This document shows positions 1-64,000 of a stretch of DNA of 64,000 nucleotides, one piece after another (the stretch's first letter is position 1; every line of letters starts with the position of its first letter). The DNA comes from Pocillopora verrucosa. Taxonomy: Eukaryota; Cnidaria; Anthozoa; Scleractinia; Pocilloporidae. The DNA lies in NCBI RefSeq assembly GCF_036669915.1, contig NC_089313.1, forward strand, positions 12,852,292 to 12,916,291. Direction: 5' to 3'. A program made the translations under genes and the position numbers. Under the pieces are notes generated by a model that worked only from the letters and a program-made list of their open reading frames with translations, was not told the DNA's origin and did no database searches.

Positions 1-1028
1 GGATTTTGATTATGTGTCGAGCTTGCAATGTAATCGGCAATATCTGAGTAATTCTTTGAGCTTTGCTGCTATCTCAAAAAATTCTTATCAAACTTAACAT
101 GCAGTCAAGTTATGTACAATATACTACTGAAATAATTAAACACATTGGAACAGATTCACATTTTCCTTGCTCTTTGACAATTTTAATGAATTTTTGTTTC
201 TTTTTCAATAATGAATACACTATCATAATAATATTCACCCCTTTTTTTGCCTAAAAAACTAGAATCTAAAGATTACAATGGTAGGATCCTTTCACGTGAA
301 TCGAAACAGAGAGAAAACCCTAGCTTTTCATGACGTACCGCCTTAACAGTTATCGTTTTTTCGGCAAATACTGCAAGATTTACATGAATAAAACAATCAC
401 GTCGCAAACATTAATCAGCCGTTCAACTGGAATTGGCGTGCAGTTTCATGTAACTCTACACAGATAAACCAGCATTATTCGTTTATAACAAGTAAACTGG
501 AGGACGAGCCATTAGAAAAGAAAATAGCCAACAGCAAAGGAAAAATGAAAGTGTTATTCATCTGAGCTCATGGAAAAACGACAAAAGCAACAACTACAAT
601 TTGTAAATGAAATCTTTGCGAATTTGATTGAAAATGACAATAACCAGTTTGCAGTTGACTCGTTGTTTTTCCAATGGCCTCTCTCTAAAAGTTCGAAACG
701 GGTCATTTTAATCTACATTTAATTAATTTTCATGTATTTAAGCAGACAAACCAAGCTAAGAAAATACTTCTCTTGGGATTACCGCGAGCAAGAGAAAAAA
801 GAATGGAACATTATTTTCTCTTGCGTGATGGAAAACCTATTGCACGAACTTATAACTAATAAAAATACAATGAACAAAATGGAATCCACTGACTCAAAGT
901 TCTACAATGTTCTTTTCACTGAGACTACGACGAAAAGCTCATTCGAGAAATGATTTGAAGATTAGGTAAAAACAATTTTTTAGAGGTAATTTGTAGTCTG
1001 ATTGTGATGGTAGATAAATGATCCACAT
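1..1028. repeat. 3' flank of TRIM unit 1 (segmental duplication)
   Basis: This stretch has no supported gene. It is related along its length to about 9130-9994 and 19890-20884, the regions just downstream of the other two TRIM genes. Shared landmarks are the 'tgtgtcgagcttgcaatg' start, the 'gacgagccattagaaaagaaa' stretch and the 'tgtagtctga...tgtgatggtagataaat' end before each stop codon. The short open frame at 732-953 lies in this shared noncoding flank and is not maintained in the other copies. The left end of the block is cut off by the window edge. Confidence 0.75.
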
Positions 1029-3287
1029 TTACACAAATATCTGAATGCGATTGTTCAAACAATCAGCTACAACTATCCTACCATCACTAAGAATTGCTGT
1101 AGATGTTGGAAACATGAACTCTCCTGGCCCACTCCCTTTTTTTCCAAACTTTGTTACAAACCTACCACTCAGTTCAAATACCTGAACTCTGTGATTGTCT
1201 CTGTCACAGACCATCAGGTGCCCTGCCTTGTTAACTGACAAAAAACCAGGTGAGTTTAACTCCCCGTCCATTTTCCCCTTATTTCCAAATTTGTACAAAA
1301 AGTTGCCATTTATATCAAACACTTTGATACAATGTTCACCAGCGTCTGACACTATTAGATATTTGTCATATTGAATACAGTGACAAGGACAAGTAAAACC
1401 CTCACCTTCACCTTCACCAAGTTTATACAAAAACTGGCCACTGGGAGAAAAGGTTTTTATAACTTTGTTGCCCCAATCGGCAACAATGATATTTTCACTC
1501 CTGTCGACAGATAAACCCAAAGGAGCCCTCAGCTGGTGATCAAGATTTCCTTCACCACCAAACTGGCTCAGGTACTCACCCTGATCATTAAACAATTGAA
1601 CTCGGTGGTTACTACTGTCTACTACTATACTGCGTTTATTTTTATCAAATGCTATCCCAGCAGGCCAATTTAACTCTCCCTGTTTATCACTCTTCCTACC
1701 AAAAGATCTTAAGTAAGTTCCATCACTACTGAATACCTGAACCCTGTGGTTATCAGTATCAGTCACTACAATGTCATCTCGTTCATTCACTGCCACTCCA
1801 TATGGACTGCATTGCATTCCAACGGACGAGCCTTTTTGTCCAAAAGATAACACGTGTCTGAACTGTCTGGGTTTCGGTTTAACAGGAAATGGACTACCAC
1901 GAATGTGTTCTTCATTTATTTTCACTGATACTTGGCATTTTCCTGTATCTTTGAGGAAATATCTGACTTTGTAGCTACCATCTTTCTCATCTTTGAGTCG
2001 CACTTCCGTCGCACAGTCATGGCCTTGCTGATTTTTTATTTCCACGTTTACACAGTCACGCTGATTGTAACATTGTTCTCCTTCGGCATTTCTTGTTGTT
2101 AATAGAAAGTTTAATTCAAGTCCAACTCTCGCCTCACTGATTCCTTTCCCTTCGGCGGTTGACTGATGAGCGCAAGTGTTTGTCACAAAAGTTTGAAATG
2201 AGCCGATGTTGTCAGAGTTAAGACTGTCAAGTAATGTTTTGTTTTCTTTGAAAAGGAATTGACGAAGACCTTCAAGGTCAGTCGCGGCTTGTTTTCCAAT
2301 ATCACTGACTTCCTCAGGTAAGACCGTATTCAGTGACTTATCTAACTGTGTAATCTCGGCATTTGTACATCGTTTTAAAAGTGTTTCCGTTTTTTCGACT
2401 GCTGTTTCAAGTAGTTTGACTTGACGCTGGACCTCGCGTTGTTGAGTTCGCACACATCCAAGGGATTCTCTAATTTGTTTATCAGCTTTGTTTAACATTT
2501 CCTTCTTCTTTGTTTCAATGAGTGAGATCATGTTCTCAGCAAACGTGTGGATGTCTCGTTTCACTGCATTGCCTCGCGCTTCAATTTGTTCACACTGTCT
2601 TTCAAGATCAGCGATTACGTTTTTCTTGTGTTCAATATTTTTCTTTTGTGTCTCGATCACAGACTTGACTTGTATCTTGCGTTCACTTGCTGCTTCTTCT
2701 AGAACAATCTTAGCGTGACCATCATGGATGGTTGCAACACACAAATTACAAATGGCAACGTCACAGTTGTTGCAAAAGAACTTGAGTTCTTCTTTTTCGT
2801 GATGCTTCTGTTGGCAAAATACCGGCCGCTTTAAGACGTCCTCGATGTCTTGATCTTCAAAATCTTTCAGGGCAAGAACTCGATGCTCTTTATTCGCTTT
2901 GATTAAGTTATGCGCAATGATACACTCGTCACACCAGAACGCACAGCACTGAAAACAGTACGAACTGTGTCTGCTACTTTTGTCGCAGTTTCCACATTTT
3001 ACTCCAGCAGTATGGCATTCTTTGATGGCCATCACATCTAGCAAACTGTTCATACGAAAGTTTGTTGGCAGATCTTTGAGTTTTCCACTGCTAGGAACTT
3101 GAACTTCCTTTCGGCATTCAGGGCATGGGAAGATGTCACAGCGGCCACTTGTTCGTAAAATCCCGTTTAAGCAGTGCAGACAGAAAGTGTGCAAACATGG
3201 CAGTATCTTTGGATCAGTAAATGTGGTCATACACACAGAACAGGATACTTCTTCATGAAGATTGTCAAGCAAGGTTTTTATATCCAT
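1029..3287 (-). CDS. TRIM-NHL E3 ubiquitin ligase (TRIM2/3/71-like), copy 1
   Basis: Single-exon gene of 752 codons. The start is the ATG at 3287 (MDIKTLL); the open frame continues a few codons upstream without another ATG. Domains in order: C3HC4 RING (about 16-58, CSVC...CPEC), B-box 1 (about 98-140), B-box 2 (about 158-196, CQQKHHEKEELKFFC), coiled coil (about 200-330), filamin/ABP280-type Ig domain (about 385-480, ending RGSPFPVKPKP) and six NHL repeats forming a beta-propeller (about 485-752, e.g. NHRVQVF). In this family the RING transfers ubiquitin and the NHL propeller binds protein or RNA targets. All zinc ligands I checked are present and no frame break is visible. It is first of three same-length tandem copies (others at 9995 and 20885). 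Whether it is closer to TRIM2/3 or TRIM71 cannot be decided by eye. Confidence 0.93.
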   Translation of the reverse strand: MDIKTLLDNLHEEVSCSVCMTTFTDPKILPCLHTFCLHCLNGILRTSGRCDIFPCPECRKEVQVPSSGKLKDLPTNFRMNSLLDVMAIKECHTAGVKCGNCDKSSRHSSYCFQCCAFWCDECIIAHNLIKANKEHRVLALKDFEDQDIEDVLKRPVFCQQKHHEKEELKFFCNNCDVAICNLCVATIHDGHAKIVLEEAASERKIQVKSVIETQKKNIEHKKNVIADLERQCEQIEARGNAVKRDIHTFAENMISLIETKKKEMLNKADKQIRESLGCVRTQQREVQRQVKLLETAVEKTETLLKRCTNAEITQLDKSLNTVLPEEVSDIGKQAATDLEGLRQFLFKENKTLLDSLNSDNIGSFQTFVTNTCAHQSTAEGKGISEARVGLELNFLLTTRNAEGEQCYNQRDCVNVEIKNQQGHDCATEVRLKDEKDGSYKVRYFLKDTGKCQVSVKINEEHIRGSPFPVKPKPRQFRHVLSFGQKGSSVGMQCSPYGVAVNERDDIVVTDTDNHRVQVFSSDGTYLRSFGRKSDKQGELNWPAGIAFDKNKRSIVVDSSNHRVQLFNDQGEYLSQFGGEGNLDHQLRAPLGLSVDRSENIIVADWGNKVIKTFSPSGQFLYKLGEGEGEGFTCPCHCIQYDKYLIVSDAGEHCIKVFDINGNFLYKFGNKGKMDGELNSPGFLSVNKAGHLMVCDRDNHRVQVFELSGRFVTKFGKKGSGPGEFMFPTSTAILSDGRIVVADCLNNRIQIFV

Positions 3288-4430
3288 GATTGAGTACAAC
3301 TGACTAAGGTAGAGATATTAACTTCAAGTCGCCCCAAGCGAAGCTTTTTGATATATTAATTATCATATTTATCGCATCAGTGATATCGACCAATCAAGGC
3401 AGGTTATACATGCTGTGGATGTCTGGGTTCTAAGAGTTGTTTACAGGTAGGTTATTTCTGAGAAAAGCTTGACCTGTAACGACCCCAAATTAAAGGATTA
3501 CGAAATTCAGACACGAAACATACTTCAGTAAAAAAACTAAATCTTTCATATCAATTTTCACCAAAAAACACTTCTTAGTCACGCTACTGTTTCTTTTTGC
3601 TTCAAAAACAGAATGACCAATATGAGCTCATAAACATGACCTGACTGTAGTAAACCCTTAAGGAGTGTGTCTTGGAGGAAAACTCCTAGATTATGAGGGG
3701 GTAAAAAGTTGAGGGTGACATCGCCTGCAGAGGGAAGGTGAATCAAATGGGAGCATGCGTATAAGAATTCAGTGGATGTAGAAAACACTGACGGGGAAGA
3801 AACCTTTTTCGAAACGAGGGAAAGATGGTGGGATGTTTCAGATCATAAACTCTGCGAGAAACCGCTTTTGTCGTCAGAATGAACATGCGACCTGGATTTC
3901 TGCGCGTAATGAAAAATTGGACCTCAAAAAGGCGCTCAGAAAAAGTGAAAGGATCCTCAATTGCTACTCTAAGGGGATTAACTGGCCGGTAAAATTGATG
4001 GAGTAAACCTGTCCACCTAATTAAAATTGTGGATGTAGTTTGGAGAGAAAAGTGGAATTGAGCGTCTGCGTGTTTGCCGTAATGGTAGAAACCCGCCACC
4101 TTTCAGTTGACTTTCTAGTTTTTCAAGATATGGCCGAGCATTTTGATTACGTGTCGAGCTTCGAAGAGTTCTTCTACCGAAGAGAATGTTTGTAAAATCG
4201 TGCCTCTGTAGAGAGTTTAAGATAATAAGGGAAAGAGGTACGATAAAGACGCGGTTTTTGTTGCGGGGTCTGAAAATCTCCTACACAAGTGGAAGAGAAA
4301 CGAAATCATTTTCCTCAGTTGCGAACGATAAATCGAAGCTTAAAGGAGTTTAGTTTAAAATTGAACGCAAACTGAACTTGCAACTTTCGATTATTGTTTT
4401 GAGATTTGTTGAGCGAATTCTGTTTTTAGA
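3288..4430. repeat. 5' flank of TRIM unit 1, with direct-repeat segment D
   Basis: Upstream flank of the first TRIM gene, related to 12254-13480 and 23144-24110. It probably contains the TRIM promoter, but I see no convincing core motif. From about 3660 to 4190 it also resembles, in direct orientation, the downstream flanks at about 8815-9190 and 19560-19930. Landmarks are 'ctagatt.tga', 'ggtgacatc', 'ggatttc.gcgcg' and 'atggccgagca.ttt.'. So each TRIM gene is bracketed by old direct repeats. Open frames at 3579-3788 and 3743-4099 are not preserved between copies. Confidence 0.6.
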
Positions 4431-4689
4431 GATCATCAAAGATTTTCAAAATTATTAATGAACTTATATCTTCTCTTTGACAACAGAGGGAAATAAATTA
4501 CCTTAAACACAGGGGTGAGTATACTGTTACAGTCACTGATAGTTAAAATGTTTTTACTTGAACCAGTTTTAAGAGCCCTTGCATCTTCCATTGAAAAGAA
4601 AAAGACGTGATAAGACCTGAATTTAATCAAAAGACTCGAGATGCCATTCAGACAGTACGTTAAGAGTCTATTTTAGGTGATTTGTTCAT

Positions 4690-5300
4690 CGCTGTTCCTT
4701 GTAAAGTCGGTTGCCATGGAAAGGTCTTGTTCAACCCGCTATTGGTTTGGTCAAAAATGCAAATACAAAGTTCAGTCAGTAAAGGTGCACTGAAAATCAC
4801 TACAGAAATCGAACGAGATAATACAAACGACCCAGGAATGAGGTCAGACTATAATCTCAAAACCAGCATTTAACGAATGGCACGACCCCTTGGGGTGTTA
4901 ATGTAGGAGTGATGACAGATAGCATATGTGATTTGGACAAATATCAGACGAGTCACATATGAGATTATTCTCCAGGCTGACAGACCTTTGACAACATTCT
5001 GTGCGATTAACTGATGACGTTAAATGAAACAAATTTTGACATTCAATCCTTCAGTGAACTGCTCCTGTCTGACTAATTAAAACACTCGTCAAAAGGGAAG
5101 ATGTTATTGAGAGCGAAAAGTAAACAACTACCTTATAAAGAGTGCGGGACAATTCTGATTCCTTTTACAATGGAGCACTCGGTAGTGACATTTCGCTTTC
5201 TTTGGAAAAAGTCAATGGAAAGATAACTGACAAGGATGCAAGAAATTAGTTACCAGTGAAAAGTGTCTTATTATGCATACGAAATCCTAGATTGTGAGAA
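4690..5300. repeat. Repeat R, copy 1
   Basis: Begins 'gctgttccttgtaaagtcgg' and contains 'ggggtgttaatgtaggagt', 'agacctttgacaacattctg' and 'ttcagtgaactgctcctg'. The same series occurs at 8290-8790 (left part missing) and at 18720-19560. Copy 1 has internal deletions relative to the other two. A peptide-like stretch (DILHDLKKV) is readable in copies 2 and 3 but not here. I do not recognise the element. It lies between TRIM unit 1 and the ULK kinase remnant. Confidence 0.65.
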
Positions 5301-5408
5301 GGATAAACGGTATATCTAAGCTAAGTCTGCAGTTTAGGTTAACTTCTTTCTAATTTATTGTTACAGTCACAACAAGATTTTAATTAGATAATCAATTTTA
5401 TTTAACTG

Positions 5409-5596
5409 TAATTAAGCCCTTCACTCCCAAGAGTGTTAGGTCAAAAATTTGAGAAGAAATCTTTGGATTTCAATGTGCAGAATCAACAAAAACAAAAAGT
5501 GAAACATTTGAAAGTTCACACACAATAGTTTTATCCAAATAAGTTACAACCACATAAAATCAAGGCAAAGCCTATCTCTGGGAGCAAAAGGGTTAA
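5409..5596. mobile_element. Small inverted-repeat element (MITE-like)
   Basis: About 190 bp bounded by imperfect terminal inverted repeats of about 22 bp: 'ttaagcccttcactcccaa' at the left and 'ctctgggagcaaaagggtta' at the right, the reverse complements agreeing at most positions. There is no coding capacity. Short length, TIRs and an AT-rich interior fit a non-autonomous DNA transposon. Confidence 0.6.
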
Positions 5597-5904
5597 ATAC
5601 CATATGTATCATCATCCAAAATTAAATGATTCATTTTAAGACTATTTTTAGACAGATAGTATTTATTGCAATAAATATAATTCAAAATATTGTATTTTAT
5701 GGAAAAGAAGTGACAGATTTTATTCACAATTTGTTTCAAACCAAAGTAAAGGATTGATTAGGACTATTTTATATGAATAGCTGTAATTGAGGATTAATAA
5801 TTTGCATGAAGTTTTCGAGAAAAGAAAAATAAATCAAATTTTATCCCAACCTTTCTACATATCAATGTTAATAAAGAATGAAAAATACTTTACAGGTAGA
5901 ATTA

Positions 5905-6065
5905 ATTCCTAGAAATTCCCAGGAATTTTTTAGATTTACAGCTTTTCAGGGAAAGTCATTGATGCTCTGAGTTGGAATTCATAGGAATTCCTAGGAATTC
6001 CCAGTCCAAATTTGTTGTGAAAATTCACACCTCTTATTCCTAGGAATTCTTGGGAAAAAATTTCT
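5905..6065. repeat. Fold-back palindromic repeat
   Basis: This stretch is built of repeated forms of 'cctaggaattc'. It contains a perfect 18-bp palindrome at 5984-6001 (ggaattcctaggaattcc). Outer arms 'tagaaattcccaggaattt' (about 5918) and 'ttcttgggaaaaaatttcta' (about 6046) are roughly inverted, so the whole block could fold back. No gene is present. Confidence 0.5.
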
Positions 6066-6136
6066 AGCAGTTCAAAAATCAATTTTGCAAGGGTATATTC
6101 ATACTATTAGTAAGATACATGTAAGTTTTTGCTTAC

Positions 6137-7878
6137 ATGCACGATGGGGAACTCTGCCAGTCAAGAAAGGATGAGCAAAGAATTCACCTGCAAACAGAAA
6201 AATAAGTTAATACTTATTTAATAATCAATCTGCCTTGATGGGTGCTTGATACACAAGTTAATGATGGCATATGGCAATCCTCAAAAAACCCCTCCTCTGA
6301 AAATAACCCTGTGAAAGCCTCCTGAATGCTACATTTCCTTGGAAAACAAATGTACATGTATTATGTGCCAAGAGTAAAGCTTTGTCTAACATAGCCTAGG
6401 AAACTTGATTTTCAGCGTAAAATGATACTGTTCTCTTCTCTCATCTGCGCTCAGTCTTGTTCTCAGATTATCACCTGAGCAGTAACTCATTTTTATAAAC
6501 TTAGAGTTACTGATTACACATGAATAAATGGAAAGATTTGTGGTTAAATTAGATGATGCCATCATTTTTAGAGAAAAATAAAACTTTCTCATACATGTTA
6601 GCCTCAATCTACCCTATACAATTCACCTTCAAATTGCCAGGAACAAGCTTTGTGTTTTTGTAACAGTAAATTTAACAAAGATGTAATAATTGTTTACCAA
6701 AATCCAGCCTCTCATGAGGGTTCCTTTTTAATAATCCAATAAGTAGGTCTTTCAAGTGGTTTGAAGTACCAGCTGGTATACTGAGGTTACCAAAAACAGT
6801 TGTTTACTATTCATGGATAAAATAAGACTCATCAATTGATAAAGCATGAAATAAATATGATATCTTCCACTAGTACGGTAATCAGATTGCATCTACCAAA
6901 CAATCAGGCACAGACTGAAGTACTTTTAGATCAAGAATTGAAAACTATTAGCATGTCATTTTGCCACTCACTTTGGAGAAACAGATTTTTCTCTTTTCAT
7001 AGAACTTCTTGACTGTTGGGGGCTACCTGGAAAATGACAAAATCAAGAAAATCATTGATTTTCATCTCATTTAACATTGAAAAAGTTTGTCACAATTGGC
7101 CTTTTAATGTCATGGTATGTAAGAGCACCTGAGAGGGGGCTTTACCAGTGAGACACTGATAACAATTGTCCCTACACTCCAGAGATCAGCTTTGGCATCA
7201 TATCCTTTGGACATTATAACTTCAGGAGCCTTGAATGACAAAAAAGGAAAATAAACTTGGTAAATGAATATATCAAAAGTGTGAAAGGGAATTGAAATTT
7301 CGAGCACATGTCATCAGTAATATTGAAAGGATATAATTCTTAGAACAAAAAATTGCTTTCAATACAGGGTTCTTCCCATAATTGCTGACTATGTAGTTTT
7401 TTATTTTTTTGAGTTCCTGCTTATTTGCAGATAATGACAAATTAGAAGAATTCTGCAGTCTAAAATGGCAGCAATATTATTTCAAATAAACCATTTTCAC
7501 TCGCAAATGAATAAAGGGGGTAAGTTTATAAAGAAACTGTGGTGTTGGTTAAGTGGGAGAGTATAGCAGGTAATTTAGTGTTAACAAATGAGTTGAAAAC
7601 GTAAATTGGCCACCATAAAGAGTAAAAAAGCTGACGTTTCGAGTGTTAGCCCTTCGTCAGAGCAATCGTTTTTGCTCACAGACTGTTTCACCACTACTTA
7701 TTTAGTGAAGGATGAAACTGTATTTCTAAATAGTTCCCAAAGAAACACAGTAGTAAAATTAATGCAACTCAGGAACTCAGAATATGTCAGACGTTTACAC
7801 AAACCATGTACATAGGGGATCCACATAAAGTAGCTGTCATTATTTCACCAGGGAGAAATCTTTCAAACCGAAAGTCAG
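6137..7878 (-). pseudogene. ULK1/2 kinase fragment, exons 8-12 only (broken copy)
   Basis: Exons and introns match the intact ULK gene at 34.1-36.0 kb: exon 8 copy 7805-7878, exon 9 copy 7129-7229, exon 10 copy 6972-7026, exon 11 copy 6698-6780, exon 12 copy 6137-6187. Similarity runs from about 6093 to about 8115 (to 36.02 kb in the intact gene) and stops before exon 7, so the HRD catalytic loop is absent. The DFG motif is changed to DFR and FAR to FER. Exon 9 lost 1 bp (101 against 102) in the VYQC codons. Exon 10 lost 4 bp (55 against 59). No start and no N-lobe remain. It is a dead partial duplicate, not a kinase. Confidence 0.9.
7507..7668. mobile_element. Repeat inserted in the intron of the ULK remnant
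   Basis: About 160 bp present here but absent at the matching place in the intact gene (about 35565-35575). It carries 'ggtgttggttaagtgggaga', 'aattggccacc' and the motif 'agctgacgtttcgagtgtta'. A related copy in the opposite orientation lies at about 32630-32770. Flanking 'ttttcactcgca' and 'tttttgctcaca' look like a worn target-site duplication, so insertion followed the segmental duplication. Confidence 0.6.
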
Positions 7879-8119
7879 CTTAAATAACTATAGAATAAGT
7901 AAAATTAATGGTACCACTACATTTATACAAAAAGTAGATACCTCAGACTTCTGCCATTGCCAGTCCCAAACCCAAATAAGAAAGGAAAATGAGGAGACTA
8001 GTAACTTTATGTTGTGAAAAGCATTTCGCCACAGAATACTGCAAAAATTTAAGAGAATTTAAGGCTTATCTCGGAGATAGTTCCTTATGAAGAAGATTGA
8101 CACTATGAGGTTAACGTTT

Positions 8120-8815
8120 GCGGTTGAATTGAGGCAAGATGAAGAGTAAATTTCACGACAGACACCTAGAGAGCCCTTATTGATGCTATTTACACCCAAT
8201 GAGATATGGAGAACAATAGCCTGTGTACAGCCGCCCCCTACCCTGCAAAAGAAAATCGGAAAGGGGCCCCCTACGCGATTTTCATTTGGAGGGTAATGAA
8301 TGACACGCCTTCTTGGGGTGTTAATGTAGGAGTAATGATAAATAGCAGACGTTACTTGGACAATTATTAGACGAGTCACATATAAGATTATATTCTCCTG
8401 GGTGACAGACCTTTGACAACATTCTGTGCGATTATCTGATGACGTTGACCAAAACAAATTTTCATATTCAATCCTTCAGTGAACTGCTCCTGACTGACTG
8501 GATAAAGCACTCGTCAAAAGGGGAGATGTTATTGAGAGCGAAAAGTGAACAAATGCCTTATAAAGAGTGCGGGACAATCCTGATTCCTTTTTACGGTGAG
8601 GTACTCGGTAGTGACATTTTGCATGATTTGAAAAAAGTCAGTGAGATGGTAACTGACAAGGATGTAAGAAATTTTATGTCAAACACCAAAAAAACCATAC
8701 CATGCCTTCAAACATTGTAATGTTTCTAACCACACACCCCGTGACTGAGGTTACCCGGTAGTTAATAGTAAATAAATAGGACTAATTATTGTCTTCTTAG
8801 GTATGAGAAATCCTC
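8120..8815. repeat. Junction sequence and repeat R, copy 2
   Basis: 8120-8290 is unmatched to the ULK gene and carries a 'tgtgtacagccgccccctac' stretch resembling a DNA-transposon end. From about 8290 to 8790 it matches repeat R (4876-5300 and 18900-19560). The R copy runs straight into the downstream flank of TRIM unit 2. The open frames at 8059-8457 and 8439-8720 fall in this repeat and are not credible genes. Confidence 0.55.
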
Positions 8816-9994
8816 AATTGTGAACAATACCGGCCACAGTTCGCGGTGACATCTGTCTAAGAACAAAAAGAGAATGTGGTAGTATTTATTTTATTGCGGA
8901 ACGGATTTTAACCTGATTAAAGTCGTGGATTTCGGCGCGCATCGACCGAGTTGATCTCAACAAAGCTTTCGGCAAAAAATTCAGGAAGCTGACCTTTCTG
9001 CTGATGTAATTCGGAGAAGAGTAAGAATTGGGCGTCGGTAAGTTTCTCCTATCGTCGCATCTTCTACCTGAAAATTCAAAGCGAGCGCCAGCTCCAAGCG
9101 AAAGTGGCTTGTTTATTCAACATATGGCCGAGCACTTTGCTTATGTGTCGAACTTGCAATGTGATCGGCAACATCTGAGTCATTCTTTTAACTTCGCTGC
9201 TACCTCAGAGAATTCTCATCAAACTCAACTCTCCACGGGTGTCAAAATTATGTACGGTATACTTCTGAATTAATTGAACACGCTGAAACAGATTCACATT
9301 TTCCTTGCTCTTTGAAACTTTTTATGAATTTTTGTTTCTTTTTCAATAATGAATACACCATCATAATAATTTTTCATCTCTTTTGTTTGCTTTCCCTAAC
9401 AAACTAGAATCTAAAGGTTACAATGGTAGCAATCTTACCGCAAACATTATTCAGTTCAACTGCACTTTGACTTGCAGCTTCGTTTAACTCTATACTAATA
9501 CACCAGCATTATTCGTTTACAACTAGTGAACGGAAGGACGAGCCATTAGAAAAGAAAATAGCCAACAACAATGGAAAAATGAAAGTGTTGTCCATCTGAG
9601 CTCACGGAAAAAACGAAAATTTGTGAATGAAATCTTGGCAAATTCGATTGAAAATGACAATAATCGGTTTACAATTGACTTATTATTTTTCTAATGGCCT
9701 CTTCCTAATTGTTCAAAACGTGTCATTTAAATCTACATTTAGATTGGGATTACCGTGAGATAGAGGAAAAAATGGCACATTATTTTCTCTTGCGTGGATG
9801 GAAAACCTTAAGCGCGAACTAATAACTATACAACGAACAAAGTTCTTTGAAAGTTCACTGACTCAAAGTTCTAAAATGTTCTTCTCACTGGGACTACAAC
9901 GACAAGCCTACCAAAATGATTTCAAGGCGAGGTAAAAACAATTTTTTAGAAGTAATTTGTAGTCTGAATGTGATGGTAGATAAATTTTCCGTAT
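8815..9994. repeat. 3' flank of TRIM unit 2
   Basis: Noncoding. About 8815-9190 is the direct-repeat segment D, shared with 19560-19930 and, more weakly, with the upstream flanks near 3660, 12640 and 23500. About 9130-9994 is the common TRIM downstream flank. Nothing else recognisable. Confidence 0.65.
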
Positions 9995-12253
9995 TTACTC
10001 AAATAACTGAATGCGATGGTTCAACCAATCAGCTACAACTATCCTACCATCACTAAGAATTGCTGTAGATGTTGGAAACATGAACTCTCCTGGTCCACTC
10101 CCTTTTTGTCCAAACTTTGTTATAAACTTACCACTCAGTTCAAATACCTGAACTCTGTGATTGTCTCTATCACAGACCATCAGGTGTCCTGCCTTGTTAA
10201 CTGACAAAAAACGGGGTGAGTTAAACTCCCCGTCCCTGTTCCCCTCATTTCCAAATTTGTACAAAAAGTTACCATTTATATCAAACACTTTGATACAATT
10301 TTCACTAGCGTCTGATACTATAAGATATTTGTCATATTGAATACAGTGTAAAGGAGAAGTAAAACCCTCACCTTCACCTTCACCAAGTTTATACAAAAAC
10401 TGGCCACTGGGAGAAAAGGTTTTTATAACTTTGTTGCCCTTATCGGCAATAATGATATTTCCTTTCCTGTCGACAAATAAACCCAAAGGACGGTTCAGCT
10501 GGTGATCAAGATTTCCTTTAGCACCAAACTGGCTCAGGTACTCACCCTGCTCATTAAACAATTGAACTCGGTTGTTCTCATAGTCTACCACAATACTGCG
10601 ACTATTCTTATCAAATGCTATCCCAATAGGCCTATTTAACTCTCCCTGTTTATCACCCTTTCTACCAAAAGATCTTAAGTAAGTTCCATCACCACTGAAT
10701 ACCTGAACCCTGTGGTTATCAATATCACTCACTACAATTTCATCTCGTTCATTCACTGCCACTCCATATGGACTGCATTGCATTCCAACGGACGAACCTT
10801 GTTGTCCAAAAGATAACGCGTGTCTGAACTGTCTGGGTTTCGGTTTAACAGGAAATGGACTGCCACGAATGTGTTCTTCATTTATTTTCACAGATACTTG
10901 GCATTTTCCTGTATCTTTCAGGAAATATCTGGCTTTGTAGCTACCATCTTTCTCATCTTTGAGTCGCACTTCCGTCGCACAGTCATGGCCTTGCTGATTT
11001 TTTATTTCCACGGTTACAGAGTCACGCTGATTGTAACATTGTTCTCCTTCAGCATTTCTCGTTTTTAACAAAAAGTTTGATTCAAGTCCAACAATCGCTT
11101 CATTAATTCCTTTCCCTTTGGCAGATGACCGATCAGCGCAAGCGTTTGTCACATAAGTTTGAAATGAGCCGATGCCGTCAGAGTTAAGACTGTCAAGTAA
11201 TGTTTTGTTTTCCTTGAAACGGAATTGACGAAGACCTTCAAGGTCAAATGCGGTTTGTTTTCCAACATCGCTGACTTCCTCAGGTAAGACTGTATTCAGT
11301 GACTTATCTATCTGTGTAATCTCAGCATTTGTACATCGTTTTAATAGTGTTTCAGCTTTTTCGACTGCTGTTTCCAGCCGTTCGACTCGACGCTTTACCT
11401 CGCATTGTTGAGTTCGCACACATCCAAGGGATTCTTTGATTTGTTTATCAGCTTTGTTTAACATTTCCTTCTTCTTTATTTCAATAACTGCGACCAAGTT
11501 TTGGGCAAAGTTGTGGATGTCTCGTTTCACTGCATTGCCTCGCGCTTCAATTTGGTTACACTGCCTTTCAAGATCAGCGATTACGTTTTTCTTGTGTTCA
11601 ATATTTTTCTTTTGTGTCTCGATCACAGACTTGACTTGTATCTTGCGTTCACTTGCTGCTTCTTCTAGAACAATCTTAGCGTGACCATCATGGATGGTTG
11701 CAACACACAAATTACAAATGGCAGCATCACAGTTCTTGCAAAAGAACTTGAGTTCTTCTTTTTCGTGATGCTTCTGTTGGCAAAATGCCGGCCGCTTTAA
11801 CACGTCCTCGATGTCTTGATCTTCAAAATCTTTCAGAGCAAGAACTCGATGCTCTTTATTCGCTTTGATTAAGTTATGCGCAATGATACACTCGTCACAC
11901 CAGAACGCACAGCACTGAAAACAGTACGAACTGTGTCTGCTACTTGTGTCGCAGTTTGCACATTTCACTCCAGCAGTATGGCATTCTTTGATGGCCAGCA
12001 CATCTAGCAAACTGTTGATACGAAAGTTTGTCGGCAGATCGTTGAGGTTTCCACTGCTAGGAACTTGAACTTCTCTTCGGCATTCAGGGCATGCGATTAT
12101 ATCATGGCCGCCACTTGTTCGTAAAATCTCGTTCAAGCAGTGAAGACAGAAACTGTGCAAACATGGTAGTATCTTTGGTTCAGTGAATGTGGTCATACAC
12201 ACAGAACAGGATACTTCTTCATGAAGATTGTCAAGCAAGGTTTTTATATCCAT
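9995..12253 (-). CDS. TRIM-NHL E3 ubiquitin ligase (TRIM2/3/71-like), copy 2
   Basis: Single exon, 752 aa, beginning with ATG (MDIKTLL), the same length and order of domains as copy 1: RING 16-58, two B-boxes about 98-196, coiled coil, filamin-type domain, six NHL repeats. All RING and B-box Cys/His appear intact. Compared with copy 1 the changes concentrate in the second half of the coiled coil (for example AQNLVAVIEIKKK against AENMISLIETKKK) and in loops of the propeller (EIVVSDIDNHRVQ against DIVVTDTDNHRVQ). An intact frame over 2.26 kb argues that the copy is functional or very young. It is flanked on the left by an ULK kinase remnant and on the right by an ULK C-terminal remnant. Confidence 0.93.
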   Translation of the reverse strand: MDIKTLLDNLHEEVSCSVCMTTFTEPKILPCLHSFCLHCLNEILRTSGGHDIIACPECRREVQVPSSGNLNDLPTNFRINSLLDVLAIKECHTAGVKCANCDTSSRHSSYCFQCCAFWCDECIIAHNLIKANKEHRVLALKDFEDQDIEDVLKRPAFCQQKHHEKEELKFFCKNCDAAICNLCVATIHDGHAKIVLEEAASERKIQVKSVIETQKKNIEHKKNVIADLERQCNQIEARGNAVKRDIHNFAQNLVAVIEIKKKEMLNKADKQIKESLGCVRTQQCEVKRRVERLETAVEKAETLLKRCTNAEITQIDKSLNTVLPEEVSDVGKQTAFDLEGLRQFRFKENKTLLDSLNSDGIGSFQTYVTNACADRSSAKGKGINEAIVGLESNFLLKTRNAEGEQCYNQRDSVTVEIKNQQGHDCATEVRLKDEKDGSYKARYFLKDTGKCQVSVKINEEHIRGSPFPVKPKPRQFRHALSFGQQGSSVGMQCSPYGVAVNERDEIVVSDIDNHRVQVFSGDGTYLRSFGRKGDKQGELNRPIGIAFDKNSRSIVVDYENNRVQLFNEQGEYLSQFGAKGNLDHQLNRPLGLFVDRKGNIIIADKGNKVIKTFSPSGQFLYKLGEGEGEGFTSPLHCIQYDKYLIVSDASENCIKVFDINGNFLYKFGNEGNRDGEFNSPRFLSVNKAGHLMVCDRDNHRVQVFELSGKFITKFGQKGSGPGEFMFPTSTAILSDGRIVVADWLNHRIQLFE

Positions 12254-13480
12254 GATTGATTACAACCGTCTAAGGTAGAGATATCAACTTCAAGTCGCCT
12301 CAAGCAGAACTTTTTGATATCAATTATCATATTTATTGCGTCAGTGACATCGATCTATCAAGGCAGGTTATTCATGTTGTGGATGTCTGGTTTCTAAGAA
12401 TTGTTGACAAACAGGTTTTTTCTGAGAAAAGCTTGACCTGTAACAACCACAAATTAAAGGATTACGAAACTCAGACACGCAATATACTTGAGTAAAAAAC
12501 TAAATCTTTAATGTCAATTTCCATCAAAAAACACTCGCTATAGTCACGTTAACTGTTTCTTTTATGCTTGTAGAAAAGAATTGACCAATATGAGCTCATA
12601 AACATGACCTGACTGTAGTAAACCCTTAAGGAGTGTGTTTTGTAGGAAAAATCCTGGACTGTGAGAGGGGTAAAAAGTTGAGGGTGACATCGCCTGCAGA
12701 GAGAAGGTGAATCAAGAAAGGAGCATGCGTATTAGAATTCAGTGGATAAAGAACTTGAACACACTGACGGGGAAGAAAAATTTCCCAACAAGAGAAAGAT
12801 GGTCGAAGGTTTCAGATCATAAACTTTGCAAAAAAAACCTCTTTTGTTGTCAAAAAAAAACATGTGACGTGGATTTCTGTGCGTATGGAAAGATTGGACC
12901 TCAAGAAGGCGCTCGGAAAATTGATTGAGTAGACCTGTACACTTAAATTGCGGATAGTTATTTAAGATATGGCCGAGCATTTTAATTACGTGTCGAACTT
13001 CGAAGAGGTTTATACAGCAGAGAAATATTTGTAAAATCTTGACTTTGTAGAGAATTTTAGATAATGAGGGAAAGATATACGATAAATATATTCCAGCGGG
13101 GAGACACGAAAATCTTCCACTGACGAAGAAAAGACACGACCACGCTCTGATTTCACTACCAGAGACACAGAGACTTTTTGGTGAGTAAGGCCCATTAAGA
13201 AATTCATATGTGACACGTGTCCTGCATTCTGCCAGGATCAGCGAAGCCGATAGCGTCGCTTTTTCTAAATAGAATTCGATAAGTCTAAAAATGTCTTTCT
13301 CCATAAGAAACGAAGTTATCATCATTGCAGCGAACGATTGACGGAACGCAAAGGAACCCGAGTGAGGGAACTGGACTTGAATTCAGTAAAGTATAACATT
13401 TAATAGTTGATTTTAGGTCTGTCGAAGGAATATTTTTTAGTATTAAATAATTATATTCTGCATGTAGTTTTGAGAACTCT
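12254..13480. repeat. 5' flank of TRIM unit 2, with segment D
   Basis: Matches 3288-4430 and 23144-24110. Segment D spans about 12640-13010 and is partly deleted relative to unit 1 ('ggcgctcggaaaattgattg' joins parts that are separate there). The open frame at 12732-13325 is not conserved in the other units. No gene is supported; the TRIM promoter is presumably here. Confidence 0.6.
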
Positions 13481-15562
13481 TTTACCCTTTGCCAATAAAA
13501 TCAATGCATCTTGTAATCTTCACTAACAATCTTAAGTGGCCATACAGACAGATAACAACGAAGGCAACTGACAATTTGTGAATAATCCCTTGGTGATGAC
13601 AGAATGGCTACAATTATTTATCGTAATATATTTCGCTTGAAGTATGGCTAGGAGATTTCCTTCGCAAAACTAAGGCCATTAAGGATCCCGGCTTTGATTG
13701 CTCAGTTTTTAAACGAACTTCGCAATGTCAGCAGCAAAATCTGAATCGCCGCTATCCCGGAGAAATGCTGAAGTAAACCCTACAACCCACAGGTCAGAAG
13801 ACGGGTTAAATAACTGAACACACTGGAACAGTTTCACACTTTCTTTTTACTTTTATTCTTTTTTGTGTGTGTGTTTTGTTTTGGAGTTTTATGATCACAC
13901 TTTTCATAATTCTCTTCATCTAAGAGCAAAAGTTTCACTTTACAAATAGCATTTATATATTGGAAATCGCGAATAAATTTATCCCATAACAATTTTTGCT
14001 GCGTAGCGAAATAATCTCAATGAATCATCACTTATAAATTTAAACTCAAGTAAACGCCATCCAGACGATTAATAAGTTAAATTATCGACTCTAGAAATAG
14101 CTACGTAAATTTTATAAACGTTTCCACCGTGTTCCAATTTTTTAAATGTTCGCTTACTTTATATACAATGCTTTTCTGTTTCCCCGAGCGTATTTGTAGA
14201 AGGCAGTAACAATGTCACCCATGGTAAAAATTATGTCAAGGGGAGATGTGGTCCTTTTCAAATGTAGAATTTCTGAAGACCAATGATAACTATTACCTTA
14301 GTAACAAGGAATAGTTGCGATCCGATGTTTAATTTAACATCTTTGTAAGTGCTTCCTAAGACTTTCGTTATTCTATACACATCGCAGCGTAAGTAAATAG
14401 TTAAAAAACCCTAAGCAAATATTGTTAGGTTTTGATAATCACTAAACATCGTTTAAACATATCAAAGGTGAGTTTGAAACAAAGTCCTTAACAATTTTGA
14501 ACTTCTGCTGGAGAAATTTTCTCCATGGCGAATACAAAATACAAGGTCTGAACGTCATGAAAACTATAAATAACATTGGCCACCCTATCTGCTCACCACA
14601 TAAGAGCAGCAGTACTTTTTCCAAGAAATAAATAAAAGATTTAAAGCAAAAACAAATAAACAAAAACCAAACGTCCCGTATCAGATTATTTACATTAGAG
14701 TTACAACTTCAACAACGTTAAATTCTCTCACTCTGAAGCTCATATGATTATTGCGATTCTATGCTCTCTTTCAAGGATTATAAACTAAAGAGTAATGAAT
14801 ACCCTACTACTAAAAAATATCGACGATATTCTCCTCAGTTACCAGAAAGTCCATTCCACTCCATTCACATACGCTCACGTATGTCCACAGTGCACCTAAC
14901 AGTTCACTGCCTGCCCTGCGCTGATTATCTGGTGTTACTTTGACTGGTTTTTCGCGTCCTCGTCCTGGAAATACACGTCAGCCGTTTATCTACGGCTATT
15001 TTATCTATAGCTTTCGTTAAGGAACCAATCGTCATGCTGTTAAATAGTGACCCTGGTTCACAAATGTGCGTCTATATAGGGCTTGATGTAACTGGTTGTG
15101 TCACCATTTTAAAGGCATTACATTGTGTATAGCCTACGCCACCCGAGTAATGACTATGTATTTAAAACATTTATTGGCTAACTCGCGGTGTTCCGAAAAA
15201 TTACTGAAAAGGAATAGAATGGTGAGCACTCTGTGGTCTTTCACAAAGCAGAATCTTTCAATTCGCTACTCTTCTGAAGTGACAATAAATTACGCCCAGC
15301 GTTGCTTAAGACTACTCCTCCCTTGTTCAAAACACTTTTGTGACATGGTATACAGTGCACCCTATTCAAGATGAAAAGACCACAGTAAATTTATCTTTTT
15401 GGGTGGCATTAGTGGAGAGGGAGAAGAAAAAAGATATTCAGCATTCGGAGTCCGTATTTATTTCGTTGAGGCGGCGCAAACGAGATCAAAAGATACATTT
15501 ATTCAACAGACGCCGATCAAGATCTAGCAAATAGCGAATGGCATGCCTCAACGTTAAAGGTA
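13480..15562. repeat. Copy of the ULK 3' flank (unit 2) with a deletion at its end
   Basis: Collinear with 24270-26666, the region downstream of the intact ULK gene. No gene. At 15507-15516 the sequence jumps from the middle of ULK exon 26 ('gacgccgatc') to intron sequence ('aagatctagcaaatag'), removing about 300 bp that in unit 3 hold most of exon 26, all of exon 25 and neighbouring intron. Open frames here (for example 15096-15374) are not maintained in the other copy. Confidence 0.8.
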
Positions 15563-16552
15563 GTTACCTGTTCCATGGCGTAATGGTACATCAGTCTGTC
15601 AGCGCTGACCTGTGAGAAGGATATAAGATGTATTTTACTCTGCGTCAAATGAAGCAGTGGATAGAGAAGCAACCTCGCCACAGCTCACCTCCAGGCGTTT
15701 GTAAACAAAGCACCAGCAAGACAGTTTGAATTGAGTAGTATCTAGGGAATACTGACGGAAGGGGAGGGGGGAGGGGCTAGGGAGGGGGGTGGGCGAAAAG
15801 GAGAACAAAGGGTGCAGAAAAGGAGCGGAGAGTTCACTCGAACGCACGTAGCCTAGAGCCCCGCCCTTTGTAATGAGGTTTCCCGAAACAAAATGAAATT
15901 CATCACAACAACCCATTCCACAAAGGTACATTTTGAAATGGCCCACGAGAATTCAGCTGAAATGGACGAAACTCGTCTGAAGCTTGGAAACGCGCGTGAC
16001 CAAGCCACGATTGATATAAGCTCTGACTCTTTGGTAGCGACAATGGTGCAAAGTTTTAAGCCAATCGCAAAGTGAACAGTAGCAAAACCAAAGCAATTAT
16101 GTTGCAGAAAGCTGCTTTAATTCTCGAAAGGATTTCACGCATACATGTGTCCAAACACTGGTGATATCGACTGTTCAAGTCGTTTAAAACTGAAAATTGT
16201 AAACAAAGATAATAGAAAAACTTAATGCTTCGTTGAGGCTTGTTACAAGCACCTGTAGAAAAGGGTAAGGCCTCAGAGCATCTATCTGTCTCACCATTCT
16301 TAACGGCGTTGGAGGATTTTAGGTGGCCAACTCTGATTTCTCCTCGTGCGAAGAGAAGAGGCAGTTTAAGAGCTCGTAGAGCTTTCACGAGCAGTACCAG
16401 CTGTTCCATTTTCCTACAAAATGTTTGAACCTTAATAAGTCACATCTAAGTAAAACCAAATACTTCGCTACAAGGTAAAGTCTGTATTTGCAAATCCGAT
16501 TCCAGTGATCCTCCCCTTAACAAATATATTTCATCTTACTATGGGTCAGTTC

Positions 16553-16669
16553 AGTAATAGATCACAGATGATATCAAAGAGTAGAAAGAACAAAACGTGG
16601 CACACGAGGCGCAGCCGAGTGTGTCCTTGATGTTCTTACCACACTTAGACGTCATCTGTGATCTATTAC
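16553..16669. mobile_element. MITE with perfect 19-bp TIRs (unit 2)
   Basis: The left end 'agtaatagatcacagatga' (16553-16571) is the exact reverse complement of the right end at 16651-16669. The interior has 'aagaacaaaacgtggcacac' and no coding capacity. The same element sits at the equivalent place in unit 3 (27728-27845), so it was already in the ULK intron before duplication. Confidence 0.8.
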
Positions 16670-17382
16670 TCTACAGACCCACAGCGAAATGGAATCTATT
16701 TGTTTTATATAATCAAAATGCAAAATGTTGGTAATGGTGATGTCATCTTTGCATCTGTCCTCCAATAGATCATTAGTAAGACCTAATCAAATTAATTTAT
16801 ATCATTTAAATCCAATTTGTTACCTTAACTCGTCACTTTTCAGTCCAATCTGGTCTGCGAGGAGGTCTTCGTTCTGAAAGGGAGAAAAACAGAGTATTTA
16901 TTCATTAGCTACGACATTTGTTACGAAGGAGAAAAAAGATTTAAAATTTTTGTAATGATCGAACAATTCATCCGTCACATTGATAGACGGATGCGAGACT
17001 TTTAACCTGTTAAACTACGCAAATCACCAAGGGCAGCCAAAAAACAACATCAAAATACATACTTGTCGGATGGCCACAGAGTCTGTCAGCACTGTAAAAG
17101 GTGTTCCCCTGGCACTGATCACCTCAAGAATGGCATCCGTCAAAGACAAAACGAAATTGAGTTTCCAAACGCCCTCCGTGTGCTCCATCTGGGGTTTTTA
17201 CGAATTAAAATTGTAAGTTAACAACAACGTTGTTTCGCTCTGTTTTGCAATCTGTGATTGCAAAACAATAACAGAGAAAACCCAGCTTATGACTTAAGAA
17301 CAATCTCTTTTGACCTTAAAAAAAATTAAAAGGTTATCTAGAACTTTGAAGGCTTTTACTGAGGGTTGTCCTGAATGTCTTC

Positions 17383-17384
<2 letters not shown>

Positions 17385-17430
<46 letters not shown>
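17385..17430. repeat. (TA)n microsatellite
   Basis: An uninterrupted run of about 23 TA units after 'gtcttcg'. Unit 3 has only 'cacatttatataca' at the matching place (about 28571-28585), so the expansion is specific to the broken copy. Confidence 0.95.
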
Positions 17431-17432
<2 letters not shown>

Positions 17433-18719
17433 TATAACTGTTGGAGCAACTTTCAATTGAGTGCTTAAAGTGATTCGAGATTACAATAGTTTTGCTTCAA
17501 TATGCTTTTCAATTTCCTTACTTCTGATTGGTAGTTGTAATTACTTTGGTTTTGGTTCTATGCCACTCCATCGAAAAGCTAAGCGCTCTGATACGTAATA
17601 TTTACCTTGACTAACAGCAGCAGGTTTCTGTCCATTATTAGTTGCGTTTGGTGAATTCCTCCCGAGTAGAAACATGTTCTCGCTAGTTTTTGGCGAACAC
17701 GACCCAACAGTAAAAAGACCCTTCAATCGTGGGATCTCTAGCCTCCTTACCATGGGATGTCTTACTCGGTGAGCCTGGTATGGTGGGAAGTCCGGTAGGA
17801 GAGGATGAAATAGGTGGACTCTTTCAACCACCTGAATTGCGACGAAATACGGGAGCTGCCCGTGCTGCCCCAAGTTGGAAGCCTAGTCATGTCAATAGAC
17901 CTCCCTTCCTTGGAAGGCCCATCGCTAGTATGGCTGGCGAGCTGACCACGCGTATGATCTGCTTGGTGTCTGCTCCTAGTTCGGAGAGGTCTGTTACTGG
18001 GACACCCATTCCTGAGCTTGAATGACGAGCCAGAGCTGTCAATATTGGGAAGCTGAGTGACCAAAGGTTCAATATTGGAGAGAGCTCTTCGGAAAATCCC
18101 AACTGCTCCACCCCGTGCCAATCCGTTATCAGCATTCGTGTTAGAAATTCCTGCAAAAGCTTGCTGGTGCAGGCTTACGGTCATCTCAGGGATAGAAGAT
18201 CCTTTGGGGCTAACCTACGCTACTTGCCTCTGCTGCTTGCGGCTGCTACCACTTTTCAATGCCTTGGTGCTACTATTTAGGCTCTTACCTACTAACGGTT
18301 TTGAGGACGGGGTGCCAACTCTCTGCTCTCTAGGGTTCATGCCTGAACTAGCTCCGCTGTGAGCGGGTGACGGGGAAGTTCTAGAGGATATATGTCTGGG
18401 TACACTTCCAGTGCGTGGAATAGGCAGAGGAGAGGATGACGGCTGACCTCTTGATGCATTTCTCTGCGAGGAACTTGTGCGCTTTCTTATTGGGATCTCA
18501 ACTGAAGGGGATTTTGCAGATGATGGAGATGACAATGGGAAAAGAGCGGGCTGGCCTGTATCAGAGGTGAAGGGGGGGAGACTGGGAATGCTGACTGCGG
18601 TGAACTAACTGTAAAGGTGGCTCTCTGAGGAGTGTGTAGCGGATGAGAAGGAGAATGTATACTGCTTACAGTTCTTGGAGGTGATTGGCTGAGGAAAAAG
18701 AACAAATTACAGTATCATT

Positions 18720-19560
18720 CAGCTGTTCCCTGTAAGTTCGGTTGCCATGGAAAGGCCATATTCAACCCGCCATCAAATTGGCCAAGAGTAGATCTACAAA
18801 ATTCAGTCAGTAAAAGTGAACTGAAAATCACAACAAAAAACGAACGAGATATTGAGGACGACCCAAGAATGAGGTCAGACTTTGGTCAGACTAATTCAAA
18901 ATCAACTTTTGACCGATAGTACGCGTGACTTGGGCAAATATCAGACGAGTCACATATAAGATTTTTCTCCAGGCTGATAGACCTCTGACAACATTCTGTG
19001 CAATTTTGATATTCAATCCTTCAATGAACTGCTCCTGACTAACTGAATAAAACACTCGTAAAAAGAGGAGATGTTGTTACATACATACATACATACATAC
19101 ATATACTTTATTTAAGCTCGAAATTCACTGTAGCTGTAGAGCTAATATCTTCGAGAAAAAAGCTAAAATGAAATAAAAATATGCTATCTTACAATTTCAA
19201 TATTATTTATAAACTATATACAACTAAAAGCTTAGAGGGAAAACTAAGAGGGAAACATAACTTGTAGATTACAAGTTATTGAGAGCGAAAAGTGAACAAC
19301 TAGTACCTTATAAAGAGTGCGGGACAATCCTGATTCCTTTTACAATGAAGTACTCGGTAGTGACATTTTGCATGATTTGAAAAAAGTCAATGGGAAGGTA
19401 ACTGACAAGGATGTAAGAAATTTTACGTCGAACATCAAAAAAACCATACCATACCCTCGAACATTTGAGGTGTTCCTAACCCCACACCCCGTGGTTGAGG
19501 TTACTTCGTAGTTACTGGTAATTACAAATAGGACTGAATAGTGTCTTCTCATGTATGCGA
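18720..19560. repeat. Repeat R, copy 3 (interrupted by an insertion)
   Basis: The fullest copy of repeat R, starting 'gctgttccctgtaagttcgg' and ending near 'gtatgcgaaatcctagattg'. It begins exactly where similarity to the ULK gene ends (about 18715). It is split by an insertion at 19079-19277. In the right part a peptide-like frame (SDILHDLKKV, VTDKDVRNF) resembles that in copy 2, but most differences between the two change the amino acid, so it does not look selected as protein. Confidence 0.65.
19079..19277. mobile_element. Insertion with (CATA)n end, probable retroelement tail
   Basis: About 200 bp starting with about six 'acat' units and ending 'tagattacaagtt', placed inside repeat R between 'gaggagatgttgtt' and 'attgagagcgaaaag', which are adjacent in the other R copies. 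A tetranucleotide run at one end and an AT-rich body fit the 3' end of a non-LTR retroelement in minus orientation. No coding sequence remains. Confidence 0.5.
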
Positions 19561-20884
19561 AATCCTAGATTGTGAACAATATAACAGTTGGGGGTGACAT
19601 CAGTTTAAGAACGGGAAAGAGCACATAACGTGTTTATTCTCTTGCGGAACGGATTTTAACCCGATTAAAGTCGTGGATTTCAGCGCGCATCTCATGATGA
19701 ATTGAACTCAACAAAGCACTCAACAGAGGTGTAAAGATCCTCGCTCGCTATTTCCACTTCTGATGTGAGTCGGAGAAGAGTAAGCATTGGGCACTGGTGA
19801 GTTTGTCTTATCGCTGCATCTTCCGTATGAAAATTCAAAGCGGCCTCCTGCTCCAAGCGAAGGTGGTCTGTTTGTTCAACATATGGCCGACACTTTGCCT
19901 ATGTGTCGAGCTTGCAATGTGATCAGTAACATCTGAGTTTTTCTTTGAACTTCGCTGCTACCTCGGAGATCTCATCAAAATCAACGCTCCGCGGGCATCA
20001 AAAGTTATGTACTGAATACTACTGAAATAATTGAACACACTAGAACGGATTCACATTTTCCTTACTCTATGAAAATTTTTTGTTTCTTTTTCAATAATGA
20101 ATACGCAATCATATTGTTTACATTTCTTTTGTTTGTCCTCCCTAACAAACTAGAATTACAATGGTTGGATTCTTGCACGCGAATCGAAACATAAAAAAAA
20201 ACCTTAGATTTTAACGACGTTGCTTCTTTACAGTTACAATTTTTCCGGAAAACACTGCGTGATTTACATGAATAAAATAATCACGTCGCAAACATTATTG
20301 GGTTCAACATCACTTTGACGTGCAGCTCCGTGTAACTCTACATTGATATATACACCAGCATTATTCGTTTATAACGAGTGAACTGAAGGACGAGCCATTA
20401 GAAAAGAAAACAGTCAACAACAAAAGAAAAGTAAAAGTGTTGTCCATTCAAGCTCATGGAAAAACGACAATTAGAAGCAACAACGACAATTTGTGAAAGA
20501 AATCTTGGCGATTTTGATTGAAAATGACAATAACCAGTTTGCAGTTGACTTATTGTTTTCTAATGGCTTCTCCCGAAAAGTTCAAAACGTGTCATTTTAA
20601 TCTACATTTAATTAATTTCCATTCATTTAGGCAAAATAACCAAGGCAAGAAAACACTTTTCTTGGGATTACCGTGAGCAAGAGAAAAAAATGGGACATTA
20701 AAGCGTGAACTGATAACTATACAATGCACAAAATCGAATCCACTGACTCAAAGCTCTAAAATGTTCTTCTCACTGAAACTATAACAAGAAGCCTATCTGG
20801 AAAATTATTTCAAGATTAGGTGAAAAGAATGTTTTTTAGAAGTAAATTGTAGTCTGAATGTGATGGTAGATAAATTACCCACAT
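19560..20884. repeat. 3' flank of TRIM unit 3, with segment D
   Basis: About 19560-19930 is direct-repeat segment D, and the remainder to 20884 is the common TRIM downstream flank (matches 1-1028 and 9130-9994). No gene seen. Confidence 0.65.
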
Positions 20885-23143
20885 TTACTCAAATATCTGA
20901 ATGCGACTGTTAAACCATTCAGTCACAACTATCCTACCATCACTAAGAACTGCTGCAGATGTTGGCGAGCCGAACTCCCCCAGCCCACTCCCTTGTTTTC
21001 CAAACTTTGTTACAAAATTACCACTCAGTTCAAATACCTGAACTCTGTGATTCTTTGTGTCACAGACCATCAGGTGTCCTGCTTTGTTAACTGATAAAAA
21101 ACGGGGCTCGTTAAACTCCCCGTCCCTGTTCCCCTGATTTCCAAATTTGTACAAAAAGTTGCCGTTTATATCAAACACTTTGATACAATGTTCACCAGCG
21201 TCTGATACTATAAGAAATTTATCATATTGAATACAGTGAAAAGGAGAAGAAAAATTTCCACTTTCACCTTCACCAAGTTTATACAAAAACTGGCCGCTGG
21301 GAGAAAAGATTTTTATAAGTTTGTTGCCCGCATCGGCAACAATGATATTTCCATTCGTGTCAACAGATACACCATAAGGATCCCTCAGCTGGTGATCAAG
21401 ATTTCCTTCATCACCAAACTGGCTCAGGTACTGACCCTGCTCATTAAACATTTGAACTCGGTGATTATCACTGTCTACAACTATACTGCGACTATTCTTA
21501 TCAAATGCTATCCCAGCAGGCCAATTTAACTCTCCCTGTTTATCACCAATCCTACCAAAAGATCTTAAGTAAGTTCCATCACTACTGAATACCTGAACCT
21601 TGTGGTTATGAGTATCAGTCACTGCAATTTCATCTCGTTCATTCACTGTTACTCCATATGGAGCTTTTACCATTTCAGCACACGAACCTCGTCGTCCAAA
21701 AGATAACACGTGTCTGAATTGTCTGGGTTTCGGTTTAATAGGAAATGGACTGCCACGAATGTGTTCTTCATTTACTTTCACTGATACTTGGCATTTTCCT
21801 GTATCTTTGAGGAAATATCTGACTTTGTAGCTACCATCTTTCTCATCTTTGAATCGTACTTCCGTCGCACAGTCATGGCCTCGCTGATTTTTTATTTCCA
21901 CGGTTACACAGTCACTCTCATTGTAACATTGTTCTCCTTCGGCATTTCTTGTTGTTACTAAAAAGTTTGATTCAAGTCCAACACTCGCTTCACTGAGTCC
22001 TTTCCCTTCGGTAGTTGACTGATGAGCGCAAGTGTTAGCCACAAAAGTTTGAAATGAGCCGATGCCGTCAGAGTTAAGACTATCAACTAATGTTTTGTTT
22101 TCTTTGAAAAGGAATTGACGAAGACCTTCAAGGTCAGCTGCGGCTTGTTTTCCAACATCACTGACTTCTTCGGGTATGACCGTGCTCAGTGACTTATCTA
22201 ACTGAGTAATCTCGGTATTTGTACATTGTTTTACAAGTGTTTCAGTTTTTTCAACTGTAGTTTCCAGCAGTTTCAATTGACGTATCACCTCGCATTGTTG
22301 AGTTCGCAAACATCCAAGGGATTCTTTGATTTTTTTTTCAGCTTTGTTTAACATTTCCTTCTTCTTTGTTTCAATGACTGCGATCATGTTTTCAGCAAAC
22401 TTGTGGATGTCTCGTTTCACTGCATCGCCTCGCGCTTCAATTTGGTTACACTGTCTTTCAAGATCAGCGATTTTGGTTTTTTTGTGTTCAATAGTTTCCT
22501 TTTGCTTCTCGATCACAGACTTGACTTGTATCTTGCGTTCACTTGCTGCTTCTTCTAGAACAATCTTAGCGTGACCATCATGGATGGTTGCAACACACAA
22601 ATTACAAATAGCAACATCACAGTTCTTGCAAAAGAGCTTGAGTTCTTCTTTTTCGTGATGCTTCTGTTGGCAAAATGCCGGCCGCTTTAACACGTCCTCG
22701 ATGTCTTGGTCTTCAAAATCTTTCAGAGCAAGAACCCGATGCTCTTTATTCGCTTTGACTAAGTTATGCACAGTGATACACTCGTCACACCAGAACGCAC
22801 AGCACTGAAAACAGTACGAACTGTGTTTGCTACTTTTGTCGCAGTTTGCACATTTCACTCCAGCAGTATGGCATTCTTTGATGGCCAGCACATCTAGCAA
22901 ACTGTTCATACGAAAGTTTGTTGGCAGATCGTTGAGGTTTCCACTGCTAGGAACTTGAACTTCTTTTCGGCATTCAGGACATGGGATGATATCATGGCGG
23001 CCACTGGTTCGTAAAATCCCGTTCAAGCAGTGAAGACAGAAAGTGTGCAAACACGGCAGTATCTTTGGTTCAGTAAATGTGGTCATACACACAGAACAGG
23101 ATACTTCTTCATGAAGATTGTCAAGCAAGGTTTTTACATCCAT
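20885..23143 (-). CDS. TRIM-NHL E3 ubiquitin ligase (TRIM2/3/71-like), copy 3
   Basis: Single exon, 752 aa from the ATG at 23143 (MDVKTLL). Domains as in copies 1 and 2: RING (CSVCMTTF...CPEC), two B-boxes (CANCDKSSKH; CQQKHHEKEELKLFC), coiled coil, filamin-type domain (FLKDTGKCQVSVKVNEEHIR), six NHL repeats. This is the most divergent of the three in the first NHL blade (RRGSCAEMVKAPYGVTV against QKGSSVGMQCSPYGVAV in copy 1) and in the coiled coil. The frame is intact. It lies about 3.1 kb downstream of the intact ULK gene on the same strand, but each has its own flanks and nothing suggests co-transcription. Confidence 0.93.
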   Translation of the reverse strand: MDVKTLLDNLHEEVSCSVCMTTFTEPKILPCLHTFCLHCLNGILRTSGRHDIIPCPECRKEVQVPSSGNLNDLPTNFRMNSLLDVLAIKECHTAGVKCANCDKSSKHSSYCFQCCAFWCDECITVHNLVKANKEHRVLALKDFEDQDIEDVLKRPAFCQQKHHEKEELKLFCKNCDVAICNLCVATIHDGHAKIVLEEAASERKIQVKSVIEKQKETIEHKKTKIADLERQCNQIEARGDAVKRDIHKFAENMIAVIETKKKEMLNKAEKKIKESLGCLRTQQCEVIRQLKLLETTVEKTETLVKQCTNTEITQLDKSLSTVIPEEVSDVGKQAAADLEGLRQFLFKENKTLVDSLNSDGIGSFQTFVANTCAHQSTTEGKGLSEASVGLESNFLVTTRNAEGEQCYNESDCVTVEIKNQRGHDCATEVRFKDEKDGSYKVRYFLKDTGKCQVSVKVNEEHIRGSPFPIKPKPRQFRHVLSFGRRGSCAEMVKAPYGVTVNERDEIAVTDTHNHKVQVFSSDGTYLRSFGRIGDKQGELNWPAGIAFDKNSRSIVVDSDNHRVQMFNEQGQYLSQFGDEGNLDHQLRDPYGVSVDTNGNIIVADAGNKLIKIFSPSGQFLYKLGEGESGNFSSPFHCIQYDKFLIVSDAGEHCIKVFDINGNFLYKFGNQGNRDGEFNEPRFLSVNKAGHLMVCDTKNHRVQVFELSGNFVTKFGKQGSGLGEFGSPTSAAVLSDGRIVVTEWFNSRIQIFE

Positions 23144-26100
23144 GACTGAGTACAACAGACAAAGGTAGAGGTATCAACTTGAAGTTGCCTCAAGGAAATC
23201 TTTTTTAAAATCAATTATCATGTTTATCGCACTGGTAATATCGACCAATCAAGGCAGGTTATACAGACTGTGGATGTCTGGCTTCTAAGAATTATTTACA
23301 GGCAGGTTATTTCTGAGAAAAGCTTGACCTGTGTAACAAACTACTCCAAATTGAAGGTTTGCGAAACTCAGACACAAAATACACTTCAATAAAAAAATAA
23401 ATCTTTAACCTTAATTTCCACCAAAAAACACTCGCTAGTCACGCTACTGTTTCTTTTTGCTTTAAAAACAGAATTGACCAATATGAGCTCATAAACATGA
23501 CCTGACTAAACCCTTAAGGAGTGTGCGTACGTGGACCGATTCCTGATTTCTGATTGGACCTCAAGAAGGCGCTCGGAAAATGTGAGAGGATCCTCGCTTG
23601 CCACTCTACGGAGATTAATTGGCCGGTAAAATTGATTGAGTAGACCTGTACGCTTAAAAGGCGGATTCAGTTTGGAGAGAAAGGGGAATGGGGCGTTTGC
23701 GAGTTTGCCTTAATGGTGGAAACCGGCCGCCGACTTAACTTCAAGCAAGGTTGGCTTGCTAGTTTTTTAAGATATAGCCGAGCATTTTAATTACGTGTCG
23801 AGCTTTGAACATTTTTCTACCGAAGAAAAAAGTTTGCAAACTTTGTAGAGGGTTTCAGATAATTAGGGAAAGAGATACGATGAAAAAGAGGTACCAGCGA
23901 GGAGATACGAAAATCTTCCCCTGACGAAGATACGACTGCGCTCTGATTCATTACCATGAGCCACAGACTCTTTGGTGAGCAAGGCCCAATACGAAGCTCA
24001 TATGTGTCACGCGTCCTGCATACTGCTAGGAGTATAGAATGTGATAAGACGAAAAACATTTTTCTCCAAATGAAACGAGCGACGAACGATTAAGGGAACT
24101 CAAGTGAGGTCACTGGGAACTAGACTTGAATTTAAGGTCCAACTTCTGATTCTTGATTTTCGGTCTGTCGAAGGAAAATTTTTATATAAAATTCCAGGGG
24201 GGAAATCAGACGTTTTAATATTTAAACATGACATTCTGCATATAGTTTTGAAAAGTCCTTTAACCCTCTACCAATTAAATCAACGCATTTTCGCATTTAC
24301 AGTAACAATCCTAAGTGGCCATACAGACAGATAACAGCGAAGGCAACAATTTGTGAATAATCCTTTAGTGACGACAGAATGGCTATGATTATTCATCGCA
24401 ATATATTTTGTTATGTGTATGGTTAGGAGATTTCCTTTGCAAAACTAAGGCCATAAAGGATCCTTTGATTGCTCAGTTTTCAAACGAACTTTGCAATGTC
24501 ACCAGCAATACCTGAATCGCCGCTATCCCGGAGAATTCCTGAAATAAACCCTACAACCCACAGGTCAGAAGACGGGTTAAATAACTGAACACACTAGAAC
24601 AGTTTCACACTTTCTTTTTACTTTTATTCTCTTTTTTTGTTTGTTTGTTTTGAAGTTTCACGACAACACTTTTTATAATTCTCTTCATCTAAGAGGAAAA
24701 TTTTCACTTTACAAATAGCGTTTATATATTGGAAATCGCGAATAAATTTATCCCATGACAATTTTGCTGCGTAGCGAAATAATCTCAATGAATCATCACT
24801 AATAAATTTAAACTCAAGCAAACGCCGTCCATACGTATATTAAGTTAAATTATCGACTTTAAAAATAGCGACGTAAAATTTCACATTTTATAAACCTTTT
24901 CATCATGTTCCATTTTTTTTAAATGTTCGCTTATTTTACATACTATATTTTTCTGTTTCCCCAAGCGTATTTGTACAAGGCAGTAGCAATTTCACCCATG
25001 GTAAAAATTATGTCTAGGGGAGATGTGGTCCTATTTCAAATGTAGTACTTCTCATGACCAATGATAACTATGGCCTTAGTAACAAGGAATAGTTACGATC
25101 CGATGTTTAATTTAACTTCTGTGTAAGTGCCTCCAAAGATTTTCGTTATTCTATACACATTAAAGCGTAAGTAACTAGTTAAAAAAGTTAACGCAAATAT
25201 TGCTAGGTTTTGATAATCACTAAACATCGTTTAAATATATCAAAGGTGAGTTTGAAACAAAGTCCTTAACAATTTTGAACTTCTGCTGGAGAAATCTTGT
25301 CCATTGCAAATACAAACTGCAAGATCTGAACGTGACGAAAAATATAAATAAAATTGGCCATCCTATCTGCTCACCACATAAGAGCAGCAGTACTTTTTTC
25401 CAAGAAATAAATACAAGATTTCAAGCAAAAACAAACAAACAAAAACCAAACGTCCCGTATCAGATTATTTATATTAGAGTTACAACTTCAACAACGTTCG
25501 ATTCTCTCACTCTGAAGTTCAAATGATTATTGCAATTCTATGCTCTCTTTCAAGGATTATAAAATAAAGAGTAATGAATGCCCTACTACTAAAAAATATC
25601 GACGGTATTCTCCTCAGTTACCAGAAAGTCCATTCCACTCCATTCACATACGCTGACATATGCCCACAGTGCACCTAACAGTTCACTGCCTGCCCTGCGC
25701 TGATTATCTGGTGTTACTTTGACTGGTTTTGCGTGTCCTCGTCCTGGAAATACACGTCAGCCTTTTATCTACGGCGATTTTATCTACAGCTTTCGTTAAG
25801 GAACCAATCGTCAAGCTGGTAAATAGTGACACTGGTTCGCAAATGTGTGTTTATATAGGGCTTGATGTAACTGGTTGTATCATCATTTTAAAGGCATTAC
25901 ATTGTGTGTAGCCTACGCCAGCCAAGTAATGACTATGTAATTAACACTTTTATTGGCTAACTCGCGGTGTTCCAAAAAATTGAAAAATGGGAAGGAATAG
26001 AATGGTGAGCACTCTGTGGTCTTTCACAAAGCAGAATCTTTCAATTCTCTATTCTTCTGAAGTGACATTAAATTATGCCCAGCGTTGCTTAAGACTACTC

Positions 26101-26240
26101 CTCCCTTATTTAAAATACTTTTGTGACATGGTATACAGTGCACCTTATTCAAGATGAAAAGACCTCAATAACTTTATCTTTTTGGGTGGCATTAGTGGGG
26201 AGGGAGAAGAAAAAAGATATTCAGGATTCGGAGTCTGTAA
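23144..26240. repeat. 5' flank of TRIM unit 3 and 3' flank of ULK
   Basis: 23144-24110 matches the upstream flanks of the other TRIM genes. 24200-26240 matches 13430-15480 in unit 2. No further gene is supported. The open frames here (23817-24059, 25275-25526, 25729-25911) differ between the two copies. An ULK polyadenylation site is expected below 26241 but I cannot pick one with confidence. Confidence 0.6.
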
Positions 26241-29200
26241 TTATTTCGTTGAGGCGGCGCAAACAAGGCGCCACAAACGAGACCAAAGGATACATTTATT
26301 CAACAGACGCCGATCTTCGTCAGTATGAGCTTCTTCCTCCAGGCCTTGAAGTAAAACCTGAGCAGTCTCGTACTTGACCTTACACTGAAAAGAATTTAGA
26401 GTTAGACTAAAAGAGAGAATAAAGAAAAACATTTTAAACTGCTGATAGACGAGAAAAAACAGAACTTGACAAGAAACAATGAACACGTGGAACAAACAAA
26501 TGACTGTTAGTCACCTCTTTTGGGTTTCCGAACACCTCGTCGAGGGCAGCATTTTGACACTAAAGAATCAAAAACAAAAACAAAAACAAAAACAGGAGGA
26601 AACTTGATAAAAAATTCAAGATCTAGCAAATAGCGAATGGCATGCCTCAACGTTAAAGGTAGTTACCTGTTCCATGGCGTAATGGTACATCAGTCTGTCA
26701 GCGCTGACCTGTGAGAAGGATATAAGATGTATTTTACTCTGCGTCAAATGAAGCAGTGGATAGAGAAGCAACCTCGCCACAGCTCACCTCCAGGCGTTTG
26801 TAAACAAAGCACCAGCAAGACAGTTTGAATTGAGCAGTATCCAGGGAATACTGATGGAAGGGGGGGCTAGGGAGGGGGGTGGGGGGAAAGGAGAACAAAG
26901 GGTGCAGAAAAGGAGCGGAGAGTTCAATCAAACGCACGTAGCCTAGAGCACCGCCCTTTGTAATGAGGTTTCCCCAAAACAAAATAACATTCATCACAAC
27001 AACCCATTCGACAAAGACATATTTTGAAAATGGCCCATGAGAATTCAGCTAAAATGGACGAAACTCGTCTGAAGCTTAGAAACGCGAGTGACCAAGCCAC
27101 GATTGATATAAGCTCTGCATATTACTCTTTGGTAGCGACAATGGTGCAAAGTTTTACGCCAATCGCAAAGCGAACAGTAGCAAAACCAAAGCAATTATGT
27201 TGCAGAAAGCTGATTTAATTCTCGAAAGGATTTAACACATACATATTGTAAGCTCACCGTCATAGATTTTCCATCAAGTGTCTGTAGTCCAGGTTCTAAG
27301 AGCTGCTTCAGGTGGGACGCCTTCTCCAAACACTGGTGATATCGACTGTTCAAGTCGTTTAGAACTGAAAATTGTAAACAAAGATAATAGAAAAACTTAA
27401 TGCTTCGTTCAGGCTTATTACGAGCACCCGTAGAAAAGGGTAAGGCCTCAGAGCATCTATCTGACTCACCATTCTTGACAGCATTGGAGGGTTTTAGGTG
27501 GCCAACTCTGATTTCTCCTTGTGCGAAGAGAAGAGATAGATTAAGAGCTCGTAGAGCTTTCACGTACAGTACCAACTGTTCCATTTTCCTGCAAAATGTT
27601 TGAACCTTAGTAAGTCACATCTCAGTAAAATCAAATGCTTCGCTATAAGGTAAAGTCTGTATTTGCAAATCCGAGTCCAGTGATCCTCTCCTTAACAAAT
27701 ATGTTTCATCTTACTATGAGTTAGTTCAGTAATAGATCACAGATGATGTCAAAGAGTGGAAAGAACAAAACGTGGCACACGAGGCGCAGCCGAGTGTATC
27801 ACTGATGTTCTTACCACACTTAGACGTCATCTGTGATCTATTACTCTACAGACTCACAGCGACATGGAATCTATTTGTTTTATATGATCAAAATGCAAAA
27901 TGTTGGTAATGGTGATGTCATCTTTGCGTCTGTCCTCCAATAGATCATCAGTAAGACCTCATCAAAATGTGTGTATCATTAAACTTATATCATTTAAATC
28001 CAATTTGTTACCTTAACTCGTCACTTTTCAGTCCAATCTGATCTGCGAGGAGGCTTTCGTTCTGTAAGAGGGAAAAACATTTGTTACGAAGAACAAAGAT
28101 TTAAAATTTTTGTAAATAATCGAACAATTCATTCGTCACATTGATAGACGGATGCGAGACTTTTAACCTGTTCAACTACGCAAATCACCAAGGGCAGCCA
28201 AAAAACAACATCAAATACGTACTTGTCGGATGGCCACAGAGTCTGTCAGCACTGTAAAAGGTGTTTCCCTGGCACTGATCACCTCAAGAATGGCATCCGT
28301 CAATGACAAAACGAAATTGAGTTTCCTAACGCCCTCCGTGTGCTCCATCTGGGGTTTTTACAAATGAAAGAAAATAGGGAGCCGTCATTTCCCTTAGGTT
28401 GTAAGTTAACAACAATGTTGTTTCGCTCTGTTTTGCAATCTGTGATTGTAAAAGAATCGCAGAAAACACCCAACCTCTGACTTAAAATCTCTTTTGGCCT
28501 AAAAAAAAAAATAAAAGCTTATCGAAGGCTTTTCTGACAATAAGGGTCGCCCTGAATGTCTTCGCAAATACACATTTATATACATGGTATATTTGTTGGA
28601 GATCAACTTTCAATTGATTGCAAAAAATTGACTTGGGATTAAATTAGTTTTGCTTCAATACTCTCTCTTATTATTATAGAAAATTCGCACATCTCCCTCA
28701 ACCAATCAGATGCATACTTAATACAACAGTGTTTCACACACTTAACCCTTTACACCGCAAGATCATCATGCATATTCTCCATACTGTTTTCTATCCATTC
28801 CAAATGGTACTGAAATGGAGAATTTATTCAACAGTCAAGAGCTTCTCGGGTGGGTGATCATTTCCCTTATTCGCATGACCTTTATGTTTAAATCAACAGT
28901 GACACTGTACGGAGAGATAAGATACTAATCACTCTTAAGGTTTACAGATTTGGGGCTGCTTTGCTGTTCTTCTTTGCGTTCCCATTGGATGCAACTGAGA
29001 TGTTCCCTTGTTTTAATTGGCCGTTGTGATCTCGTTAGTTCAGTTTAATTACAATCAATGGACTAGTGCTGCAAGTCAGTTAACTATTTTCTTACATCTA
29101 AGAGAGTATCCTCTGGCAGTTCAGGAGCTATAAGAGCTATGGGGCCCTCCATGTCTGGTGAAGACGCCTCGGTTTCCTCTCGTCCAACCATGAGCCTCTT

Positions 29201-32200
29201 GGGGCTCCTGGGAGGAAAATTGTCTCCAAATCCGAGAGTGACTTTCGTTCCTGTCGAGATAATCAAGGCATCAGGGTGAACGGTCTCTCAGCAGCTCACA
29301 TCCAGTAGTTGTAAAAAATTGCTTACTATTCACACATAAGGAAGGAAATAATGATAATCCCTCTTTGTAAATTTTTCTTAGTATGACATAGACCCCATTA
29401 CTAAAAAGGTAGAAATCTAAATTTATTTTTCATGCTGTTACCACTTTTCACGCGCTTATGCAGATTGCTTGGTTTCTGATTGGTAGATGTGATTACCTTG
29501 GTTTTGGTTCCACGCCACTCCATCGAAAATCACTCTAACACGTAATGTTTACCTTGACTAACAACAGCAGGTTTCTCTCCATTCTTAGTCGCGTTTGGTG
29601 AATTCCTCCCGAGTAGAAACATATTCTCGCTCGTTTTTGGCGAACACGACCCAACAGTAAAAAGACCCTTCAAGGGCTTCATCTTATTGTCAGGATCAAC
29701 TGTGGGATCGCTGGCCTCCGTACTATGGGATGTCTTTGTCGGCGAGCCTGGTATGGTAGGAAGTCCGGTAGGAGAGGATGAAATAGGTGGACTCTTTCCT
29801 CTCAGGGGGGTGAATCCACCACCTGAATTCCGACGGAACACGGGAGATGTTCCTGCAGCCCCTAGTTGGAACCCTGTTGATGCCAACAAGCTTCCCTTCC
29901 TTGGAAGGCCCATTGCTAGTATGGCCGGCGAGCTGTGCACGCGTATGATCTGCTTGGTCTCTGCTCCTGGCTCAGAGAGGTCTGTTATTGGGACACCCAT
30001 TCCTGACCTTGAATGACGAGCCAGAGCTGTCAATATTGACGAGCTGTCCGGTGACTGAGTAACCAAAGGTTCAATATTGGAGAGAGCTCTTCGGAAAGTC
30101 CCAACTGCTGCACCCCGTGCCAGCCCCTTATCAGCATTCGTGTTAGAAAATCCTGCAAAAGCTTGCTGGTGCAAGCCCACGGTCATCTCAGACCGTGCTT
30201 GCGCACTTAAAGCTTGAGCAGCAGCAGTGAGAGGGATAGAAGATCCCTTGGGGCTAACCTGCGCTGCTTGTCTCTGTGTTGCTGGACTGTTTTTTCGGCT
30301 GCTGCCACTTTTCAATGCACTTGGGCTACTATTTGGGCTCTTGCCTACTAACGGTTTAGAGGACGGGGTGCCTGTCTGCTTTCTAGGAGTCATGCCTGAA
30401 CTGGCTCCGTGGTGAGTAGGAGATGGGGAGGTTCGAGAGGGTGCCTGTTTGGGTACACTTCCACTGCGTGGAATAGGCAGAGGAGAGGATGATAGCTGAC
30501 CCTTTGGTGTAGGTCCTGGAGAGGCACTTGTGCGCTTTCTTATTGTGATTTCAACTGGAGGGGAATCTGCAGATGATGGAGATGACAATGGGGAAAGAGC
30601 AGGCGGGGCCTGTACCAGTGGTGAAGATGGGGAGACTGGGGATGCTGACTGTGGCGAACCCACCATAAAGGTGGCTCTCTGAGGAGTGCGTGATGATGGA
30701 GGAGAAGGAGACTGTGGACTGCTGACAGTCCTTGGAGGTGATTGGCTATGGAAAAGGAAGAAATTACAGTATCATTTTAATAGATCCTAACTAAATCTGC
30801 AGAACTAATGAGAAAGAATATTTACCCGTAGAAAGGAAACAGCGGATCAGAATGATGCCTCTGCTGATGATATCCTGGAGACAAATTGAAATTCATCTTA
30901 TAACATCCTTCTACCAACAAGATAAAAATATCAATTCTCCCTCTTTCCGCCATACATTTCTACTAGTCTAAGCTCTGAGAATTCAGTTTTAAACCAAACA
31001 AACTTCCCATATTTATAATTTCATTTCTTCTCGGCACCTTTCTGCTTGACAGTGTATGAATAGTTTAAGGGGAAACTAAAATTATTAGCTTGATGATTCA
31101 TTCTTGTCGAGTACAGTTCTTCACTTATATGTGAAGGTTAAGCAAGTCTTAATTTTTTTAAATCTAATTTTATCTTGATAATTGTTTTTACTACTTAAAC
31201 TAAGACCAGAAAAAATAAAGTCATCAAAGCAGATATTAAGACTTGTTCTTTAAAAAAAATCTTAAGTGTGATGGTGATAACTAAAACCTCTAAATGGACA
31301 GCGTAATAAAAACGAAAGGTTTAGAATCATGTTCTGTTTGGTTGTAACTTGACTGTGAAAATGATGGAGTCAGGCAAATGTTTTTGTTATAATAAAGTTA
31401 CAACTTCACATCTAAAATTATCCTAATTACAGAATTATGTGTATGTTGCATTGCAGTTTAGATTAAGAAGACCATAGCAATGATTTTGTCAAGGTATACA
31501 TGTAGCTTCAGACGTATTCTATACAAACAAATATGAATACTCACTTGGAGTTTCTGGATTAGATGGGACCAGCACAAAACCCTAATTGATAAGGTTGAAT
31601 TTTATACTGATTAGAATTAATAAGAAACAAATTCCTCAAGGAGGGGGAAGGAATAATAATTGAAGTCTCAGGCTGAAAAGGGGTAGTCTCTTATACAGAG
31701 TATCTGAAATAGGGCATGGTTTATCTACTCTTCTCTGTTATTTACAGCCATTTTATCTTATAAACTACGGGGTTATACAAGGATTTCTAGCCCTGCGAAA
31801 AGCCTTAACAACACACGTGAAAAAATATCGTATTTTTCCACGTGTGTTTGATATCGCCAATCAGCTGCTGACACGTCATGCGCCTTTCGCGCCACTCGGT
31901 CGGGTTGATGAATGAACGGCAAAGCCTTCACGATTCTCAATACAGAGTCATTTGACGTAATTTTTTCCGGATCATGGCTGCTAAAACACTGAAAAATCCG
32001 TATCGCTTACAGACAGTGACATTCAAACTTTCCTAGAAAGGGAGGAAACCAAATTACGGAAAGAAAAACCGAAAGTTACGTATTCGATGGCTTTGGTAAT
32101 GGACAACTGGAAGATTTACCACAGTCCGACTTTGGCCGTGTACCTGAAAGACTTCTTCTGTTGGTAAGGACCAAGTCAATAACTGAGAGTTTTGTACATT

Positions 32201-35200
32201 GAAAATTATGCCAATGGTTTGATTTTGTGGTGTTCCAACGCATTTTTTCATGTTGAGCCTTAGCGTCAACACACTTTATCTTGTGCACTGGATTAACATG
32301 CAGGCTAGCTAAATGGCAAGTCAGCATTAAGTACTCTCAAACAAACCTCAGCAGCTAGCTCATCATCTTGCACTGCATTTGGAGGGTAGGCACCTTGAGA
32401 ACTAAGCTGTGCACCTGAGTCTTGAAATAAACAAACAAAAAAAGGATAAAATATAAGCAATAAATATAAACTTTCCAATTCCAGTTTTGACAATTTAGCA
32501 CTTCTAAACCCTGCATAGCATACCTCCAGGTACACAATCATTACCAGGAAATTTGCAAGTCATTGCATTTTCACTGAAACAATCCACTGAGTGGAACACA
32601 TCACAACTATAACAGGGTAATTTATTATTAGAGTGATTGGATGAAGGGCTAACGATCAATCTGTCAGCTTCTAAACTCTTTACGGTGGCCAATTTATGTT
32701 ATCAACTCAGTTGACAATACTTAATTACCTTGTTGTACTCTCCCACCAATGCAGCACCACAATTTCTACAGAAACTTATCTCCTTTATTTACATCACAAC
32801 TATACCTTGCAGCACTAAGACAGCCAATAGGCCTCTACAAAAATTCATTATTTGCAGAATTTTTGCCTGTGCAGTTTGAAGTTTGTACAACAACATCCAG
32901 AGCTTGGCATGCTAAACATTATGCTATCATATATCCTCTTTATATCTATCATTATTCATTAATTAATATATAAAAATTCAAAGCCTTTCCCAAAACTTAC
33001 TGTTTGCAGAGGTGCTGATATTCATAATTGTGGGAGGGTCCTGAGGGGAAATGCCTGTGCCATCATAGGGTGGAGTGATGCGATGAAGAAGATCAACTCT
33101 TATGTCACCCAAAGCTTCTGCACCAAAGTTCTATTGAATTGAATTCAGAGAATAAAAAAGAAAAAAAAAACCGTAAGGGCACTAACAGGTGACTTTATAT
33201 GACTTATAAAATGAGGAGAGAAAATTGTTCAAAATTATGGACTGGATTAAAGTGTTAGTTATTTTGACATTCTTACACTGCATATCCAACTGGCTAACCA
33301 TGTTTTCACATTACATGTAAGTGATTGTCACAGTAGTTTCTTGCCAAGAAATAGATTTGTAACATTAGCAGAAAAATCTAGTGTTTAAAAGTATGTCTCT
33401 TGCCCAGGTAGTTGGTACATATACATGTAGGTTGCTTTACACTGTTTCCCACATAAATCCTGGTTCTAGGGGTTAGGTGTCCCTAAAAAAACTTGAAGTC
33501 TATCTACTACATGTTGAGAAAAACTCATCCTGTGAACATTGGAGCTGAGTCCATAGGGAAATTGACTAGTTTGATGGCCTTCCTTTTCTAAACAGCTATT
33601 TAGGCTATGCACTAGCTCCTCCACATTAACAAACAATGTTACAGTAATGTTAATGATGATGGCACACTTACTGGGGAATAGGAAGGTGACCTTGTTCCAT
33701 GAGAACTGCCAGAGTATTTACGCTGAGGAACTGGAACAGCAACTGGGGTAGCTACATACATGTGGAAAGATATTAAAAAATCAAATGTTAAAACAATTTC
33801 AAAAGTTATCCAATTCTTTTAAAAGTTGTCCATGGACATTTCCAGGATAGGGATAGTTTATGAGTCTAAAACATCAAAAATGTTAATATTTTTAATAAAT
33901 TATTTCTGCCATTTAAATCTTAGGTTAAACTACAGTTGTAGGTCTCTTTTACATTTACAAAGTCAATTATATTTCTAGAGGGATTACCGTCAACATAATG
34001 AAAGTTTTCACAGACAGGTGTACATGTATAAATTTCTTTCTAAAACAAACATCTCACTCAATTATTTTACTTTCTTTGTTCCAGTTAACTGCCTACAGCT
34101 GTATTTGCCTATATTAACACTATTAGTAAGATACATGTAGGTTTTTGCTTACATGCACGATGGGGAACTCTGCCAGTCAAGAAAGGATGTGCAAAGAATT
34201 CACCTGTAAACAGAAAAATAAGTTGATATATATTTAATAATCACTGCCCTGATGGGTGCTTGATACACAAGTTAATGATGGTATATTTAAACAATAAACA
34301 CATTAAGGGTGCCATATCAACTTGAAATTGTACAATCCTCAAACAATCCCTCCCTCCCTTCCTGCTGAAAGTTACCCTGTGAAAGCCTCCTACAAAAATG
34401 CTGCATTTCTTTGGAAAACAAATGTACATGTAGATGTATTATGTGCCCAGAATGAAACTTTGTCTAACACAGCCTTGGAAACTCGCTTTCTTAAAAATAA
34501 ATTTTCAGCTCAAAATGGTTCTGACCTCTTCTCTCATCTGTGCTCAGCCTTGTTCTCAGATTATCAACAGCAGCAGTAACTCATTTTATAAACTTAGAGT
34601 TATTGATTGCACATGAGTAAATAGAAAGATTTGTGGTTAAATTAGACAACACCAGCCTCAATCTACCTCAAACAATTCACCTTCAATCTTTGTGTTTTTT
34701 AACAGACTTCTCAGTAAATTAAACAAAGATATAAAAACTATTTACCAAAATCCAGCCTGTCACGAGGATTCCTTTTTAATAATCCAATAAGTAGGTCTTT
34801 CAAGTGGTTTGAAGTACCAGCTGGTATACTGAGGTAACAAAAAACAGTTGTTTACTATTCGTGGATAAAATAAGACTCAGTATTGATAAAGCATGAAATA
34901 AATATGATATTCTACTAGTACAGTAATCAGATTGTATCTGACAAACAAGCAGGCACAGACTGAAGTACTAGATCAAGATATACAAAGAATTGAAATATTG
35001 TTAGCTTGCCATTTTGCCACTCACTTTGGAGAAACAGATTTGCTCTTTTCATAAAACTTCTTTAACTGCTGAGGGCTGTTTGCCTGGAAAATGACAAAAT
35101 TAGAAAAAATCATTGATATTATATAACATCGATAAAGTTTGTCACAATTGGCTTTTTAATGTCATGGTATATAAGAGCACCTGAAAGGGGGCTTTACCAG

Positions 35201-38200
35201 TGAGACACTGGTAAACAATTGTCCCTACACTCCAGAGATCAGCTTTGGCATCATATCCTTTGGACATTATAACTTCAGGAGCCTTGAATGACAAAGAAGG
35301 AAAATAAACTCAGTAAATGAATATATCAAAAGTGGGATATAGAACTGAAATTTTGACCACATGTCATTCAGTAATAATGAAATATGGTACAAAAAATTAT
35401 TTAAACACAGAGTTCTACCAATAATTGCTGACTACATGTAGTTTAATTTGTTTTATTTCTTTTATTCTCTGCTTATTTGCAAATACATGTAATGACAATT
35501 TAGAAGAACTCTACGAAGTCCAAAACAGCAGCAGTATTATTTCAAATGAACCATTTTCACTCACAAAGACTGTTTCACCACTAATAATTTAGTTAAGGGT
35601 GAAACCATTTTTCTAAATAGCACCCAGAGAAACACATAATTATAGTTCATGCAACTCAGGAACTCAAAATATCTCAGCAGTTTATACATACCATGTACAT
35701 AGGAGATCCACATAAAGTAGCTGCCATCATTTCACCAGGGAGAAATCTTGCAAACCCAAAGTCAGCTAAAACAACAATTCAGAATATGTAAAATAAATGG
35801 TAATGACCAGTACAATAATACAAAAAGTAGATACCTTAGACCTCTCCCATTGCCAGTCCCAAACCCAAATGAAAAAGAAAAAAAAATGAGGTGGCTAGTA
35901 ACTCTATGTTGTGAAAAGAATGTTTGCTACAGAATACTGCAAGAATTTGAGACGTTGTGGCTTATCATGGTGAAAGTTCCTTATGAAGAAGGTTGACACC
36001 ATGAGGTTAATGATTGAGGTGGCTGTTCACAAGCTAGGAAAGCAACACCCATGCAAAACCTACCAATCTTTATCTTGATCTGTGATGGTGAGGGAGTGGT
36101 TGTCCCTGCATGGTGCAGCAGTAGATTCTGAGGCTTTAAATCTCTGTGCACGACACCTTTGGATTGCAGTGTGCACATGGCAGAAGCTGAGGAGAACCAA
36201 AATTATTTAACAAATTGAATATCATCAAAAGTCAGAATAAATACATAACAACTATATTCCAGCTACACTGTAAAAGACAATGTAAATCAAATATCAACAG
36301 TAGGAAAAAATAAAATTAATGAAAAACATACCTATCTGACGTAAGAAAATATGGATTGTATCCTCACTGAGAGTTCCCTTTGCTGTAAGGAATAATGTAG
36401 ACTTGTTTATAACATTAATCCTTTACACCCTAACATCAGTATGCATATTCTCTATACTGTTCCTTGTATATTTCCTAAGGTCCTAACAAGGAGAATCTGT
36501 TTAACAACTGAGAACTTCTTCAGTCAGTGATCATTTCTTTTATTCTCATGACATTAATGTTGGATTCAAGGGTGATATTGAAAGGAGAAACTAGATGTTA
36601 GTCACTCTTAGGGGTTAAAGGGTCAATAACCCTTTTGGTAACAGTGTATATGTACATGTACCTTAAGTTTGATAACTTATTCATTGTAACAGAAGTGAAC
36701 TATTCTTACCACGAAGGTAGTCTGCAAGATCCCCTCCATTGCAATACTGTTGAATCAAGAAACACTACTGCTTAACTAGAGTATAACACCAGAATTTTTA
36801 TTACAACATTGAGAGGCAAGAGAGTTGTAAAACAGAAGGAAAATGAGCGACATAACAGCACAATGTCTCAAAACTTTACAGAGGGTTGCAAAGGGGGCTC
36901 CTGATCCTCTTTATCCTTTAGAAAAAGTCATGAATTACGTATTTAGAAAGGAAAACTTCAAACAGCTATGGAATAAGGTAACACAATAAGAGAACATATA
37001 ATATAATAGCTGCATATCTGAATAAAAAACACCAAACACCATTGAAACTTTGCTGAAATACTCTGCAAAGCGGCCATAAAATTCTTTGGTCTGTGATGCC
37101 TTGGCACACTTAGTACTAAATGCAAAGTGTGTCAAATAGTTTGATGACATAAATTTTAGTTACAAAGAAAAAACATCAAACAAACAAAGATGACTAACCT
37201 CCATAACAAGAAAGACATTATTGGATGTTTCCTAAAGAATATATGCAGTCAACGATCATTATCATATAAAAAACTTGCAACCTTTACAATAAAATTGATA
37301 GTATTGATAAAATTATAAACCACATAACATGACCGCAGTCAGTGTCTGGGTCAAAGGCAGGCTTAATTTTCCCCAAAATATGACTATTATTTTAGGCTTT
37401 TAAATCAAATTATACATTCCAAACCCAAAGGGGTAGAGATAGTGGAGGAAAATTTGAACCTAAAAGGTGGAAAAAACAAGTGTTTGACAACGGCTTTTAC
37501 ATTGCCTTCTATTTTGACGTTACTTAAAACTAGATCAATTTACACGGCACGCAAGTATGAAATAATTTTCTGAAAAAAACGTAGTCGGTATCTTATTCTT
37601 TCATTCTGGGCAATCTTCCAAAATTCCAAACACATCATTCTTCTTATAAATCGAAAATATTTATAATTCCATCATTACCTGACAGTCGAAAAGAGAAACC
37701 ACATTTTCGTGATGAAGTTCCTAAAATGAAAGATATAAACATTGTTCACAAGTAGGTACATATGCTTTTTAGCACGCAAGAAAAAGGTTTTCTAAGTTAC
37801 AGTGTCTTAAATTACGCGGGATAAATTCACTTTTCAAAACAAGGATACTTAACGGGAATATTAGAAACCCAATATTGAAGTTTGACCGCTCGATCAAGGG
37901 CAATCACTAAGCTGGCTGCACATGACAACTGCGTGAAGGATTGCTATTATTTCAATGAACTTTCCCCTTGGGCATATATTGTGTCTTGTGATCACGCAAT
38001 TAACAATGGCTTGTCAGACAAAAACCTCGCTCTGCAAAATGAATGTGTATTGCATAAGATAAATTCTACGGTAAAGTTATCCCTCTCTCACCTTTAGAAT
38101 TTTTATTTCCTTTGCAAGAAGATTCTGAGTCTTGGAGAGATTCTTCTTTGCGATGACCTTAATAGCTACCACGAAGTCATCTTTCTGCAATAAAGAGAAA

Positions 38201-38774
38201 TATAAGCTAACATCACGTACAACCAGTGAGAGAGGAAGTCAAAAGGACACAGACGTAAGGAAAACTTGCATCAGTTGGCGTTTCTCTGCAGCGATATGCT
38301 TGGCGCGTTTCCTATGGGATTTATTAAACCAATAGCGCTAATAAATCTGTGTGAAGCTCACCGATTTTTTATGACCATTAACTAAGCAAATGTAATGACG
38401 AGCGAGGTGATGGCTTGCTCGATATCAAAACAAAAATTTGCGTAATGAAAGCATAGACTATAAATGTCAAAGATATGTACCCATAGGCTCACATTTGTTC
38501 GCTGATGAGGCAAAACTTTGGTTATTCTATCTTCGGAAATCTATTCGACACTTTTCTCTTAGATTAAAAAAAAAACAAACTCGGAAAACTACTCGGCCAA
38601 AAGCGAATCGCGTCGGAAAGCGAACGATCAAAGAAATTATTTCGTCTTCGCAAAGCCGTGGAAAAGTACATTGTACGTTACCTTTCTGTGATGTCCTTTA
38701 AAAACGACTGCAAAAGCTCCATGTCCAATAAAGTCTTTCTTGCTGTACACAAATTCACCTACTTGCTCTGACAT
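26241..38774 (-). CDS. ULK1/2: ULK1/ULK2 (Atg1) autophagy-initiating Ser/Thr kinase, 26 exons
   Basis: Exons (minus strand): 38774-38682, 38184-38092, 37720-37679, 37231-37199, 36746-36710, 36382-36332, 36186-36064, 35765-35692, 35282-35181, 35083-35025, 34828-34746, 34203-34153, 33751-33672, 33130-33001, 32420-32347, 31581-31545, 30874-30826, 30745-29553, 29250-29096, 28348-28223, 28061-28012, 27588-27470, 27364-27258, 26708-26667, 26559-26515, 26384-26241. All are bounded by AG/GT and all phases join; the sum is 3192 nt (1063 aa, near the ~1050 of vertebrate ULK1). The kinase domain spans about 8-280: glycine loop [16 protein letters not shown] Lys40, HRDLKPQN with Asp132, DFG 159-161, APE from 183. 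Then comes a LIR-like FVLV (377-380), a long Ser/Pro-rich region in exon 18 and a C-terminal region resembling the EAT/MIT domains that bind ATG13 and FIP200 (LPEDTLLD onward). ULK phosphorylates ATG13, Beclin-1 and others to start autophagy. The last exon may be frame-shifted by a 14-bp insertion (see findings). Confidence 0.95.
27728..27845. mobile_element. MITE with 19-bp TIRs (unit 3, in ULK intron)
   Basis: Same element as 16553-16669: 'agtaatagatcacagatga' at the left and its inverted copy ending at 27845. It sits in the intron between ULK exons 21 and 22. Confidence 0.8.
28742..28945. mobile_element. MITE-like element, family with 36415-36624
   Basis: Shares with 36415-36624 the series 'ctttacacc', 'tgcatattctc', 'atactgtt', 'aagagcttct/gaacttctt', 'gatcatttc' and 'actaatcactctta/gttagtcactctta'. 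About 200 bp, in the ULK intron between exons 19 and 20. The left terminus starts 'ttaaccctttaca'. Unit 2 lacks this stretch, within its 0.8-kb deletion. The sequence is one I associate with abundant coral repeats; that recollection is not verified. Confidence 0.6.
31770..32290 (+). mobile_element. Decayed DNA-transposon remnant with hairpin, possibly Crypton-like
   Basis: In ULK intron 15. It starts near a long hairpin, 'acacacgtgaaaaaata' / 'tatttttccacgtgtgt' (31811-31847). Further on, the plus strand reads a peptide containing [15 protein letters not shown] followed, after a frame change, by ERKTESYVF and [10 protein letters not shown]. These stretches resemble the N-terminal part of Crypton-type tyrosine recombinase proteins as I remember them. 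No complete frame survives. Assignment to Crypton is tentative. Confidence 0.35.
32630..32770. mobile_element. Repeat related to 7507-7668, opposite orientation
   Basis: In the ULK intron between exons 14 and 15. It carries 'ttacggtggccaatttatgt', 'gttgtactctcccaccaatg' and 'gggctaacgatc', the reverse complements of motifs in the insertion at 7507-7668. The minus-strand open frame 32504-32692 runs through it and is not part of ULK. Confidence 0.5.
36415..36624. mobile_element. MITE-like element in ULK intron 5
   Basis: About 210 bp between ULK exons 6 and 5. The ends 'ttaatcctttacacccta' and 'cttaggggttaaagggtc' are roughly inverted. Same family as 28742-28945. Noncoding. Confidence 0.6.
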
Positions 38775-38937
38775 CCTGGAGAATACTTGTTCTTTGTGAG
38801 ATGAAAGAGCCGGACAGATTCACTTCGTCAGAGAGATATCTGGCGAGCGATCGAGACGAAAAAGCAGCCAATTTATCGCCAAACGACTGGGCTTTGCGAG
38901 GACTCTGTTGTCCTTTGTCAAAAGGATCCATCAACAT
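38755..38937 (-). promoter_or_regulatory. Upstream ORF overlapping the ULK start codon
   Basis: An ATG at 38937 opens a 60-codon frame (MLMDPFDKGQQS...) that ends at 38755, after passing the ULK start at 38774 in a different frame. If the ULK 5' UTR includes this ATG, scanning ribosomes would meet it first and it would lower ULK translation. The ULK ATG itself has A at -3. Whether the mRNA starts upstream of 38937 is unknown. Confidence 0.35.
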
Positions 38938-38940
38938 CAC

Positions 38941-40887
38941 TGCTATTTGTCCTCCATGACTAGATCTTCACTTATTTCCCATAGAGATTCCGTCCACATC
39001 GGCGAGAAGCGTTTGTTTTTGTTTCGTTGGGTAAATGCATTTTATTTCACCGCTCAAAACAAACTCTCCCGAGTGACGTCATTGGACGGGAGGTCACTAA
39101 GCTGCTGGGTCGGGTCGGGTCGGGAGAGGATTATCCGATTTGGTGGGGTGGGTGTAAGTACACAGTAAGGGAAACATACTCTGATGCAAACTAGTGGGTA
39201 GCTTTGAACCATGTTCGCATTCAGTGAGCATGTGAAGCCATCTCTCTGTCGGGGAAATGTCACAAGAAAGTATCCAATTTAAAAGAATCGAGTTCCTGGT
39301 TAATCATAACAGACTACATTGTTTATTACTCAGTTATTTTTAGTTCATCTCCCATTCGAGAAATTCCGGAATGATTTGGAAATAACCATTACAGGATCCG
39401 ACTCGTGGGGCAAAGATAGCATTGTATTTTTAGGGGACCAGACGTTTTGGGGCTCAAGCTAGGCTACCTGTGTGTTAAATTAAGACAAAAAAATATGGGA
39501 AGATTGCAGGAATTTCGATGGAAAGTTCGGTGACTGTTAATCGATACCTCAGAAAAAGAGAGGCAATCCCTGCCTTAAGAAAATCTATTTCCATCGAGTT
39601 TCCATTGCAATTTAGTTAATCCTATGATTGAATAAGTTAGTGCTGTAATTTCCTCAGACAACCGGGCACAACTTTCTTTTTGCTATACATCACAAATACC
39701 ATCCGCATTCTTTGAATTAACGCCCAGGGCGCTTGCCTTGTATAAATTTAGGGAATGTGGAGCGCTTCTGAGAGGTATTCGCGGCTTAGATAGATACCAC
39801 TATTCATTCGTTTTATTGAGAGTCGATAATTACCTTAAATGATACAATGTTTCATTGCCTAGCAGAGAACAAAGTCATGAATTCAAAATCATTGACCTGA
39901 GAAATATCTTTTTTCTTACTCATTACACACACGCAAAACTCAATGATCTGGAGGACTTCACCATGCATACAGTCATTATATTACGCTTGTGTAGCGCGAG
40001 TAATCGCAACAATAATTACATGATTAATTATATATGAAGGTGAACTGGAAAATGAAATCCGTTTGAAGATGCTGGGATTGATAGGTCGTGTCTCAAAAAA
40101 GAAATAATCATTTCTATGAAACCATTCCTCTTAAGACACATGGAAAGTTGGCAACTCTTGTTTTCAATGATTCCGTTAAATCGTCACACATTTGAGGTTA
40201 GTAGACTTTGATTAATGTCAGTTTGTTTCAATTGTTGCTTTTAGATATTTACGCTTGGAGGTTATGATTAGATACCTAGAGAATCGAAAGCTCAAGAACC
40301 GTAAAGAAAAGTCGTAATTTTCATCGCTTCGTCGGTGCATGAATTATTGTTTCCTTTCCTAGTTTCGTTTGTTAATTGCACACAAGAAAAGAAAGCTGTC
40401 TCTTTTTCCACTGGCTCCCTTTTTTCTAATACAATTTCATCCAAACAATTCACAGTCTTTCCTCTATGGAAAAAAACGTTTAACTTGAATCATCAACTGA
40501 GCATAAAGATATCTCACACTTGAGTTTGCAAACCTCAGAGCCCACGATCCGACTTGTTTTAGCAGTCGTTACATTTTGCGCATGTTCCGTTGCAGTTTCA
40601 CGGGGTGCGGCGCTGGTGCTCTACTGACGTGGCGGGATAAACACCCGCCAAAATATCACGCCACCTGGCAAGCGTGTCATCCATAGCAAATATCTCTCAA
40701 TCCATAGAATTCCTACGCTCTCGAAAGCAACATCTGATGCATTTGAAGCGCCCTGGTCTTCCGGCCGTGTAAATTATGAACCCTTCATCGGAGTCACTGT
40801 AAGAGGGACAACTCTGAAACAACCGATGCCGTTTTTCGACGCGTGGATTAAATTTCAGTGAATCCTTCCTCAAACTGGACGGTTATT
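38941..40887. other. Intergenic region between ULK and the GPCR gene
   Basis: Divergent intergenic space: ULK is transcribed leftward and the GPCR rightward. Apart from the CRE/CCAAT pair near 39.08 kb I see nothing definite. The short open frames here have no recognisable content. A possible splice acceptor 'aaatttcag' lies at 40850-40858, just before the GPCR frame. Confidence 0.5.
39074..39085. promoter_or_regulatory. CRE and inverted CCAAT box, putative ULK promoter
   Basis: A perfect palindromic CRE (tgacgtca, 39074-39081) is joined directly to 'attgg', the inverted CCAAT motif (39081-39085), 300 bp upstream of the ULK ATG. It is followed by 'gtcgggtcgggtcggg' direct repeats (39108-39123). 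This combination is common in CREB/NF-Y-controlled promoters. Its use here is inferred from motif and position only. Confidence 0.4.
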
Positions 40888-42264
40888 ATGACACGCGCTA
40901 CAGGAACTCAAAGCTCGGCTTATCATGAAACCATGGCCGTTGGAAAAGTAGTCGCCTTGTCGCTTATCCTGGTCGTGTCTACCACTGGCAACGTGTTGGT
41001 TTGTTACTGCGGACTGCGATCTCCGAGGATGTCTGCCATGAACAGCCTTATCGTGAATTTATCCATTGGAGAACTTGCCATCGCGTGCTTTGTGATTCCG
41101 CTAAAGATAGAACGTGAGATTGTAGGGGAGTACTTGCTTGGAGGACCAACGGTCTGCAAATTATTGGAATACGCCCAATCGGTTGCTCTAGGATCGGTAA
41201 CAGTGACTTTATTAATGATAAGCATGGACAGGCTTTATTCCGTGTTTTATCCACTGTCGAAAATAACCCGTCGACAGGCTAAATACATGGGCGTATTTGC
41301 ATGGTGTTACGCGCTGTTGTTCGCTAACCCAGTACTTTACTACTTCTTGGGAGCGAAACACCAACCACAAGCTTTGTTGTTCAGCTGTGACAAGCACTTA
41401 GCTTTGCCTTGGAAAGACAAGCTTTATTCCTTGGTTCAACTCTGGGCGATATTTTTGTTGCCAATAATGATTATGACTGTGACATATTTCATAGTTGTGA
41501 GTAGGCTGCTTAAGCCCGATTCAGTGACTCATCCCGTAAGCAAACTTGGTGCCCGCGAAGGTAAGCCAGACGTACCTATCAATACTCACCGCCGATTCAC
41601 CAGCTCTCTGCGATCAAACGCAGTTCCACTTGCTAAACGAAAATCAGTAGTAATGAACCTTATTGATGGCTACTATTCATTTTGTGATGGGGCTCCGTTA
41701 GCGGCGATTTACGCTCTCGAGACTGTTGGCCAATCCTAAGAAAAAAAGCATTGAGATTTTTCGCGATTTCGCTTGTTTCCTGGCTTTGGGACAACTGTGG
41801 CGCCCAATCCGGCGGTGTAAAAGCTTTTTCGAACGCAATCTTCGGGATCAGATGTGTCGATGCCGACAGAAATCAGCCCAGAACTCGCCAGTCGACGTAA
41901 GATTATTTATCCCGGAATTTGCACCCAGGGAAAACTCAGTGAACTGAATGTCAGTAACTTTGGTAGACTCGTGGACTCAACAGGGCAAAGTGCCGTTTTC
42001 AAAGAGCCGCTGTTACGGGTGTCATCAGGAGAAAATCCGTCTCCAAGCGCTCCGGAGCTAAACGGGAATAAACTGGCTCGATTGATCAGTAAACACCCGA
42101 CGTTTATCGAAGTCTTGGCCTCTCAACTTGGAGAAGTTCTGATATTTAGGGTGAATATTTCAAAGATGACAGCTAAACTTAATTCTAAGAGAAAGAGGCC
42201 GGTACTGATCAATGAAATTTTCAAAAGGAAACGGACAGGAAAACTCATAATTGGAAGTTCTTAG
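40888..42264 (+). pseudogene. Class A (rhodopsin-type) GPCR, frame-shifted from TM6 onward
   Basis: From the ATG at 40888 the frame runs 283 codons to 41739. TM1 (VVALSLILVVSTTGNVLV), TM2 (NSLIVNLSIGELAIACFVIP), TM3 ending in MDRLYSVFYP (DRL in place of DRY), TM4, ECL2 with Cys (LFSCDKH) and TM5 (LWAIFLLPIMIMTVTYFIVV) are clear. The third inner loop ends KRKSVVMNLI. Then TM6 is unusual (FCDGAP where FCWAP is expected) and the frame stops after ALETVGQS. TM7-like sequence (FRDFACFLALGQL) is in the +2 frame, NPAV directly before a stop is back in the first frame, and KSFFERNLRDQM is again in the +2 frame. A 136-codon tail-like frame follows at 41854-42264. It resembles neuropeptide-type receptors. 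It is either a recent pseudogene or a region with several assembly indels; an upstream coding exon cannot be excluded. Confidence 0.75.
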
Positions 42265-44102
42265 ACTATAAATCCACCTTGACTTGAATAAGAGTGGTTT
42301 TTAATGACATTTCATGATATGTTTCAAAAGCTTGTGCCAGCTGCAACTCAGGCCAGTAGGGATAGTAATGTTTGTGGAATCTTTATCTTAATATGTTAGA
42401 TTGCAGAACTTCTCAGCCATGATTCATCATGGGTTGTTTACTTTGAGTATTATACTTCTTACTCGACACCTCCTTAAAACTTTTCTAAAGAAAGTAAATC
42501 TGTAATTAATTCATTATAACATAAATCACCAAACCTTAGTAAAATGAACAAATAATAAATAAATAAAAACTTTACTGTAAAATGCGCAGTTTACGACTAA
42601 AATTTTAAATTCAATGATAGACTGTTTCTTATTTTTAATTCCAAAACCAAAGTGTCTTCCTCATTCAGTTATAATAGCAAAGGTCATAACCACAACTTTA
42701 AGAAGTCAACGAGAACTCAAGTACGTCAATAGTTAAACTAGCCCCAATTCAAACGCGGGAACGCACGTGATCAATTACAAGTCTCGACTTTTTTAGCCTC
42801 GCTCGGCTTAGCTTCATTTAGGATGGGAGACGGCGCAATTTTTCTGGACCAATGATACAGCGTAGTGAAGAAAATCCAATTCAGATTCGCAATAATGTGA
42901 ACATTTCATTGAACATTGCTCCAATGGACAGTTAAGGATGTTAGGGGGAAATAGCTGGCAGAAAAAAACACGCTGAGAGGGAGGCACAAGGGTCGGTTAT
43001 TTGCACGAGGGCAGGGAACTCAGTTAGTTTTTTCCGTGTATGAGGATCGATTTAATGAAATAAATGTTCTTTCCAATGTCAGCTTTCGGCCCTCTTGACT
43101 TTGTAAACAAAAATAAATGTTCAGATGAAAGGTTCGGCCACAAAGTTGAAGATGGTTTACAACGGTTAAACTTTGTTTAAATAAGCCAGCAGTAAGAAAT
43201 TGCGAGAAGTGTATGAGGAAACCTCCCATGGAAGAAACGGTTAGAGAGGGAACTAGGTAGCCGGGAAGGAAACTTATTTAGAGTAACTTTGCAGATTATT
43301 GGGCTGAAACAATTATTTTATGCACCAGGGGCCACTGAAGTCAACCGTGCCAGAGCCACTGCTAGAGTTATTGCTATCTGTGATAAGTAGCTAATGACGC
43401 GTGTAAAAATCATTAAGTCAAAACATTACAAGACACTTCAGGATCGACATCAAATTTTGTTGTGATTGACCAATTGAGCGGCTGAAACTCACTGAATGTG
43501 TTGTTTTGGTCAAAAGTTACTGAAGTTCAAAGTTAGCAGAAATTGAAAAACATCATAAGACCTATCTGAAGATTTCTGTTTCGTTGATTTTGGCCAAAAC
43601 AGAATGAACAGGATTCAAAGTTCACCACGACTTTGATACTATTAGGACAAACAGTATGCATCCAATGCAATAATCTTCATAGAAAAGATAAAAACTAGTT
43701 TGAACTGGTGGAAAACGCAGTTTTTATTCACATTCGTTGTGGCTTGTTGTACTATATGTAGGTACCTATTCCAAAACCTTAAATTGACTTATGTCATCTA
43801 CTATAAAATGAACTTACGCGAAAAACGACTCAAAATTCTTGCTCTGAAAGTTCTGAAAGCTACAAAAGGTGAGATTTCAGAGAGTTTCTCATGCATGGTT
43901 CAAAATCGAAGTGGAGATTAACATTTTGTCTTACTCCTTGGACCAATACAGAATTACCTATCCAATATATTACAACTTGGTTGACTTTGCAAACGTGTAA
44001 CGTCTCAAATGATTCTTGTAGTTCAAAATGCTCCTCATTTTTGTGTGAGTATTTCATAAATCCTTTAGCAAATCGTCGTTTAGTGAGAAGGCAAATAATG
44101 TT
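42265..44102. other. Intergenic region between GPCR and GGT
   Basis: AT-rich, no supported gene. The open frames at 43020-43229, 43700-43921 and 43860-44057 are short and carry no recognisable motif. No clear repeat was identified by eye. Confidence 0.5.
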
Positions 44103-47100
44103 TTAATATCCAGCGGGCTGTCCTCCTTTCCTGTAGTCAGATTCTGCGTAGATCTGTGGTACCAAGCCGTACACATATCCTTTTCTTTTTCCACGGTTGT
44201 CAATTAGTTTGTATTTGTGGGGATTTCTCACAATTCCCTGGACCACACCGTGACTTATATCACTCACGTTGACCTAAAATTAAAATACAATTGCAATCAT
44301 TTGAAAGGACATGTTGAAGAATGTACCTGAGTAGGAAATAACTGAAATAATTTTGTCATCACTGTGTGATCAGATGTAACAAAAACGTTAGCCTTCGTGT
44401 AAGTTCCCATATGTGAGACGCCGATTATGCGAGCTGAGAGAGGACATCAAAGCAAACGGTGAACGAGCGAATAAGCGCGGAAACGCTCGCTTTGATGCTG
44501 GAGAAAAAAAGCATTTCCGCTGTGGGAAAGAGAGAATGAGGCACTCCCAATAATCACTAAGCGAAATAAAGTAACACTAGCGCAATCCCGAATTACTTTT
44601 GTCACTCAGTTGAAAAATGCTTTGTACACTTTTTGCACAATTATGATTGATTTTAGTTTTGCATCTGATCGGTTGAGAAAGTGGCGCGAGTTTTCTTGGC
44701 CGCAGAGCGAAGGCCAAGCCTGAAATTCGGTATTCATCGGACACACTTTTCTCTATGTATACGCATCTACAAACCTTATGTCCCAAGGAAATAAGGCCAT
44801 TGACGACCTCTGTTGGAAACCTAGTCTCAGCGAATACAAAGTTAGGATAGAGCTGGTCGTGTACTCGCGGCATTGTAATGGAGGTCTGCAGATTTTTCTT
44901 GAACCAAAAGTAGTTCATTATCGCCTGCGGAAAAAAGACAAAACAAAACTATCATGTCTTGTTTCAATTTTGGAATTTATGGACCTCATGTGACGCTGGA
45001 GAACTGAGATATGATATTTATTGCGTGCAGTATTTCCAATATTGTAGCCATGAACAAATCGTTGTGTCCGATTGCTTTCAGTACTAATTTCAGATTGCTT
45101 TCAGTACTAATATATTTGCTTCTATACTTTATTGAACAACTATTGATGTATTTACCAGTTATGCTTCTCTTTATAATTTAACAATATCTAACTATTTAGT
45201 TTTTAATTTTCTTTATATATTGTAAATAATGTTTGTTGATGATTGACCCGCCTCGAATAGCAAATTTGCTATCTGCGGGTCAACATAATCTAAATTATTT
45301 TGTAAGAAAAAGAAAAATAAAGTGTGAAAGTGTGTGCAGGGTTGCAGGTATCAGAAATATGTCATACTTGTAGACCGCTATGCCTTAGCTACTTAGCACT
45401 TGATAAAAATTTCTATATGCGGTATTTCATTGTATCTCCACTCAAGCTTACCTGCGCAACAGATGTTGTAATGATGGTACCCCCAGCAGCACCAATCGTC
45501 ATTAAGACATTTCCTTTTTATCCAGTACTATCGCGGGCACGGCTGAGGACTGCGGTCTCTTGCCCGGTTTGATGAAATTGACAGGAGATGGCGGAAGTCC
45601 GAATTCATTTGTCACGTGCGGTGCACTGAAGTCGTCCATTTCATTGTTGTAGACGAAGCCAAGCTTGTTTGAGAGAAACTTGGCTCCAAAACTGCAGCAA
45701 AGCAAAAGACGGTAATGTCAATGATATCCTTGGGCTCACGAAGCTGGCGCTCCAAGGTGATTTGAAAATTGGTTCAACTACTCAAGTTCTTTCAGCGCAA
45801 CAGTCCGGTTTTTTTTTTGACGTTTAAGAACAAACGTCACCATATATGTCACTCTTGTGCGTATTCTGTAAAATCAAAATCTGTCTCCCAACAATCCCTT
45901 TTCAGAGAAGCGAAAAATTTCCCTATGGCGAGTTTTCTAGTTTTAGCCGGAGATTATTAAGTCACGCGGTCTCGGTATACAGACCAGTTGCGTGCAAGCG
46001 TTTTGATTGATTACAAACTTTCCAAAATAATAAGGTGGGTATTTATTCGCTGTTGGTGATAACAATAAGTATTGCAAGAAAGAACCAAGAAAGGAACACG
46101 TGGTGTCATGAATTCAAGCTCCAGTTACTTACTATCCATTTACGGTGCTTGTAAGTGAGACTGCATCTCCATTTGCAGCCAACACCGACAAGCTTGTCGT
46201 TCCAGTTTTGATGGGTACATGGTACCTTGAGCCATAATAATCTTGAGAATGCGTCATGGTGTCCGTGATTTGGCGTCTGATGTCGTCGGCTAGTTTTGTG
46301 CTCATCATTTCTTTCACGGTCTGGTAAAAACACAGATAGGTGATCAGAGTTTTAGCTTTTGTAGGAAGATCATGATATCACTAAACATTTGCCAATTGTC
46401 TTTTACAGAGGATCCCCACCAGCTAGAATTATTTGCAAATCACGAAAAAACTAACTTATTGTAACTCGACTTTACTTTTTGCTACTCGAGGAACACAACT
46501 ATGCTTTGAGCGTCATGCGAAAACCATCCTACCGCGTGACTCAACAAAACTTTGTGCGTTTCTACAGGACCAACGTATTGTAACACGACAATACCTTGTG
46601 TGTCACGCAACGACCAATATACTATAACACATACCAACAGAGCAGAATTTGTTGATTATCGACACAAACCTTATTGACGTCTTTCTCGTAGTTAGGGTCA
46701 GCTAACAATGATCGATACTTGTACGCAAACTTAAATGCTTCAATAATGCGATGATATGTTCTCACTGGGTTATCCTCAAGATCTCTCTGCTTTAATTTAT
46801 ACCCTTTGGTGTAAAGGAAATGCATGAAAATTAATGAGCTCAGTCGTGTTCTGATACAATACAGGGAGTAAAAAAGGTTGATAAATAGAATACAGGATGA
46901 TGCAGTCCCGAAGATGTGGTGCTGTTGCAGACCAATAGTAAAATTACACTTCACTAGTGTCGACGTCACTGTGGACAAGGTGGAATGGAGATTATTTCTG
47001 TGGGACAACTTATGGTACTTTTTACTGTATTTTTTTTGTTTGTACTTTTACGGTTATTTTGGCAGGATGCTATTTTTCGTCTACATATCATCAGGAGCAA

Positions 47101-50100
47101 CCTCCTCCCCCTTTCCTACATTACGTAGTCTACCATTTTCCAGCCTTTCCAAACAGATGCATTTGGGTCTGTTTCATATGAATGCAAGCCTCATTTCCAA
47201 GTGCAATTTTTTATCCACCCGGCTTAAACTTGGCGAAAACGTATAATTTTTCTAACGGCTTGGTACAGGTCAACCGCTTACCTTTCAAGATATTCAGAGT
47301 CAGGGCCAACACTGGGCCAGCGGTTGGCGGAGGAGTGCTAAGTAACGTCATGTCGTCCAACTTGCTTTTTAGCACAGGGCGAAACTCAACTTTGTAGTTT
47401 TTGAGGTCTTTCAAGGTCAACACCCCTCCAGCAGCACGCACTTCTTTGACTATTGATTTACTCATTGGTCCGTTATAGAATGGTTCTGCGCTTCCTGCTC
47501 GTGCAATAAGTTGTAGTGTCTTAGCCAATTGCGGTCTCTTAAGAAGGTCTCCTTTTCGAAGAAGCTTTCCGTTTTTGGCAAAAACACGTCTGTGTAAGTC
47601 AAAATGGTAAAATGTGGAGTCTGAACTGTAGTCTGTGACCTTTCTGCTTATATTGTAAACTTTTTAAAATGTTATCAGCGTAGGTATTTTTTAGTTCGGA
47701 GTGTTTTGTGTCGAAACGCGCATGATATGATTGACCAACCAGCCAATCAAAGCATCGTTTCTGTTATGCTGACTGAACAGCTGATCAAATTCTAATGTGT
47801 GAAGAAACATGCACTGCTTGGAAAAAATTCAAAAAATGGAGAAGCCGGCATAAGAGATATAAGCAATTCATTTATTAGTTAATTAGATGGTCGAACAGTC
47901 ACTTGAGACAGCAAAAAAATATCATCCAATCATGTTATTTGTTAATCAGTCGATTAATCGACAAATCGATAAGTCTATCCGTTGATCAAAAGATCGGTAT
48001 ACATTTGTATCAAACGATGGATTATCAATCCATCAATCAACCTGTCAGTCATTCAATCATAGAATGAATGAATGAAACATTCCAGAAAGCGTTCAGAACC
48101 AAGAAAACAGCAGACAATCATCATTCTGTTATCCCAATAAAATGATTTCTAATCTCACCTGAATGTCTTGTCCTTCATTAGGAGATTTTTCCAAATGCCA
48201 ATTGCTATGTCTACTGTCTCTGGAATGATGAAACCTTTCTTTGCAATGCGAATGGCTGGTTTAAACAATTCTTCCCACGGTAGCTTGCCGTATTTCTTCC
48301 AAGCTGCCTCCAGGCCTCGCAGTTCACCAGGAACTGCTACTGCTAAGCCACCTAGAATTGAAAAGTGATTGTTGATGCTGTTCTTTCCAATAAAGCTACT
48401 TTCTACATTCTTGAAAAGTCGCACATTCACAATAAGTTGGAAAATTTCAAGCTGAAATGATTGATAAGTAATGGATGGAAGGAGAATTTTTGCCGTAAAA
48501 AGACTTGATCTCAGAGAATTGGGATCCATACCTTATCGTGTCGCAACACTCAAATGTTCATGTCTGCGACAGCCGTATGAATGCTATACCGCTTGCGATA
48601 AAGTGGAGCACTTGTGTAATCGGCTGAGATGATTTTCACAAGATAGTCTTTAGCGACAGACAATTGATGTGAAGCGAGTGTGACTGGCAGGTTCATGGAT
48701 CTCAAGTCCAAACCTTTTTCCCACCTCGTCACACGTTCTGAAATTGAAATTTCCGCAACGCTTTCGTCGTTTACTTTGTTTAGTTTATCATTTTGATTGG
48801 TCGTTTGAAACCTTCGTTGAGCCTCACCAGCCAACCAGTGTCCCATTCCCGGTGGAGTAAACTTCAATAACATACATACAATTTCTTCGACAAACATACT
48901 TAATCTTACCTAGAATCCCATTCATTGGATCTCCTTTAAATAAATCTACCCCGGCTCGTTGAGGCGCGGTCTCTCTGAAGTCAATCATCTCTGCTGACCG
49001 CTTGTGACTGTCGTAGACCATCATAAACCCACCGCCTCCAATACCAGTGGAATGCAGGTTGATTACACCAACACACAGTATTGCTGCGATCGCAGAGTCA
49101 ACAGCAGAACCTCCTTTCTTTAGAATGTTACGACCGATTTTAGAGCATTCAGCATTGTCAGTAGCCACAGCGGCATGTTGATAAAAGTGCTGCTTGTTTG
49201 GTAGTTTGGCTTTTACTGCACTGCAGAAAAGACGGAACATAGAAAAAAATTTCTTAGGGCTTATTTTGAATGAGTTCCGCAAAACCAAAATTAAGCTTAC
49301 TAAAACAGCCAATCAGAAGAAAGGAAAATATCACTTGAAATCAATGAGAACTTACATTAGCGCGGGAAAACGCCAGTGACCAAATCGCGATTGGTTTTAA
49401 TATTGGATCTGATTGGTTGAGAACGTGGCACAAGTTTGGTCGACCAATCATACAGCAAAATAGAGCAAAACGAAAGCCATCCTGGATTTGCTCAGCACTT
49501 AATAGGAAATCTCTCCATCATGCAGCAACGTTTCAAACTTAATTCTGTAATCACGCTAATTAAGCAACGTTTTAGAAAACTTAATGGTTAGTTAGCATTT
49601 ATTCAGCTTCCTGATTCCACAGTTGTTTGCCCTTTAGTCTTTTTCTTTTTGTGTAAAAGTTTCTGTTGAGTTAGTTAAGTGGGGTCATTGTCCGTTATTC
49701 GTCCTCGAATCGAACTGTGTAAATTAATGAGGAACATGGCACCATTTCGGTTAGGTGATCGAATGAAGAAGATTGTTTTTCATTTTGTTGTGAACTTGAG
49801 ATGAAGGAAATATCTGAGTTTCCAAGTGGTTCGGTGGTAAAGCGTCGGAGCGCAAAATCTGAAGATATGTGGTTCGAGTCCTCGTGAGGAAATCAGATTT
49901 TTCATCTGTTTCACATTCTTGGCAAAAAGGATAACAGCTTTCTTTCAACTAAAATTTTCCACTGAACTTGTGGACGAGGTTTTAAAAAACAAGAGGAAAT
50001 TTCAAGAAAGCATTATTAAAAGTTTATCATCTCTTGAAAACTTCAAGGCGGTACGCTCCGACAGACAATGTTTTACACTGAGTGATATTTGCGAGTACAA

Positions 50101-51137
50101 AAATGAAAGGGGTGGTCTCCATTCACGAATTATTTGACGATCATAAATATTACAACGATCACGATCGCATGGAGATCACAGCGATATGATTAAATCTCCC
50201 CTCTAGCTGTTGTACATTTCCTTGTAAATTAGTGAAGAGAATTTGGTGTTAGATGAAGATAACAACTTCTACTACCTTCTGATAAGTTTGAGTAGTCTCA
50301 TTACCTGTTTCCTGGATAATGTACGGATATTATAGGGAGAAGTTACGCATCAATCACTTCTGGGAAAGGGTCAATAGAGCGGTGATCAAGCCAATTATGG
50401 TCGATGTTAGTCGCTGTAAAGTTACTGGTGCCTCAAAGGTTATCTGAAGGGATCCGCGTCACAAAATTGTAACAACGAATCAAACTTGAACAAAGCTAAA
50501 AGGCAATTTGGTGATTAGGGAAATTCAAGGGAAATTTTTCGATTGTATGCTATTGTAATAATGTTGAAGTTAAATATTGTTTTTGAATGTTTTTTATTTG
50601 AATCTTGTAAAGTGTTAAATGCGACATAAACAATGATAGAGATCGCCTGTAAAACGGTAGTTATGGTGTTTTAGCTCAGGAGTTTAGATAAATTTTTGCG
50701 AAGTCACAAAGGGTATTTTATGTTTTTTTGCAAGCTTTGATAGTTTCACCTGCAGTAATCAAGAAGTGTAGAATCCGTTTCTTGTTGCGTTTAAATCTGG
50801 GGGCAATTCATCAAAATTCATGGCGAGACAGTTTTTGAGTGGCACAGCTCATTTTCTAGACGCTCGGCTAGAGCGTCTGTACTGGATGTTTCTTGCGAGT
50901 GAGACCAAATTTTGATGCTATATTCCTTTAGCTTAGAGTAGCAACACAATTTGAGGATGTAAATAGCATTATGCTCTACCTTCCCATCATGAAGCGCCTC
51001 TGAACGTTGCGGACAAATGGCGTATCCCTGAAGAAGAATCCTACTCCTGCCACCACTACGCACAGGCCGACCAACACCAGCAACGCTCGTAGATAACGAC
51101 GCGTAGAGCGATTATTTGAGCATTTCTTCTCCAACAT
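44103..51137 (-). CDS. GGT1-like: Gamma-glutamyltransferase (glutathione hydrolase), 9 exons, one frame shift
   Basis: Exons: 51137-50980, 49220-48910, 48351-48159, 47589-47282, 46803-46670, 46320-46133, 45691-45452, 44924-44775, 44273-44103, all with AG/GT ends. Exon 1 gives a short cytoplasmic tail and a signal anchor (ALLVLVGLCVVVAGVGFFF), as expected for a type II membrane enzyme at the cell surface. Conserved blocks follow: KKGGSAVDSAIAA, GIGGGGFMMVYD, RETAPQRA, VPGELRGLEAAW, FYNGPMSKSIVKEVRAAGG and the autocatalytic site TGTTSLSVLA (nucleophile Thr about residue 409), then NNEMDDFSAP, NEFGLPPSP, IGAAGGT and C-terminal RKGGQPAGY. GGT cleaves the gamma-glutamyl bond of glutathione and matures by self-cleavage before that Thr. 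Exon 7 has lost one base in 'ataaaaaggaaatgtc' (about 45506-45521), so the current frame stops at KKEMS while downstream sequence is intact in the next frame. The exons sum to 1853 nt, one short of a whole number of codons. A sequencing or assembly slip in a homopolymer is as likely as a real mutation. Confidence 0.9.
44645..44700. repeat. Short dispersed repeat, second copy at 49389-49440
   Basis: 'gattgattttagttttgcat' plus 'ctgatcggttgagaaagtgg' here match 'gattggttttaatattggat' plus 'ctgattggttgagaacgtgg' at 49389-49440. Both copies lie in GGT introns. The full extent and family were not determined. Confidence 0.45.
45235..45320 (+). mobile_element. Hairpin and A-rich tail, probable non-LTR retroelement 3' end
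   Basis: Stem 'ttgacccgc' (45243-45251) pairs with 'gcgggtcaa' (45275-45283), and inside it is a perfect 16-bp palindrome 'atagcaaatttgctat' (45257-45272). An A-rich stretch with 'aataaa' follows (45305-45320). A stable hairpin before an A-rich tail is the form of LINE 3' ends in this type of genome, as far as I recall. It lies in the GGT intron between exons 7 and 8. No reverse transcriptase sequence is seen. Confidence 0.45.
49819..49892 (+). repeat. tRNA-like sequence (tRNA-derived SINE head or tRNA pseudogene)
   Basis: Has an A-box-like 'tggttcggtgg' (49827-49837) and a perfect B-box 'ggttcgagtcc' (49871-49881). The 5' 'tttcc' can pair with 3' 'ggaaa'. The anticodon arm is irregular (8-nt loop) and the T stem has a mismatch, so it is unlikely to be a working tRNA. 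It lies in GGT intron 1 on the opposite strand. Confidence 0.45.
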
Positions 51138-54100
51138 GGCAGCGAATCTTTTTGAGGAAGACAAGGAAACGATCAAAGTTTGCGTCCTTAAAACTCACCA
51201 GTTGAATTATTTACCGGTGGTTTGTAGTGAAATGAAACGGTTGGCAGAACTCGTTCCTGTCGGGTTGCTAAGTCACCCGTGTTGACATCCGGTACCCGCT
51301 TGGTGTTTTGAATTCAAACCATGTGCGTGAAGTGCTTCTTAAAAGCCAGTTTTGACTTCATCTTACGAACCTCATGGACTTCGGCGGGGATCTTGGCGGA
51401 ACCCCGGGGGAGTCTCATCTCGGAACACAAGCTGATTCTATCTGGATAACGTAGTTTACCTTTTCCTACTTGATATAATCCGTGCTCTTCTATGCTAGCC
51501 CTCAAGTTTTCTAGTCTTATGACTTACAACGTGCAGAAAAGACACAGTATGAAACTGTTATCGGAGGAATTGCTACGTTCAAATTCAAGTTTGTGTTTCG
51601 CTGACATTGTACAGTTACAACTGCACTTATAATGGATACTGTTAAAATTATTGAAATAAAAAGCGGTGTGACTCTTACTTCAGGAGAAAGGCAATGTTTG
51701 TTATCACAGTATTTTGAAACATTCTGTTATTTGCCCTACAGTATTCTCTCCTTCCCATAACCCCCTTTTGACGCTTACTATCATATATCATATCCCCACG
51801 CAGGATGTTATGGTATTCTGAAGGATAAATCGTTGCAGATTTATCTCGAATACGATAAAATGGAAAATTCACGATCATTAATAAATATTTTATTGCTTTA
51901 AATCATTCTCCTTCTAATATTATCGGTTTAGTTTCCTCAGTCGGTCTCGTCAATCTTCTTGGATACAATTTTTTTTTGTTGCAAGTCTGATCTAGAGGCA
52001 CCCACACTCTGCAACGAGCTGTTTTGATAGTTTTCAAATTTATATATTTTTTTCATCATCTTATGTTTCTCTCATTGAGCTAAGAATATTTTCGAGTTTC
52101 GGTCCTGTGAATCCACATGTCAATGAATGACATCCATATAGCGTGTGGGATCTTGCCTTTCAGGTGTATCACTGATAGAATTTATACAATTCATCTACAG
52201 GCTCCAAATAAAAGCTTATTGTTTTAAGAAGTGTAAACCAATTTTGTCAAGGGTGAGTTGGATTTAGAGAGCTGCATCGGTACGTTATCGCAATTTTAAG
52301 TTAATATCCTGAAAACTACAAATCCAAGACTACCTTCATACTAAATCTATTCATCATCCGCACTAGGAAATATCCTGAGGGAAAATCTATGGTTTTTTTT
52401 TAACATTTTTTGAGTGTTTTGTTTTTGTTTTTTTGTTTTGTTTGTTTCAAATACACCAAAACTTCTCAAAGAAAATCTCTTTCAGCTTTAGTACTGATTC
52501 CTTGCTGCTCTTTTCGGTTATAATCTTTGGGGTACTATGGATATTAAACTGAGTTTTTAATCTGTTTAACCTATAAACTATTTTTTCTAAATAAATTTCC
52601 ATTCTGTTCTAAGAACTTCTGTTGGAAAGAGACCCTTGTATCTACGCAAAACTTTTACAACAAAACTGATACGTTTTATCATGATGACAAATTGTTTTTC
52701 AGTGGATGATAAGATAGTTCGTTTTTTACAAAGGAATCGTCAAAGTTTCACTAAAATTAAGAGCTTTCCTCAAAAAAACTCGATTGAATGCTTGGATAAT
52801 ATAATATGCTTGTGTCAAACCATACTGCCGCAAAACGAAATAATTATAAAGAGAGAGACGGTTTATTTATGTCTGTTTGATTTGTTTGACAACTTAGCTT
52901 ATTAAGCGGAGTCGCACTGTTCAAGCTGGGACTGGCTGTGAGCGACAACGCTTAGTCATAAATCTTCCTGTTCCCTTGTTGGCGCAGTTCTAATTTAGAT
53001 TGTCTCTATTTCGCGTCCACGCAAACTTCCCAGCAGGTCTAAGAATTAACTTAACAGTAAAGCGTTCAGGCAAATTGAAAATTTATGGCAAGTCTATGAC
53101 TGAGACAAAAGATTTATGGTAACTCTTTCACTTTCCTTGAGCAAATTAAGAAATAAAAAAGGAAAGAATGAACAAAAACATGACTCAATTTATGTATTTT
53201 TTCGGAACATCTTGTTCCAGCTGGTTGCATTTTGCATCAATGCTTTAGCGAGCGAGAAGACATGCAGAGTGTATTGAACTTTAGAACTAACGAATGAAAG
53301 AAATGACTGGGGTCTGGAGGTACCACTTTAGATGCGCTTTACAGTATTTCTTCTTTTGCAAAACTGACATCAGGGATGAAAAGTGCTTCAGTGTAACTAT
53401 TCATATCTCTAACTTAAATAGAATTCGGACTCATTTGCTCGACAGTTTAATGAAAATTAATGCAAAAAGTATTGGATCAGCCTTCGGGTAAATAGTCACT
53501 CCACTAAATACCTCAAAAGAAACGAAATTTAACTTAGTTTGCAATTGTTTTAAACTATTTTTTTTTGGCGGGCGAATGGTATATTTATTAAATTCAAAAG
53601 TCTCTGGTGAGGGACTTAAATAGATGAAGAAAATCATAAACGGTCACAGCTGGTAAATGGCGCAAATTTTCCCGCGAATGCTGACGAACTAAAGCAAAAC
53701 GCCCTCTGGCGACGTTTTAATTTGAAATCTATGTTTATTCGCCGTTTGAATCCAATTCAAATCACAAGTATTGGCAAAGGAAAACTCAAAGGCCTTTTAT
53801 CTGTCTGATTTAACTTTCCTGTTCTCGTTGGAATCCAGTCGTCATTTTCTTCGAGAGATTCGAAATCGATTATCAACTCGTTATTTCTTTAAGAAGTTGT
53901 TATTTGCTCTCGTTATGTGGTTCTTTGAAGAGCGAGTGTCTCTTTAAGGCGAATTAAAAATATCGTGATGTGAAAATTGCTCGGTGGTTAATTAAGCACG
54001 CGCTAGTTGACCTTAACTGATATATCTGCGAGCAGCTCTCAAGCATTTGCAGATTTTGAGATTGCATGGAAATTGGGCTGTGGACACTAATAGTTCAATA

Positions 54101-55295
54101 TGGCCGCTTCCTCTTGACTAAAAGGAAGGCCTTTGTTATCAAGTGACATACACCTTGATCGTGACTTTCCCTTGATTGCCTTGAGACCGCCTACGACTTT
54201 ATTTATTTCATCTTGATATCCGGAATGACAAGTATATTTTCTGAAATAAACGCGTGCGAAACTGCAAATCATAATTTAATGTTTTCTTTTATCGGAGCGC
54301 GAAAACATCATCTTTAAATTCACATGCGGTTTTCAAATGATTACTGTATATCACAAGTCTCGTTTACTTGGAAAACACCTATAGTAACGATAAAAAACCT
54401 TTTTTCCTAGCCTCTTATAATCGACTTGTCTTTTAAAACTCTCGATTCTTTCAAACTTTTTCTGAAAACGCTCCTTATTTTCATCCGATTGGTCGTTTTT
54501 TTTCTAACTGCGTTTGATATCGAGTATGTATCTTATCTTGAAAAGGACCAATTTAAATATTCTGTTGAGTGAATAGTGAATCCACTTGGTTAAACGGAAG
54601 GCTGTGTCTTATCGAAGCGTTTTGTTTTGAAGAGCGTGCGAATGCCACATCTGTCAATATTGTTTCACAGCGAAGTTCTCACAAAGTGGTAATCCTTCGC
54701 TCCCAGCGTGTACAGAATTAGATGTTTCTTCAAAAACCAAAATAAACAAGTTCTGCATAACTTCTTAGATGGAGGCAGGATAAGTTAAAGACCCGTTGAT
54801 GACACGAGTTATGAATTAAGAAAACTGAGAAAAAAAGATTCACGAAGATGTCGTTATTGTTTAGGTGCGCCTGAGAAGTCATAACTTTGACCGTATTAAA
54901 ACGTGATTCGAGTCGCATTATATTAAAAAGCTGCTTCCTTATGTGTCAAAACAGTCTTTGTTTTGCAAGTTAGAGGGTATAAATATTCAACAGATGACAT
55001 GAAAAGAAAACAGAGTTGCGGAAAAAAAATATAATAAAACGAGCGCAACTCACGTTTCAATGTTAATTATTCGCCCTATACTAATCAATCATTCATAACC
55101 GTTCGTAATTGTGACATGTGCAATGGTTTTACCGGCGGCGACAGCACATAATACCGTATACATAGATGTCTATAAATTTTAAGGGGGGCTTGATAGAGTC
55201 TCTAAGGTCATTGCTTAAGATTGCTCACTCGAGCGTGCAAAAAAATAACATAGCAACAACGATAAGCGACAGCGAACGAGCAGAGCCGACCACGG
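51138..55295. other. Intergenic region between GGT and the nuclear receptor
   Basis: About 4.1 kb of AT-rich sequence between two divergently transcribed genes, so promoters of both should lie here. No exon with recognisable protein content was found on either strand. The longest open frame (52636-52905) is not like any family I know. T-rich stretches near 52.39-52.45 kb are the only low-complexity feature. Confidence 0.5.
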
Positions 55296-58200
55296 ATGGA
55301 GATCTGTTCAGTTTGCGGAGATCATTCCACAGGGCGGCACTATGGAGCCAATACTTGTGAAGGTTGCAAATTATTTTTTAAGCGAAGTATCAAGAAACGG
55401 CTGTACTACACTTGTAGGGTGGCAGGATGCTGTCCAGTGAACAAGCGCTTTCGGAATAGCTGCCAGTATTGCAGAATGAGAAAGTGTCTAACGGTGGGGA
55501 TGAAAAGGGAAGGTGAGCAGCAAACTGACATTTATTTTTCTTTTTCTAAATCATTTCATTGTCTGTCAGGAATTGCTCTCAGTTGGATGATAGATTACTA
55601 GTTTAACCTCCCAAATATGTTTGGTGAAATGTCTCCCGGCAAAGTAACTCATGAGATTCACATAATTTGAATGAATTGGATGACTATTTAAGAAAGAGAA
55701 AAACATTTTTTCTCTTATGATATATTTGCACAAACTTCGTTGCCAATGTCAGCCGAGAGAAAGATCTGCTTTCGACACTGAGGGACGAAGCAAAGTTTTT
55801 CAAACATTTCCAAAACAGATCTCTTGTAAAAGAGTTGTCAAATTTATTCGCAGGTAAGAAACATTTTCACTCTGATAAAATAATAAATACAATTTCGGGG
55901 TAAAATATTTGACCAAGATATTATAAAGGCTTTGTTGTTGATGAATTTTCCGTTTTTTTAGTAGCGCAAATATTGTCTTTAATTTCGTTCAGGTATGAGT
56001 TCAGATTTATCAACATTACAGGTGAAAGTAATTTGCTCAGCCTCTTGTTTTTCTTCTCTTCTGACGGAGAATCTTTTTCATTTGTTTTCATCAGCTGTAC
56101 AGCAAACCAGAACGAATGAGTTTGAAAAGGGAAGAAAAAGACACCGTAGCCGCCAGCCGTTGAAAGGGGATATCCGAAGAGAGGCAGATTTTGTGTCCTT
56201 GTCGGACTTTGTTTACCATTTGCAGGCTGTTGAGCCTTATCAAAGGCCGCCGGAGACTAAAAGTGATACAAGATCGATTGCAGAAGACAGCACGGCAGCC
56301 AGAAGTGAAAGCGGCAGCGTACACGTCGCCACCAAATTACCAGCAGAAAGCACCACAGAGATCGCCGCCCGGTTGTTGTTCATGTCAATACATTGGGCAA
56401 AGAACGTTCGCCACTTCGCTGAACTGTCGCATATCGACCAAGTGAGCCTCTTGCAGGAAAACTGGTGTAAAATATTCGTCATAAACCTGGTTCAATGGGC
56501 GATGCCTTTCGAATTAGCCCCGCTGGTTGCTGATGTGATGGAAAAAACAGCGAGCGAACATGTGGATAGAGTTCTTCATAACATGGGGAAGTTGAATGAG
56601 GTTGTTTTCAAACTTGTGCAGCTCGGTTTGAACAGAACAGAGTTTACCCTTTTGAAGGCCCTGGTACTTTTTAACCCAGGTAAGAAAGACTATGGCAATT
56701 TTTTTGTTCACTTTATTCGATGGGCGTCAAAAACGAAATTTGTATCGAGTGGAGATCACAATGCGTTTCGCTTTAACTGAACTGAGGAGTTTCGAGCAAC
56801 ATGCGAATTAACTTTTTCCCTCTGTCTTATTTCTAAAAAGTTAAAATTGGCTGCGGAGTTTATGCCGGTTTTGGGGTCGCTCAAATTTCGAAAAGAAAGA
56901 GACGTATTTCTGAAAACAAGTTAAATTAGAGATGAATACAGAGTCGATATATCGCTCGAAAATATGAGACTTCAATGTTGATAATGAAATTATATGTGGG
57001 ATTCCTTCTCGAGATGCAAAAGTGTTCATGGCTCGTTCATGACCTCCTTCCGTTGCATAGCCTATGACCCTGCTATTGCCCAGTCTATATTTGAACCCAT
57101 GATAGCTAAAACAGTGTAAATAGCGGATTCAAAAACACGATATCGGCTACAGATTCTTAATATCAACAGTGTTTGTTGGGAAGTTTCGTTTTCAGGTAAT
57201 ACTGATCTTATTGTTTCGTTGTGCGCGACAAATTATCGACTGAAGTACGCCTTTTTCTTGATTTCACAACATTACGTTTATGAAGTGGCTAGAATTAATT
57301 CTCGAAAAATTGTTAATCTCTTTTGCGCTTATTCAAGGCCATCGCCATGAATTTGCAAATTAGCATGCGTTTGACACTTTAATACGGAAGAACGGAAAAG
57401 AAAGTCGCCCAAGCTAACTAAAATGTATTTAATTTATCGCCATGATCTTTCACCGGAAGTCTGTTGCTGTTTTTTCATTTGAAATTGCGTGATTTCCCTC
57501 CTCGTTTCATTTTGTCCATAGCTAGCCTGTTTTCGGCTCCTCAGAGAAATATTCTTAACATGCGGATTAGCAAAGCTTTTAGGGGAATGATTTGATTGCG
57601 AACTTATTAAGTGCGAGGGCTGATGTTCTAGACATTAATATTTGTTGAGTATTGAACATTGACTTTCGCCGTAATCGGAGGTTATTCAAAACTGTTTGAC
57701 TTTGCCGCGAGAGGCCCTTCCGGCTGACGAGTTAAAAATGAGCTAATCGATTTTCTGCGGAAATGACAACGACGATGAGTGTTTTTCCCAACCGAGCAAA
57801 ATGAGTTTTACAATAAATTGTGAACCCAGGTTCAGCCCAAGGGTAAGTTCTTGCGTGTTTCAATGCAAGTATTAGGCACAGTTTTTTTTTTCCTTTTTTG
57901 ACTTTTAAATGAAAATCAACAATTGATTCTGCGTCACACCCGTAAAACGTAATAGCTAATGAAATTGTTTTTATATGAATTTTAACGCAATTTCCAATTT
58001 CGTGTGCGTGTTTTTTACGTATAAAACAACGTTCTGGATTATTTCTTAAAGCCTTGAATAAATTATTAACTTTCAATTTGATAGTTTTTGTCTGCCAACT
58101 TTAGTTGCTTAAAATCTAAATGACTTCAACTTCGTTTTCGACAAGGGAGATGTTTATATCGCGGTAAAAATTCAGTGTTCGCCGCATATGTTTTCAATTC

Positions 58201-61200
58201 TTTAATTCGTTGTGTGGTAATTGCCTCAAAAATATATTGAGGCTGCAAAGATCGATTTCTATAGCTCTGGGTCATTGAACTGTACTGCGGGAAATATTGG
58301 AAGAGGAAGTAGTCGATTGTGCAAACTCAAAGGCCATAAACGTAACAATCTCAATACGAAATCTTTCAATTTTTATAGCACGTTTTTCGCTTTTTCAGAA
58401 ATTACAATAACTTTTGAAATAGCGAGTTTCTTTGAACTCGTTGCAAGCAGTTTGTTTGTATAACTGAGTTGTGTTGTGCTCAGAACTCGATAATATCTTG
58501 TTCTGCATCAGCGATATTCTCCTTTGCCTTATTTTGTTCCTTTTTTTATTATTAAAGATTCAAACTGTTATTTTTTTTAAGAGTTACATTTACTTTCCTT
58601 ACGGCTGTCGAAACTTCTAACGCGGAAGTCGCAGTGTCTTTCCTCGTCTCGGCAAAATAATCATAAGGTAAAGGTAAAGGGGAAAAGTCAGAGGAATGAA
58701 AATAACCAAATCAAATTTTTTCTCGTAATTTTTAGGCAAAATCATTTTTATAACTAAAATGAAAGAGATGTATGTTTTTTTAGACTTACTCGGGACATAA
58801 TTGGCTGGTCACTGTTTGACACCTTCTGCACAAACAGAAATAAAACTAATCTTATTACCTCGTCTAGATGATATGGTTTCTGCCCTGTGTATGATATATT
58901 TATTGGCCTAAGCCATTAAGAAATCGCACTAAAAAACGGGTGGGCGGACCATGTAGTTTGTTAAATCGCACAATTCTGCGTTCTCGAACTTGACGAAAAG
59001 GAGAATCTTCCAGCTTTTCTTCTTGAAAAAAATAATTGATATCGCTTCTGAGTTATACTATAGTTTAGGGATTTTTGACATCAGCAGATATTAACAATGG
59101 TTCAGATAAAATTTTGGTTTTTATTACATTTCTGTTTGAAACCCATGCAGCTTCACCAATTTAAGGTTTTTACTTCGCCCTTATTTATCTTTTTAGCAAT
59201 TTTCATTGTTTTATTTTATATTGTATGTTCCCCTACAAATTAAGAAAAAGTTTTTCAGTTAATCTCCTTGGAACAATACATCATATCTCGGGCATTTACC
59301 ACTTCAATTTTGCAGAAAGTGTATTTCACTTTGTCTAAAGGCGAGGGGTAGCTTTAGTTTTAAATGTTTAATTTTCTTTCTCCAAAATTGCGAATTTCTA
59401 ATTTTATGATAAGCCATACTCTTAATGATAAATACTGTGACACAATTGTTCACTACCTTGACGCGCGCCCTTCGCCTTTTGTCCCTGCCCCGATGGACTT
59501 CAAGCTGTTGGGATTTAAAAATTGCCTCCGAGAATGTATATTTGCAATGATGTTAATTTAATGACTTCTGCTGTTATTATTGAATTTTCCAACAGATAAT
59601 TACACAAATATAAAGTTTCTCTCTTTCACTAGCTCTTCATTAGTGACACATTTATTCAAAAAGCTTGTAGCCATTTTTAAGCTCACAATTCTATTGTTCT
59701 TGTTTGAAAAACCTATTCATCAAAACTTATTTGTTATTTGCTTTGACTTGTATTTTCTGCTAGTGTAATAATGTGGGAAGGTAAAAACCAAGTTTGAACC
59801 GTTTCTGACGTTAGATTTCGTTTCTCGTCTTCCATCGAAAAAAAAAGAACTTTAATGCTTTTCAAAAAACCAATTTTCAATTTTGAAGACGGTTTGTGTG
59901 GAAAGAAAGCGTTGCACACATAACCAGCTGGTAACATATGGAAGGCCAAACGCATATCAAATTTTTGTTGCGTGCGTCGAACTCGCTATCAGCTCTTTCA
60001 GCAAATGGAGACCACCTTTGCAGAACTAACACCATATCTAACTATTAATTGCTGTGAGATCAAAAAGGAATACCAAATTCTTAAAGAAAATTTCAAAAGC
60101 TTTGTATTTTGTTGCAAAAAAGAAACAAAAGTGTTGATCATTCTCTTGAGAAAAGAATGAAATTGACATAAGGAAAAAATAACAATTGCTTACCGCTAAC
60201 TTACATGGCATCAAGTATTTACTAAGTGTTTTAAGCCTGCTATTATTATCAGTGAAAAATGTTTCATCTCGATTCTCTGATAATGCACTTTTTAAGTTTA
60301 CTTAGCATCAAAGTGTGCCATACTTATTTCCACAAACGTGCTCATTCTAATAAAATTGTGATTTCGTTTCTGTGTAGAAAGTGTTTTTTGTGTCAACAAC
60401 TGGGAATTTTGTTTTTTTTCCTTTTTGTCTCAGTTTATACAACATTTTCTGACTTTTTATCTCCATATTTGTGATAATGTTCTCGCATACACCTACGTTC
60501 GTTTAGGGACGGACAAATCTCTTAGTTTTTATGGTAAAAGGAAATTAAGAAGTTTATTTTCAGTTCCCCTATTACAAAGGTAGGATTGGCGGTTCGATTT
60601 CGACTTAAATTTCATCCGCCAATTTTTGCGTAATAAATGAAATAAAGCTTTTCTCTCTCATAACTCAGAGCGAGGATCAGTTAAAAAACATAATTCAAAT
60701 ATTTCATACCGTCGGTAACGTTCTGTACATTTATTTCTCCCTCAGGCCGGTCGGCCATTTTATTTTATAACCATTATGTAAAATGTCAAAAAAATCTCTA
60801 TAAATGACGAGAGTTTGTTATCATCCATGGCTGGAATAGCGACTTAAATGTGAATGGATGGCGCCTGTAGCGATCATGTTTGACGTGATCAAGTACTATT
60901 TCGACTTTTAACCAACAATTCTTCAATTGATGTGTCAACAGATAACGACCAACTCACCGACTTGGTTCAGATCCAAGCAATTCAAAACAAGACGAGGAAT
61001 GCTCTCGAAGAATACGTGCGCTTGAATCGCCCGGAGTCGTCTGGTCGCTTTGGTCAGCTACTCATCAAACTTACGTCTTTAGGAGCTGTGGAGCCACATA
61101 TCATTGAGCATGTGTTCTTCAATAAACTTATTGGTGGCGCGTCCATTAACAACCTAGTCGACGACATTCTAAGAGCAAACACACTTATCTCGCACGCAAA

Positions 61201-61216
61201 AAACTCGGCCGTGTGA
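55296..61216 (+). CDS. Nuclear receptor, NR2 subfamily (COUP-TF/tailless/RXR-like), 3 exons
   Basis: Exons 55296-55512, 56095-56679 and 60942-61216, with AG/GT ends and matching phases, sum to 1077 nt (358 aa). The first exon starts directly at the DNA-binding domain ([17 protein letters not shown]): eight zinc-finger Cys are present, the P-box region reads [10 protein letters not shown], then [11 protein letters not shown] and the NR2-like extension GMKREAVQ. The ligand-binding domain begins near [15 protein letters not shown] with the signature [10 protein letters not shown], and exon 3 gives helices 9-12 ([28 protein letters not shown]) and an AF-2-like LVDDIL near the C-terminus. These receptors bind DNA as homodimers or with RXR. 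Leu after CEGCK is unusual; RXR has Gly and COUP-TF Ser. A very short A/B region could mean an upstream exon was missed. Intron 2 is 4.3 kb and contains nothing I recognise. Confidence 0.92.
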
Positions 61217-63806
61217 ACAGGCAAAGGATGCTAACTGTTTTTGCTATAACTGAAGCCTATTTCACAATATTTTAAAACATTTGTCACGAATTGATATGAA
61301 CTACAAACGCCAAAATCTTAACTATACGCAAACCATGAGAACGCTGCTTTCACTCCAGGTAGTCTTTAAGCGAAAATTGTTACGAGAAGATTCTTATTTT
61401 TCTCGCCCTCAGACTTTGCCTAATCAACTCTTTGCGCACTTTTTCTTTTCGGCGTTTGCACGCGCCATAACAGAGGAGGCAAAGAAGAGGTAACCCCGTC
61501 TTGCAGATGATAAATTGTAATTGAAAATTTCAAAGTTTATTATGAAGCATGCCACTGTTTGATGGTAAAAATTCATGGTACAAAAAGCACATCACAGGGT
61601 TATAATTTAAAATGTAACTTAATAAATCAAATGACGTGCCAAACCCACAGATAATCACCTTTTGTATAAATTTGTAGATATATACTTAGATATTCTAGTG
61701 CTTTAGAATAATAATTCTTCTTCACTATGAGAGCATCGCTGGCAAGTTGAGAAAGTTGTTTTTTGTATGTCTTTTCTGAGTGTTTAATTGTAGCAGGTTC
61801 GGACAAAGTGTCACCAATTTTCGTGTACGATTGAAACAAACTGTTTGCGGTTGATTTGGTAGTGACCGCTGTCGTTTCTGTGGGGTTAATGAGGTCGTGC
61901 GCATGCTTTATTTGTAAATTAAACGTTGGGTTAACAACACAAAAGTATGACGGCACCATGTGAAGAAACATCGGATGGATTGAGGTTTCAAAGAGCTCTG
62001 AAAAGAGCTCCAATAGCATACAGTTTGTGGAACGATTAAGTGTTCAGCGAGCTCTGAAAAGAGTTCCCGATCGCATACAGTTTGTTGGGCGAACGGGAGT
62101 CCAGTGAGCTCTGAAAACAGCTCCCGATCACTAAAAGTGTGTGGGACGACCGGGGGTTCAGCGGGCTCTGAAAAGAGCTTCTGATCGTATACAGATTGCT
62201 AAGCGATCGGGGGTTCGGTGAGCTCTGAAAAGAGCTCCCGATCTCTAACAGTTTGTCGGTCAATGTACACCATCATGATTTAACTTATTCTGTAAAACGA
62301 AGATTTGACAGCTGATGCGCGTAGCAGTTTTAAAATTCGCGGTAATTGTGAAAATTTCACAAGCGAATGGAGCTGTTTAGTTTGACAGGTGTATTGTTAT
62401 TCCAGGACTGGGCTTGAACGTAACTGCGACTAAAAATTTTCAAACTGAGAAGGATAAGGGTTCCCGTCGACCAATTTCCGAAATTAAAACGGACTCTGTT
62501 GGAGGAAAGATTGAACTTCTATTTGCCGTGCTTTGATTTGTTGTGGGTGATAGGGGTTTTCAAAAATCGCTCTTGAAAATGACTTTCATACTATAAATGA
62601 CCTAATTTTGAGTATTTTCAAGGGCAAAAGGATAATTCTTCTACTTCGTAAAAATCATTCATTTAGGTGCAAATTGTAGATAAATCTTTAATCTTCAAAA
62701 AGCCGTGCATTGATTTAGAAGCACGCACTTCTAAAACTCCGAAAAGTGAGTATTGCGAAGCCTAGTGGGCCAATTGTGGTTCATTCTTTTCTAATTTAGG
62801 GCTCTTTAAAGCGGGATAGCGTTCAAATTTACCGCTTTATCGGTTATGAATAATTCATGATGTCCACGCATTCTGCCTGATGCAGCTGCTGGCCGAGACA
62901 CTTGCTGTAAACAGAAAATTAAATGGTAAATCACCCGTGCTATTTTGCCTCCACTACTCAACCGGGCACACAAAGAGTAGGTATCTGGGCGCGTTGGCCA
63001 GCCAAGCCACCGTTTATTTAACTCCAAATCGATATGTTCACAAAAGTCTTTTACGATTGAAGTAAAATAAATGCACCAAAGCCGGACACGAAAACCCCTA
63101 ACAACCAGCAGTTAGAATAAACGGGGAACGTGAACCCCCAACCAAGGCAGCGGTGCCATCCTTGAGGTTTTAGGGTATCCTATGAATGACATGTTATACA
63201 CAGTTACTTAAGGTAGTATGCAAGTACAGCTCTAAATTTATACAAAAACGAAAACGAAAACGAACAGCTAAACACGGCGAAGGCTGACCGTAGAATGCCT
63301 TGCCCTATTAACGACCTCTACTTACAAACCGCGATCTCATAACTCTCCACGCATCTTACACTCGCCCCCAGTCCTCTGATACGTGCCGGCAAAATATTAA
63401 TCTATGCTAATTAGGATTACCACAAATTACATTTTTACGATATGCTGGATAAGCCTAAGAAATCTAAATCAACGGAAAAAGACGAATGAATTTTAATGAA
63501 CGCTTCTGTCTGTTCATCTAACATGCTTTAAATCGGAAAACGATATTCGAACACGCTATCATCAAGGATCATAAGCTAAAATCGTTTTCAAATCTTAACA
63601 ATAAACGTTAATTTTGACCAAAGATGCCGAAGAATTGCTGTAAAAATGAAAAGAAAAATCTATTTTCTATCCTTGTGAAGCGCCATCATTCAGTAGCTCT
63701 TAGCCTCATTGCATTTTCCTGTTCATTTATGGAAAATAAGGTGTTACTACACTAGATAGGGTTTTAAAGCGAGTTTTGGTTAGGCGAGTGTCTCGAGACC
63801 GCACTA
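61217..63806. other. Intergenic region between the nuclear receptor and the second GGT-like gene
   Basis: No gene supported. The minus-strand frame 61627-62019 (130 codons, ATG start) has no recognisable domain and its start lies in the minisatellite at 61990-62260. Two convergent genes end at the borders, so 3' UTRs are expected on both sides; an A-rich 'aaaacgaaaacgaaaacg' stretch occurs at 63245-63263. Confidence 0.45.
61990..62260. repeat. 57-bp minisatellite with self-complementary core
   Basis: About 4.5 tandem units. The core 'gagctctgaaaagagctc' or a close variant starts at 61993, 62049, 62106, 62163 and 62220 (spacing 56-57 bp). Each core has two GAGCTC boxes around an A-rich loop, so every unit can form a small hairpin. 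Because 57 is divisible by 3, a minus-strand frame reads as 19-residue repeats (SSFQSSLNPRS), but it has no ATG. Confidence 0.85.
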
Positions 63807-64000
63807 CTATTGACCCGCAGGCTCACCATGCTTTCTCGGGTCAGACTTGGCGTATATTCCTTTAGGTTCCCTAGAAATGGCCTGCACCACAGCAAACAAA
63901 TCACTGCTAGTGACGATGTGACCTAGTTGTTTTAAGCCTTCTATTACGTACTTGTCAATGCGATATTTCTTATTGTTTTCATAAAATACTCTCTGATCAG
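63807..64000 (-). CDS. Gamma-glutamyltransferase-like gene, last exon (partial, continues past the window)
   Basis: Reading leftward from the window edge, an open frame of 63 codons ends in TAG at 63807-63809. The content is the C-terminal end of the GGT family: YVIEGLKQLGHIVTSSD, then AISREPKGIYAKSDPRKHGEPAG. The SDPRKHGEPAG terminus corresponds to SDYRKGGQPAG in the complete GGT at 44103-51137, but the two are clearly diverged and the last exon here is longer. The rest of the gene lies to the right. It may be a different branch of the family. Confidence 0.8.
   Translation of the reverse strand, partial: DQRVFYENNKKYRIDKYVIEGLKQLGHIVTSSDLFAVVQAISREPKGIYAKSDPRKHGEPAGQ

Follow-up and report, generated by a model that had tools for sequence, protein, structure and literature searches.

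Tandem gene clusters have been described in coral genomes, and gene conversion is stated to be very rare in corals in part of that account (Noel et al. 2023, PMC10236652). In a second source, a passage on gene families gives the NHL repeat and B-box zinc finger orthogroups as expanded in merulinid corals (PMC11639872), a picture that fits the locus reported here. This locus lies in a 64,000-nt stretch of Pocillopora verrucosa contig NC_089313.1 (the window, meaning the whole of the DNA analysed), where the minus strand carries the entire array: three TRIM-NHL ORFs, a single ULK1/2-type gene that is open, and two remnants of ULK collinear with it (Table 1). We consider it probable that the array arose by serial partial duplication, with the ULK pieces as passengers and the TRIM copies constrained in residues 1-470 and diverging mainly on a single face of their NHL propeller.

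Self-BLAST of the window resolved collinear head-to-tail blocks, the main ones with an E-value of 0, so that the head-to-tail TRIM/ULK array proposed earlier from the sequence is real; both ULK remnants are collinear with the live gene, and the non-collinearity that would have spoken against duplication was not seen. TRIM1 is followed by 435 bp of unmatched sequence, a copy of the unit-start segment E (E1), 796 bp unmatched, ULK exons 8-12 and 169 bp unmatched, beyond which come E2, TRIM2 and a 3’ part of ULK, and then E3, TRIM3 and ULK. The three fillers (4256-4690, 5298-6093 and 8125-8293) had no collinear match in self-comparisons of the window. Because a copy of E stands between TRIM1 and the exon 8-12 fragment, this fragment is part of a fourth unit, one that has no TRIM; where the sequence-only reading counted three units, there are four in all. 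The TRIM-less unit either suffered a deletion of ~14.5 kb or never contained a TRIM. Collinear head-to-tail units and a sharp junction mark the array as a tandem segmental duplication.

Inverted repeats in 4200-8700 amounted to 19 pairs, with no clear element among them. Palindromic repeats of the AATTCCTAGGAATT type occur at 5904-6056, in the unmatched filler beside the exon 8-12 fragment. Adjoining the array is a rhodopsin-family GPCR ORF (40852-41739, plus strand; Pfam 7tm_1), and further along the window are gamma-glutamyltranspeptidase exons (47211-49312, minus strand; Pfam PF01019 in two ORFs) and nuclear receptor exons (55266-56780 and 60884-61216, plus strand) with a zf-C4 DNA-binding domain and two ligand-binding-domain pieces, from one gene or two.

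Table 1. Features of the TRIM/ULK array, in window coordinates
Feature	Coordinates	Strand	Counterpart in unit 3	Description
TRIM1	1029..3287	-		Intact single-exon TRIM-NHL ORF, 752 aa
TRIM2 (window copy)	9995..12253	-		Intact TRIM-NHL ORF, 752 aa
TRIM3 (window copy)	20885..23143	-		Intact TRIM-NHL ORF, 752 aa
Open ULK1/2-type gene	26244..38774	-		Kinase exons, open stretch, C-terminal MIT exons
TRIM1 block	5-4255		19894-23892	Self-alignment
E1	4691..5297	.	18722-19575	Copy of unit-start segment E, same first base as E3; opens TRIM-less unit; self-alignment
Unit 1 ULK remnant, kinase exons 8-12	6094..8124	-	34110-36020	Self-alignment; alignment to live ULK
E2 + TRIM2 + ULK 3’ part	8294-18719		about 18900-30776	Self-alignment
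E2	8294..9135	.		Unit-start segment left of TRIM2; lacks the first ~180 bp of E; arbitrary right limit
Unit 2 copy	12955..18719	-	23760-30776	3’ part of ULK (about 15450 onwards) and its 3’ flank
Tract identical to live ULK	15492..15735	-	26289-26834	Match apart from 302-bp deletion in unit 2
J3 head-to-tail junction	18719..18722	.		ULK intron (=30776) joined to E
E3	18722..19893	.		Unit-start segment left of TRIM3; ~197-bp insertion; right limit arbitrary

The earlier description of the TRIM genes as intact and exactly 752 aa long holds for 3/3 ORFs, all of which match RING, B-box, filamin and NHL domains. The C3HC4 RING was recovered in 3/3 copies both by Pfam and as a motif, one B-box zinc finger was found by Pfam in 3/3 (a second is suggested by Cys/His spacing only), and the filamin domain and NHL repeats place the copies in TRIM class VII. 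Within residues 1-200, all Cys/His columns but column 50 are identical across the three copies; residues 196-365, for which no Pfam match was shown, may be the coiled coil. The best PDB matches of the proteins were TRIM3, TRIM71 and TRIM2. A search for TRIM3 relatives in prokaryote genomes (18 stretches) gave one 30%-identity NHL match, in a Phycisphaerales MAG, and none was found in viral contigs (5 stretches).

Residues 1-470, from RING to filamin, are under purifying selection, with pN/pS of 0.38, 0.42 and 0.49 in the three pairs of copies (p = 8e-6, 4.5e-5 and 4e-4). In the NHL part the ratios were 1.05, 0.83 and 0.96, none of them different from 1, and constraint is not detectable there; the contrast between the two parts gave p = 0.008, 0.064 and 0.045 for the three pairs, which are not mutually independent. 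By NG86 dS, TRIM1 and TRIM2 are only slightly closer to each other (0.116) than the other pairs are (0.138-0.143). The three copies look alive, and they are most likely paralogous predicted E3 ligases that share a catalytic end and differ in their targets.

Among the three copies, 75/282 NHL columns are variable, and these recur at shared offsets when counted from the Asp in the motif V-x-D-x-x-N: position -16 varies in 6/6 blades and positions -25, +1 and +2 in 5/6. This blade-phase clustering was matched in 0/20000 permutations. The four hot phases were chosen from the same data, which inflates p-values computed for those phases; a test by loop class and a comparison with PDB TRIM2 and TRIM3 are independent of that choice. 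In the propeller convention, the DA and BC loops form the top face. Variable columns made up 44/102 of the DA/BC loops, 11/56 of the AB/CD loops and 20/124 of the rest (top loops versus all other NHL columns, p = 5e-6; top versus bottom loops, p = 0.003). The control pair, PDB TRIM2 and TRIM3, covered 221 of the 282 columns (one insert letter was omitted from each chain, and TRIM2 was set to the TRIM3 register there) and was identical at 176/221, differing at 13/82 columns of the top loops and at 32/139 of the remainder. At the same 221 columns, the window copies differed at 24/82 top-loop and 19/139 other columns (TRIM3/TRIM1), 26/82 and 19/139 (TRIM3/TRIM2), and 20/82 and 13/139 (TRIM1/TRIM2). 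We infer that NHL divergence is directed to one face; the phase clustering is seen in the copies themselves, and the face is assigned from the convention.

Relaxed constraint may account for this divergence, since NHL pN/pS is not distinguishable from 1 and the ratios in the top loops, 1.19-1.27, are not significantly above 1 (Fisher p 0.59-0.85). The SPRY loops of vertebrate TRIM proteins change under selection for new targets. We regard as tentative, and on balance doubtful, the comparable proposal that recognition is diversifying in this family of TRIM-NHL paralogues, with the top-face loops selected for new targets (microbial, viral or RNA); on this still speculative proposal, the same positions would change round the six blades and tandem duplication would supply the copies. 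RNA binds the top surface of the NHL propeller in the portions of two reports that deal with it (PMC8251876, PMC9070667), and protein ligands may bind top or bottom according to a passage of the first (PMC8251876). A literature search on hypervariable NHL paralogs and on Brat residues found no paper. The one-faced divergence is a lead worth following: in an expanding TRIM family of animals, the NHL propeller may be acquiring a recognition face that varies between copies.

In unit 3, ULK begins at 38774 and has 12 kinase exons (38774-34153) with GT-AG introns, no stops and in-frame splicing, among them a 33-nt exon at 37231-37199 on the minus strand that is needed for a complete kinase domain. 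An open stretch of 403 codons (30744-29536, with a likely donor after 29553) and C-terminal exons (29251-26244) matching the ULK1 C-terminus and ATG1-like MIT1/MIT2 are the other modelled parts. The kinase product had ULK2 and ULK1 chains as its best PDB matches (a PDB search with one ULK exon gave no match), and the gene has the two marks of ULK1/2, a ULK-type kinase domain with catalytic motifs and a C-terminal tandem MIT domain. The earlier statement that ULK is intact in unit 3 therefore stands for the kinase exons, the 403-codon stretch and the C-terminal exons and is limited to them, 34153-30746 lying outside.

Neither remnant retains an open reading frame. The smaller one does consist of exons 8-12 in our numbering, as had been proposed (exons 8, 9, 11 and 12 were recovered by tblastn, exon 10 by DNA alignment only), and carries a DFG to DFR change, deletions of 1 bp in exon 9 and 4 bp in exon 10, and an intronic insertion of about 150 bp, matched in inverted orientation at 32640-32789. 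A ~150-bp sequence is present in opposite orientations at 7510-7658 in this remnant and at 32640-32789 in live ULK, and is perhaps a small mobile element. For unit 2, a reduction to exons 18-24 had been described, but the run is not clean; we found the exons at 29093-29251 and 26515-26559 missing, two others cut, and the big exon frameshifted, with seven deletions, one insertion and 3 stops, as well as a second insertion past the likely donor. Over 361 codons of the big exon, some few of which lie beyond the likely donor (29553), pN/pS between unit 2 and live ULK was 0.48, a value confounded by gene conversion; a copy neutral from birth, set against a constrained partner, would give a ratio at or just above 0.5, to which 0.48 is close. 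The two pieces do not overlap, and calling them complementary halves overstated their extent, as they account for 1.9 kb and about 4.5 kb in a gene ~12.5 kb long.

How the unit 2 remnant came to be partial is best seen at junction J3, where the ULK intron sequence of unit 2 ends and, 2 bp on, segment E begins. The same E boundary recurs at the start of E1, where identity is 39/45 on the right and 6/45 on the left. Since the unit 2 ULK ends 2 bp from the junction and the E boundary recurs, truncation at birth is indicated; a later decay of the 5’ part would demand a coincident E boundary, or copying afterwards. Tandem duplication of block 18722-30776 would yield the agreement between J3 and the E boundary directly, and under it the unit 2 ULK piece would have been without promoter and kinase from the outset. 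In E3, a ~197-bp insertion at 19078-19275 is absent from E1 and E2.

The sequence-only reading had a block holding both genes duplicated and the extra ULK copies then lost, perhaps because ULK dose matters. Duplication itself is supported, by collinear blocks with broadly alike noncoding divergence. Lesions in both remnants suit passengers of such a duplication and would also suit decay of whole copies, and the exon 8-12 fragment together with E1 is compatible with a large copy (E to 36020) that underwent an internal deletion. Against this account, the unit 2 ULK end sits at the duplication junction, and E1 makes four units, one of them TRIM-less; we rejected the birth of unit 2 as a whole TRIM+ULK unit on the junction evidence, and regard the account as a whole as unlikely. 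Dosage sensitivity is not needed to explain the remnants.

The serial duplication that we favour would have copied, head to tail, the whole TRIM-NHL gene together with variable amounts of neighbouring ULK. Because breakpoints fell inside ULK, the extra pieces would have lacked the promoter and first exons, or have been cut down early, and would since have been passengers, in places homogenised with the live gene by gene conversion. TRIM fits whole inside most of the copied blocks; its three copies stayed open, kept residues 1-470 constrained and diverged mainly on one NHL face. The unmatched fillers of 435, 796 and 169 bp permit more than one order of duplication events, and the exon 8-12 fragment is possibly what remains of a larger copy after the loss of about 14.5 kb that included a TRIM. 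Partial tandem duplication is itself ordinary (a literature search on it found no paper), and it leaves fragments of neighbouring genes that can be taken for decay or dosage loss.

Noncoding K80 between copies was mostly 0.08-0.27: E copies differ by 0.136-0.148 (SE about 0.02, star-like), TRIM 3’ flanks by 0.16-0.19 and ULK remnants by 0.04-0.15, with 0.27 for E2/E3 at 8674-9135. These distances, and the differing structures of the units, led us to reject an assembly artefact of allelic or misjoined copies, which is highly improbable; in addition, Ks of tandem and of allelic pairs is given as very distinct for two corals in a section of PMC10236652. The ULK of units 2 and 3 showed 530 differences over 5590 aligned sites, at 0.005-0.236 per 200 columns, with both ends high and the middle low. 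The longest identical run spans 244 columns of exon and intron (the maximum in 2000 column shuffles was 96), joined over the 302-bp deletion of unit 2, with 217 columns on one side. Gene conversion with live ULK is the simplest reading of this tract and a likely one. Uneven divergence, in E2/E3 as in ULK, blurs dating.

Local near-identity to live ULK, in the 26667-26708 exon and at the start of exon 9, could also suggest that the remnants act on live ULK as non-coding or truncated regulators, for example as a decoy of its partner-binding C-terminal end. We rejected live remnants on their frameshifts, stops and lost exons, and the identity reaches into introns, as gene conversion predicts; such a role is very improbable. 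Least likely of all is a selected TRIM-ULK pair, kept adjacent because TRIM-NHL proteins regulate ULK: according to part of a review (PMC10790450), TRIM-ULK1-BECN1 complexes form in vertebrates, yet no extra unit combines a TRIM with an open ULK, which argues against a kept pair, one unit has a ULK piece and no TRIM, and adjacency in one window, all that links the two genes here, is no evidence of selection or partnership.

Compared with known systems, the window TRIM copies share the RING, B-box, filamin and NHL order of class VII (subfamily C: TRIM2, TRIM3, TRIM71), and differ from the PDB TRIM2/TRIM3 pair, which lacks their clustering of NHL changes in one phase and on one inferred face over 221 columns. 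The live ULK has the kinase domain and C-terminal MIT1/MIT2 of the ULK1/ULK2 (Atg1) kinases and is ordinary in its modelled parts, whereas the two extra copies are broken fragments. The array resembles the head-to-tail birth-and-death clusters described in corals (Noel et al. 2023, PMC10236652); fragments of neighbouring genes such as those found here are not described in sections 12, 13 and 15 of that paper. Gene conversion is given there as very rare, and the 244-column tract suggests a local case here, which would be an exception to the published rarity of conversion in coral tandem arrays.
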